A stretch of 64,000 nucleotides of DNA from Tubulanus polymorphus (taxonomy: Eukaryota; Nemertea; Palaeonemertea; Tubulaniformes; Tubulanidae), in the NCBI RefSeq assembly GCF_964204645.1, contig NC_134030.1, forward strand, positions 659,855-723,854, written 5' to 3'. How positions within the stretch are numbered: position 1 is the first letter of the stretch; each line of letters opens with the position of its first letter. The position numbers and the translations under genes are program-made. Below are positions 1-64,000 of this stretch, piece after piece. The notes beneath the pieces are model-generated. The model saw only the letters and a list, made by a program, of their open reading frames with translations, did no database searches and had not been told where the DNA came from.

Positions 1-190
1 ATTTCATCGAAAAAAATTCGCGAAGAAGAAAATTTGTGATAATCAAGCATTTCAAGCCATATCTTTTTATTTCAAGTCAAAAATAATTATTTCAAGCTTT
101 CGATCTATTTTCAAGCTGTTTTCAAGCGCTTGAGTAGTATTTTTCAAATTCAAGCCATTTCAAGCTTTTCAAGCACCGCGACGAACCCTG

Positions 191-2198
191 TTCAGTACCC
201 GGTGATGCCTGGACTGGACCGGACTGGATGTTCAGTACCCGGTGATGCCTGGACCGGACCGGACCGGATGTTCAGTACCCAGTGATGCCTGGACCGGACC
301 AGACTGGATGTTCAGTACCCGGTGATGCCTGGACTGGACCGGACTGGATGTTCAGTACCCGGTGATGCCTGGACCGGACCGGACCGGATGTTCAGTACCC
401 AGTGATGCCTGGACCGGACCAGACTGGATGTTCAGTACCCGGTGATGCCTGGACCGGACCAGACTGGATGTTCAGTACCCAGTGATGCCTGGACCGGACC
501 GGACTGGATGTTCAGTACCCAGTGATGCCTGGACCGGACCGGACTGGATGATCAGTACCCGGTGATGCCTGGACCGGACCGGACTGGATGATCAGAACCC
601 GGTGATGCCTGGACCGGACCGGACTGGATGTTCAGTACCCAGTGATGCCTGGACCGGACCGGACCGGATGTTCAGTACCCAGTGATGCCTGGACCGGACC
701 AGACTGGATGTTCAGTACCCGGTGATGCCTGGACCGGACCAGACTGGATGTTCAGTACCCAGTGATGCCTGGACCGGACCGGACTGGATGTTCAGTACCC
801 AGTGATGCCTGGACCGGACCGGACTGGATGTTCAGTACCCGGTGATGCCTGGACCGGACCGGACTGGATGATCAGAACCCGGTGATGCCTGGACCGGACC
901 GGACTGGATGTTCAGTACCCAGTGATGCCTGGACCGGACCAGACTGGATGTTCAGTACTCAGTGATGCCTGGACCGGACCAGTTCTCGGAGCTACCGGAC
1001 CAGATGTTCAGTACCCGGTGATGCCTGGACTGGACCAGTTCTCGAAGCTACCGGACCAGATGTTCAGTACCCGGTGATGCCTGGACCGGACCGGACTGGA
1101 TGTTCAGTAACTGGTGATGCCTGGACCGGACCAGACTGGATGTTCAGTACTCAGTGATGCCTGGACCGGACCAGTTCTCGGAGCTACCGGACCAGATGTT
1201 CAGTACCCGGTGATGCCTGGACTGGACCAGTTCTCGAAGCTACCGGACCAGATGTTCAGTACCCGGTGATGCCTGGACCGGACCGGACTGGATGTTCAGT
1301 AACTGGTGATGCCTGGACCGGACCAGACTGGATGTTCAGTACTCAGTGATGCCTGGACCGGACCAGTTCTCGGAGCTACCGGACCAGATGTTCAGTACCC
1401 GGTGATGCCTGGACTGGACCAGTTCTCGAAGCTACCGGACCAGATGTTCAGTACCCGGTGATGCCTGGACCGGACCAGTTCTGGAAGCTACCGGACCAGA
1501 TGTTCAGTACCCGGTGATGCCTGGACCGGACCAGTTCTTGAAGCTACCGGAGCAGATGTTCAGTACCCAGTGATGCCTGGACCGGACCGGACTGGATGAT
1601 CAGTACCCGGTGTTGCCTGGACCGGACCAGACTGGATGTTCAGTACTCAGTGATGCCTGGAATGGACTGGTGCTCAAAGCTGCCCGGACCGGACCAGTAA
1701 CTGGTGATGCCTGGACCGGACCGGTGCACAGAGCTGACCGGACCAGATGTTCAGTACCCGGTGATGCCTGGACCAGGCCAGTTCTCGAAGCTACCGGACC
1801 AGATGTTCAGTACCCAGTGATGCCTGGACCGGACCAGTTCTCGAAGCTACCGGACCAGATGTTCAGTACCCAGTGATGCCTGGACCGGTTCTCAAAGCTG
1901 ACCGGACCAGATGTTCAGTATCCGGTGATGCCTGGACCGGACCGGTGCACGGAGCTGACCGGACAGGATGTTCAGTATCCGGTGATGCCTGGACCGGACC
2001 AGTTCTCGAAGCTACCGGACCAGATGTTCAGTACCCGGTGATGCCTGGACCGGACCGGTGCACGGAGCTGACTGGACAGGATGTTCAGTATCTGGTGATG
2101 CCTGGACCGGACCGGTGCTCGAAGCCGCCCGGACCGGACCAGATGTTCATTACCCAGTGAGGCCTGGACCGGACCGGTGCTCGGAGTAGCCCGGACCT
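191..2198. repeat. 40/56-bp minisatellite with 192-bp higher-order unit
   Basis: The unit starts TTCAGTACCC and recurs every 40 bp to about 985. After that, 56-bp variants (16 extra bases, GAGCTACCGG-type) alternate with 40-bp ones as 56+40+40+56, giving a 192-bp period with starts at 1007, 1199 and 1391. It is rich in GGACCGGACC. Open frames across it follow from the repetition and are not genes. Confidence 0.95.
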
Positions 2199-2900
2199 GA
2201 GTTCCTGTGCAGGTATCCCGACTGTCGCGCGCCGATACCTGGGAAACTGAACCAGCTGAACCGTTGATTGACTGGTGACTGACCGTTACTAGAGAACCAG
2301 CGATCCTCCTCAGAGAAAGGAGTTGGGAAGCCGACCGTGCTTGTACAGCCGGCGACCGCTGTGATGTTCTGAAATAGAGACATCAATGGGCACATCGGCA
2401 GAAACTGTACTTTCTGTTTCCGGGACTTATCGGCCCGAACCCATAGATCTTCCGACCACAATCCGCAAGTCGAGGAAGGATTAACTCATATAACGCCCGA
2501 TGTAGCCCAACAGGATGAACACAGAACGTAATCAGGGCCCGAACAGATGACCGCATCCCTCACGATGACGACGCTCGACTTTAGCAGGGAGCGGCATTAT
2601 CGCATTCAAAATACAACAATTAAATATTCGGTTTAAATATAACAGATATTTTAATGTTATAACTTACATAATATTATAACATACACGCAATTCAAGAAAG
2701 ATGCACTGATTTGATTTGATTCAAACAAAAATAAAATTCACGAGGGAACAAAAACAGAACAAACTCACTGCATAGAAAGTACAAGTGTCTCTTAAATTCC
2801 TAAATCCCTTAGAGACAAAATCAAACACCTTCTTATAAAAAACGCCAAGAAAAAGGATGGCTAAATGCAATACAGCAGAGCCGGGTCGTATAGAAAAACC
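2199..2900. other. Unassigned sequence between satellite and micro-exon cluster
   Basis: No convincing exon, RNA gene or repeat was recognised. A minus-strand open frame at 2150-2461 overlaps the satellite edge and looks accidental. The part after ~2600 is AT-rich. Confidence 0.4.
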
Positions 2901-3064
2901 GCTGGCGATCATTCAATCCAAATTGGCAAAAAACATAGGAAAGGGTCCGGTACTCGATGGAAATATGACGTCACGGAGTTATGAAAACTAGTCACAACTT
3001 TAACCGTTTTAACGCCATACAAAAAATTGAATGCGTTGAAATTGTATTTGAAGACTGAACTTAC

Positions 3065-6000
3065 TTCTTGCTTGCAAGTCGGGAGGCGTCTCCGGCGGGA
3101 GGGGTGCGCTGTTGCTGCTGCTGCTGTTGTTTGACAACTGTAAATAGAAATAATATATAAATCAATGCAACAGAAAATGAACACAACAGGCACTTATTAC
3201 ACGGTAGTTCAGTAGAATGAAGGGGTCTGGGTACAAAAACGTGTATTCTAAGATTACTAGTATATATTTTCTTGAGGAATTTCATAAAAATGGTTACATT
3301 AGGAGGGAAGTGAGGCATGTGAGATTGAGGGCGTCACTGATACTTACATTAAGCGACGGCGACCTTGCCTCTGAGGCAAACTGATGCTAAAATGAAAATA
3401 AAAAAAATACATTAGTCAAATTCATTAACGGTTGAATTTTTAAACATTTTCATTATGACGTTCATTAGTTCAAGGTGCTGGTTTTTTAGACAATTTCAAT
3501 AAGAGAAAAGTATTCAGGTATAGCTAGCACTATATCAGGAACGTAGCTTGAGGCGGTTCGGGGGGGTTCGAAAATTCAGTTCCTCGCAAAGAAAAATTAA
3601 AAACAGAAATGTTAAACTTACAAATATTAAAATTTGTTCATTTAATCAAAACCTCGTTAAATCAATCTCCCAGAGGCAATTTATCTGGGCACGTTTTCAA
3701 AATTTGTTTTGGTTAGGGGGCCCCGTTCTGGTCCAGTCAAACGCTACGGACCTGTCTATGGCAATAGCTAATCAACATTGATATAATTATCACCGGTCGC
3801 TGTGGTCAATACACCGTGCATTGTTAAACTTGATAGGCGTTCATTTCCTGTATATGAGGGCGCTGCTGGTTACCTCGCTTCAGTATTAGGGAATAGATGG
3901 AGCCACTTGTCGAAGCATGCTCGATTTATAAAGCTAACTCCACTGTATAGATGGCGCCACTCACCATGATTTCCACGGAAACAAGAATATATACTTAGTA
4001 AGTAGAATATGAGTGGGAAGGGTTTCAAGCGTAATATCAAAATATTGATTTGATTGGTTTAAAAATCTCCAAAACGCTTTCGTTTCACAACAAAGTTAAA
4101 CATCCGTTTTCTAACTTTACTTTACTTCACACGCCAAACAATGGGATACCCGCAGTCTTACTGTAGCAATCGAGGATTCCACTTATGGCAGGCGAGGATC
4201 CACCAGGTGTCGCTAGTAAATAGTTTGTCGTCTGCGTTCGATTTTCTTGTACATTTCAATTAAATCTGAATGAATTGTTCTCTTAAATGAATCAATTATT
4301 AATGAAAACTAAACCGATATCAGAGTAGAAGAATGAAAGTATTTCTTCTTCAAACCAGTTCAAAGTTCATCGAAAATGAACTAATTTTGACAACGAACAA
4401 CCTACTACTCGTTGCGCCATCTGGTGGAATAGCTGGTTTTGCGGGTATCCCATAAATCAAATATCACACTTATGGCGCCATCTAACGGTTAAAGTAGTTT
4501 ATTAATATAAGGTGACGAACACCTTTTAAACATTGGAACGAGGAAATACAACAGATTGATATCATACATTGACACGCGAGACCAAAGACTCTTATACAAC
4601 AGACCCTTAACTCAAAAAGTCAATATGAAAAATAGCAATTTCATTACATTTATCACAAATCTATTGATTCACAGCAGGTTCATATTTGCTGTGTTTTGAT
4701 CCAATTACAAGACCGATATCAATGTATGGTATATCAATATATTATCAAAATATTAACGGTATAACTAGGGGTGCAGGGACCCACTTTGGAAGTGGTCTGA
4801 AATGGTCGACGATCTGACATTTTCAAATTTAACTCCCCCTGGTTTAAAAGGAACCAAAGACATTGAAACTCACTACACATATACAGAACATGTCATGAGA
4901 TTATTTATAACTTTATTTATAACTAGAGCAAAAACCTGCTCTATACCGATATATATTAAACTCTGATTTCAATGTAATATAACAACAGAATTGATCCTTA
5001 AAATCTGCTAAAGTGCTAATTTTGCCGGGGAAAAAAATGGACATACAAGTGCGCCATCTTAATTCCAATTGCGCCGATATTTTGAGTTTGAGTATATAAA
5101 CCAATTATCAACACGATAAATCAAAAACTACCCGAGACAACTGGACGCAAAGTGAACGCAATAACTATAGTCCCGAGTGAGATAAAAAATAAATTAGTTT
5201 GAACTTAAAATTCAAGATCAATGTTTAATCTCTTACGTCCACGTGCTGTATCGGTGATAAATCCTGTAAAGATAAAATAAAACAAAATATTAGATGGATA
5301 TTCATGAATGCATGTATCACTGATTCAGGTTTTCAATAAAAACTGTTTCACAAATGATAGGTAAATTTTGCAGCAAATTCTCCAAGATTAGAACAAAACC
5401 AGTAGTTATATAGTAGAGGTTTTTGGGTCATGAAGCAAATGAAGTAGTAAATATAACACTTAATTTAAATGACAACTTTAGAGATAGCATCATTAATATA
5501 TGACTTCTACGATGATGAGACTTAATCGAATTTGAATTTATTCCTAATTAGCATAATTTATACATAACAGCTACTACCCTCTATTTTCAAATTACAAATT
5601 GAAATAAGCGTGATTTATTAGAAAATAGTTATCACTTACCGGTGTAGAAGAACCGCTCGGCGGCGTTGTTGGTAAAAACTGAAAATACAATCAAAGACAA
5701 TGTTAAAAACCTGATCTGATTTGTATAGTGTAAGTAAATGGTTTTGGGGTCGGACCAAATTTCTGTAAATGTGAGTGAAATCAATCGAAGTTTGTCCGAA
5801 CTGGTTTTTCAGTTTTTCTCCACTCGTCTATAACGGGCTATCAATCAATATGGTCGAAAGTGCAGAATGTTCCAGCTGATAAAAACTGGGTTCCAAAATA
5901 ATCAGCCCTTTGCATGTGATGATGCGAACGATCAGGCTGGGTGCACCCTGGTATAGATTTGACGATGCAGTAATGTATGACGGACATTACCTGTCAGTAG

Positions 6001-6121
6001 CAGAAGCAGGGTTTAATATTCTATATATATAAATTTCGGTTTCAAGCTCAAGAATGATGACTTCAAACAGGCGTTTACGATAACTTACGTCTATTCCGGA
6101 CATAGAAATATTAAATTTTGG

Positions 6122-6165
<44 letters not shown>

Positions 6166-7405
6166 GCTGCGCTGTACCCTATAAAAGAGAAAACATATTC
6201 ATACAATGACAAGAAATAGGACAGACGCGAAATCAGAGTTTATCTAACAGTTTATCTCCAGGACGGATGTGGCTGTGAAATCAAACAGTTTATCTCTAGG
6301 ATGGACACGTCTGTTAACTGTTGCCACTGGTTACCTCGAAAAAACCGTTCCTGATATAACTAAATAGTTTCCATAGCAACCAGACGAGGTCAAACAATGC
6401 AAATTGAGAGATAATAAGGTAATGGATTCGAGGGGGCAGCAGACTACAGTAGACTCGGCCACCCTACTCGGTACCCGGTTGAAATTGCATACACATTTTC
6501 TGATCCTTAACGTAAAAATCCTAAAATTTTAAAAAGTTGGTATTCGGTTAATTAATGGTCCAAATAGAACAGAGTTAAGCGGAGTCTGCTGTATCATCAT
6601 TTTGATATTGATGCCTATAATTTTAGAGAATGTCGATATTTAATGGAACAATACATTTAGCCGATCCAGAAAAATTTCATAAACGTAATTCTAACCATTT
6701 CTTCCTTTTTTTTCATTTTATTTTTTTTTTTCATTAGTGGTGAGACGAAAATGACGTCATCGACTCACTACCATCTTACGTCATGAAGCTCAAAAATAGG
6801 ATAAATGTTCTCATGTATCGCCATGGGAACGTTGGGACCCATAATTGGTGCCACTACCTAAACGTTACTGTTGCCATGGATACCACAAAGAAACTTAAAT
6901 AAATAGTTTCCATAGCGACCAGACAATGTTAAACAATGCAAATTTAGAATGGAGAGAAATGAGGCTATGGGTTGGGCAACAACTAGCAGCGCATACAGTA
7001 ACTAATCACGATTCAATACAATATTTTTATTCTTATATCTTTACTTTTAGAGAATATCGATATTTTACTAAACGATGCATTGAGCAGAAATCCAGAGAGA
7101 TCCAGAAATATTTCACCAACGTTATATTCAATATTTTTTTTTCTTTTTTTTCATTCTAGATGCAATTCAGGGCCTAGTTTCACAAACAGGTTTAACTCTT
7201 AAATCGATTTAATTTCTTCATTAATTCAGTTTATCTTAAATCGATTAAGGCGTTTATCCTTTTTGTGAAACTGGACCCAGGGGTACAAAATACTAAGTAT
7301 GGGATGAATAAATTAGCATGGAAGCAGTAAATTTGTACTTACTTTATTATACGGGCTTGAATGTGAGGGGCCCGCACCCCGTGTTTTTTTTACAGCTTTT
7401 GGCAT
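3065..7405 (-). CDS. Micro-exon gene of unknown function, minus-strand copy (3' end not found)
   Basis: Six short exons with good GT/AG borders join in one frame: 7405-7343 (MPKAVKKTRGAGPSHSSPYN plus Lys, starting exactly at an ATG), 6178-6089 (GTAQ, poly-Gln, PKFNISMSGID), 5678-5640 (FLPTTPPSGSSTP), 5263-5237 (DLSPIQHVD), 3386-3348 (HQFASEARSPSLN), 3137-3065 (LSNN, Ser run, PLPPETPPDLQAR). Lengths are 63, 90, 39, 27, 39 and 73 nt; all junctions are phase 0 except the last, which exits in phase 1. About 110 codons are covered. No signal peptide, membrane segment or known domain is visible; the product would be basic at its start and largely disordered. The plus-strand relatives end in a DECPF exon entered in phase 1, so a matching terminal exon is expected but is not seen before the left edge. 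A possible 5' UTR exon ends at 9667 with a GTAAGT donor. Confidence 0.5.
7169..7284. mobile_element. Small palindromic MITE
   Basis: Ends pair as GGGCCTAGTTTCACAAA and TTTGTGAAACTGGACCC, with two inner ATCGATTTAA/AAATCGATTA half-sites. About 115 bp, non-coding. A partial copy of one end is at 18184-18230. Confidence 0.6.
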
Positions 7406-7474
7406 CTAGAAAAACAAGTAAAAATATTAAATCATTTGAAAATATATCAGTCAGTCTTATTCTGGTTCAGTGAA

Positions 7475-8571
7475 CTAATTCTCTATATGGTGCATGTAGG
7501 GGTCCAGGGACACCACATCCACTAATTCTCTATATGGTGCATGTAGGGGTCCAGGGACACCACATCCACTAATTCTCTATATGGTGCATGTAGGGGTCCA
7601 GGGACACCACATCCACTAATTCTCTATATGATGCATGTAGGGGTCCAGGGACACCACATCCACTAATTCTCTATATGATGCATGTAGGGGTCCAGGGACA
7701 CCACATCCACTAATTCTCTATATGGTGCATGTAGGGGTCCAGGGACACCACATCCACTAATTCTCTATATGGTGCATGTAGGGGTCCAGGGACACCACAT
7801 CCACTAATTCTCTATATGGTGCATGTAGGGGTCCAGGGACACCACATCCACTAATTCTCTATATGGTGCATGTAGGGGTCCAGGGACACCACATCCACTA
7901 ATTCTCTATATGGTGCATGTAGGGGTCCAGGGACACCACATCCACTAATTCTCTATATGGTGCATGTAGGGGTCCAGGGACACCACATCCACTAATTCTC
8001 TATATGGTGCATGTAGGGGTCCAGGGACACCACATCCACTAATTCTCTATATGGTACATGTAGGGGTCCAGGGACACCACATCCACTAATTCTCTATATG
8101 GTGCATGTAGGGGTCCAGGGACACCACATCCACTAATTCTCTATATGATGCATGTAGGGGTCCAGGGACACCACATCCACTAATTCTCTATATGGTGCAT
8201 GTAGGGGTCCAGGGACACCACATCCACTAATTCTCTATATGGTGCATGTAGGGGTCCAGGGACACCACATCCACTAATTCTCTATATGGTGCATGTAGGG
8301 GTCCAGGGACACCACATCCACTAATTCTCAATATGGTGCATGTAGGGGTCCAGGGACACCACATCCACTAATTCTCTATATGGTACATGTAGGGGTCCAG
8401 GGACACCACATCCACTAATTCTCTATATGGTGCATGTAGGGGTCCAGGGACACCACATCCACTAATTCTCTATATGGTGCATGTAGGGGTCCAGGGACAC
8501 CACATCCACTAATTCTCTATATGGTGCATGTAGGGGTCCAGGGACACCACATCCACTAATTCTCTATATGA
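7475..8571. repeat. 47-bp minisatellite, about 23 copies
   Basis: Highly uniform unit (CTAATTCTCTATATGGTGCA...) repeated every 47 bp with rare single-base variants. It lies about 70 bp upstream of the first minus-strand micro-exon. The same repeat occurs in inverse orientation at 17562-17985 and 25150-25275, each time just upstream of an MPKA exon. Confidence 0.95.
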
Positions 8572-8624
8572 AACTTGAAGGCAACTGGGATTGCAAATCT
8601 TGATATGATGATTGACAAAAACAC

Positions 8625-9045
8625 AAAGACAGCGATCTAACCCAAAAACAGCGATCTTACACAAAAACAGCGATCTTACACAAAATAGCGATCTAACCTA
8701 AAAACACCAATCTAACACAAAAACAGCTTTCTAACCCAAAAACAGCGACCTAACAAAAAACTGCGATCTAACCTAAAACAGCGATCCAACCTAAAACAGC
8801 GATCTAACAAAAAACTGCGATCTAACAGAAAAACAGTGTTCTAACCCAAAAACTGCAATCTAACCTAAACACTGCGGTCTAACCCAAAAACAGCGATCTA
8901 ACACAAAAACTGTGATCTAACACAAAAAGTGATCTAACACAAAACAGCAATCTAACCAAAAACGGTGATCTAACCTCAAAACAGCGATCTAACCTAAAAA
9001 CTGCGATCTTACCTAAAAACTGCGATCTTACCCAAAAACAGCGAT
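8625..9045. repeat. Degenerate ~19-bp tandem repeat
   Basis: Variants of ACAGCGATCTAACCCAAAA repeat with many small indels. Intronic or upstream of the minus-strand micro-exon gene. Confidence 0.8.
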
Positions 9046-11179
9046 TGAAAAGGTGATTTCATATTCACATTTTGATTATCTATAATATCGTGAAATGATG
9101 AATTCATTAATTTGATTCAATTGAATTAATTTTTAAGTCGGCATTTTAGACAAAATGAAAATCAAACATCTCCATCCTAAATTCTTCTTAATTTTAATTT
9201 TGGTTGAGAAAACCAATTGATTTCAGTGATTTATATCTTCAAATTCCAAATAAGAAAATCAACTCTGCCATTGGGCCGCAATCGAAGTCCGGATCCGTCG
9301 TTTAGCATTCGTGTTTTTCAAAAATTCAAACGTTTCGAATCACTATGATCATCAAAAATTGTTTTTGAATCGAATCCATGATGAGTCAATAGTTAGGTAA
9401 CTATTGCTGGATTTAAAAACAGTCAGTTTGAGGTAGGTTGATGATGTTTGAAGGGCTGAAATGGACGCTCAATACCTCGGTCTCTAAATAAGGGATAAAA
9501 ATTAACCTTATATGTGCACTTTCGAGCTAAACTACTATGACACCTAATCATTGTCTACAAGAGCTGTGCTAAAGTAATCATTTAAAGTCAATCGATCATT
9601 TATAGAGGCCTTAGTTTTGAGTTTTTTTACACTACAATTTTTGATCAAAGATGTAAAATATACTTACGTCGTAATGTCTGTGAAACGAATGATTCGATCA
9701 GCTGACAGCTGGTCATCGTTCAGTAAACCGCACTGACCTCAACCAATCAACACGCGGCTTAATACATTTAACATTCAAACTACTTGTATGCAAATCACAA
9801 ACGCGGAAGTAAGTGGACCGGAAGAAAGTGGCGAACGATTCTACGGATCAGTCTTCTGAACCGACGGCATCACATAAATCAGTTTTCACCTATTCTAAAA
9901 CCGGTATTAGATTTTATCAGATTTACTATTAATACTTTGGTTAATATGGCTGTCATTTTAATAAGATAATTCAAAATTCAAAGTAAAATGAATATCTCCG
10001 TTCATAATTTTTCAGAAATGATTTTTCATCGTAGACTGGTTGCCCGTTCATTCCCGCGCAATGAACATTGTCAGTTAGACTGGTTACCGGGCTCTATCAG
10101 GCTACTGAATTGACGACTTCGCACATCGGTTTTCACTAATGCAAATTGTTGAGCTTTGGCAGATTTATCTTATGAAGATAATAAAAATTTTGTAGTCAAT
10201 ATGAGAAAATATTTCAGAATCTGATATGAAATGAATATTTCCGTCAACCATATTTCAGTAATGGTTTTTCAATGTAGACGGATCGTGAGGTGGCTAGACT
10301 GGTTACCGGTCTCTATGGGACAAGCAACCAGTCTATGCTCCGACTCACCTACCAGTGTATGGAATACCTCCACTCCGGCGTTCGATTGCCAGGGCACGGA
10401 ATCTTGCCCGCATTTATACAATTCTTTTCATGCACGCCGCGCTTTATTATGCAAGTTATTAGATGTTGTATGCTGTAGTACAGTGAACTCTGAAGGTTTA
10501 GTTTGGGCTATTCACGCGATCACGCCCCGCCAAAGAGTTATCCCTGCAGACTAATCATCGTAAACCAGAGAAGCGTTCCGGTATCCATTTTTGAGGATAC
10601 ATCTTCACGTGTCGGGGTTTGATTGCCTCCCACCGATCCAAGCCAACACGAACCCTGCGGCTAGTGCAGATCACTCTTTGGTCTTCTGTTCTTCGGCCTC
10701 GTCGAACTGAATTCAGTTTGTCCGGATTTCTAATAGTGACGCATGCAAGAAGTGAGGAAAAGAGGCATCCGAAAACTCCATAGACTCCTGAAGTTAAAGA
10801 CATAGGGTTCAGTTAATGCCTTTCTACTTGATGTTTCTAGAAGATACGGAAAGGACCAAAACTCAAAATCCCCACTAAAACAGGGATGTATTTAATATGG
10901 TTTCATCGTTTCATCATTTGAAGTGAACGTAAACAGCTTGAAAATAAAAACTACCACGAAAATATATCTTAAACTAAATTCAATTTCAACACGATTATTT
11001 GTTTACATCAATTTCACCCAGCGGCGTTTGTTATCGAACTGTGACTGAGTTTATATTCATTATCAGATCTGAAATAGTTCCCGTTATAGCTGCACAGAAA
11101 AACGAGTCTATCATGATGTTCCAACTACTCAACTACTGTGGCATGCGAGTAATAAATTCACTTTTCCGATACATATCGA

Positions 11180-11330
11180 TTAAGGGGCAGCACTAGACGG
11201 TTCAAGATTTTAGACAGCTCGCTATGATTCTACTCTGGCAAGCGAGCTATAAGTTAGTTCACAGATTTACCGCTATTGATTTGTTTAGGGGCAGCACCTG
11301 ACGGTTAAGACATTGAAGAGCTCTGTATCT
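11180..11330. repeat. Interspersed repeat with GGCAGCAC and GTTCACAGATTTACCGCT motifs
   Basis: Two adjacent units start AGGGGCAGCAC..GACGGT. Related units lie at 31670-31800 and, inverted, at 32338-32460. Probably an old transposon family. Confidence 0.45.
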
Positions 11331-12504
11331 TGCTGTGGCACGCGAGATTCAGCTCCCTGGGTCCAGTTCTACAGTTCAGAGTCGATTCATTTTCAATGGG
11401 TCGACAGAGAACTAGATCGCTCACAACTTGAAAAGAAATATATACTAGTTATTGATGACAAATTCGAAAATTCCCAAAAAATAAGTCATACAAATTAAGT
11501 AGTTCAATGAATTAATTATATATGCAAAATTTTCAATGAATCCCATCACATATCTTCACTTTTATCTTTTTCTGATGATCTGGGCTCAATTGCACAGTGG
11601 TGACCTATATAATAATACTGTTCCATCCTATAGCTGTTGGAATCGCTAGTGAACTTATGGTCTCAGATAAGACTGGTGATCTTAAATCGAAGACTTGGCA
11701 CTCCGACCATTTTCTGAGGATCCGGTTGTTAAAAACTCTCGCATTAAAACAGTCTGAGGAGGAACTTGTATAGAAGAGGAATTCCACGAAGAAATTTCCA
11801 CCAGAGAAAGCTGAGAAAACCAAAATATTTTTTAAAAAACTTGACAATGACCAAGTAATATATATATATATGACAAACTAGTTTTATTAGAAGGCTTGTT
11901 GGCCGTTTGAAGTTGAATCATATGTTTTTTTAGAAACATCAATATATTAGAAAACATTTTTTCTAACATGGCAAAGTATAAAAAACATGATCTTTGAATT
12001 GTTCAACACTTGTTACAACACTTGTATAAACAGGCTCAAAGTTTTCTGAGCTAAAAACTCCCCATAACTGAATGTTTCAATAGCACACAAGTTATTCAAT
12101 TTTTTACAATTTTTGATACAAAAAATGATAACATTTGAATTTTGATTTATCCCAGAAATCAAAATTTAACATAAATTTCTCAATAAAAGGACAATAATGT
12201 AGTCACTGTAGTTACATTGATTATAATGTTGACGACTTGTGATTAAACCAAATTACGTTATCTGAAGTAAACTGAATACTAATTGAGACTTCAAAATAGA
12301 GATGACTTCAATAATGTGACGACTTATCCAAATGATGACTTACACACTTAGTGAATTGAATTAGAAATACAAATTGAGACTAAAAAATAGAGATGACTTC
12401 AGTAATGTTTTTTTTTTCTATATCTCGTTCGTATGATGATCACCTAGAGTCGAATACAGGAATTCGGAATGGAGAATAAGTGCGCATTAATCATCCAACT
12501 CTTT

Positions 12505-12593
12505 CTTCCCTTCTCTTTCTTCCCTTCCCTTCTCTTTCTTCCCTTCCCTTCTCTTTCTTCCCTTCCTTTCTCTTTCTTCCCTTCCTTTCTTGT
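12505..12593. repeat. Pyrimidine-rich 19-bp tandem repeat
   Basis: CCCTTCCCTTCTCTTTCTT units, four to five copies. The Lys/Glu/Arg-rich reading frame on the minus strand is a by-product. Confidence 0.85.
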
Positions 12594-13130
12594 TTACGTT
12601 TCCCTGAAAATACATTATATATTTCACATGTATGATTAAAATTGAATATATAAATGCTGCAATGAAAGATAATGAGAATTGCATAAACATGAAGAATTCA
12701 TTTCAATCTGAAATAATAAACCCCTAAAATTAATTTAGGAATTATTTTATGAAACTGATCACTGATTCATAAAAATGTTAATTCTTAATTTAATCTTTTA
12801 TTTTTATTTTTGAATCAGGGCCCAGGGATGAGTGTTTAGCGTTTGTAGGTTTTCTACCTGTGAGTAGTGGATGTACATTCACTCCGATGGATAAAATGGG
12901 GATCTTAAAGTATATCTCTGTTCATGCAGATTTCATCCGTCTCAATGCACATTTCGTCCCAGTCTCAATGCAGATTTTCATGAACCATTTCCGGCGTGAA
13001 ACTGAAATTAGAATAATGAAATTTCAGATGAAGAAGTTAAACGATTAAAAGAACAACTATAGCATAACAGACACTATCTGCAAAACATGTAAACCAGATA
13101 AAATAGCAGCAGCGGTTAGCTGCTAGGCAG

Positions 13131-13200
13131 TGGGGATCAAAGGTAATCAGGAGGAAAGGGAAGGGATATGTAGGAAGCAGGCGAGGGGGATGTTGGTTAA
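13131..13200 (+). pseudogene. Decayed fragment of the nuclear-signal exon, copy a
   Basis: A short stretch resembles the middle of copies b and c (the Asn-Gln-Glu-Glu and RKR region) but contains substitutions and stops and lacks both ends. It is the 5'-most trace of the plus-strand cluster. Confidence 0.4.
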
Positions 13201-13352
13201 AGAGACATTCTTAACCATTAAAGAAACACTCTGAGTCCATGTTCTGACGATATATAGAGAATCAAATGCTAATAATACAAGAAAGAATGACCTGAAAAAG
13301 TTTCTGAAAAGTTACCTTGTAGCTAATGATATATCGATAGTTCTCTTTTGAA

Positions 13353-13598
13353 AGATGGTGGGAAACCAAGAGAAACCGAAAAGTACCAGTTGCGGTCGTC
13401 GTGGCTCCGCAGGGAGGAGGAGCAAGAGTGGTCCCGGCGGATGGTGCGGCTGACGAAGGTAATCGGGAGGAAGGGGAGGGGATAAATAGGAAGCGGCCGA
13501 GGAGGGATGGTGGTGGGGCTGGAGATGGTGCGGGTCCTGCTCCTCCTGCTCCTCCATCCGTATCTTGGGCGGTCACTCGTCAAAAAGCTGGCGAGTGA
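13353..13598 (+). CDS. Basic, nuclear-signal terminal exon, copy b
   Basis: The frame reads VAVVVAPQGGGARVVPADGA..., then INRKRPRRDGGGAGDG, Pro-rich text and QKAGE-stop. Compared with copy c, 11 of 18 differing codons are synonymous and two indels are both 9 nt, so this frame has been under coding constraint. The upstream border is unclear: the acceptor of copy c is replaced by weaker sequence. The RKRPRRD cluster suggests nuclear import. The upstream partner exons are not identified. Confidence 0.4.
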   Translation, partial: RWWETKRNRKVPVAVVVAPQGGGARVVPADGAADEGNREEGEGINRKRPRRDGGGAGDGAGPAPPAPPSVSWAVTRQKAGE

Positions 13599-14061
13599 TC
13601 GAGTGGCCCGAGAGGTAGAGGTGGTGGCCCGGCATACTGATGGAGAGTGGAGGGTGCCACTTCGTTCGGGGACAATTCCGGATTTGTTAACTGATCTAAA
13701 GAATATTCTTTCAGTGAAGGGATATGCCTTGAACGCATGAGACGTTCATGTGCGCCTACTATGCCTTCACTGAAAAAAATTTAAATATAACATATACCCA
13801 AATGAATAACACACAACAGTTTCAACAACATTCTACACTTTTTAGTTTGTTCTTAGCAAGATATTTTACAAGTGAATCTACCAATGATTTATCTGATCCG
13901 CAGTTGTGTGCTTTAGTTGCACTTGGACTCAGTTGCGCGCATTTAGATTAGCCTCGGGATCCAGTTCCATGAGTTTAATAGTGAAGGACTCACATAGGTG
14001 TATTATACGCACATAGGTGTATTATACTAAATACTTATTGTTCATTTTTTTCTCTTTACAG

Positions 14062-14316
14062 ACACGACCACCGCCAAAAAAAACTCGCACGAAAAGGAAA
14101 AGAAAAGTTGCGGTCGTCGTGGCTCCTCAGGGAGGGGAGGCAAGAGTTGCCCCTGCGGATGGCGCAGCTGATCAAGGCAATCAGGAGGAAGGGGTAAGAA
14201 TTAATAGGAAGAGGCCGAGGAGGGATGGTGGTGGGGCTGGGGATGGTGCGGGTCCTGCTCCTCCATCCGTATCTCGGGCGGTCACTCGTTCACTCGCCCA
14301 AAAAGCTGGCGAGTGA
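14062..14316 (+). CDS. Basic, nuclear-signal terminal exon, copy c
   Basis: An 85-codon exon follows a strong acceptor (TTTCTCTTTACAG) in phase 0. It starts TRPPPKKTRTKRKRKV, passes through a Gly/Ala/Glu-rich centre, repeats a basic cluster (NRKRPRRD) and ends AQKAGE-stop. The two basic clusters look like nuclear localisation signals. Phase 0 entry matches the phase 0 exit of the DECPF exon ending at 17369, but that exon lies downstream, so how the two would join in a transcript is unresolved. A GTAAGA at 14196 inside the exon could act as an internal donor. I recognise no family. Confidence 0.45.
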   Translation, partial: TRPPPKKTRTKRKRKVAVVVAPQGGEARVAPADGAADQGNQEEGVRINRKRPRRDGGGAGDGAGPAPPSVSRAVTRSLAQKAGE

Positions 14317-14849
14317 TCGAGTTGCCCGAGTGGTAGAGGTGGTGGCCCGGCATACTGATGGAGAGTGGAGGGAGCCACTTCGTTCGGGGACAATTCCGGA
14401 TTTGTTTTGATGTGCCTAATATGCCTTTACTGTAAAAGAATTTTAACATATACCAATGAATAAACGCATGACAGTTTCTAGTTTTTGATCATCTAAAATG
14501 TACAAAAGAGAAGCCAATCAGCGAATCAGAGAAAGTAGACCTCAGCAGTGAGGGGAACAAGTCAGAGCTCCGCTCTCGGTTCTACAGAGCTTTTGAAAAT
14601 ATAATGTCAAAACCTTTTGGGCAGAGGCTGCTTGTGAGCCGACTGTTCCTGGATTGATAGAGCTCCCTCTACATGCATGCTTAAACCACCAGCAAATCAA
14701 AACAAACAAACCACAACAAACATGGAAAAGTGGTTCAGAGAATAAATCCGAGTAATGAGGATCAAGGAAGTTATGGTGGGACAGGAAGACACTGAGTGAT
14801 TCATGAATGTGTCTACCTACATGCAACTACTTTGTTCTTGAATTCCTGA

Positions 14850-15150
14850 AGAAAAAAATCAAGACAACCAACAAACTCAAGACTGACCCATAGCTGCTGC
14901 TGCTGAAATAACCAACAAACTCAAGACTGACCCATAGCTGCTGCTGCTGAAATAACCAACAAACTCAAGACTGACCCATAGCTGCTGCTGCTGAAACAAC
15001 CAACAAACTCAAGACTGACCCATAGCTGCTGCAACAACCAACAAACTCAAGACTGACCCAGCTGCTGCAACAATCAACAAACTCAAGACAGACCCATAGC
15101 TGCTGCAACAACCAACAAACTCAAGACAGACCTACCCATAGTTGCTGCCA
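14850..15150. repeat. CTG-rich minisatellite, about 44-bp unit
   Basis: Units of CAACAAACTCAAGACTGACC plus a variable GCTGCTGCTG run. The same family forms a larger array at 20025-21245. Confidence 0.9.
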
Positions 15151-15165
15151 CAAACAAAGAAAACA

Positions 15166-15210
15166 ATGCCAAAAGCCATGAAAAAATGTGGGGCGCCGGC
15201 CTGTATGCTG
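15166..15210 (+). pseudogene. Degenerate MPKA module, copy m1
   Basis: Begins MPKAMKKCGAP and reaches a GTAACT donor after 45 nt, but lacks the GPSTSSPY part and has no acceptor in front. It follows directly on a CTG-rich minisatellite. Confidence 0.4.
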
Positions 15211-15469
15211 GTAACTACAAATTTACTCTTTTCATGCTAATTTATTCATACTATGCTTAAGAATAAGTGTAAGAAAGTACTGAACTGTATGACTGACTTA
15301 ATTATAAAATGTATTTTCAAATGATTAAATAGTTATACATATTTTACTAGATACCAATAAGGCAGGTTTCAAGCCAATACAATCTGGGAGAGATGTTAAG
15401 CATTAACCATTCAAGTATGCTAAAAGCAAACAAAACACATGGGACGCCAGCCCATCCACATTACGAATT

Positions 15470-15590
15470 ATGCCAAAAGCCATCAGAAAAACCTCGGGCG
15501 CGGGCCCCTCAACGTCAAGCCCTTACGCTAATAGAACACAACAACAACAACAACAACAACAACAACGACCTTTTGATGTCAAATCTATAC
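15470..15590 (+). pseudogene. Fused MPKA and poly-Gln modules without an intron, copy m2
   Basis: MPKAIRKTSGAGPSTSSPYA runs on in frame through a short NRT linker into a poly-Gln tract, with no splice donor or acceptor between. It then enters sequence that elsewhere is intron. In functional-looking copies these two modules are separate exons, so this is a processed or recombined copy. The frame stays open to 15700, so a product is not excluded. Confidence 0.4.
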
Positions 15591-16131
15591 CAGGGTGCAC
15601 CCAGGCAGATCGTTCACATCATCACATGCAAAGGGCTGATTATTTTGGAACCCAGTTTTTATCAGCTGGAACATTCTGCACATTCGACCATATTGATTGA
15701 TAGCCCGTTATAGACGAGTGGAGAAAAACTGAAAAACCAGTTCGGACAAACTTCGATTGATTTCTTGTTTCTTGTTCAATAGTGACATATTGCAATAGAA
15801 AACGTGAAGCAGTGAACAGTAGAACTACAACCGTTTATTATAGTCAAAGTGGCTCCATCTGAAATGTTACCTCATGGTAAACAAAAGGGAATTTCAATGA
15901 GTTTAACTCACATTTACAGAGTTTTAACGAGGTTAGACTGAATTAACCATTATTCCATCAATGGTGTGTTCTGTCCATCAAGGCTCCTCAGACGCACCGA
16001 GCAGTCAAATGCAGCAGTAGCGCGAGGGTCGGGTGTTCTCGTGTGGGCAGACGGTCCGAACCCCAAAACCATTTACTTACACTATACAAATCAGATCAGG
16101 TTTTTAACATTGTCTTTGATTGTATTTTCAG

Positions 16132-16190
16132 TTTTTGCCAAAAACGCCGCCCAGCGGGGTTTCGACACCGGTTTATCGCCTACTACGCCG
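16132..16190 (+). CDS. FLPKTPPSG module exon with extended 3' end, copy 1
   Basis: After an acceptor (TGTATTTTCAG) the exon reads FLPKTPPSGVSTP, as in the 39-nt minus-strand exon, then 20 extra bases to a GTAAGT donor. The usual donor after STP is here GTTTAT, so the exon was extended by mutation and exits in phase 2 instead of 0. Confidence 0.4.
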
Positions 16191-16355
16191 GTAAGTGTCC
16201 ATCAAGGCTCCTCAGACGCACCGAGCAGTCATATGCAGCAGTAGCGCGAGGGTCGGGTGTTCTCGTGTGGGCAGACGGTCCGAACCCCAAAACCATTCAC
16301 TTACACTATACAAATCAGATCAGGATTTTAACATTGTCTTCGATTGTATTTTCAG

Positions 16356-16420
16356 TTTTTGCCGACAACGCCGTCCAGCGGTTTACCGCCACTGCCACCA
16401 GTTTACCGCCTACTACGCCG
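16356..16420 (+). CDS. FLPTTPSSG module exon with extended 3' end, copy 2
   Basis: Tandem neighbour of the previous exon, within a ~229-bp repeated unit (copies start near 15966 and 16195). It reads FLPTTPSSGLPPLPPVYRLL and ends at a GTAAGT donor, 65 nt, phase 2. It shares the same 20-nt 3' extension. Confidence 0.4.
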
Positions 16421-16434
16421 GTAAGTGATAACTT

Positions 16435-17330
16435 TTTTCTAATAAATCACGCTTATTTCAATTTGTAATTTGAAAATAGAGGGTAGTAGCTGTTTTGCAT
16501 AAATTACGCTAATTAGGAATAAATTCAAATTCGATTAAGTATCATCATCGTAGAAGTAATATATCAATGATGCCATCTCTACAGTTGTCATTTCCATTCA
16601 TGAATATCCATCTAATAATTTGTTTTATTTTTACAGGTTTTTTCACCAATCCAGCACGACAGCGATATCTATTTCAAGTTCAAACTAATTAATTTTTTTT
16701 ATCTCACTTGGGACTATAGTTATTGCGTTCACTTTTCATCCGTCCGTAGACGAAATCCAGTTTGCATTAATTATGCTAATTATTCACTGTCACGTCACAC
16801 AATCCTTACACAAATATAAGTAATAAATACATATATAAGACTGATACACGTAACAAAGAGTTCAGCAGGTGCCGTGTGATATCGTTAAACCAATTATTGG
16901 TTAAACGACAAAGTTTGGAATCTCTGGATGCTCAAACAGTAAATCTCATCAGGAAATCATAGATAACGAATAATTGTACAATTTAACTGCTGAATAAAAA
17001 TAATTTCAATTACTGAAGTTACATTGAAATCATACTTCAGTAAAATCAGGCGCCCCCTGTTGGAATGATATTCATAGCCGTAGCATCGAAACCATTCGAC
17101 TTGTTGTTTAATGTATTTCTCTCTATTTTTATTTTACAGTGATGAACATATTAGACGAATGTCCGTTCGAGGATTTGGTGGGGGAATTCAAAAGAAACTT
17201 GGTTCCCGATAGGATACCACCACCGCTTAATCCTTTGTCGCCCGCTGCTGCCCCTCCCCCACGCCCAATAAATTCGCCTCAGCAGCGGCCTGTCAGACAG
17301 CCGCCCCCGGGTGCCAAAAGATGGTCAGAA
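16435..17330 (+). repeat. First copy of a ~0.9-kb tandem segment (second at 18837-19751)
   Basis: The segment carries the FSPIQH terminal exon, its polyadenylation signal and the DECPF exon. Offset about 2.40-2.41 kb, with few differences. The second copy diverges at SERVRG, where a chimeric junction occurs. Confidence 0.75.
16637..16819 (+). CDS. Terminal FSPIQH exon with stop and polyadenylation signal, copy 1
   Basis: After TTTTTACAG the frame reads VFSPIQHDSDIYFKFKLINF and continues through Tyr/Ser/Arg-rich sequence to a stop after 61 codons; AATAAA follows at 16822-16827. In the minus-strand copy the matching exon is only 27 nt and ends with a GTAAGA donor after DLSPIQHVD. Here the donor is destroyed and former intron is read as a C-terminal tail. 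Phase 0 entry does not match the phase 2 exit of the extended exon just upstream. Confidence 0.35.
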   Translation, partial: VFSPIQHDSDIYFKFKLINFFYLTWDYSYCVHFSSVRRRNPVCINYANYSLSRHTILTQI

Positions 17331-17369
17331 AGAGTCCGTGGGCGGCTGTTTGAAGGAGATCTGACGGAG
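17140..17369 (+). CDS. DECPF module exon, copy d1
   Basis: Preceded by TTTTATTTTACAG and followed by GTAAGA. The open frame enters in phase 1 and reads NILDECPFEDLVGEFKRNLV, then DRIPPP, an Ala/Pro-rich stretch, QQRPVRQPPPGAKRW and a tail ending in DLTE, exit phase 0. It is the best-preserved of three copies and the most protein-like module of the family, with an amphipathic first half. An ATG two bases into the exon could also serve as a start. No known domain recognised. Confidence 0.45.
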
Positions 17370-17561
17370 GTAAGAATCTTTATTTGTTTTCATATTTCAT
17401 TAAACTAAGATGATTTAAACTGTAGCTAAGAAAATCTTATTTGGATTGAAATCATTGATTATGCACTTGTGAATTACAGTTTTCAATCTGTAATTAGTCA
17501 GAATTCAGGATATCAGTTGATTTTCAGCAAGAAGGGTGAAAGCGCCCGGGCCCAACAACTA

Positions 17562-17985
17562 AGTGGATGTGGTGTCCCTGGACCCCTACATGCACCATAT
17601 AGAGAATTAGTGGATGTGGTGTTCCTGGACCCCTACATGCACCATATAGAGAATTAGTGGATGTGGTGTCCCTGGACCCCTACATGCATCATATAGAGAA
17701 TTAGTGGATGTGGTGTCCCTGGACCCCTACATGCACCATATAGAGAATTAGTGGATGTGGTGTCCCTGGACCCCTACATGCACCATATAGAGAATTAGTG
17801 GATGTGGTGTCCCTGGACCCCTACATGCACCATATAGAGAATTAGTGGATGTGGTGTCCCTGGACCCCTACATGCATCATATAGAGAATTAGTGGATGTG
17901 GTGTTCCTGGACCCCTACATGTACCATATAGAGAATTAGTGGATGTGGTGTTCCTGGACCCCTACATGCACCATATAAAGAATTA
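17562..17985. repeat. 47-bp minisatellite, about 9 copies, inverse orientation
   Basis: Same unit as 7475-8571 on the opposite strand, again just upstream of an MPKA exon (18056). Confidence 0.9.
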
Positions 17986-18058
17986 GTTCACTGAACCAGA
18001 ATAAGACTGACTGATATATTTTCAAATGATTTAATATTTTTACTTGTTTTTCTAGAAG

Positions 18059-19230
18059 ATGCCTAAAGCTGTAAAAAAAACACGGGGCGCGGGGCCCTCA
18101 ACATCGAGCCCCTATAATAAAGTAAGTACAAATTTACTGCTTCCATGCTTATTTATTCATCCCATACTTAGTATTTTGTACCCCTGGGTCCAGTTTCACA
18201 AAAAGGATTAACGCCTAAATCGATTTAATATTTTTACTTGTTTTTCTAGATTATGCCTAAAGCAATGAAAAAAAACACAGGGCGCGGGTCCAAGTACATC
18301 AAGCCCGTATGCAAAAAGAACCGAACAACAACAACAACAACAACAACAACGGTTCAATATTTCTATGTCCGGAATTGAGTTTTTGCCAAAAACGCCTGTT
18401 TGAAGTCATCATTCTTGAGCTTGAAACTGAAATTTATATATATAGAATATTAAACCCTGCTTCTGCTACTGACAGGTAATGTCCGTCATACATTACTGCA
18501 TCGTCAAATCTATACCAGGGTGCACCCAGGCAGATCGTTCGCATCATCACATGCAAAGGGCTGATTATTTTGGAACCCAGTTTTTATCAGCTGGAACATT
18601 CTGCACTTTCGACCATATTGATTGATAGCCCGTTATAGACGAGTGGAGAAAAACTGAAAAACCAGTTCGGACAAACTTCGATTGATTTGACTCACATTTA
18701 CAGAAATTTGGTCCGACCCCAAAACCATTTACTTACACTATACAAATAAGATCAGGTTTTTAACATTGTCTTTGATTGTATTTTCAGTTTTTGCCAAAAA
18801 CGCCACCCAGTGGTGTTTCTACGCCGGTAAGTGATAACTATTTTCTAATAAATCAGGCTTATTTCAATTTGTAATTTGAAAATAGAGGGTAGTAGCTGTT
18901 TTGCATAAATTATGCTAATTAGGAATAAATTCAAATTCGATTAAGTCTCATCATCGTAGAAGTAATATATCAATGATGCTATCTCTACAGTTGTCATTTC
19001 CATTCATGAATATCCATCTAATAATTTGTTTTATTTTATTTTTACAGGTTTTTTCACCAATCCAGCACGACAGCTATATCTATTTCAAGTTCAAACTAAT
19101 TAATTTTTTTAATCTCACTTGGGACTATAGTTATTGCGTTCACTTTTCATCCGTCCGTAGACGAAATCCAGTTTGCATTAATTATGCTAATTATTCACTG
19201 TCACGTCACACAATCCTTACACAAATATAA
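18059..19230 (+). CDS. Short micro-exon gene model: MPKA, FLPKTPPSG and FSPIQH modules
   Basis: Three exons join in phase 0: 18056-18121 (ATG at 18059; MPKAVKKTRGAGPSTSSPYN plus Lys), 18788-18826 (FLPKTPPSGVSTP), 19048-19230 (VFSPIQHDSYIYFK... to a stop), followed by AATAAA at 19233-19238. About 94 residues result. The fused pseudo-module at 18250-18394 would be skipped. Splice borders are strong (TTTTTCTAG and GTAAGT, TTTTCAG and GTAAGT, TTTTTACAG). The product is basic at its N-terminus with no signal peptide. Function unknown. A model from sequence only; the poly-Gln exon may also be used. Confidence 0.4.
18250..18394 (+). pseudogene. Intronless fusion of MPKA, poly-Gln and FLPKTP modules, copy m4
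   Basis: A strong acceptor leads into an MPKAMKK module with one extra A in its A-run (frameshift), then directly a poly-Gln module (FNISMSGIE in its own frame) and directly FLPKTPV and a stop. The junction between SGIE and FLPKTP is exactly where a spliced mRNA would join, after which intron-type sequence resumes. It looks like a piece of cDNA recombined into the locus. Confidence 0.5.
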
Positions 19231-19550
19231 GTAATAAATACATATATAAGACTGATACACGTAACAAAGAGTTCAGCAGGTGCCGTGTGATATCGTTAAA
19301 CCAATTATTGGTAAAACGACAAAGTTTGGAATCTCTGGATGCTCAAACAGTAAATCTCATCAGGAAATCATAGATAACGAATAATTGTGCAATTTAACTG
19401 CTGAATAAAAATAATTTCAATTACTGAAGTTACATTGAAATCATACTTCAGTAAAATCAGGCGCCCCCTGTTGGAATAATATTCATAGCCGTAGCATCGA
19501 AACCATTCGACTTGTTGTTTAATGTATTTCTCTCTATTTTTATTTTACAG

Positions 19551-19840
19551 TGATGAACATATTAGACGAATGTCCGTTTGGGGACTTGGTGAGGGAATTC
19601 AAAAGAAACTTGGTTCCCGATAGGATACCACCACCGGTTAATCCTTTGTCGCCCGCTGCTGCCCCTCCCCCACGTCCAATAAAAATGCCTCAGCAGCGGC
19701 CTATCAGACAGCCGCCCCCGGGTGCCAAAAGATGGTCAGAAAGAGTCCGTGGTAAACAAAAGGGAATTTCAATGAGCGAGGGCACCCTCACGTCCAGTAC
19801 AAACGATGGTGCTAGTACAAATTTACTGCGTCCATGCTAA
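19551..19840 (+). pseudogene. DECPF module, copy d2, with chimeric 3' end
   Basis: Near-identical to copy d1 up to SERVRG (NILDECPFGDLVREFKRNLV, with Pro-rich text and QQRPIRQPPPGAKRW). It then switches to sequence also present at 22001-22080 (KQKGISMSEGTLTSS) and stops at 19840. The breakpoint lies at a GGTAAAC shared with those loci. The GTAAAC at 19752 might act as a donor. The upstream ~900 bp is a tandem copy of 16.4-17.3 kb. Confidence 0.45.
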
Positions 19841-20024
19841 TTTATTCATACCAAATCAAAACAAACAAACCACAACAAACATGGAAAAGTGGTTCAGAGA
19901 ATAAATCCGAGTAATGAGGATCAAGGAAGTTATGGTGGGACAGGAAGACACTGAGTGATTCATGAATGTGTCTACCTACATGCGACTACTTTGTTCTTGA
20001 ATTCCTATAGAAAAAAATCAAGAC

Positions 20025-21245
20025 AACCAACAAACTCAAGACTGACCCATAGCTGCTGCTGCTGAAACAACCAACAAACTCAAGACTGACCCATAGCTGC
20101 TGCTGCTGAAATAACCAACAAACTCAAGACTGACCCATAGCTGCTGAAACAACCAACAAACTCAAGACTGACCCATAGCTGCTGCTGCTGAAATAACCAA
20201 CAAACTCAAGACTGACCCATAGCTGCTGAAACAACCAACAAACTCAAGACTGACCCATAGCTGCTGCTGCTGAAACAATCAACAAACTCAAGACTGACCC
20301 ATAGCTGCTGCTGCTGAAACAACCAACAAACTCAAGACTGACCCAGCTGCTGCAACAATCAACAAACTCAAGACTGACCCATAGCTGCTGCTGCTGAAAT
20401 AACCAAAAAACTCAAGACTGACCCATAGCTGCTGAAACAACCAACAAACTCAAGACTGACCCATAGCTGCTGCTGCTGAAACAATCAACAAACTCAAGAC
20501 TGACCCATAGCTGCTGCTGCTGAAACAACCAACAAACTCAAGACTGACCCATAGCTGCTGTTGCTGAAACAACCAACAAACTCAAGACTGACCCAGCTGC
20601 TGCAACAATCAACAAACTCAAGACAGACCCATAGCTGCTGCTGCTGAAACAACCAACAAACTCAAGACAGACCCAGCTGCTGCAACAACCAACAAACTCA
20701 AGACTGACCCAGCTGCTGCAACAACCAACAAACTCAAGACTGACCCATAGCTGCTGCTGAAACAACCAACAAACTCAAGACTGACCCAGCTGCTGAAACA
20801 ACCAACAAACTCAAGACTGACCCATAGCTGCTGAAACAACCAACAAACTCAAGACAGACCCAGCTGCTGCAACAACCAACAAACTCAAGACTGACCCAGC
20901 TGCTGCAACAACCAACAAACTCAAGACTGACCCATAGCTGCTGCTGAAACAACCAACAAACTCAAGACTGACCCAGCTGCTGAAACAACCAACAAACTCA
21001 AGACTGACCCATAGCTGCTGAAACAACCAACAAACTCAAGACTGACCCAGCTGCTGCAACAATCAACAAACTCAAGACTGACCCATAGCTGCTGCTGCTG
21101 AAATAACCAACAAACTCAAGACTGACCCATAGCTGCTGAAACAACCAACAAACTCAAGACTGACCCATAGCTGCTGCTGCTGAAACAATCAACAAACTCA
21201 AGACTGACCCATAGCTGCTGCTGCTGAAACAACCAACAACCTCAA
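20025..21245. repeat. CTG-rich minisatellite, large array
   Basis: About 30 units of 33-45 bp; length differences come from the number of CTG triplets and loss of CATAG. Several minus-strand frames of repeated SLEFVGC text arise from it and are not genes. It sits upstream of the poly-Gln exon at 21510. Confidence 0.9.
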
Positions 21246-21509
21246 GACAGACCCCCTCGAATCCATTACCTTATTATCTCTCAATTTGCATTGTTTGACC
21301 TCGTCTGGTTGCTATGGAAACTATTTAGTTATATCAGGAACGGTTTTTTCGAGGTAACCAGTGGCAACATTTAACAGGCGTGTCCGTCCTAGAGATAAAC
21401 TGTCTGATTTCACAGCCACATCCGTCCTGGAGATAAACTGTTAGATAAACTCTGATTTCGCATCCGTCCTATTTCTTGTCATTGTATGAATATGTTTTCT
21501 CTTTTATAG

Positions 21510-21575
21510 GGTACAGCGCAGCAACAACAACAACAACAACAACAACGGTTCAATATTTCGATGTCCGGAATTGAC
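21510..21575 (+). CDS. Poly-Gln module exon (GTAQ...FNISMSGID)
   Basis: Acceptor CTTTTATAG, then GTAQ, eight Gln codons, RFNISMSGID and a GTAAGT donor; 66 nt, phase 0 on both sides. It matches the 90-nt minus-strand exon 6178-6089, which has a longer Gln tract. Which transcript uses it is not clear. Confidence 0.45.
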
Positions 21576-22179
21576 GTAAGTTATCGTAAACGCCTGTTTG
21601 AAGTCATCATTCTTGAGCTTGAAACCGAAATTTATATATATATATAGAATATTAAACCCTGCTTCTGCTACTGACAGGTAATGTCCGTCATACATTACTG
21701 CATCGTCAAATCTATACCAGGGTGCACCCAGGCAGATCGTTCGCATCATCACATGCAAAGGGCTGATTATTTTGGAACCCAGTTTTTATCAGCTGGAACA
21801 TTCTGCACTTTCGACCATATTGATTGATAGCCCGTTATAGACGAGTGGAGAAAAACTGAAAAACCAGTTCGGACAAACTTCGATTGATTTCTTGTTTCTT
21901 GTTCAATAGTGACATATTGCAATAGAAAACCTGAAGCAGTGAACAGTAGAACTACAACCGTTTATTATAGTCAAAGTGGCTCCATCTGAAATGTTACCTC
22001 ATGGTAAACAAAAGGGAATTTCAATGAGCGAGGGCACCCTCACGTCCAGTACAAACGATGGTGCTAGTACAAATTTACTGCTTTCATGCTAATTTATTCA
22101 TACCATGATTACCATGATTACCACAATCTGATATATAATTTATTTTCAAATGATTTTATAGTTTTACTTATTTTTCTAG

Positions 22180-22247
22180 ATAATGCCGAAAGCAGTGAAA
22201 AAAACGTGGGGTGCGGGCCCTCAACATCAAGCCCGTATCCTACTGTT
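22180..22247 (+). pseudogene. Frameshifted MPKA module, copy m5
   Basis: Strong acceptor and ATG (22183), but one base is missing in the Gly-Pro stretch, so GPSTSSPY is read out of frame, and the donor GTAAGT has become GTTAGT. The same lesions occur in copy m8 (24407), showing they were duplicated after decay began. Confidence 0.5.
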
Positions 22248-22452
22248 AGTACAAATTTACTGTTTCCATGCTAATTTATTCATGATTAAGAATAGTTGTA
22301 AGAAAGTACTGAACTGTTTGACTGGCTCGATATATGATATATTTTCAATTTATTCATGATTAAGAATAGTTGTTAGAAAGTACTGAACTGTTTGACTGGC
22401 TCGATATATGATATATTTTCATATTATTATATATTATAACTAATGTTTTTAG

Positions 22453-23575
22453 ATGTCAAAAGCCACCAAAAAGGCACCCAGCGGACAAGGGGGTCCCTCT
22501 ACATCAAGTCCATATGCACCTGTGAGTACAAATTCATCGCTTCATGCTAATTTATTAACTAATGAACGTTACAATAAAAATGTTGAAAATTTAATTTTTA
22601 ATGAAATTGACTAATATATTTATATTATTTTTTAATTTCTAGCGTCTCTACTTTGGGTCGCCAGGCCGATCGCCACCTCTGAATTCGGATAACAACAACA
22701 GCAGCAGCAGAAGCGCATCTCTTCCGCCAGAGACGCCTCCCGACTTCCAAGCGCGAAGTAAGTTCAGTCTTCAAATACAATTTCAACGCATTCAATTTTT
22801 TGTATGGAGCTAAAACGGTTAAAGTTGTGACCAGTTTTCATAACTCTGTGTCGGGGGCCGCTAACCAAAACAAATTTTGAAAATGTGCCCATCAATCAAA
22901 TTGCCTCTGGGCGATTTCTATTGATATAACGAAGGTTTTGATTAAATGAACAAATTTCAATATTTGTAAGTTTAACATTTCTGTTTTTAATTTTTCTTTG
23001 CGAGGAACTGAATTTTCGAACCCCCCGAACCGCCTCAAGCTACGTTCCTGATATAGTGCTAGCTATACCTGAATATTTTTTTCTTATTAAAATTGTTTAA
23101 AAAACCAGCACCTTGAACTTAGCAACGTTAATGAATTTGACTAATGTATTTTTTTATTTTCATTTCTAGCGTCGGTTTGCCTCGCAGGCAAGGTCACCGC
23201 TGCTAAATGTAAGTATCAGTGACGCCCTCAATCTCACATGCCTCACTTCCCTCGTACGTGCCGGTTTTTATGAAATTCCTCACGGAAATATATACTAGTA
23301 ATCTTAGAATACACGTTTTTCTACCCAGACCCCTTCATTCTACTGAACTACCGTATAATAAGTGCCTGTTGTGTTCATTTTCTGTTGCATTTATTTTTAT
23401 ATTATTTCCATTTACAGTCGGTGAATCACAGCAGCAGCAGCAGCAGCAGCAGCGCACCCCTCCGGAGACGCCTGTTTCTAATCGGTCAAATAACAACAGC
23501 AACAGCAGCAGCAGCAGCAGCAGCAGCGCACCCCTCCGGAGACGCCTGTTTCTAATCTGTCAAATAACAACAACA

Positions 23576-23606
<31 letters not shown>

Positions 23607-26600
23607 TAGCACCCCTCCAGAGACGCCTCCCGACTTTCAAGCACCAAGTAAGTTCAGTCTCCAAATACAATTTCAATGCTTTCAATTTTTTTGTATGTAG
23701 TTAAAAGTTGTGACCAGTTTTCATAACTCTGTGTCGGGGGCCCGCTAACCAAAACAAATTTTGAAAATGTGCCCATCAATTAAATTGCCTCTGGGAGATT
23801 CCTATTGGAGGAGCGGCTTCGTTCGGGGACAATTCCGGATTTGTTAACTGATCTAAAGAATATTCTTTCAGTGAAGGGATATGCCTTGAACGCATGAGTC
23901 GTTCATGTGCGCCTAATATGCCTTCACTGAAAAAAAATCAACTATAACATGTACCACATATTTTTTGATTTAATTTTAGTCCAATTCCACAATTATTTCG
24001 GCTTACAATAGTGTCTTCAATTCTTTAAAGCCCAAAGCACCTTTTTGACTCAACATTCGGTATGAAGGTGGCCGGGAATTGGGCCGGCCTGTTTTCTTTC
24101 CGTTTCTGTCTCACGCCCAGCATAATTCATTTATATCATGCTTAAGAATAAGGCAAGTAAAAGTACTTAACTGTATGAGAGGCTAGATATATTTTCAAAT
24201 GATTTAATATTTTTACTTTTTCTATATGCCTAAAGCTGCAAAAACGCCCAGTGGGCGAGGGCACCCTCACGTCCAGTACAAATGGTGCTAGAACAAATTT
24301 ACTGCGTCCATGCTAATTTATTCATACCATGATTACCATGATTACCACAATCTGATATATTATGTATTTTCGAATGATTTTATAGTTTTACTTATTTTTC
24401 TAGATAATGCCGAAAGCAGTGAAAAAAACGTGGGGTGCGGGCCCTCAACATCAAGCCCGTATCCTACTGTTAGTACAAATTTACTGTTTCCATGCTAATT
24501 TATTCATGATTAAGAATAGTTGTTAGAAAGTACTGAACTGTTTGACTGGCTCGATATATGATATATTTTCAATTTATTTAATATTATTACTAATTTTTTT
24601 AGATATCAAAAGCCACGAAAAAGGCACCCAGCGGACAAGGGCGTCCCTCAACATCAAGCCCATATGCTCCTGTAATTATAAATTCTTTGCTTTCATGCTA
24701 ATTTTTTAATTAATGAACGTCATAATAAAAATGTCGAATGAAATTGACTATTTATATTATTTTCATTTCAAGTGTCTGTCTTTTGGCTCACTAGCGAGAT
24801 CGCCGCCTCTCAATTCAAACAGTCACAACTAAAAAGATCTTATTTGGATTAAAATCATTGATTATTGCACTCTGTTTGTCCTGTGGTACGACGTTAAACT
24901 GCCTCTTTTTAACAATACGTTTTATCCATACATTTTATCAGTGATTTTTATCTGTTTGTCCTGTGGTATGACGTTAAACTGCCTCTTTTTAACAATACGT
25001 TTTATCAATACATTTTATCAGTGATTTTTATCTGTTTGTCCTGTGGTATGACGTTAAACTGCCTCTTTTTAACAATACGTTTTATCCATACATTTTATCA
25101 GTGATTTTTATCTATTTGTCCTGTGGTACGACGTTAAACTGCCTCTTTTTAACAATACGTGTCCCTGGACCCCTACATGCACCATATAGAGTGGACCCCT
25201 ACATGCACCATATAGAGAATTAGTGAATGTGGTGTCCCTGGACCCCTACATGCACCATATAGAGAATTAGTTCACTGAACCAGAATAAGACTGACTGATA
25301 TATTTTCAAATGATTTAATATTTTTACTTGTTTTTCTAGAAGATGCCTAAAGCAACAAGAAAAACACGGGGCGCGGGCCCCTCACATTCAAGCCCGTATA
25401 ATAAAGTAAGTACAAATTTACTGCTTCCATGCTTATTTATTCATACCATGCTTAAGAATAGTTGTAAGAAAGTACTGAACTGTTTGACTGGCTCGATTAT
25501 ATGATGTATCTTCAATTTATTTAATACTTTTACTTTAAATTTTTCTATTAATATCATTATATCATAGTTATTTTACTAGATGCCGAAAGCTCAGAGAAAA
25601 ACAGGGGGCGCAGAAGCTTCAACTTCCAGCCCGACCTCCAGCCCATAAGCTGCTGCAATTACAAATGTACTGCTTCCATGCTAATTATTCATACCATGCA
25701 TTACAACAATGCCTAAAGCAATTAGAAAAACCTGGGCCGCGGGCCCCTCAAGTTCCAGCCCGTATGCTACTGTAAGTACACATTTACTGTTTCCATGCTA
25801 ATTTATTCATGATTAAGAATAGTTGTAAGAAAGTACTGAACTGTTTGACTGCCTCGATTATATGATGTATCTTCAATTTATTCAATACTTTTACTTTAAA
25901 TTTTTCTATTAATATCATTATATCATAGTTATCTTACTAGATGCCGAAAGCTCAGAGAAAAACAGGGGGGGCAGACCCTTCGACTTCAAGCGGCTAAGCT
26001 GCTGCAATTACAAATGTACTGTTTTCATGCTAATTTATTCATACTTTGTTAAGAATAAGTGTAAGAAAGCATTGAACTGTTTGACGGACTCATTATAAAA
26101 TGTATTTTCAAATGATTTTTACTTATTTTTCTAGATGCCAAAAGCAGGTTTCAAGCCAATGCAATCTGCAATCTGTTTATAGAAAAGCCAAAGATTCAGA
26201 TTTTAAATGAATTTTTATCTGTTGATCACCTGAAACGCCACTTTTCTCAAGGGAGGGACATTTAGGATTGACCTCTGAATGAACCCTGTCTGTTGATATC
26301 TTACGTAAATGGGTTAGAAAAATACAAATCCTTATTTGGGAACTGGACACACTTAGGTTCAGTTACATAATTCTATGGATTCAGTTCATCTCATTAAAAC
26401 AAACAGCTCTTATTCAAACTAGTTTTGTCAAGCAGGAACACTTGCTTTTAGAATTCGTCGTGCGTTCCGGCGGGAGGAGTTTGTACGTTTATTTCTACCG
26501 AAGTGTAAGTAGTTTAACTATTTTCATACAATATCATTTAGTGTGACGTGTGTCACTGATAATCAAAATCTAATAATAACTGTTGTTCCCTAGTATTAAC

Positions 26601-26937
26601 ATTGTGCAATTGAAATCCTATAGTTGTTTTTAGAAAGGATAGATGGCGCCATCAATGTGACAATCGATTGTAAAGTTTAAGAAATGAATGTTTAACCTCG
26701 CCGAGTACCAGAATTCTTAACCGTAGCATCGAAACCATTCGACTTGTTGTTTAATGTATTTCTCCCTATTTTTATTTTACAGTCATCAACATTTTAGACG
26801 AATGTCCGTTCGGGGAATTGGTGGAGGAATTTAAAAGAAACTTGGTTCCCGATAGGATATTACCACCACCTTTGTCGCCCGCTGCTGCCCCTCCCCAAAA
26901 TCGGATTAATACGCCTCAGCAGCGGCCTATCAGATAG
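22453..26937 (+). CDS. Micro-exon gene model: MSKA, ARSP/PPETPPD and DECPF modules
   Basis: Three exons join in frame: 22453-22521 (MSKATKKAPSGQGG, PSTSSPYAP, phase 0), 22643-22757 (RLYFGSPGRSPPLNSDNNN, Ser run, SLPPETPPDFQAR, exit phase 1), 26783-26937 (INILDECPFGELVEEFKRNL..., ending QQRPIR-stop). The total is 339 nt, 112 residues. The middle exon fuses two modules that are separate exons elsewhere (3386-3348 and 3137-3065 on the minus strand). All borders have GT/AG consensus. The long last intron contains many decayed module copies. No signal peptide or known domain; low-complexity and probably disordered outside the DECPF part. Sequence-only model. Confidence 0.4.
23170..23208 (+). CDS. 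ARSPxLN module exon (RRFASQARSPLLN)
   Basis: 39 nt, phase 0, with acceptor TTTCTAG and donor GTAAGT. Closest to the minus-strand exon 3386-3348 (HQFASEARSPSLN). The exon that follows it is broken, so it may not contribute to a product. Confidence 0.4.
23418..23647 (+). pseudogene. Expanded, frameshifted Ser/PPETPP module
   Basis: Splice borders are intact but the exon contains three tandem CAG-rich units with TPPETP text in different frames. Read in phase 0 it reaches a stop in the second unit. Length 230 nt compared with 73 in the minus-strand copy. CAG-run expansion and unit duplication have broken the frame. Confidence 0.4.
23807..23945 (+). pseudogene. Fragment of the 3' part of the nuclear-signal exon
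   Basis: Matches the ~130 bp after the stop of exon copy b (13610-13750), including a frame that reads SGTIPDLLTDLKNILSVKG and ends at a stop. The basic part is absent; the fragment abuts intron sequence of the neighbouring module. Confidence 0.45.
24226..24671 (+). pseudogene. Three decayed MPKA modules, copies m7, m8 and m9
   Basis: m7 (24226) starts MPKAAKTPSG but its acceptor TCTAG has become TCTAT. m8 (24404) shares the one-base deletion and donor loss of m5. m9 (24603-24671) has ATA in place of ATG and a GTAATT donor but otherwise reads SKATKKAPSGQGRPSTSSPY, so it could still act as an internal phase 0 exon. Confidence 0.4.
24871..25160. repeat. 80-bp tandem repeat, about 3.6 copies
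   Basis: Units start TCTGTTTGTCCTGTGGTA at 24871, 24951, 25031 and 25111. The fourth breaks off into the 47-bp minisatellite family. Confidence 0.9.
25150..25275. repeat. 47-bp minisatellite remnant, 2-3 units
   Basis: Partial units of the 47-bp family, one internally deleted, immediately upstream of the MPKA exon at 25340. Confidence 0.85.
25340..25405 (+). CDS. Intact MPKA module exon, copy m10
   Basis: 66 nt, phase 0, TTTTTCTAG acceptor and GTAAGT donor, reads KMPKATRKTRGAGPSHSSPY plus Asn-Lys. As at 18056 and 7405, a copy of the 47-bp minisatellite lies just upstream. No downstream partner exon other than the DECPF exon at 26783 is in sight, and that needs phase 1. Confidence 0.4.
25580..26180 (+). 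pseudogene. Four variant MPKA modules, copies m11 to m14
   Basis: m11 (25580-25648; MPKAQRKTGGAEAST, then stop), m12 (25709-25771; MPKAIRKTWAAGPSSSSPYA, good GTAAGT donor but no acceptor), m13 (25941-25997; MPKAQRKTGGADPST, then stop) and m14 (26135; MPKAGFKPMQSAICL-stop). m11, m13 and m14 have acceptors and in-frame stops, so they could serve as alternative terminal exons; more simply they are decaying copies. Confidence 0.4.
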
Positions 26938-27417
26938 CTGCACACCAGATAGAATGGGAGGGCAATTACCTAAAATTACCTTAGCAATGTTAGATTAAAG
27001 CGTGCAATGACTACTGGTGATAATAAGGAATCAAACTAATATGCTGTCAATAGTTTGAGCAAAAGTCACATTTCAAGCAACACATGCTAATGACACACAC
27101 ACAAGTGAAATCGATATATCGAGTGTTCAGACACAAGACGGTAGTTTCCAGCAAGAATTATCCGTTAAAACCAAATGATAACAGAGTGAAATTATCCTTT
27201 CATTTCCAAGAACAGCATCCAAATTGGAAAATTTCACAATTTATATATTTTTGACATTATAGAAGGGGCACGGACCCATCCAGATCAAGTATTAACATCA
27301 AGCCTTTCAACTATTCCAAAAGGCTTTCCCAGTGACATCATCATTGAGAAACCAGGTCAAGCTATGATTACTAGTTTTGCTCATTTTCACGCAGTACTTC
27401 TCAACGGCTAAGAGCTG

Positions 27418-27534
27418 ATGGACGAAACTTTTCAAATTAATTCCAAAACCTCGAGCAAGAGAAAAGGATCGGACAGCAGTTGTAGTGAGGGAACAAGTGG
27501 ACCTCGGCCGCCAAAAAAGAATGCAGATTCAGAG
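27418..27534 (+). CDS. Possible first exon of an unrecognised gene
   Basis: An ATG opens MDETFQINSKTSSKRKGSDS, then SCSEGTSGPRPPKKNADSE, up to a GTACAA donor. The Lys/Arg clusters and Ser/Glu-rich text look like protein, and PRPPKK recalls the start of the nuclear-signal exon at 14062. A following candidate exon begins near 27579 after an ATATCAG acceptor, but frames there are ambiguous and I could not complete a model. Confidence 0.25.
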
Positions 27535-27969
27535 GTACAACATACATTTCAATTACGATGATAATGAGATATCAGCTGTGTTTATCCAACTACAATCTGC
27601 GTCACAGAATGCAAGACAGGACAGCATCAGAAGAAAAGACGAGCGGTTCCTCTATCTCCCCTCTCCGTCTAACAATCCCGCTTACAACCACCATTTATCC
27701 ACTAAAAGTATTTTTTGTCAAATTTTTGTCACTTCGATTGATGATTCAATGAATATTTCCAAGAATTCAGATACAAGTGCTATATTTTCTGAATCCAAGA
27801 ATTTCTTTCCAAATAAGACAATTATTATTATCAAATTGACGAAGGCCAACGTGTTTTCTTTAAATAAAAGGCAGCGGCAAAAAGAAGAAAGTGACACCAG
27901 TGAAAATACTAAGATTTTGCACAATTGTTGCTATTTAATAAATCCCAGAATTGAGGTAGTTGAATAACC

Positions 27970-28790
27970 ATAAAAATTGAGATAACGATATATGATATGA
28001 TATATGTAAATATGGTAAATCTAATTTTGAAATGAGTAAATGAATTATGATATATCTTTAACTAACGTTTTTGGGATGTTTTGCCCTAGTTTGTTAATGA
28101 AGATTTGTATGTTTATAAATACTAGTATGATATTCATTTCAAGTCAATTGCTATATTATACCTGATGATTAAAATAAATATAAGTTATATATATATATCC
28201 AGTTTCCCAAAAAGTCTGAACAAAACTTTTTTGTGAAAGCAGGACTAGATTTACTTATCTATTTTATTATTTATTTCATTATTTTTTTCTAAATTTTCTG
28301 TTTAACTTTTTCGATGTTAATTAGGGTCGAAAAATCACTCCCATTACAACAATGTAATTATTTTCAATCAATTTTAACATTTTTTTATAAATGAAAACCT
28401 TTTGAACCAATGAATTTCTAATTAAGTCTAAATATGTAAGTTTTTGATTCACAATTTATCACGATAGAGAATACCTGAATGCGGTGTGTAAATCGGTGAT
28501 GGACTTTACATTAAAACATTCAAAAACTGCAGAAACGCCTGAACAACAAGAACAAATTAATCTAACATCGTAATATGCTTGATACAGCAATTTAACCCTG
28601 TTTTTTGCTAGCAATCAGAAAAATATGGGGGCGACACTTGAACAGAAAAATAACCACATACTACAACAGAAACACCTGAAGAGATGATGGGAAGTTTGAA
28701 AACATCTCAAGACCTGTACTCCAAAAATATTGTAGTTTAATAATAAATATATCTCTACTTATCTTTTCCATTCAGTGATTCCCAATTCAG
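27970..28790. other. AT-rich intergenic sequence
   Basis: No exon, RNA gene or tandem repeat recognised. Confidence 0.4.
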
Positions 28791-28794
28791 GTCA

Positions 28795-29650
28795 GTCCCT
28801 CCTGTGGCTGCTCCTAGGTGTGGTCCCTGTGGCTGCTCCTAGGTGTGGTCCCTGTGGCTGCTCCTAGGTGTGGTCCCAGTGGATGCTCCTAGGTGTGATC
28901 CCTGTGGCTGCTCCTAATGTCTATTTATTAATTGATGAGACCTGTTTTTCTTGGATATTTTGCTTACTTTTTGGGGTACATACCTCATTTATGTCTTAAC
29001 AGAATGCCAAAAGTCGCGGACAACAACTGAATATCCGATATATTTCCAGTTCTGTACCAATTAGATGGATTGGCAAAAAGACTCCTTAAGTCCAATTGAA
29101 TGAGAGAGAAAATCCTCCATTTTGTGAAATTTCTTGAATTTTTACATTGTCACCATGCCTACGAAATGAAGTTATTTTTCTTGTGGGGTCTCAACAACTA
29201 AATCAGGGTGGCGTAGGCATGGTAACAATGTTCAAATCCAAGAAATTTGACAAAATGGAGGATTTTCTCTCTCATTAAACTGGACTTAAGGAGTCTTTTT
29301 GCCAATCCATCTAATTGGTACAGAACTGGAAATATATCAGATATTCAGTTGTTGTCCGCGATTTTTGGCATTCTGTTAAGACATAAATGAGGTATGTACC
29401 CCAAAAAGTAAGCAAAATATCCCAGAAAAACAGGTCTCATCAATTAATAAATAGACATTAGGTGTGATCCCTGTGGCTGCTCCTAGGTGTGGTCCCAGTG
29501 GCTGCTCCTAGGTGTGGTCCCTGTGCCTGCTCCTAGGTGTGGTCCCAGTGGCTGCTCCTAGGTGTGGTCCCTGTGGCTGCTCCTAGGTGTGGTCCCTGTG
29601 GCTGCTCCTAGGTGTGGTCCCTGTGGCTGCTCCTACTTGCTGCTCCTAGG
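28795..29650. repeat. 25-bp minisatellite split by a transposon
   Basis: GGTGTGGTCCCTGTGGCTGC plus TCCTA units occur at 28795-28916 and 29459-29650; the gap is the palindromic element described separately. Confidence 0.9.
28917..29458. mobile_element. Fold-back MITE with TA target-site duplication
   Basis: About 246-bp inverted arms (28917-29162 and 29211-29458) flank a ~48-bp spacer. Ends are ATGTCTATTTATT and its complement, with TA on both sides, and the insertion cuts a CTCCTAGGTG minisatellite unit exactly at TA. TA duplications are typical of Tc1/mariner elements. No transposase frame, so non-autonomous. Confidence 0.85.
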
Positions 29651-30149
29651 TGCGGTCCCCGGTGTGGATCGATGACTCACCAGCAAATGCTAGAAAACAT
29701 AGAATTCAAAAGTTACTCAGCCGGTTTGAGAGATCTAAAGAATACTGACATCAATTCAAAGAGCGCGGTATCTATTTTATAAATCTCGCTGCTCTAGAGT
29801 GCGACCTCAACTAGTCTAAGAGTACTGGCGGCGATCTCTGAACCAGCATCTCGTGAGTAACAGTGTCTTCACTAATACGGAGCACGCACGTACAAGTTAG
29901 TCGTGTCACGTGGCTTTGCTGCGGAGAACGTTACGGGGATTCCCCGCCGTTCAGAACTGCTCGCGCATATCGGTTTTTTCGCCGCAGATATAGCGATGAG
30001 ATAAATCACCCGGTTCGACAAAAGGGATTTCAGAAATGAATTTGCGTATTATCTCAATAAGTAAATAGTTTTTTTCAGAAGTTTTGAATACAATTTTTTT
30101 CAAACTAAAAACGGTTTTAGGACTCCTAAAAAATTACGAAAGATTTAAC

Positions 30150-30215
30150 AGCGGGCGAGCCGTGGTTGTCGCGTTCGCATCTGGGAAGCAACTCACGTGT
30201 TCGAATTCCGCACGA
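30150..30215 (+). repeat. tRNA-like SINE head candidate
   Basis: A GTTCGAATTCC B-box lies about 45 bp after a GTGGTTGTCGCG segment. Resembles a tRNA-derived SINE promoter; no intact cloverleaf was seen. Confidence 0.3.
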
Positions 30216-31384
30216 CACTCAGGGAGGTGACCTCCCTGCTCCACCCAAGATGGGTACCTGGCCTGAGGGAAACTGATTGATACATTTAAGACTGGGAGTT
30301 GTAAAAGAATGAAAATGATGAAAGAAAGCGATATATACTTACTCACCAAAAAGAATTGCGCTTCTCAACGATTTGTTCAGACTTCAGTTATTTCCAGCAG
30401 TGTGTTTTCGCTATCCTACAAAAGAGGACAACACATTGAACACTTCAAATTATTTTGATTTTGAAATTAAAATTTTGATGACATGTATTAAACAGTACAA
30501 ACTTCAATGAAATTAAAATTTGCCACCATGGCCTAGCGAGTTTGTGAGAACATTAAGCTAAAAACGGTTAAGTACAAATTGTTGTCCTCATTGACAATGG
30601 CAATAAAACTTAAAAAATTGAGAACAGGGGCTGGTTTAATAGAGCAGTATCAATATTAACCCGGGCTTAAAGTCAATCTAATTGAGTTTAACCAGTCAAG
30701 AGTCAGCCACATTTGAAATGAATTGTTTAGTAAGAGTAATTTATTTCATCGTCAAAAAATTTAACTTTTAAAGAGTCAAAATCATTCTTAAACTGTTCAA
30801 CTGGGTGCGGAAAACATAAGCGGAAATGAAACAAGTTCATAAAGTTTCTTACGAATAAATTTCTAATGGTTATGTCAAATGTTAACACTAACCAAACACG
30901 TTCGGGTTCCGGGAGAATTTTCACAGGAGGTGTTCGCTGTCTGGTGTCCAGTGGTCGAAAGGAAGGTGCTGGTCAGGTAAAATGGATCGGAAGAGTTGCG
31001 GTCCATCCAAGCGATTATCTATAACAATACCATACGATCGATATCCGGTAAAGGAATGCGCACCGATTCCATTGTGAAAAAAGTCGATCAAAATTCAACC
31101 TGAATCCGGACACAATGGCGACCGCTGACCTGTGATTATAAGAAATAGGTTATAATGGGAAAAATCCGTGAACATGTATAGACTAAAATCAGAGGCTCAC
31201 CGACTTTAAACTATCTACATTAAATCATTTAACTTCTTTAAAACATTTGTTCACATTATACCTAGAAGCCTCTCTTGAATCGTAATTAGCCGTCCGTTGA
31301 ATCGAGATGTTTTTGTATGCTCAAAATTAAAGTCAAGACTAACACTGTGGAAATGAACATATTACTATAAGTCTAACCTTGGAT

Positions 31385-31500
31385 CAAACTATATGCAACT
31401 GGATTCTGTGAGCTGGATCCTGATCTGTGGAACTGGATCCTAGGAGCTGGATCCTGATCTGTGGAACTGGATCCTAATGAGTGGACCTGGGTTCTGGCTG
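31385..31500. repeat. Tandem repeat with GTGGAACTGGATCC motif
   Basis: Three to four units containing CTGGATCCTGATCTGTGGAA. Related GTGGAACTGGATCC text forms the array at 47,000-47,340. Confidence 0.75.
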
Positions 31501-33731
31501 TGATGTACAAACAATCATAAGTTGCTGTATGATCGGCACAAACGCGCATTCCACACCTTGACAAAAACTCAACCATCAACATAAACACATACTTTTAGTT
31601 CAATACATATTTTATTTATGATTTAAATTTGCGATTTAGTCACTGGACTGGGATTAACTTCGTCGGCTGCCGATCGGTGTCTTACTGTGGCAAGTGAGGT
31701 TAGAAATTAGTTCACAGATTTACCGCTTATTGTTTATATAGAGGCAGCACTCGACGGTGGAGATCGTACATAGGTCGATTGTCCAACTGCGGTACGCGAG
31801 TAATAAGTACATCGTTTAGAGAATAAGACTGGTTACCGGGCTCTATCTTCAATCAGACCAAAATTACGGCAACCAGTCTATTCGAAAACTATTCAAAACC
31901 CAATATTATTTCACTTTGGTTACACTTTATACGTCCCGGGTTCGAACCCAGCAATTACTGACACTGATTTAGAGTGGTGCTATAATAGATGATATGCAAC
32001 AACACAAATTAAATCTTTGAAATAAATTCTACAACACATTTTCTGAATTTTCTCCCAACAATGCCCGGTAAAAAAAACTTTATTATCAACCTCTTTTCAA
32101 TGATCATATTATATTATTTTACACATTTCTTGAATATCTACAGAAATAAACATGTATTAACTTTTGAACAAATAGATGAAATTTCCCCATCATCACCATT
32201 TCTTTAAATAACATACATCAACATAGATAATATGAAAAAAATGCTTGACACTTCGTGGGATAGGTGTATAATCACAGGTTAAGAAAATGAATGGGATCTG
32301 AACTCGGGACCCGTGTCCCTGTGTACCAAAAGTCCCTCGCTCCGCTTTAACCGTCAAGTGCTGCCGCTCAAGATATCGTTGACGGTGAATATGTGAACTA
32401 ACTTTACACGCATGCCACAGTAGGAATATAGAGCGGTTGGGGTTTAGTTCACAAATTTGCATTCAATGTATGTTTTTTTTTTCTGGCAGCACCTCACGAT
32501 AAAATCGCTTCTCAGTCGGCCGTGGTCCTGCCAATCAAGACATCATATACATGTACGTGATAATTGTATATACATGTACGTGATAATATGTCAGTGTTGT
32601 AACATTATGTTTTTTGCTAACACTATTCCGCGCAGGACTTCAGTTTCATTCTATCACAATACGTAAGATGGCGCAGTGGTCGCCCGATTGAAGCGACGAC
32701 CATATTGCCCTCATCTGGAACTGTGTCAAGGTGAAGTACTTCTATTTCTGAAAACGGTGACGTTTTTTGCTGCGTATTGATTTTCCGCGCTCACTAGGCT
32801 TACAGTGTATGCAGTATACATTAGACACGGGTGAACATGTGGCGGATAACGAGTCGGTATCGTTCACGATAAACCGCCGACGAATCGCTGCTGACTGAAT
32901 TCTTGTTTTCGTGTTGAAATATTTCCTATGATCGGAATTATTCTGTGGACAGTGAACGACGATAGATGAATTCGCGTGTTCCGAAAATCAAGAGCCTTTT
33001 CGGAAAATTCCTAAATCGACATCTGTACAATACATGATCAACAGTTTACGTGGAACTTATCAGACTTCGGATCCGTTTTTATATGTTTGGGGAATACTAG
33101 CCAATGCACTCTGAAAGATGGCTAACTTGAGGTAAATAATTGAAATAGGCCTACCTGTCGCTAACTTATCAAAAATTACATCATTTTTAGTTTGGATAAA
33201 GTCATAGTTAGAATGTACATGTATATGTACAGCGATGAGAAAAAAAACAAACAATAAAATTCGCAAAGTGTAACTTTACATAACCGCAATAAAAAAAGAC
33301 TCTAAAAAGTTGAAATATCGACGACAGGCATAAAAAACGTCGATTTTTTTCATTTTTCGGTTTTTATTGTGGAACTTTAAGATTTCATTCTTAATTCTCG
33401 ACATATTCCAAAGTTTTGTCATTAATACGATAAAAACACGTGTTAATTTGAGACGGAAAAGATGCTTTCTATGCGTTGTTTGTGTGATATAACTCATGCA
33501 CTGCGCAGATGTTACGAAGTTTGAGTTTACAGTCCAGTCCACTTCTTATACTTATTTCTGCAATATTCAACTCACGCCTCGCAATCAGAACAGTCGATCA
33601 CCCTTAAAGTGCACATATCAAATCAGACAAACACTTATTAAAAATGAGAAAGTTTTAAAGCGAGCGATCTCCTGATCATGATGACGTAAATAGCGTCTTA
33701 TTTGTGTGTTTTATTTTTTCTTGTTTTCAAG

Positions 33732-34482
33732 TTCAATCTTCGTGACGTTAGGAGTGATAATAATAAGTACAGGAATAGTAGTACTGATCGTATGTTGGAT
33801 CAGACACATTAGACTAAAACGTTGTAAGTATCTTCACACTTACGATCGTCGATAAAAGATAACTATTTCCAGTTCAGAAGTTTTAAACGTTTTAGATCTA
33901 GACCCTGGTTCCACCTAGTTCCACAGCATCTAGTTCCACAGTTCAGCACCTAGTTCCACAGCACCTTATAGTTCCACTGTTCTGCGCAGTTCCACTGGTC
34001 AACACCTAGTTCCACAGCACCTAGTTCCACAGTTCTGCACCTAGTTCCACAGTTCTGCACAGTTCCACTGTTCTGCACCTAGTTCCACAGCACCTAGTTC
34101 TACAGTTCATCACCTAGTTCCACAGTTTTAATTCAGTTATTGTATCAGAGTTAACAATGAGTTTATTAAAGATTCTTAGACTCTCAAGATGATCAAATAT
34201 TCATCCAGAACCGCAGATGTACCCCCCGCAAAATCCCGAACATTCAATTTTTCATTAATTTCTATTCCAGTTCAGACAATGGGTGGAGTAGGCGTCGGTC
34301 AGACGAATACTACAATGGTAACCGGATATCCTACATCTACATACCCTCCACCACAGCAGTTACAACAGTACGACCCCGGTTATAGCGCCCCCTATACACC
34401 ATACACACCCCAGCAACCGACTGCTCCAACAATAGAACCGACCGCCATGCCTCCTCCTAGCTACGACTCGGTTGTCAAATAA
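33732..34482 (+). CDS. Partial Shisa/WBP1-like gene on the opposite strand: transmembrane and PPxY-tail exons
   Basis: Two exons join in frame: 33732-33823 encodes SIFVTLGVIIISTGIVVLIV, then CWIRHIRLKR, a membrane segment with a basic stop-transfer; 34271-34482 encodes a Gln/Pro/Tyr/Thr-rich tail (FQTMGGVGVG...) ending PPPSYDSVVK. Borders are GT/AG with entry phase 2 and exit phase 1, the same phases as exons 3 and 4 of the five minus-strand genes, so this is a diverged relative in the opposite orientation. I could not find its signal-peptide and Cys-rich exons upstream. They may be far upstream, too diverged to read by eye, or lost. An in-frame ATG at 34189, inside the intron, could create an alternative short product but looks fortuitous. 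Confidence 0.65.
33895..34130. repeat. CACCTAGTTCCACAG tandem repeat
   Basis: About 15-bp units with variants, inside the intron between the membrane and tail exons of the plus-strand gene. Confidence 0.85.
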
Positions 34483-36100
34483 ACTTTGTCTAATAACAAT
34501 TCAAGATAATATGGTTTCCGGATTCAATCAATTTTCAATTTACTAAGTGTGTAATACTGTTTAGGGTTAAAGTTGTCTTCAGCATCAAAAAGTCGTCATC
34601 GAAACGACTTGAATCTAGTGTCATGATGACTATGAGATTTAAACTTCTTAACATATTTATGCTGGACCTGATCTGGATTAAACGTGGTCTTCTGGATCCA
34701 GTTCCACAGTTGTGAGTTAGAGTTAACTCACAACTCTGGATCCAGTTCCACAGTTGTGAGTTAGAGTGAACTCTCAGTTGAAATTACCTCATTTCCAATG
34801 AGTTTAAACTCGGTGTCAAGTGAACTCGGAACCGTGTACCAGGTTTTATGTTGTTGATACTTAAATCTACCGCGGTAAATAATATGAGAATTTTAAAAAT
34901 GTATGCAATGTGGGTTCATATAGCTGATGAGGTTGGCTGTGTTTTAAATGACCTCGTCTTTGTTTATGATTCAACCGCAAATAATATATATTATGTATAT
35001 TCAATAAACTACTTTCTATGTCCGAAATATATTTCATAATGAAAATTAAAACGACTAACACTATTCATATCGATACATTCGTTAGTTTATTCATTCAGTA
35101 TGAACAAATGGCGTCGAAAAATTTCGCTGTTTGACTCCAGTTTGGTCAGAGTTATCCATAAGATAGTCCAGCGGTCTATTCACTATATAGCGGAGTGTGG
35201 CTATTCTACCGGATGACTCTAGAGACACCTGAAAATACGTTTAAAACAGGAACTATCATCCCTTGAGTTCACGATCAGTGGTCACCACACTGACCAGAAA
35301 CATATGTATTATCACTGAGGAATATGACACAGTTAGGCTATTGTCTAGAGGTTAGCATGCTCGACTCGTGTGCTGTAGGTCTGGAGTTCGAGTCATGCTA
35401 TAGGTTTAGAGTTATGGTGTCACCTGGTTTGGGTTACCTATATCTCGGCTATAGCTGTCGCACTATCTTGTGTAACCGCACTGCGTCCCAGTTTTTTTTT
35501 TTAATGTTTCGGGGCGTAAGGAGGGTACTGCTTCTCCCAAGCCACGAGGGATTGAAAATAAGCGACGTCATCAGTCTTCCGAGAACCAGCGACCACTCTT
35601 GGCATACATAAATACTAGTATCTATATCTTACAAAGTGATTTCAGTAAAGATAAAAATTCAGAAGTTACAAAAATGATTGTATTTGATAAAAAATACTCC
35701 CAGTATATAGAGAATAAAATTCAAGGACGTTTGTGAAATTAATGAAATGCAATGATGTCATAGAAAAAAAAAGAATAAACGTGTATTTAATTGTTCACAG
35801 AGAAATGGCCATCACACGTCGACTAGACAAACTTACAAACATTATCAGTTGCTCAGCGCCGAGTGGACTGGTGGTTTGAGCGTGAAACTGGCATGTTCGA
35901 GGTCCACAATTTGACTCCTAGGCTTTATGGTTATTTTCAATGCCGTTATTTATATAAAAATTCGTATTTCTTTATAGAATTTTATTAAAATAATTTCAAC
36001 AAAAATTAAGATAGAAATCATAGAACCATGCAGAATAGATATTCATTGACGTCATAAGATGATACATTTACATGAAAAATTAATTTCATACATGATTTTA
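34483..36100. other. Intergenic sequence with SINE-like segments
   Basis: Contains the 3' flank of the plus-strand gene, a tRNA-like SINE head at 35339-35402 and AT-rich sequence. No exon supported. Confidence 0.4.
35339..35402 (+). repeat. tRNA-derived SINE head candidate
   Basis: An A-box-like TAGAGGTTAGCATG and a B-box GTTCGAGTC lie about 45 bp apart. No complete tRNA fold was seen, so a SINE promoter is more likely than a tRNA gene. Confidence 0.4.
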
Positions 36101-36179
36101 TTAAGTTAAGTAGTATCACTTTTATATACAAAATCAATCAATATAAGTTAGGGTTATGTACATGCAAGTCGTCAACAGT

Positions 36180-38008
36180 TCAATGTTTAACAGCAGAATC
36201 GTAAGATGGTGGAGGGACGTTATAGTTCATTGGTGGAGGTGGTGCACCCGCTGGAGGATAGGGGGCGTTGTTTGGAGGACCTCCATAGTAGTTTGTCGGT
36301 GGAGGTGGTGCATTCGCTGGTGGATAGGGGGCGTTGTTCTGAGGGCCGCTGTAAGCATTATGTGCTGGAGCTCCCCCGTACACTAATGTTGACGAGGCTG
36401 GTCCACTCACTGAAATATATAACAAACAAACTTTTGAAAAGAAATTGGGCGGACATTTTTCATATGTTTTTGGGATAATCTAGTACCTTGATTCATCGCT
36501 TGGTGTCGCTTTTTACACCAAAATTTTAATCCGCCGATGAGACAGCCCATCAGTAGCGCGACCACAATCACTGGTACAAAGATTTTAACGAACCTATAAA
36601 TGAATATCAAAGAAAACACAATAATTCAGCGAAAGTTTTAACGTTTAGGTTCAAATTTAGAGTTAAATCATATGATATATTTCAGTAATGTTTCGGCTAA
36701 ACAAATAATAGCCATCTTCAGGGGCCGGTTCCATAGTGAGGGCTTATACTTAAGACCAGTCTAAAACCAACTTAGTTTTATAGCCAATCTAACAACTTAA
36801 GACCAGTCTTAAGATTTAAGACCACTTTTGGTCTTGAAGTCTTGACTATGGAACCGGCCCCAGGCGAAGTGAGGCTTACTTTGATTTACTGTATTTTTTT
36901 TTGTTTTTTACTATTGTTTTATTAACTATAGTTTTTTGGTCTTTGTAACTTTAACTTTTATTCTCATTTCAAGTTTGTAATCACTGGCTCAGTTCCTGAG
37001 TTCCTAAGTTGCGGACAAGTTTACTCGTTGCCAACACACAACTGAGAATATTCAGTTATTAATTATTTGATTTAGTTGAAATTACCAAATGAGGTCGAAA
37101 TATAGCTGTATAGCTGCAGTGGAAAGAAGGATTAAAAGGTGCTAAGATACTAAAACGATATAATGATATATTCTAAATGCTGACTGAGTCCTTTAATGAC
37201 TTTACTGCAGGTAGGATCAATGATTCGTGAAGTGCATCTAAAAGTTACAAATATCATCGTAAAAGTACATTTTCACTGAAGTCATTTATCCAAGATCTAT
37301 CTTCAACCATCTTTTGGGCATCTGGCCCCGGATAAACTGCGGGGCCCTTGACTGTCTTATGGGCATCTGGCCCGGATAAACTGCGGGCCCCTTGACTGTC
37401 TTATGGGCATCTGGCCCGGATAAACTGCGGGCCCGGATAAACTGCGGGGCCCTTGACTGTCTTTTGAACCTGTTAATTACTTAGTGTTTTCACATGAACT
37501 TTTAGTAGTTGTTGTTGATCGGTTCTCATTCTCAGGTATTCTATATCCCTCTCTTGTGCAGCAGTATTTAATGTAGCTCGTTATTCCTTTCCCTCCGCAA
37601 CAGAATTCTCCACCTGTACAATATTCAACATCGAACCAGTGTCCTCCGTAGTCACTGTCCATTTTACTACAAAACGCCGTACAAACCGAGCCTGTAAATA
37701 TAATAAAATATTATATACAATCCCGATGCTAGACGTCCCGGGTTCGAATTTATTCACTTAGAAACCCGCTAGTACATACACACATAACAAGATCTTGTGA
37801 ATATATCTCGTTTGAAAAATCCCCATCACCCACATCCCCTCATCCACCCTCACCCCTCACCCCTCACCCAATTCAGTGTCACACTCGGAATGTATTACCT
37901 ACCGTTGTATCCAGTAACAGAAGATATATCCACAATCAGTATCCATACAATTAAACTCACGATATTAACTTCAAAACCTGACAGTTTAACAGCAGTGAAA
38001 TGAGACAT
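36180..38008 (-). CDS. Shisa/WBP1-like single-pass membrane protein, paralog 1
   Basis: Exons: 38008-37903, 37691-37481, 36593-36487, 36409-36180 (106, 211, 107, 230 nt), 217 residues. The N-terminus differs from the other paralogs (MSHFTAVKLSGFE) but rejoins the shared signal core VWILIVDISSVTGYNG. The ectodomain has CTAFC, GHWFDVEYC, EFCC, KYCC and a late Cys. The membrane segment (IFVPVIVVALLMGCLIGG) precedes a basic WCKKRHQAMNQ stop-transfer. The tail has two YPPANAPPP/YPPAGAPPP units and ends PPPSYDSAVKH. A clear TATA-type sequence lies about 157 bp upstream of the ATG. Intron 3 holds a stem-loop retroelement fragment with a nested MITE. A polyadenylation signal is plausible near 36093-36098 (AATAAA on the minus strand). 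Confidence 0.82.
36678..36722 (-). mobile_element. Stem-loop retroelement fragment
   Basis: Minus-strand CCTGAAGATGGCTA, loop, TAGCCGAAACATT: same layout as the repeated element at 45524-45913, with compensating changes in the stem. It lies in intron 3 of membrane-protein paralog 1. Confidence 0.5.
36723..36860. mobile_element. MITE with GGCCGGTTCCATAG terminal inverted repeats
   Basis: Ends GGCCGGTTCCATAG and CTATGGAACCGGCC, inner TTAAGACCAGTCT motifs, flanked by CAGG on both sides (possible 4-bp target duplication). It is nested at the edge of the stem-loop fragment. A related element is at 54608-54740. Confidence 0.6.
37307..37465. repeat. GGGCATCTGGCCCGGATAAA tandem repeat in intron 2 of paralog 1
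   Basis: About 43-bp units with GATAAACTGCGGGCCCCTTG. The same array is at 43385-43520 in paralog 3, inherited with the duplication. Confidence 0.85.
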
Positions 38009-38164
38009 TTCTGAATGTGATTTTATACACGGATAAATGTTTTCTCTTCCCGCGAGATGCGATATCGAAAAAGGAGACAGTAGTATCAGTAATTCAAATA
38101 CAGCGCCGCTGTCGGGCAGACGATCGACGCTATACGGCTGGTATGGCGATATATTACATCACCG

Positions 38165-38193
38165 CCTTTTATATATCAGTGTGCAAATATGGG
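38165..38193 (-). promoter_or_regulatory. Putative core promoter of membrane-protein paralog 1
   Basis: On the minus strand a CArG-like CCATATTTGC is followed by TATATAAAAGG, about 157 bp before the ATG. The same arrangement occurs at about 154-155 bp before the ATGs of paralogs 4 and 5, which argues for a shared promoter rather than chance. Confidence 0.5.
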
Positions 38194-38879
38194 TGTTAGT
38201 CACGTGTATATTTTACTCCGCGCGAGTTTTATGACAAAAAAGGTCGACGTTATTTTCATAAGCTTGAGATAAAGCGGGACAAAACGACAGACTGGGGTCG
38301 ATAACCGATAGAAGGTGAAGGTCGACATTTACTCATACCGGTACAACGTGTAATCACCCGATAAAACATAGAGTCATCGACGTCGTCGGTTTTAGTCAAA
38401 TTCTTATCTTGATTACTTTATTCTAAAAAACCTAGTATTTAGTTGACAAAAAGGGGATATTTGACCTATGTTATAACGAACAATAAGAGAGTACAAACTG
38501 ACGCACATTCATGGAGAGTTTGTTCTTGACACAAATTTATTCCCCAAATATTTCAAGTAAAGAAACATGAACCCGAACAGGCGCCGGTCGGTTTTACCTA
38601 TCTTGGATGATTGCTCGTAGGTTTTACTATAACGCGGAAATCGAAAACGAAAAAAAAAACAGTTGAATAATCAGATATAATCATGACTAATTGATATGAC
38701 GACGTTCATCTTTTGTAAATAACTTTATGACTGCGACCTGTCTTCAAAGTTTTTAAACGGGTCAATAACCGGGCGTCGTAATAGCGGGTCAATAACCGGC
38801 AGAGCACGTACGTGATATGTCATCGTCAGGTTGCTTATGACGTCATTTTTAAATTTTAGGGCGTACCGTTATTCACGAA

Positions 38880-39775
38880 ACTCACGGGACTGGTCGCCAC
38901 TCTGGACTGGTCGCCACTCACGGGACTTGTCGCCTCTCATGACTGTTCGCCACTAGCCGAGAATTAAATAGGCAATATTATCATATCTTATAGGATAAGG
39001 TGACGTGTTTTATGTGAAATGCAGAAAGGACGCACAACTTTGGCCCCCTAAATTTCGATGATTTTTAGGGCTTGACTAAAAACAATAACACCATATTATA
39101 ACTAAGTTCATACGTTCAATTTTGGCCGAATATGAAGTTTAAATGACATAAATATCAGTTTTTTAATTGAGCTATGGAACATTTACCGAATTTCAAATGT
39201 CATGTTAGAAAAAATGATTTTGTTTTAGTTTAGATACGGCGGTTAGTGAACCAGTGACGAATTCATCAGTCTCCAAACCTGATTGGTCACCAGTCACCAC
39301 ATCTGACTGGTCATCAGTCACCACATCTGACTGGTCATCGGTCACCGCACTGAACAGACAAATTACTAGGTCTATTGTCTAGTGATTAGCAGGTTTGACT
39401 GGCATGATCGAGTATCAAAAAAACTGTAGCGGCTACACTAATGCCAAAAGAGCCGGTGTTTGTAATTCAGAACTGTCTGATTGGACATTCAACAGATCTG
39501 TATCCACGGTAAATAGTTCAGTTACCACTAGTAACATGGTCGCCACTCGCGGGACTGGTCGCCACTCGCGGGACTGGTCGCCACTCGGGACTGGTCGCAC
39601 CTCGCGGGACTGGTCGCCACTCGGGACTGGTTGCCACTCACGGGACTGGTCACCACTCTGAACTGGTCGCCACTCACGGGACTGGTCGCCACTCACGGGA
39701 CTGGTCGCCACTCGCGGGACTGGTCGCCACTCACGGGACTGGTCGCCTCTCATGACTGTTCGCCACTAGCCGAGA
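38880..39775. repeat. GGGACTGGTCGCCACTC minisatellite, in two blocks
   Basis: 17-20-bp units at 38880-38955 and 39538-39775, separated by unique sequence containing related CTGGTCATCAGTCACC text at 39280-39350. Open frames on both strands across it are artefacts. Confidence 0.85.
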
Positions 39776-39884
39776 ATCCGGTACCAGAGATGTGAGTTGA
39801 ATTTGACTCTATTTGAAGTTGAAAAGGTCATCGATATTATCAACTCAGATATCAACTCTGAATTGACGAGGGTCTAATTATATC

Positions 39885-39950
39885 TGTTGTACTGGATTCA
39901 GTGGGGTAGTGGTTAGCGCGTTGAGCTCCCGGGTTCGAGTCCAAGGTTGG
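39885..39950 (+). repeat. tRNA-derived SINE head
   Basis: TGGGGTAGTGGTTAGCGCG (A-box) and GGTTCGAGTCC (B-box) with normal spacing, but no matching acceptor stem. Similar CCCGGGTTCGAA B-box pieces occur at 31935, 37735, 41650 and 43792. Confidence 0.5.
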
Positions 39951-40211
39951 AGGTTATTTTGAATAAGATCTAAGAATTTCTTACTTTTTAAGATATATAT
40001 TAGAAATAATTTCAACAAAACTACACCGCGTAGAATAACACAAATATGAAAACGGTTTGTAAAAAATGACACAAAAAAACAAACAGGTTTACACTGAACC
40101 ATGAGGAATAATAGATCGCATTCAACGACGTCAGAAGATAAATAGGATCTATATATTATATCTTCTATTAGAGCTACTTAGTTTTTATAAAGTGAGTTGT
40201 AGAAGTCTGAT

Positions 40212-40322
40212 AGAAATACCCCCAGTAATACCCCCAGTAATACCCCCAGTAATACCCCCAGTAATACCCCCAGTAATACCCCCAGTAATACCCCCAGTAA
40301 TACCCCCAGTAATACCCCCGGT
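40212..40322. repeat. 12-bp tandem repeat (AGTAATACCCCC), about 9 copies
   Basis: Perfect units downstream of membrane-protein paralog 2. Confidence 0.95.
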
Positions 40323-40707
40323 ATAGCCTATATCAAATAAAATCCGTGGACGTTTGTGAAATCAATGATATGCGATGACGTCATATAAACAAAAAATAAA
40401 GGCGTATTTTACGGTTATTTTCCGATTGATTTCCACAAGGTGGCGCCACATTCCACCCATTTAAGAGTCCTTGATTGTTCCAAATAATTCTCCGAGCGAA
40501 TCAGAAAGATCTCTAGGTTTAAAGTGTTACAATTCATTCATTTTTCAGTGGATCACCTACTGATAAAGAAACTCGCGGTCAACAGCTTTTTTCCGAATTC
40601 CCAGAGTTTTCCAGATTTTTGGTGAAATTTGCCAAACTACCTGAGTTTTCCCCTGTTTTTATATATCAGTATATCCCGTGTACCACGTGCTACGACGACT
40701 GGAAGAA

Positions 40708-42121
40708 TCAATATTTAGAATCATAAGATGGAGGAGGGGCACCGTAGTAGTTAGCTGGTGGTGGTGCACCCGCTGGTGGATAGGGGGCGTTGTTTGGAGG
40801 ACCTCCATAGTAGTTTGTCGGTGGAGGTGGTGCACCCGCTGGTGGATAGGGGGCGTTGTTCTGGGGACCGCTGTAAGCATTATGCGCTGCAGCTCCCCCG
40901 TACACTACTGTTGACGAGGCTGGTCCATTCACTGAAAGTAAAAGAAATAAGAAATTGATGCAGAAACGAAAAACCAGTTTCAAAATTAGAGGGGGTGAAT
41001 TTTAGTACCTTGGTTCATCGCTTGGTGTCGCTTTACAATCCAAAACACAAATCCACCAATTAGACAGACAATCAGCAGACCGCCAACAACCGCCCCCACT
41101 ATTATAGGAGTATAACTACAAAGAAATTAATCATATTTAACATAACAATGACCATCTGCAAACTTTACTGATTCCAGGGGGCGTTTATCAGGTTAGTTAA
41201 TTTAACAACTTGTTTATGGATGTATTGGTATCGAGGTTTCTAGACTAAAACGGTGACCGCATTTTAGAGACTGATATTTAACAATAACCCCGAGATCCGT
41301 TAAGAAGAGACTCAAGGTAAAAATCACACAATACTCAGAAAAAAGCGTTAAAAATGTATCCTTGAGACGCGGCGTTAGTAGTTTATTTCATACCGGCTAT
41401 TGTTGTAGGGTTTTTTGCAGTCACTTTTTGCAATTGTCGATGGTTGGTTGTCGCTAGGTCCTAATTTTCTAAAATCAAAACTACAGCAGCTCTTTGAAAA
41501 GCCGATCGTTCTCGCTTTACAACAGAAATGTGAACCGCCACAATACTCAGTATCATACCAGTGCGCATGCTCAGTATCGGGATCACTGCAGTATGCTGTG
41601 CAAACAGAGGCTGTAAAATAAAACATGTCGTCAATTACTGGTGAATGTCCCGGGTTCGAATCAGGTAGTCTCACACTCAGCATCCCCTCACCCACCCCCA
41701 CAGCGTCCCCTCACCCACCCACACAGCATCCCCTCACCAACCAACACAGCGCCCTCTCACCCACCCACACAACATCCCCTCACCCACCCACACAACATCC
41801 CCTCACCCATCCACACAGCTCCTCACCCACAGGGAACTCTCCCACCCATAACTCACCCACCCACATATTACGGCCGCCTCTCTCACCCACACTGCACCCC
41901 CCCCCCCACCACCACCACCACCAATACAGCTTCGACTCACCAACCGTCAAAATACCCCTCCCTCCTCATCAACTCATATTCATTGTCACACTCGGAATGA
42001 TTTATTACCTACCGTTGTATCCAGTAACAGAAGATATATCCACAATCAGTATCCATACAATTAAACACACGATATTAACTGCTAATATTCGCCGTAGTTG
42101 AACCGCAATGAAATCATACAT
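40708..42121 (-). CDS. Shisa/WBP1-like single-pass membrane protein, paralog 2
   Basis: Exons: 42121-42013, 41610-41394, 41115-41009, 40931-40708 (109, 217, 107, 224 nt), 218 residues. The signal peptide is conserved, but the ectodomain is the most diverged of the cluster: CTAYC, HWYDTEYC, HFCC, SKSCC and one late Cys, with longer spacing after the first pair. Cysteine count and order are kept. The membrane segment (PIIVGAVVGGLLIVCLIGG) is followed by IVKRHQAMNQ. The tail has two PYPPAGAPPP repeats and ends PPPSYDSKY. Intron 1 contains a long C/A-rich stretch (41683-41990) that creates spurious Pro/His/Thr reading frames on the plus strand. Confidence 0.8.
41683..41990. repeat. CACCCACAC-rich tract in intron 1 of paralog 2
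   Basis: Irregular C/A-rich repeats of CCTCACCCACCCACACAGCA. Equivalent tracts are in intron 1 of the other paralogs (37825-37870, 43865-44060, 47700-47770, 51855-52060). Confidence 0.85.
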
Positions 42122-42686
42122 TTTCCCTTGAAATTTAGACCAAAATGCATTTAAAATCCAGTAATGGACGGAAAAACATCAGCAGCGCAACAAGCTGGTG
42201 GTGTTTACAGATTGCTTCTATCGGGATATCAATATAATGAGAAGTGTATGTGCACTGTGTGCTGTACTCACTGTGTGAGGTAAAGGCGCAATGTGTTCGG
42301 TTCTAATGGCATTCTGTGCTATCAAAAATTCATAAAGACTATTCTTTATGAATGGTGATATCAATAGTGTGTTTGTTGTCACCGTTTTTTTTCCATTCAA
42401 CTCGTTCTAAAAAACCTCGAGTCCTAGAGTTGGGTTAATTTCGAAGCCGGTATTCTATATAAAGTGTTATTTTTAATAGACTTTTATTAAAATAATTTCA
42501 ACAAAAAATTCAAAATATAAAGATAGAAATTATAGAACCATGCAGAATAGATATTCATTGACGTCAGAAGATGATACATTTACATTTTGATAAATTAATT
42601 TCATACATGATTTTATTAAGTTAAGTAGTATCGCTTTTATATACAAAATCAATCAATGGGTTATATACATGCAAGTCGTCAACAGT

Positions 42687-44216
42687 TCAATGTTTAACAG
42701 CAGAATCGTAAGATGGTGGAGGGGCGTTATAGTTCATTGGTGGAGGTGGTGCATTCGCTGGTGGATAGGGGGCGTTGTTCTGGGGACCGCTGTAAGCATT
42801 ATGCGCTGGAGCTCCCCCGTACGCTACTGTTGACGAGGCTGGTCCATTCACTGAAATAAAACAAAACAAAAAAAACTATGAACAAACTTTTATCAAACGA
42901 GGCGACATTTATCCTATGTTTTTTTTTGGGGGATAATCTGGTACCTTGATTCATCGCTTGGTGTCGCTTTTTAAACCAAAATATAAATCCACCGATGAGA
43001 CAGACCATCAGCAGAGCGACCACAACTACTGGTACAATGATTATTACTAACCTATGAATAAATATCAATCATATGTTTAACATTTAAAGTATCGTCTGCA
43101 TTTGTGTATTTATGATTATCGTAAGCCGATGGAAGCACAGTACCACCCAGTACTAAATAATTTTGTATTTGTTGTCTACAAGTTGAAAGTTAAAGTTTAA
43201 TGGCAACCTCCCAGTGACGTCACTGCTACTAGTGAGACCTCGACTGTGTGTTGTGTATAGGAATAAATCGGGAATGATAAAGTCGCATTGTATCAAATTA
43301 CGTAAAACATCCAGTTGCAGAAAAGCTGGTTAAAGTTAACTGCTCAAATGCATTTTTAATTGTCACTATCCAAGATCTATCTTCAACCAACTTTTGGGCA
43401 TCTGGCCCGGATAAACTGCGGGGCCCAGATAAACTGCGGGCCCCTTGACTGTCTTATGGGCATCTGGCCCCGGATAAACTGCGGGGCCCGGATAAACTGC
43501 GGGCCCCTTGACTGTCTTTTGAACCTGTTAATTACCCTGCGTTTTCACATGAACTTTTAGTAGTTGTTGTTGGTCGGTTCTCATTCTCAGGTATTCTATA
43601 TCCCTCTCTTGTGCAGCAGTATTTAATGTAACTCGTTATTCCTTTCCCTCCGCAACAGAATTCTCCACCTGTACAATATTCAACATCGAACCAGTGTCCT
43701 CCGTAGTCACTGTCCATTTTACTACAAAACGCCGTACAAACCGAGCCTGTAAATATAATAGAATATTATACAATCCCGATGCTAGACGTCCCGGGTTCGA
43801 ATTTATATCCATGCTATCCATAAACTTCCCACTTGACTTGATCTTAGAAACTATAAGTTTCAAAAATCCACCCACGCAGTATCCCCTCACCCACCCACAC
43901 TGCAAAACCCTTACTCGCCCACATCATCCTTTCATCCACCAACAGAGCACCCACTCATCCACACTGCATACCCCTCTACCACATAAAGTACCCTCCCCGC
44001 CAAAGTTATAACCCTTCAACCACCCACACAGCACCCCTCACCAACCCACACACATACAGCATTATAGGTTTCTCAAAATCATAGTGCCACGCTCGGAATG
44101 ATGTAAAACCTACCGTTGTATCCAGTAACAGAAGATATATCCACAATCAGTATCCATAAACACAGGATATTAACTGCTAATATTCGTCCACTCCGTATAA
44201 CAATGAAATCATACAT
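42687..44216 (-). CDS. Shisa/WBP1-like single-pass membrane protein, paralog 3
   Basis: Exons: 44216-44114, 43746-43536, 43051-42945, 42850-42687 (103, 211, 107, 164 nt), 194 residues. The signal peptide lacks one codon of the LIVW stretch seen in its relatives. The ectodomain (CTAFC, GHWFDVEYC, EFCC, KYCC, late Cys) is almost identical to paralog 1, differing mainly in NRPTT for NRSTT and the last residues before the splice. The membrane segment is IIIVPVVVVALLMVCLIGG, followed by WFKKRHQAMNQ. The tail is the shortest of the cluster, with one proline block, and ends PPPSYDSAVKH. The 3' flank and the intron-2 minisatellite also match paralog 1, so these two genes are a duplicate pair separated by paralog 2. 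Confidence 0.8.
43385..43520. repeat. GGGCATCTGGCCCGGATAAA tandem repeat in intron 2 of paralog 3
   Basis: Counterpart of 37307-37465, with a different number of internal GATAAACTGCGG blocks. Confidence 0.85.
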
Positions 44217-44524
44217 CTTGCGGCAATATATAGACATAGAAGTTTGAGAGAGACTCAAAGAGGAGGATTGGGAACTACACGGTTGAGCTACTGTTATATA
44301 TACACGTATAGATTGTTTTTGTCGATATGAGAAGTGGCGAACACGTCACGTGTTATCATTTATTAATAAACGCTGTTTGCACAAGACTTCAGTCCCGTAA
44401 CCTCTTTTGCCGTGACACCATTCAAAAATCAATATTGAGTTGACACCATTTTTTGTCACCCCTATATGTGGGTGTTAATGAGGCCAATAGCTGCTGACCC
44501 CAATCTGTGGTTAAAGGTGAAGAT

Positions 44525-44740
44525 GTCAAACTGTGACATGTCGCACCATCTCACCGGTCAAACTGCGACATACCGCACCATCTCACCGGTCAAATTGCGA
44601 CATGTCGCACCATCTCACCGGTCAAACTGTGACATACCGCACCATCTCACCGGTCAAACTGTGACATGCCGCACCATCTCACCGGTCAAACTGTGACATG
44701 CCGCACCATCTCACCGGTCAAACTGCAACATGCCGCACCA
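44525..44740. repeat. 32-bp tandem repeat, about 6.5 copies
   Basis: Units of GTCAAACTGTGACATGCCGC plus ACCATCTCACCG. A single related unit sits at 49240-49280, next to the break of the duplicated NACHT-WD40 fragment. Confidence 0.9.
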
Positions 44741-45523
44741 TCATTTAGAGATGATTTCCATTTTTTGACCAACTATAAAAAATTGAAATTTACTCCGTAA
44801 TGATAACTAGAATTGATGACAGGAAACCGATATAACGATTCTTCTTCTTAAATACCCCAACAAGAACAATCTATAATACAATATTTGTCAGTCTCAGGTG
44901 AAGGGTTCTACATTAAATTTCGGTGAGGGGGGAAGCCCCTCATTATGTAAGGCCCTGCGTGTCTGTACCAGTATACCCGTAGAGTACACGAAACCTCTGT
45001 CAGTCTCAAGAGAATGATTGTACATTACATTTCTATTGGATATAACTACATTGTATTATTGTAGTATAATACTCTTTATAGGGGCTCTTTTCTAAAAATG
45101 TCCTTGTTTTTAGTCCCAACCTGTGGTTATAGGTTATATATCAGTTGTTTCATGTCAATGAATATCAGAATCGCCAAACCGTTACATCTCACTGATCACA
45201 CTGTCACACGTCACGAATTGAATCTGCACTCAAATCAAGGAGCTTTGAGAATTAATAGCTTTATTAAGCTTTTTTATTCAAAGTTATTATTTCAACAAAA
45301 CTAAAATTCAGAAGTTAGTACAATAAATATTACATTTGATACAAATATATTGAGTATAAAATCCGATGAAGTTTATGAAATTAATGACATTCAAATGACG
45401 TCATCAAATCAGTAAAATATTTATACATCTATTTTACGGCCTGAACTGATACAATGTATTTTTAATACAATATACTATATAACGTATTTACAATGTAATT
45501 ATCCCGCATTATCCATATATGTA

Positions 45524-45913
45524 TTACGATAGGTAGAACACTATATCCGTGTTGACGCGATGAGGAGAGAATCCCACAATGATAATAAAAAGTCCGAAAA
45601 TGAAACTTCGAGATAGTAGTTTATTTCAACGTTTCGACTATATCCTAATAGTCATCTTCAGGAATAACATTATTCCTGAAGATGACTATTAGGATATAGT
45701 CGAAACGTTGAATAAACTACACTAGCTCAAGGAATACAGTATTCCTGAAGATGACTATTAGGATATAGTCGAAACGTTGAATAAACTACACTAGCTCAAG
45801 GAATACAGTATTCCTGAAGATGACTATTAGGATATAGTCGAAACGTTGAAATAAACTACTATCTCGAAGTTTCATTTTCGGACTTTTTATTATCATTGTG
45901 GGATTCTCTCCTC
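45524..45913. mobile_element. 390-bp stem-loop retroelement insertion with 13-bp target duplication
   Basis: Flanked by ATCCATATATGTA on both sides (45511-45523 and 45914-45926); the sister copy at 50,100 has the single, empty site. Inside are ~104-bp inverted arms and tandem 69-bp units each containing CCTGAAGATGACTAT, loop, ATAGTCGAAACG. No coding frame. The 13-bp duplication suits a retroelement; a non-autonomous Penelope-like or retrozyme-like origin is inference. Confidence 0.7.
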
Positions 45914-46213
45914 ATCCATATATGTACCTTATGTACCTGTGCATATATCTACAAAATTTATCAGAAGTCAATCAATTTATTCTATATCAAGTTCAGATAT
46001 AAATTCTATGAACCAAAATCAAATGTATTTACTACAAAATAAATGAATTCTAAAGTCAAGAAAGGACGTAAATCAGATATTTTTCTCATATATTAAGTTT
46101 AGCAGTAAACAGTACATTCACTCAATATACCATGAAATAATACAAGAGAGTATTAACAAACCCGTAAAATCTTTACAACCCGTATCATGCATATTGTAAA
46201 ATGCATGGATGAA

Positions 46214-47908
46214 TCAATATTTAGAATCATAAGATGGAGGAGGGGCACCGTAGTAGTTAGCTGGTGGAGGCGGTGCACCCGCTGGCGGATAGGGGGCGTT
46301 GTTTTGTGGACCACCGTACGGATTATTCGGATAGGGGGCGTTGTTCTGGGGACCGCTGTACGCATTATGCGCTGCAGCTCCCCCGTACACTACTGTTGAC
46401 GAGGCTGGTCCATTCACTGAAATGAAGTAATTTGGAAACTGATTATTTTCGGTACATACTAGTTATCATATATTAGTTAATTCTAGTGGTACCTTTTTTA
46501 AAATCCATCTGCAATTTGGCTAAAATCGATAAGAGCTTTGATTCACCCGTTTTAAATCTTTCCGTATTCACTAGTGTAATATTAGCTCTAGTTTGCTTTG
46601 CTTTGATATTTGTTTAGTTTATAATTGTTTAAATCATGTATAATACCCCGAGTTTGTTTCATACTAATTATGGTCCATTTGTTCTGGATTATGTGCGTAT
46701 ACCTCATAATTTTGTTCGAATTTCATTTGTGTTTTCATGAAGATGAATATCAAGGATAAATTCAAAATGTCAAGTAAACTCTGCGCTAGTTCGGTTTTTA
46801 TTTATTCCTTCAAAGTGCGATATTCTTTATTTTACATCATGACTGATTGATTACCTTGATTAAACATTTGCTGTCGTTTTTTGAACCAACACATACAACC
46901 AACGATCACACAAATAAGTATCACACCTGCTACCACTGCTGGTACTATAATCTTCGTTAAACTAAAGAATAAAAAGATAAAGATAAACTATTTATCTGAT
47001 AAAAACTGGCTCCAGTTCCACAGTTCAGGATCTAGTTCTGTAGGTTCAGAACTCGTAGAACTGAGTCCAGCAACTGTAGAAGTGTGTACAGAACTGTGAT
47101 GCCGAGTCCAGAACTGTGGAACTGGATCCAGAACTGTGGAACTTGATCTAGATTTATGGAACTGAGTCCAGAACTGTGGAACTGGACCCAGAACTGTGGA
47201 ACTGGATCCAGAACTGTGGAACTGGATCCAGAACTGTGGAACAAGGTCCTGACCTGGCGTCTCATATCAACCATGATTTAAACATGGTAAACATGATTCA
47301 AACATCCATTAAACTGGATCCAGAACTGTGGAACAAGGTCCTGACCTGGCGTCTCATATCAACCATGATTTAAACATGTTAAGTCAATAAATGATATATA
47401 CTTAGTTTTGCCACATTCACTTTTAGCGTTAGATGGCGCTGGTTGATTATCGATCTCATCTATTCTGTCCACTTCTCTAACGCAGCAATATTTTATCATT
47501 TTTGTATCGTCGAATATGTCTTTCCTTCCGCAACAGAATTCCCGACCAGTGCAATAATCAGCATCAAACCAGTATCCATCTTCACCGCTACCAGAACAGA
47601 ATGCCGTACATACAGTCCCTGTAAACAGACGTGAAACCCTCATTACTGCCAACCAGTCGTCATCCTGGGTTCCATTCTAAACCCCCAATTACAAAATAGG
47701 ATTGGTCTTGAATAGCCACACTGCATCCCCTCACCCACACTGCACACCCTCACTCACCCCTCACCCAATTCAGTGTCACACTCGGAATGACGTAAAACCT
47801 ACCGTTGTATCCAGTAACAGAAGATATATCCACAATCAGTATCCATACAATTAAACACACGAAATTAACTGCTAATATTCGCCGTAGTTTAACAGTGAAA
47901 TTATACAT
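46214..47908 (-). CDS. Shisa/WBP1-like single-pass membrane protein, paralog 4
   Basis: Exons: 47908-47803, 47618-47402, 46961-46855, 46416-46214 (106, 217, 107, 203 nt), 210 residues. Exon 1 encodes a hydrophobic signal peptide (VCLIVWILIVDISS). Exon 2 carries the Cys pattern CTAFC, GYWFDADYC, EFCC, KYCC plus one late Cys. Exon 3 encodes the membrane segment, nearly identical to paralog 5. The tail has fewer proline repeats than paralog 5 and ends PPPSYDSKY (PPxY). The gene lies in the first unit of a tandem duplication (44741-49239); its 3' flank carries a 390-bp transposon insertion absent from the sister copy. The promoter-like block at 48063-48090 is shared with paralogs 1 and 5. Confidence 0.82.
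47000..47340. repeat. GAACTGTGGAACTGGATCCA tandem repeat in intron 2 of paralog 4
   Basis: About 20-bp units. The sister intron (51310-51425) holds a much shorter array, so copy number changed after the duplication. Confidence 0.9.
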
Positions 47909-48062
47909 TTTTGATCACAGATATTGTGTAGTGAGGCACTGAACACTCAGTAAGTATAGCCGCTGTAAGCAGTCGCTGATCGAGACACTGCAGCTGGTGA
48001 TATTACAGTCATACACGGTTTCTATATTTGTAATGATAAACACACGGCATGCACAAAGCGGC

Positions 48063-48090
48063 CTTCCATATATTCAGTGTACAAATATGG
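48063..48090 (-). promoter_or_regulatory. Putative core promoter of membrane-protein paralog 4
   Basis: Minus-strand CCATATTTGT followed by an AT-rich TATA-like GAATATATGG, about 155 bp upstream of the ATG at 47908. Position and order match paralog 1, where the TATA element is better. Confidence 0.4.
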
Positions 48091-48987
48091 TCTTATTGTG
48101 TTTTTACCGTGTGCAATTTTTATACAAAACAAACAACGTTCAAGGGTCGACAACTGTCGACTTTTAAATAAAGTAGGACACCTATAGAAAACCGCCACAC
48201 CACACTGAAGGAGGCCGTGGAACCGGTTCACAATTTTTGTAAAAAATTATCAAGATATGAATAAAGTGACTTTCATATCTTGATACTTTATTTACAAAAA
48301 TTGACACCATTTTTGGCAACTTAGTTAGGGAAACATGATTCCACATTTAAATGCGACGATTAAAAATACAATACCGGATTCCGTAGAGAAAAGCAATGCC
48401 CTCGAAACTTCCGAACTGAAAAAATGTACACGTCTAATTATTTTTTTTTGAGTCGAGTACATGTTCAAACGATCGTAGCAGTCGATGACCTTGGATTTTT
48501 CTGCCAGGCTTGTTGTGAAGAAGCTGCTGATGACATCACGGGTATATGTTAGTACCGTTTGACTGTAACCGAAATAACCGTGAATCCTAGTTCCATTAGA
48601 TCGACAATAAATGGATACTTAGTCGTTTTCTTATAATAAGATACATTTTCATTTATTGATTTCAACAAAACAAAATATTCCACAATTTTACAATACATAC
48701 ATGATATGCATATTTATCTAAACTAACAATAAAATATAATTTTAAAGGATTTTAAGATTCATTACAAAATGTAAAATCTTCAGTCGCCGAAGGACTGAAG
48801 GAATCCCATACATGGATGCTAATAACATGGAGGCACATTCATGTGTAATTTATTTGATCATGCTGTTTATAGAAAGTCGTACAGCGACTGCATAGACTTA
48901 TGGAGGTAGGTAGCATATCTAACTGACATCACTCACATTAACTCAATACGAAATATCGTATATTGTAACTGGTATATCGTATGTTGT

Positions 48988-49239
48988 TTATTGTATAAGA
49001 CACGCTTGAGAACCTCGTTTACCCATCACGACAGACGACAACCGTCCAACCGTCTTTAAACCGACTACACGTCTGTCCTGCTGATCTGAAACAGCTGCTG
49101 GTGCTGCTGCTGCGGGCTTCACTGATGATAACATTACCACTACGGTAGCGGGTGGGGTCAAGGTCACTGTGACGTCACGTTCATCCTGGCTATGATTGGT
49201 CGATTGTTGTTGCGGTAGACTCGGTAAGCGCCGTAGACG
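48988..49239 (-). pseudogene. Truncated duplicate of the 3' end of the NACHT-WD40 gene
   Basis: The last ~83 codons of the NACHT-WD40 final exon are copied here with the same stop and the same C-terminus (GKRGSQACLIQ). Similarity to the parent (53088-53333) ends abruptly at 49239, after which the sequence resembles the 32-bp repeat at 44525-44740. There is no upstream WD40 or NACHT part and no promoter, so this is a by-product of the tandem duplication that made two neighbouring membrane protein genes. The frame is still open and differs only by small changes, including a few extra Ala codons, which implies a fairly recent event. A chimeric transcript is possible but nothing here requires one. 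Confidence 0.8.
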
Positions 49240-50390
49240 GTCAAACTGCGACAGGTCGCACATCTCGCCTGTGACATGTAATCATGTGGATCGTCAGGTT
49301 GTGTATGACGTCATTTAAACAACAACCAGTCATTTAGAGATGAATTCCATTTTTGACCAACTATAAAAAATTGAAATTTACTCCGTAATGATAACTAGAA
49401 TTGATGACAGGAAACCGATATAACGATTCTTCTTCTTAAATACCCCAACAAGAACAGCCTATAATAAAATATTTGTCAGTCTCGGGTGAAGGGTTCTACA
49501 TTAAATTTCGGTGAGGGGGGACGCCCCTCATTATGTAAGGCCCTGCGTGTCTGTACCAGTATACCCGTATAGTATACGAAACCTCTGTCAGTCTCGAGAG
49601 AATGATTGTACATTACATTTCTATTGGATATAACTACATTGTATTATTGTAGTATAATACTCTTTATAGGGGCTCTTTTCTAAAAATGTCCTTGTTTTTA
49701 GTCCCAACCTGTGGTTATAGGTTATATATCAGTTGTTTCATGTCAATGAATATCAGAGACGCCAAACCGTTACATCTCACTGATCACACTGTCACATGTC
49801 ACGAATTGAATCTGCACTCAAATCAAGGAGCTTTGAGAATTAATAGTTTTATTAAGCTTTTTTATTCAAAGTTATTATTTCAACAAAACTAAAATTCAGA
49901 AGTTAGTACAATAAATATTACATTTGATACAAATATATTGAGTATAAAATCCGATGAAGTTTATGAAATTAATGACATTCAAATGACGTCATCAAATCAG
50001 TAAAATATTTATACATCTATTTTACGGCCTGAACTGATACAATGTATTTTTAATACAATATACTATATAACGTATTTACAATGTAATTATCCCGCATTAT
50101 CCATATATGTACCTTATGTACCTGTGCATATATCTACACAATTTATCAGAGGTCAATCAATTTATTCTATATAAAGTTCAGATATAAATTCTATGAACCA
50201 AAATCAAATGTATTTACTACAAAATAAATGAATTCTAAAGTCAATGAAGGACGTAAACCAGATATTTTTCTCATATATTAAGTTTAGCAGTAAACAGTAC
50301 ATTCATTCAATATACCATGAAATAATACAAGACAGTATTAACAAACCCGTAAAATCTTTACAACCCGTATCATGCATATTGTAAAATGCA
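49240..50390. other. Spacer and 3' flank of membrane-protein paralog 5
   Basis: Counterpart of 44,741-46,200 without the retroelement insertion. No exon; a 68-codon frame at 49686 is shared with 45098 because of the duplication but shows no protein features. Confidence 0.5.
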
Positions 50391-50398
50391 TGGATGAA

Positions 50399-52201
50399 TC
50401 AATGTTTAGAATCATAAGATGGAGGAGGGGCACCGTAGTAGTTAGCTGGTGGAGGTGGTGCACCCGCTGGCGGATAGGGGGCGTTGTTCTGAGGACCAAT
50501 GTACGGATTATTCGGATAGGAGGCGTTGTTCTGAGGACCCCCGTACGGATTATTCGGATAGGGGGCGTTGTTTGGAGGACCTCCATAGTAGTTTGTCGGT
50601 GGAGGTGGTGCACTCGCTGGTGGATAGGGGGCGTTGTTCTGGGGACCGCTGTATGCATTATGCGCTGGAACTCCCCCGTACACTACCGTTGACGAGGCTG
50701 GTCCATTCGCTGAAATGAAGTAATTTGGAAATTGATTATTATCGGTACATTCTAGTTAGTAATTATATATTATTTAATTCTAGTGGTACCTTTTTTTTAA
50801 ATTCATCTGCAATTTGGCTAAAATCGATAAGAGCTTTGATTCACCCGTTTTAAATCTTTCCGTATTCACTAGTGTACTATTAGCTCTAGTTTGCTTTGCT
50901 TTGATATTTGTTTAGTTTATAATTGTTTAAATCATGTATAATACCCCGAGTTTGTTTCATACTAATTATGGTCCATTTGTTGTGGATTATGTGCGTATAC
51001 CTCATAATTTTGTTCGAATTTCATTCGTGTTTTCATGAAGATGAATATCAAGGATAAATTCAAAATGTCAAGTAAACTCTGCGCTAGTTCGGATTTTATT
51101 TATTCCTTCAAAGTGCGATATTCTTTATTTTACATCATGACTGATTGATTACCTTGATTAAACATTTGCTGTCGTTTTTTGAACCAACACATACAACCAA
51201 CGATCACACAAATAAGTATCACACCTGCTACCACTGCTGGTACTATAATCTTCGTTAAACTAAAGAATAAAACGATAAGGATAAACTATTTATCTGATGA
51301 AAACAGGCTCCAGTTCCACGGTTCAGGATCTAGTTCAGGTTTGAGTCCAGCAACTGTAGAAGTGTGTACAGAACTGTGATGCCGAGTCCAGAACTGTGGA
51401 ACTGGATCCAGAACTGGGGAACAAGGTCCTGACCTGGCGTCTCATATCAACCATGATTTAAACATGTTAATTCAATAAATGATATATACTTAGTTATGCC
51501 ACATTCACTTTTAGCGTTAGATGGCGCTGGTTGATTATCGATCTCATCAATTCTGTCCACTTCTCTAACGCAGCAATATTTTATCATTGAATCGTCGAAT
51601 GTGTCTTTCCTTCCGCAACAGAATTCCCGACCAGTGCAATATTCAGCATCGAACCAGTATCCATCTTCACCGCTACCAGAACAGAATGCTGTACATTCGT
51701 TCCCTGTAAACAGTCGTGTAACCCTCATTACTGCCAACCAGTCGTCGTCCTGGGTTCCATTCTAAACCCCCCAATTACAAAATAGGATTGGTCTTGAATT
51801 TTCGCTATGGTTATGATTTATTATGATCGGGCCTTTGCAACGTACCTGTTAATGTACACAGCACCCCTCACCAACCCACACAACATACCCTCAATCAGTT
51901 ACACCTAGCACCTCCTCAACCACCCAACAACATACCTTCATCCACACACTGCATCCCCTCACCCACACACTGCATCCCCTCACCCACACACTGCATCCCC
52001 TCACCCACACACTGCATCCCCTCACCCACACTGTGCACACCCTCACTCACCCCTCACCCAATTCAGTGTCACACTCGGAATGATGTAAAACCTACCGTTG
52101 TATCCAGTAACAGAAGATATATCCACAATCAGTATCCATACAATTAAACAAACGAAATTAACTGCTAATATTCGCCGTAGTTTAACAGTGAAATTATACA
52201 T
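50399..52201 (-). CDS. Shisa/WBP1-like single-pass membrane protein, paralog 5
   Basis: Exons: 52201-52096 (signal peptide, ends ...SSVTGYNG), 51703-51490 (Cys-rich ectodomain), 51259-51153 (transmembrane), 50709-50399 (cytoplasmic tail). Lengths 106, 214, 107 and 311 nt with phases 1, 2, 1 give 245 residues. The ectodomain shows CTAFC, GYWFDAEYC, EFCC, KYCC and a final Cys. The membrane segment is IIVPAVVAGVILICVIVGC, followed by basic FKKRQQ. The tail is the longest of the family, with repeated PYPP/PYPNNPY/YYGGP units, and ends PPPSYDSKH, a PPxY motif of the kind bound by WW domains such as those of Nedd4 ligases. Family assignment to the Shisa/WBP1-VOPP1/CYYR1 superfamily rests on this architecture and is inference. 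It is the tandem duplicate of the gene ending at 46214. Confidence 0.82.
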
Positions 52202-52354
52202 TTTTGATCACAGATATTGTGTAGTGAGGCACTGAACACTCAGTAAGTATAGCCGCTGTAAGCAGTCGCTGATCGAGACACTGCAGCTGGTGATATTACA
52301 GTCATACACGGTTTCTATATTTGTAATGATAAACACACGGCATGCACAAAGCGG

Positions 52355-52383
52355 CCTTCCATATATTCAGTGTACAAATATGG
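52355..52383 (-). promoter_or_regulatory. Putative core promoter of membrane-protein paralog 5
   Basis: Same CArG-like and TATA-like block as in paralog 4, about 154 bp upstream of the ATG at 52201. It was copied with the tandem duplication, so it is not independent of paralog 4. Confidence 0.4.
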
Positions 52384-53086
52384 TCTCATTGACCGTCTGC
52401 AATACAAAACAAACAAAGTTCAACAGTTCACTATATTACCATTTTTGTTTACTTGAAATAAAGTAGGACACCTATAGGAAAACCGCCACACCACACTGCA
52501 GGAGGCCGTGGAAACTGAAAAAATGTACACGTCTAATTATTATTATTTTAGTCGAGTACATGTTCAAACGATCGTAGCAGTCGATGACCTTGGATTTTTC
52601 TGCCAGGCTTGTTGTGAAGGAGCTGCTGATGACATCACGGGTATATGTTAGTACCGTTTGACTGTAACCGCAATAACTGTGAATCCTAGTTCCATTAGAT
52701 CGACAATAAATGGATACTTAGTCGTTTTTTTTATAATAAGGTACATTTTCATTAATTGATTTCAACAAAACAAAATATTCCACAATTTTACAATACATAC
52801 ATGATATGCACATTTATCTAAACTAACAATAAAATATAATTTTAAAGGATTTTAAGATTCATTACAAAATGTAAAATCTTAAGTCGCCGAAGGACTGAAG
52901 GAATCCCATACATGGGTGCTAACAACATGGAGGCACATTCATGTGTAGTTTATTTGATCATGCTGTTTATAGAAAGTCGTACAGCGACTGCATAGACTAA
53001 TGGAGGTAGGTAGCATATCTGACTGACATATCTCACATTACCTCAATACGAAATATCGTATATCGTAACTGGTATGTCGTATGTTG

Positions 53087-53092
53087 TTTATT
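53087..53092 (-). terminator. AATAAA polyadenylation signal overlapping the NACHT-WD40 stop codon
   Basis: The stop codon TAA of the NACHT-WD40 gene lies inside a canonical AATAAA on the minus strand (CAATAAAC). If it is used, the 3' UTR would be only tens of bases. Another AATAAA on the minus strand lies about 140 bp further (near 52949). Confidence 0.35.
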
Positions 53093-56000
53093 GTATAAGA
53101 CACGCTTGAGAACCTCGTTTACCCATCACGACAGACGACAATCGTCCAACCGACTTTAAACCGACTACACGCCTGTCCTGCTGATCTGAAACAGCTGCTG
53201 CTGCTGCGGGCTTCACTGATGATAACATCTCCACAACGGTAGCGGGTGGGGTCAAGGTCACTGTGACGTCACGTTCATCCTGGCTATGATTGGTCGATTG
53301 CTGTTGTTGTAGACTCGGTAAGCGCCGTAGACGCGACTGCCAGCCGTTCTGTTGCGAGTCTACAAGCGTGAACGCCATCACGCGGCCATCTTCCGAACCA
53401 ATCAGAATCGTCTGCTCGTCTTGCGCCATAACGATACAGGTGGCGCGACCGTGCACGTCTATTTCCGCTACCGTTTGATAATCCGTTAATCGCAAAGCTT
53501 GTACCGTTAATCCACCGGTGGCTATGAACAGTACGAACTTATCCTTAGCTATAATCGGTAAACCTACAGCGCCTCTATAGTCGATTTTATGAACTATTTC
53601 ATCCCGCCAGACGTCGTAAATATTCAATTCGCGATCGACGATAAATTTACCGTTAGACGAAATTCGTAAATCGTTAACGTCCGAATTCACTTTCATAAAA
53701 CGACGACATTTTTTGATGACCGCGTCACGCGACGGGTTCCAGATGAAAGCGGTTTTCGGCGCGCGCAGGTTCGGCTCGATGGCTCCGTCGACGAATTTCA
53801 GACGCGAGGAAATCTTTGCGAACACGACTAAAACCAATTCGGTGTCGACACCTAGCGGTTTGGCTTTGAGAATTTTCTCGCCGAAAATCGTAGCGTTCTC
53901 GTCGAAATCGGCGACATCTTGCTTGCAAAGTGGAAGGTGCTGATCGCCGTTGACGCCGATATCGAAAGCGTAAACGTTGGGCGTATCCCCTCTAGACAGG
54001 GTCTCCAGGACAAGGTAATCGGTATTCGTTAGAAACGGTTCGGATATCAGCTCCATACAGCCTAACGTTACAGATTTCACTCTGTTCGGTTCAGGGTATA
54101 GTTCGAGCACGTGCGCGGTGATCGACGCGGCCGAGTTGGTATTCGATGCTTTACTGATGAGAACTATTCTACTTCCGTCGTCGCTGAATATGACCTGTTC
54201 GCGTCTACACGTCAGCTTAGCCGAATAAACGATCTGATCCCGCGATAAATCCCACAGGTGGAGCCCCTCTCCTAAACTATTCGTCACCAGGAAATTGCCG
54301 TCCGGTGACATCGACACCGCCTGCTCGCCGACTATGTGTTTCAAATTCGGCGTGCCCGTTTTCAAATCTAGTGGCACCCTCTGGCGGCGCAATTCGTCCT
54401 CCGAACACGCAACGGCTGTACCAGTCGCGTCACCTTGAAGAAAGAGAGAATGAGTTCGTAAATTAACTGAATACAAGAGAATCACAATGAAGTTTCAGAC
54501 GCACAATCAGAACTACCTTCAAGTTATTAGATTGTCTTTAGAACCTATGGAGTTATACTACAAGATAGAATCAATATGGAAGCCGTGGCGGTTCAACCAG
54601 AAACATTAGGGGCCAGTTGCACACCTATGACTTAAACCTAAGACCAGTCTGAGACTATCTAAGTTCTGAGCTTATCTTATTATTTAAAATCTAAGACCTC
54701 TTTGGACTCAGACTCCCGACATACAAACTGGGTGCAAGACCGTATCACCAGCAGATACGTCTGCTATAGCTGGTCGGATGGTTACTTACCGACCATGATA
54801 TCAGTAATTGGTACATTCAACACGTGTAATCTACTATCCATTTCATCCGATATTTTATCCAGATTCCACACTTGTAAACAGTTATCGCTCGACACCGATA
54901 CGATTTTGTTGTAAAGACGAGAGGCGTGGATTTGCTGCATCGGCGCAAATGACGGCTTCAACGACCAAACCAGCGAACCTAGAAAATATATATATCTATA
55001 TATATATACAATATTACATGTTTTATATCAATATTCGAAATATTTCACCTAGGCGAATATCATTTCAGAAAATATAAGATTTTAAGTCCTTTCGTCATTT
55101 TGATAAGTCATAAACATAGCGATCGTTCATACAAAGTCTCAAACGGTCACTGTGTTATTTTTGTACGTAGATTTTTACTTTCAAAATATTTCAGTAATCT
55201 GGGATGACAACTCACAATCGATAACTCTCCATGCCAACAGGAACCCGTCTCTAAGGGCAACGATTAGAGTCTCGTTAAAGTTGAAGTCGGCCGATAGATA
55301 TTTCGATTGGGGGTCGATGAGTTTCGGAAGGGAGTTGTAAACTCTCGAACCATCTTTACTGACCACATCGACAACTCGTAACTCAGTTCCGGTCGATAGT
55401 AACACGTACGACTCATCTTTGGGCGCCATGCGGGCCATATTGACTCTACATTCTAATTCAGCTACGAACGATACTTTCTCACGGTCGGTGTACTGGTAGC
55501 GACACCTATATATAGTAGTTCTATGTTTACTCGTGTAGATTACAATGGCGTCCTTATCGCTCTGACGGATGATAATACTACAAGGCGGACGGACTTCATC
55601 CGGGACTTTAAACGTTTTGATGATTTTATAATTATCGAGGTTGTGATAGAGTATCAACGTTCCGCTGTTACACACCATTATATCACCGTCGTCGCTAAGC
55701 GCGCAGATTTTCGCCTCGTACTGAAAACGATGACGTAGTTTGCCGGAGTGAGCCTCTATTATTATCGGACCTTTCGACGTTATACCCTGCACGACCAACG
55801 CTATCTGATCACGTGATATATCCAAATGCGTAACGTCACCGCCGTATTGACGTAAATTAACGCTGACGATGAAATTCCCGATTTCGGCGTCGTAAACGCA
55901 TATCGTATCGTCCGTAGTAACGACGTAAATATTGTACGTCAAAAATGACGTATTGTAAACGTAACCCATAGCGGTACGTAGATCTTGTTGCGGTTCACCG

Positions 56001-59000
56001 CTGTCGACGTTCCAACGTCTGATCGTTGATTCGTGCGGTATTTTCAAGATGATATATTCGGTATCGGCGGTGGTGTGAATACAGTTGACGTCGACTTCGT
56101 TAGACGGATTAATGTGGGGTTCGAACACGTGTTGAAGCGGACCGCCGGGCGCCTGGTAACACTGATACGCCGGTACTAAAGCGCATTGTTTACCCGCTGC
56201 TAGGTAACACGCTTCGACTAGTCGTAATATTTTCGGATAGAGCGGACAATATTTCAGTAATCTGCCGATGATTTCCACGCACATTTTCTCCGGGTCGCGG
56301 TTGATAGTGGATTCAGCTAGCTGTAGCGTGTCGGCCAGTAGTTTAGTCTCGTCTGTAACGTGAAGCTGGAAGTCGGTGAGGATGTTATGTAGAGATGTGG
56401 CTCTCAGTTTCGAGTAGAGGAATTCATAGTTAAACAGTACTTCATCCTCCAGTTCCTCAACTCGCCCGCTCTCATTCAGGTGGTACGGTAACATGTTCAA
56501 TTTACGGAAATTGAAACGAACCGACGTCGAATTTTCGCCGTCAGAAAACCTCAACGGTTGCGACGATACTTTACGATCGGCAACGCCCTCTTGCGACTGC
56601 AATTCGAATCTGATCACGTGATTGTCGCTATAGGTGAACGGTTTTTCGCGTCCGTCGCTCCAAACGCCCAACAGATAGTCGGCGATATTCGAATGGACAA
56701 GCCGACGAAAATTCTTGTCCGCTAAATAGCGTTGACTGGTGACGTTGATGAATTCCTGATGGTACCAGTAAACGGCCAGAACCCCGTTAGCCTCTCTCTC
56801 CACCAGATACGTGTCTATATCTGAACGTATTCGTGTCCATAGCGACGGCGGAATACGTCGTATCGGTGGCAACCAGTACGTGTATATACTGTTGAGAACG
56901 TCGTCGTCAAGCGATAATAAATCTTCAACTTCCGAATCGGAAAGACCGTTACGCGAAGCGGTGATGTAGGCTAGAGCGTGTTTTACCACGTGACCGTCGT
57001 GTCTCGACTCGAGACGGTCTAATAGTTTACCGATACTGTCAGGTACAGTTGCGGCCAACGTGTCGGACATGTGAACTTTAGTGTAGGAATTCCAGTCGTA
57101 AACTTCATCGAACACAAGTTTCAGAAACAAAGGGACGCTACATTTCATAAAGGCGCAGCCGACCACGTAAACCTGATGCGACGTCAGTTGTCTGTTGTGT
57201 TCTCTCAACCACAGTTTCAATATATCCGTACATTTGATATGACTTAACGGACTCAGTTCGATGAACGTGCTCGTGTCCCGTATCTTCTCTTTCAACCGTT
57301 GCATCATGTGACTATCGTCATCGGACAGCGTCGTTACGATGACTTTCACGTTTTTGCCAAGCGACGACGGTAACCAGTCTAAACGATGAGCATTGTTACC
57401 GGGTGATAATTGATTTAAAGCGTCGAGATATAGAACGAGCGGGAAGCGGTGATCGGCGGACAGGATGTTGATGAAACGGTCCCTCAGTTGTCGGTATGTT
57501 TTCGGTACCGGTTTCGTATCGAACCCGATCGCGTTAAACTGTTCGCAAAGCGTTTGCAACAATAGATTTATATTGGAACTCTGCAGCGTCGTGCCGATCA
57601 GACGTATACAGATAGCGGCGTTCTTACTCAACCACGATGACGTCAGACGGAACGCTTTCGACGTAAACGACGTTTTACCGATTCCGGTTTGACCGTGAAC
57701 GACCAGCGGATAACGGTGATCACTCCTGACGTATTGAGCTAGTTTATTTAGTTCGTCTTTACGCGCGTGAAAATTATCGGAACGTTCCTTACACTGGATC
57801 TGATGTTTTACAATATCTTCCATTAGTGCACTGAGGTGACCCTGTCCAGCACTCTTTACACCTGCAATGGAATACAAATGGAATAATAGGGTAAAATAGT
57901 TAGGCTAGACTCGCAAGACAAGTGGTTCTGGACAATTATGTCAAGTGGATCTGGAAGGTGGGCAATGCCAAATGAATCTGGAAGGACACGACGCCTTATG
58001 GTTTTGGAAGGGGATGATACTAAGTGGGTCTGGAAGGTGGGCGATTCCAAATGGATCTGGAAGGTTGGCGATACCAAGTGAATCTGGACGGTGGGCGATT
58101 CCAAATGGATCTGGAAGGTGGGCGATACCAAGTGAATCTGGAAGGTGGGCGATTCCAAATGGATCTGGAAGGTGGGCGATTCCAAATGGATCTGGAAGGT
58201 TGGCGATACCAAGTGAATCTGGAAGGTGGGCGATGCCAAGTGGATCTGGAAGATGAGCAATGCCAAGTGGGTCTGGAAGGTGTGCGATGCCAAGTGGATC
58301 TGGAAGGAGGGCGATGCCAAGTGGATCTGGAAGGAGGGCGATGCCAAGTGGGTCTGGAAGGCGGGCGATACCTAGTGAATCTGGAAGGTGGGTGGGCGGT
58401 ACCTAGTGGGTCTGGAAGGTGGGCGATGCCAAGTGGATCTGGAAGGAGGGCGATGCCAAGTGGGTCTGGAAGGCGGGCGATACCTAGTGAATCTGGAAGG
58501 TGGGTGGGCGATACCTAGTGGGTCTGGAAGGTGGGTGGGCGATACCTAGTGGATCTGGAAGGTGGGCGATGCCAAATGCCTGTTTGAACCACTGATTAAT
58601 TGAATGAGTTGATATTGTTACCTTTATCGATGAGTTGAATGAGTTTTTCAGTGAACTGTGAACAAAAATCGTTTAGATATTCAGTCTGCGCGCGCATACC
58701 AACATTACCCGCCCACGTGACCATGTTACTGAAATTGACAAAGATCGATTACTGAACATTAGGTTGGCTCAACTGTGGTAAGACCTTACACTTTTTAAGT
58801 GAAGGACAAATTGCATCCGCCCCTTTTAAAACACCCCATCCCCCATGCACCGGGTTGTAAAGGAAACGATAGATTATCAATACAGCCGCACTGATGACTT
58901 CAAGGCGATAGATGATCATTGTTTATTGAGCACGTAATCACTGGGGAATTGTGTTTTATCCACTCTGTACCTTCCGCCTTGCAATATTGTAGCTGTAGGA

Positions 59001-62000
59001 AGGCGAAGAACTCGATTTTTACCAACCTGATGACATTACTGGGAGGAATACTATGCGGAATAACTCTCTCTTTAAGGTTGCGAACGCGCCTTTTAGCATC
59101 GGCGTCGATTTCACCTTTACTCTGATCCCAATCTACGTATCTTGAATAGAAACACACAAATAACTCGATTGAAAAATACAAAAAACAAAGAGAAGCTGAA
59201 GAAAATCTATATGAGATGCATCTTAAGGGACCGATTTTATAGATCGGGAATCAAAGTTACCCCTAGTGGTAAATCCCCAACACGGGCTCGGTTTTAAAGA
59301 CTTATCATCAAACTTTACCGTAGTGGTAAGTCATCAACATGGGTTAGGTTTCCTGGGTAGAAAAGTAACCCGTAGGGTAAATCCCTGGGCCAGGTTTCAC
59401 AGTCTGAAATATCTTTGAAACCGGCACAAAATGATTCGTTTGTATGTCAGAATTATGCGCTAACATTTAATAAGAACCACCCTTAACTACCCATGAGAAA
59501 CATTATACAGTAACATACTTTTTAATTTTGTCGATGTGAAGATATCGTTCAAGGTCAGTTATTCGACGTGTAAAACAGATAACAGTACCGGCAACGTTGT
59601 CCTTGACCTTCGTGATGCCCTCGTGAAGTTCGTTTTCCGTTACTGTAAAATAATTAAAAGATAATTATGAACATTAATCGTTGCCTCGGTTGAAAGGGTG
59701 CAGGTGGTTGAGAAGAGTGGTTCACTGGCAGAAAGAGTATGGTTGCCTGATGGGAAGATGGAGGTTCCCAGAGTGAATAGGTAATTGCCAGACTGAAAGG
59801 AGGGGTTCCTAGATAACGAGGTTGGGTTGGTCCCTATAGGTAGGAATGGTTCCGGCCTAGGGGACTACTAGTGTCTGAAATCTGTAGATTGTTGTTATTA
59901 TCTATATGAACAGTAAATAGCCTACCTGAACACGTGTATTTCCTGCTGGTTTGTTGACTCATTAACTTCTGTTCGACACATTGTTTTACAGTGTCAGTGA
60001 ATACAGTTCTCATGCGCGACTCATCCTTGTACCACCATTCTTTGGGACTCTTCTCGCCCAGTACACTTTTCACTGGTTGTAGTAGGAACTCCGGCGGCAA
60101 ACTATTCTCATCTTTCTATAATTAATCATTGTCACAATTTGAATTATGAAACATGTTTCAGATGGTCTGCGGTTGATCTAGCGGATCTTACAATCAAGTT
60201 AACACCCATCGATTTCAAAATCGAACCCCCTGTTTCGCTCCCGGCAGGTGTGGTGGGTCTGTAAGGGACACTCAATCAGAAAATCAAACAAAATTTACCA
60301 ACCTAATAAATAACAGGGATAATCCCTATTTTAAGATCAAACACCCACAATAAGAAGAAAAACTAGGAGATAGTCTTACGTTTCAACTCAAATTTATGAG
60401 CCATTTCCAGAAATGTATTTTAAAGCCTGTCACTAGACAGTCACGTGTCTATGATGACTAAAAAGACTTAGTATCTTATTTCACATGAGATTGTGACACG
60501 TGTCTATTCATTTGTATTACTTGTTTTTGTAAATCATTTCGTATGAATATATCACCATACGTTAGATACGTAATTCAATGTTGTTTTACCTTGTACCACT
60601 TGTTGAGTAGATCGACCGACATATCATTATCCTGAATGCAAAGTGTAATGCTCTCAAACTCATCAGCTGGTATTCTATACGGTAACATACGACTCCCATA
60701 TTTCTCTCCTAACATCAACTGCAACATCAACATCGATACATCTACATAATCATCTTAATAATACTTGGATCTAGTTCAACAGTTGAGGTGGATTAGGCCA
60801 CAAAACTGATACCCTGTTTCTTCACTCTGTTGAGCTTAGACCCGGCCGGTCGTCTATATACCCTTAACATAACCTTGAAAAAATACGTGATCAAGCTAAT
60901 CATAACCTTGGAATAATTCAGTCAGATTACTCCAAGCCATAACAGACAAGCTATCATTATTTTCAGCCTTACTCGCGTTGTTAGATATGGTCGAATTTCA
61001 TTAAAGCGAATAGGAATATAGTTGATAACACAGATGATAAGAAGTACAGAAGCTGTAGCGATTATTTCTACGTACCACGAAGTTCGGCCCTGCGGATAAT
61101 CTTTGACATTCTTGTATTTGCTTCAAACACAATTCAGTTGTCGTATGATTCTCGCTCGCCTTGGCAGGAATTCCCCACCTCATGTCAACTACCTGTAAAC
61201 CAACAATGAATAGATTAGACCATCTAGCAGCATCTCCAGCGATTTCATCAAGATGTTCTCCCAAACAGAGACCACAAATTTGATGATTTTATATCAAAAG
61301 CAGTTGGAGTGCCCTTTCGAATCATATACTCGTATTCAAACATAAATCTCCCGATTCCCCGTTGAATATCAAACGGACGTTTTTAATTTTAAAAAATCAC
61401 TTCAAATCTTACTTCATATCATGTTATTATTAATTTGAGATCAGATGTAATGTTTTCTGTCCAATAACTACACACTAGGGACTGTCTCTAGTTTTGGAAG
61501 TGGCCAGGGGGACCTCAGTGGCCTTACTGATTTGCGGGGCCGGACGCAGAAAAAAGCTGCTTAGCCTATCCGTGCCCTTATCCATGGTTTAGCTAACTAG
61601 CTTAGAATAAGAGGCCGCACGAAAACATTGGTTACAAATAACAGCGTTTTCCTGCGCCCGCCTCAGGTGATCAATCTTATTCTTAATCAGGGCCATCGGT
61701 AAAGTTCCGTGCCACCATCTGTCCATCCAATCCCTCCCCTTTCCACCCATCTCCATCCACCCTTCTACTTTCAGTTTGATCGTCAGTAACTCGTTCACCT
61801 GGAATTCGAAGCCGTATTTATCTCGGCAATATTTCTTCACTACCGGAAACACGTTTTGCATGGCAGCATTGCGTTCAGCTCGAGTGTCTGAAATTAGAAA
61901 AACAAATATGTTAATGAATAATGGTGTTTATTTTCATCCAGTGCGCATTAACACAGACTTATAAAGCTCTGAATAAATAATACAGAATAAACGATAAGAT

Positions 62001-63200
62001 TACTTATACAGCATATTCAAAAAACTTAGTCATCAGGCCATCCTGAATGGTCTGTTAACCGTAACCCGACCGACCCGACTTCAAAGGTACCGAGTGATAA
62101 CTTTTTTTCGGGATTCATTGAAATGAATTCTATTTTTGATATTGTTTCCATATGAAGAAGGTGATAGATTTGTTTTTTTTTGCCCTAAAATTTTGCAAAA
62201 AATATTTCTACCTACCGACTCATCCTTAAAATTTAAGTCGGTGTTTACGGCAAACAGACATTTATTTTAGGATGGCCGTACACAGTTCAATTACAATCTA
62301 TCCCTTAAATAATGAGACGAGGATAACTATATAGGATAACTATTTATTTGACATTACGAGCTTTCGCTAAAGCTTCATCGAGTGAATGAGAATCTTTATT
62401 CTAAACCCGGTTAACGCAGCTACTGTATATGAATCTAACCCTTGATAATGCGCCTAACGCCAGGTTTTTCCAGAGACGGATGTATTTTTGACTTGCAATT
62501 GTATAGTAAAGATAAACCCCACAGATACAGCACCATACTCTCTATACAGCCAAATTCCTATAGTTGGTACCCTTACTACAGTCAGGGGCGTAGCCACCGG
62601 TGCGACAACTGCAACATATGTCGCACCTATAATTGAAAAACACATTAAGCTAAAACGTCATAATTAACGTTATTCTACTGATAATCGACTGTTCTTCCAG
62701 AGGACGGAATGTCTGTATTTTGACTTGCAACTAATACCGGTATTTATCCCAGATACTCTATATATAGCCAAAATCCCAAATCGCCGATATGGGACCCTAA
62801 CTACCCCTGACCGAGTGTGTGAATAAATATCATTTTTAAAATGGGTTTTTCAGCCTCTTAGATAAATTCATAATACTTCTCGCTTAAATCACGAATGAAT
62901 TCCGGCAGCGAATTTAATATAGGGGCCTATACTCACGTAGCTTAAAGATTTAGAATAATTTTTCATTCTTCGTGTGTTGTGTGAATTACCCAAGCTTGGC
63001 CGTATTCAACGACGTACTATAATATGCAAGGAGTTGTTATCCAAGTTAGATTTGTGGCTATAAAATGTTTGATTATTATTTTTACCTGTGAACGTCGAGC
63101 TCAGGAAGACGCGTACGATTTTCGAATGTAGAATTGGCAGATCTTCCAACGGTCTTTGACCTCTGAGGACATCGAGAGGTCCAGTGTCTCCCGACGGCAT
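53088..63200 (-). CDS. NACHT and WD40 repeat protein (NWD1/NWD2-like), 11 exons
   Basis: Exons in transcription order: 63200-63086, 61887-61799, 61192-61076, 60718-60590, 60115-59926, 59642-59519, 59140-59027, 58728-58622, 57861-55216, 54978-54790, 54433-53088. All borders are GT/AG and every phase joins, giving 5,166 nt, about 1,721 residues, close to the usual NWD1/NWD2 length. Residues ~28-125 match DUF4062 (VRVFLSSTFTDTRAERN, then VVDMRWGIP and GPNFV). A Walker A site, GQTGIGKTS, lies at ~385-393 and a Walker B-like LVLYLDAL at ~471-478, followed by the NACHT helical region. From ~900 to the end are degenerate WD40 blades (for example VSVSSDNCLQVWNLD). Known family members are cytosolic signalling STAND ATPases; the ligand here is unknown. 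The ATG at 63200 is tentative because the frame stays open back to an acceptor at 63229, so a 5' exon may lie outside the window. Introns carry a 27-bp minisatellite and old transposons. Confidence 0.9.
54608..54740. mobile_element. MITE related to the 36723 element
   Basis: Starts GGGGCCAGTTGCACACCTAT and closes with an AACTGGGTGCAAGACC-type end; shares the TAAGACCAGTCT motif. Lies in an intron of the NACHT-WD40 gene. Confidence 0.5.
57925..58580. repeat. 27-bp minisatellite in an intron of the NACHT-WD40 gene
   Basis: About 24 units of GGATCTGGAAGGTGGGCGAT plus ACCAAGT. Because 27 is a multiple of three, frames of 160 codons stay open on both strands; neither is a gene. It follows directly on the acceptor of the NACHT exon. 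Confidence 0.95.
59220..59400. repeat. Short degenerate tandem repeat in a NACHT-WD40 intron
   Basis: Three ~60-bp units containing AAGTTACCCCTAGTGGTAAA-like text. Confidence 0.55.
62450..62830. repeat. Diverged tandem pair in intron 1 of the NACHT-WD40 gene
   Basis: Segments starting CCAGAGACGGATG and CCAGAGGACGGAATG share the order TTTTGACTTGCAA, CTATA-rich and TAGCCAAA text, about 240 bp apart. Confidence 0.5.
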
Positions 63201-63489
63201 TCTCGCCCGAGTGAAGATAATCTCTAAACTAAATAGAATAATTCCGATAAGCCTTAACGGTCCATCGCTGCTCCACACATTTCATGTTTACAAAAAAAAC
63301 AATTCGTCCTCAAAATATAAGCGAATTTGTTGCGAAATTATTTATGAAATCGAGCGAAATATAGTTGGTTTATAAGGTATACTGGATTTTTATTTTGTTT
63401 TTGGAAGTAACTGTCAGTCAGCTCGCATACACCATACAGCGCTAAACGTCGATATAGGGTTGGTTTTTGGTGTCTTAATTGAATAAAAT

Positions 63490-63713
63490 CTAAGGCAAAC
63501 AAAAATTGATACCTTGTTTCTCCGCTCTGCTGAGCTTAAATGTTGACCCGGCCGCCTATCTACCCTATACATTACTTTTTTTTAAAATCGTGATCAATTT
63601 TACCATAACAGCCCCGGCCGCTATAGAAATGAACTGTTTATAAATTTTATCATATTTTACAAAAATGACCCGGCCGCTGCGGAGAAACAAGGTATCATTT
63701 TTGTTTAGCCTAA
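63490..63713. mobile_element. Fold-back MITE with ~35-bp inverted ends
   Basis: Left end carries TGATACCTTGTTTCTCCGC and the right end its complement, both continuing into AAACAAAAA text and with GACCCGGCCG inside. A partial relative lies at 60795-60875. Non-coding. Confidence 0.6.
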
Positions 63714-64000
63714 GAGAGGGTATTCATTTGACGTTTCGATCCTATCCTATGTTCTGTATTGAATTTGAAAATGTCCCGTATAACCAAATTTAACTCGATT
63801 ATTTTCTCTTCGTAATTGTAGATTTTTTGTTTATTCGATTCTCAGGGGAAAAAAATCTCGCAAATCTCTCACAGGAAATCTCTAAAATTTCATTCAATCC
63901 CGAATCCTTAAAATCACAGTTATGTGAGAAATGAATATAAACAATCTTACAATCATAAATCCACAGTTGTGATAGGAACCACCCGAATAGATATATTCCT

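What the first reader, a model, noticed from the sequence alone, without database searches (positions are those of the whole stretch)
2900..27000. Family of phase-0 micro-exons forming a two-armed, inverted gene cluster with no recognised relatives
Seen: the same short exons occur on the minus strand (3.0-7.4 kb) and plus strand (13-27 kb), with splice sites and frames kept. Exon lengths are mostly 27, 39, 63, 66, 69 and 90 nt, all multiples of three, so modules can be skipped or duplicated without frame damage. Known: schistosome micro-exon genes and similar systems use symmetric tiny exons to diversify proteins by splicing. Inference: this locus may make many variants of a small, basic, disordered protein. 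I recognise none of the modules. This is the best candidate for an undescribed system in the window.
Basis: partly seen in the sequence, partly recalled or inferred. Interest (0 to 1): 0.8.

Follow-up and report, generated by a model that had tools for sequence, protein, structure and literature searches.

The report
Tandem gene array with hypervariable micro-exons
The repeated tiny exons belong to an unnamed animal gene that has been copied into long tandem arrays on several chromosomes, and its front exons differ greatly from copy to copy, even at silent positions, while the introns beside them and the last exon stay almost identical, which is unusual and unexplained.

Summary
The minus-strand "arm" is exons 1-6 of an intact 8-exon gene. 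Its exons 7-8 lie left of the window. The plus-strand "arm" is a rearranged, mostly broken copy. This gene-plus-broken-copy pairing recurs seven times on one chromosome. Thirty-four loci keep the complete last exon: C6 18, C3 10, C8 6. The C6 units are about 33 kb and ~97% alike. More distant paralogs sit on C9, C11 and C8. Frame-preserving indels and silent-biased changes in the last exon show that the genes are coding and constrained. No match was found in Pfam, NCBIfam, PHROGs, PDB sequences, Rfam or IMG/VR.

Splicing-based diversification is not supported. What is striking is diversity among gene copies. Exons 1 and 3 differ by 12-15% among 28 copies, but the 60 bp of intron on each side by only about 0.5-1%. 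The excess is mostly silent (pS 0.32-0.36 against about 0.01 in introns; pN/pS 0.14-0.22) and stops at the splice sites. Exon 8 behaves normally. I read this as old exon variants kept distinct while introns are homogenised by conversion and unequal crossing-over. An exon-targeted process is not excluded. Function is unknown; a nuclear, largely disordered protein with a conserved C-terminal domain is inferred.

The parts
7343..7405 (-). Exon E1 of the intact (type A) gene, MPKAVKKTRGAGPSHSSPYNK; 63 nt; hypervariable among copies
   Evidence: AG|ATG...|GTAAGT
6089..6178 (-). Exon E2, GTA-polyQ-PKFNISMSGID, 90 nt (84-102 nt in other copies, always a multiple of 3)
5640..5678 (-). Exon E3, FLPTTPPSGSSTP, 39 nt (39/45/48 in other copies); hypervariable
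5237..5263 (-). Exon E4, DLSPIQHVD, 27 nt
3348..3386 (-). Exon E5, HQFASEARSPSLN, 39 nt
3065..3137 (-). Exon E6, LSNNSSSSNSAPLPPETPPDLQAR, 73 nt, ends in phase 1; E7 and E8 of this gene are outside the window at C6:652483-652253 and C6:651118-650723 (minus)
7474..8570 (.). 47-nt minisatellite next to E1, shared by the units examined
8620..9045 (.). 19-nt minisatellite, part of the repeated unit
1..2204 (.). 40/56-nt minisatellite inside the E6-E7 intron of the minus-strand gene
   Evidence: matches the same intron in unit L031-L035
13378..13741 (+). Type B segment: broken copy of exon E8 (frame-shifted), though the last ~55 codons ..KKLASDRVAREVEVVARHTDG..LSVKGY read open
14065..14406 (+). Type B segment: second broken E8 copy, premature stop after SLAQKAGE
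16132..16170 (+). Type B segment: E3 copy, FLPKTPPSGVSTP, splice sites present (further partial copy at 16356; full copy at 18788-18826)
17140..17369 (+). Type B segment: intact E7 copy (DECPF module), phase 1 in, phase 0 out; partial copies at 19551 and 26783
18059..18121 (+). Type B segment: intact E1 copy
21510..21575 (+). Type B segment: E2 copy with splice sites
22183..22244 (+). Type B segment: frame-broken E1 copy (62 nt); a second at 24407-24468
23170..23208 (+). Type B segment: E5 copy, RRFASQARSPLLN
23418..23650 (+). Type B segment: E6-like poly-serine copies
25343..25405 (+). Type B segment: intact E1 copy, letter-identical to E1 of the array copy at C6:1506616
25580..26000 (+). Type B segment: three decayed E1-like modules
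26783..26935 (+). Type B segment: truncated E7 copy ending in a stop

Best explanation
This is the left end of a large tandem array of a multi-copy animal gene with no relative found here. Shown: each regular unit (~33 kb on C6) carries one 8-exon gene (MPKA - polyQ/NISMSGID - FLPTTPPSG - DLSPIQHVD - HQFASEARSPSLN - SNNSSS - DECPF - C-terminal exon), predicted to make a ~324-residue basic protein rich in low-complexity sequence, with nuclear-localisation-like runs and a constant C-terminal domain. The window shows the 5' half of one intact copy (minus) and, head-to-head with it, a rearranged, largely broken copy (plus); this pair recurs seven times on C6. Shown: front exons E1 and E3 (and in part E2, E5) vary strongly between copies at silent and replacement sites, up to the splice sites, while adjacent introns and exons E7-E8 are nearly uniform. 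Inferred: unequal crossing-over and gene conversion keep units young and introns uniform, whereas old variants of the short front exons escape homogenisation, because diversity there is favoured and mismatches block conversion, and are reshuffled between copies and chromosomes. Inferred: the constant C-terminus does a fixed nuclear job while the front end differs between copies.
For: Array: C6 units at ~33.2-kb spacing, two neighbours ~97% identical; 34 loci with complete E8 on C6/C3/C8; E1-E6 found beside them. Coding: E2 lengths 84/87/90/102, E3 39/45/48 and E6 70/73/76/82/85/91 all preserve frame; one frame-shifted E1 in 28 copies. Purifying selection on E8: the last 80 codons show 8-9 silent against 0 replacement changes between C6 or C3 and C8:15.83 Mb, whose intron 7 does not align; C8:15.155 Mb has 12-13 silent against 3 replacement codons with unalignable flanks. 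Exon-restricted variation: E1 pi 0.147 against 0.0045/0.0082 in flanking 60 bp; E3 0.125 against 0.0057/0.0100 (28 copies); E1 pS 0.36, pN 0.08, intron 0.016; E3 pS 0.32, pN 0.045, intron 0.008; E8 pS 0.02, flank 0.017; E1/E3/E5 variable columns against intron, Fisher P = 5e-23. Reshuffling: both E1 3'-half haplotypes (SHSSPYNK/STSSPYNK) occur on C6 and C3; 67 of 210 site pairs in E1 fail the four-gamete test.
Against: No RNA evidence; exon calls rest on splice sites, frame and homology. If silent variants merely hitchhike with selected ones, frequent recombination inside 63 bp should have removed them; their persistence (all four bases at two fourfold sites of E1) is not well explained by conversion plus selection. 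pN/pS of 0.14-0.22 shows no positive selection on E1 or E3 as a whole. A few introns also contain divergent islands. An upstream coding exon before E1 is possible, because the segment between the splice acceptor and ATG is always 0 or 3 nt.
Confidence: 0.6

Rival explanations
1. Exon-targeted mutation or exon-limited templating (for example conversion from spliced cDNA of divergent paralogs) introduces variation into E1-E3 only; purifying selection then removes most replacement changes.
For: Diversity ends at the splice sites and includes the 2-3 nt between acceptor and ATG; silent diversity is 23-40 times that of introns; all four bases occur at two fourfold sites of E1.
Against: E7-E8 of the same genes show no such excess; conserved tracts at the 3' end run about 400 bp past the stop codon, beyond a likely short 3' UTR, so tracts are not transcript-limited there; variants are shared between C3 and C6, which suggests old rather than freshly made variation.
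Confidence: 0.15
2. Conflict at the RNA level: the inverted, broken type B segments make antisense or small RNAs against the genes, and silent changes in front exons are favoured because they escape them (a Stellate / Suppressor-of-Stellate-like situation).
For: Each of seven type B segments on C6 lies head-to-head with an intact gene and carries repeated E1 and E3 modules, the exons with most silent diversity.
Against: No small-RNA data; no evidence that type B is transcribed; it also carries E5-E8 copies, whose silent diversity is lower.
Confidence: 0.07
3. Micro-exon genes of the schistosome type: alternative splicing of symmetric micro-exons creates protein variants.
For: E1-E5 are symmetric phase-0 exons, three of them 27-39 nt.
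Against: Very short exons make up 105 of 975 coding nt; no signal peptide is apparent; E8 alone is 393 nt; the unit gene is linear with single exons.
Confidence: 0.06
4. Positive selection on the protein for variety, as in venom toxin families with conserved introns.
For: Codon 5 of E1 carries T, V, L, M, N, I or Q; E5 within C6 has only replacement changes; E7 pN/pS is about 1.
Against: E1 and E3, the most variable exons, have pN/pS 0.22 and 0.14.
Confidence: 0.08
5. A mobile element or endogenous virus multiplied across the genome.
For: Copies on several chromosomes, inverted arms, presence in debris.
Against: No transposase, polymerase or other element protein in the 33-kb unit or the window's arms; copies are tandem units with shared minisatellites, not dispersed; no relative in viral contigs or PHROGs.
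Confidence: 0.04

Closest known systems
Schistosome micro-exon genes (MEGs)
   Same: Several short symmetric exons in one gene; lineage-restricted multi-copy genes.
   Different: MEG coding regions consist mostly of tiny symmetric exons and all products have a signal peptide (PMC4350168); here 11% of the coding sequence is in exons of 39 nt or less, no signal peptide is apparent, and variation is between gene copies.
Viper three-finger toxin genes (ASSET) and conotoxin superfamilies
   Same: Introns highly similar between paralogs while exon segments differ (PMC2474615, PMC3862624).
   Different: There the exon change alters the protein radically. Here most exon change in E1/E3 is silent, there is no cysteine framework or signal peptide, and the last exon is invariant.
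Sea urchin 185/333 family
   Same: Large tandem family with mosaic exon variants and conversion-like shuffling.
   Different: In 185/333 the intron is about three times more diverse than the second exon (PMC1988830); here the reverse holds, and the protein shows no resemblance.
MHC-like intron homogenisation
   Same: Old exon alleles in young, homogenised introns (from general knowledge; not tested here).
   Different: No sequence relationship; exon diversity here is mostly silent and sharply bounded at exon ends.

Membership tests
Schistosome micro-exon genes | Most of the coding region in very small symmetric exons | tested here: not met
   Exons 63, 102, 39, 27, 39, 82, 230 and 393 nt; exons of 39 nt or less total 105 of 975
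Schistosome micro-exon genes | Signal peptide, secreted or membrane-anchored product | tested here: inconclusive
   By inspection the N-terminus MPKATKKTRGAGPSHSSPYNK has no hydrophobic stretch; no dedicated predictor was run and an upstream exon is not excluded
Schistosome micro-exon genes | Isoforms by exon skipping | not testable with these tools
   No RNA data
Toxin families with accelerated exons (ASSET) | Replacement changes in exons exceed silent changes; introns conserved | tested here: not met
   Introns conserved (met), but pN/pS 0.22 (E1) and 0.14 (E3)
Transposable element family | Encoded transposition enzymes and dispersed copies | tested here: not met
   No such domain in the ORFs checked; copies in tandem arrays
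Transposable element family | Thousands of copies genome-wide | tested here: not met
   About 40-114 matches per exon, in a few clusters; counts are lower bounds because only the best candidates are scored
Sea urchin 185/333 | Intron more diverse than exon; two-exon gene | tested here: not met
   Eight exons; exon diversity exceeds intron diversity
Any catalogued protein family | Profile match above cut-off | tested here: not met
   Pfam, NCBIfam, PHROGs and PDB sequences: none significant

The most novel reading that the evidence does not exclude
The genome holds a tandem gene family in which a process confined to the mature-message part of the gene (exon-limited templating, exon-targeted mutation, or selection by small RNAs from the inverted broken copies) keeps the short front exons highly diverse at the nucleotide level while the protein, the introns and the last exon are conserved.
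Probability: 0.2. Interest if true: 0.85.

Novelty: new variant of a known kind. Interest (0 to 1): 0.55.

Why it matters
Silent sites in an exon should not be older than the intron ten bases away. In this array they look about twenty to forty times more diverged, in the front exons only, next to a last exon that behaves normally. Either a known process (conversion plus selection) can leave very sharp islands at exon edges, or something acts on exons or on the mature message. The many near-identical copies make this testable. The family also has a conserved C-terminal domain (L..L.S.R...EV.VVAR...G.WEE.L.S.....LL.DLK..L...GY) that matches no catalogued family.

Tried and rejected
Mobile element or endogenous virus: no element proteins, tandem rather than dispersed copies, no viral-contig relative. 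Known protein family or solved structure: none; the weak DUF6508 hit (E 0.0095, below its cut-off) covers 27 residues and is taken as chance. Structure of the C-terminal domain from the window's own copy: pLDDT 59, too weak to search with. Known RNA in window, unit or introns: none. Search for an upstream coding exon through peaks of divergence between the unit and the window: only minisatellites and E3 stand out. A cDNA-templated origin for the whole gene: weakened because the conserved 3' tract runs ~400 bp beyond the stop codon. Naming the species through assembly size in papers: nothing. One script gave no result because of a wrong option and was repeated.
Full report
WHAT IS IN THE WINDOW. 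The window is C6:659855-723854 of an unnamed 268-Mb genome, taken as an animal's because of spliced genes and an NWD1-like NACHT/WD40 gene at 53-58 kb. On the minus strand six exons with canonical borders lie at 7405-7343 (E1), 6178-6089 (E2), 5678-5640 (E3), 5263-5237 (E4), 3386-3348 (E5) and 3137-3065 (E6); the five introns between them are phase 0. On the plus strand from 13.4 to 27 kb the same modules appear in jumbled order, some intact and many broken.

THE GENE IS LARGER THAN THE WINDOW. Genome searches put a DECPF exon (E7) and a C-terminal exon (E8) of the minus-strand gene at C6:652483-652253 and 651118-650723, left of the window. A complete neighbouring unit (L031-L035) shows the plain order E1 63, E2 102, E3 39, E4 27, E5 39, E6 82, E7 230 and E8 393 nt, one gene per ~33.2-kb unit; E6-E7 is phase 1, the rest phase 0. 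The predicted product is about 324 residues: low-complexity and basic, with KKTRTKRKRK and RKRPRR runs that look like nuclear-localisation signals (by inspection).

THE ARRAY. Eighteen loci on C6, ten on C3 and six on C8 keep the whole E8 frame; E1 and E3-E6 are found beside them where searched. Neighbouring C6 units are about 97% identical, minisatellites included. Distant paralogs (about 42-52% identical) occur on C9, C11 and C8:13.96 Mb, several as inverted pairs about 7.5 kb apart.

IT IS CODING AND CONSTRAINED. Length variants of E2, E3 and E6 all preserve the frame, and one of 28 E1 copies is frame-shifted. In the last 80 codons of E8, copies at C8:15.83 Mb and on C6 or C3 differ at 8-9 silent and no replacement sites, although intron 7 no longer aligns. 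C8:15.155 Mb shows 12-13 silent against 3 replacement codons, with flanks at random identity. The two subfamilies share L..L.S.R...EV.VVAR...G.WEE.L.S.....LL.DLK..L...GY.

THE ODD PART. Between array copies the front exons are more diverged than the introns. In a four-copy alignment, E1+E3+E4+E5 differ at 7-24% of sites and introns at 1-3.6%. In 28 copies, E1 diversity is 0.147 against 0.0045 and 0.0082 in the flanking 60 bp; E3 is 0.125 against 0.0057 and 0.0100. The excess is mainly silent: E1 pS 0.36, pN 0.08, intron 0.016; E3 pS 0.32, pN 0.045, intron 0.008. E8 in the same genes has pS 0.020 with flanks at 0.017, and E7 pS 0.023. Two fourfold sites of E1 carry all four bases. Both main E1 haplotypes occur on C6 and C3, and E1 fails the four-gamete test at 67 of 210 site pairs. 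Intronic islands exist but are few. Fisher's test for E1/E3/E5 against introns gives P = 5e-23; related copies are not independent, so this is a guide only.

HOW IT MOST LIKELY WORKS. Shown: a tandem family with an invariant C-terminal exon and variable front exons. Inferred: units spread by unequal crossing-over, and introns are kept alike by conversion. Old exon variants persist because diversity there is favoured and mismatched stretches resist conversion; variants are swapped between copies and chromosomes. This is the general mechanism I judge most likely, but the silent excess is larger and more sharply bounded than it comfortably predicts. An exon-limited process, or RNA-level conflict with the type B segments, therefore stays open. 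What the protein does is not known; a nuclear role is an inference from its basic runs.

COMPARISON WITH WHAT IS KNOWN. Schistosome micro-exon genes are defined by coding regions made mostly of tiny symmetric exons and by signal peptides (PMC4350168); the first is not met, and no signal peptide is apparent by inspection. Viper three-finger toxins and conotoxins show conserved introns with changed exons (PMC2474615, PMC3862624), but there the change is in the protein, whereas here pN/pS is 0.14-0.22 in the most variable exons. In the sea urchin 185/333 family the intron is more diverse than the exon (PMC1988830), the reverse of this case. No catalogued protein, RNA or viral relative was found.

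LIMITS.

Noticed in passing
window 53088-57904, minus: Large exons of an NWD1/NWD2-like NACHT-WD40 gene (HTH_NWD1, AAA_16/NACHT and beta-propeller matches) beside the array.
   Followed up: partly
G000 C8:15155183-15172302, plus: Seven E8-like exons in a row at about 2.7-kb spacing; the first is complete (flanks unrelated to other copies), the others partial.
   Followed up: partly
G000 C9 and C11 (for example L066): Divergent subfamily arranged as inverted pairs about 7.5 kb apart, with glutamate/proline-rich insertions before the shared C-terminal domain.
   Followed up: partly
window 18056-18058 and equivalents: The stretch between the E1 splice acceptor and ATG is always 0 or 3 nt and variable; this fits trans-splicing or 5'-UTR splicing next to ATG, or an unseen upstream coding exon.
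   Followed up: partly
window 57938-58575: 27-nt minisatellite open in several frames on both strands, next to the NWD1-like gene.
   Followed up: no
window 20023-21254: Interlocked 36/44/82/126-nt repeat array in the type B segment.
   Followed up: no
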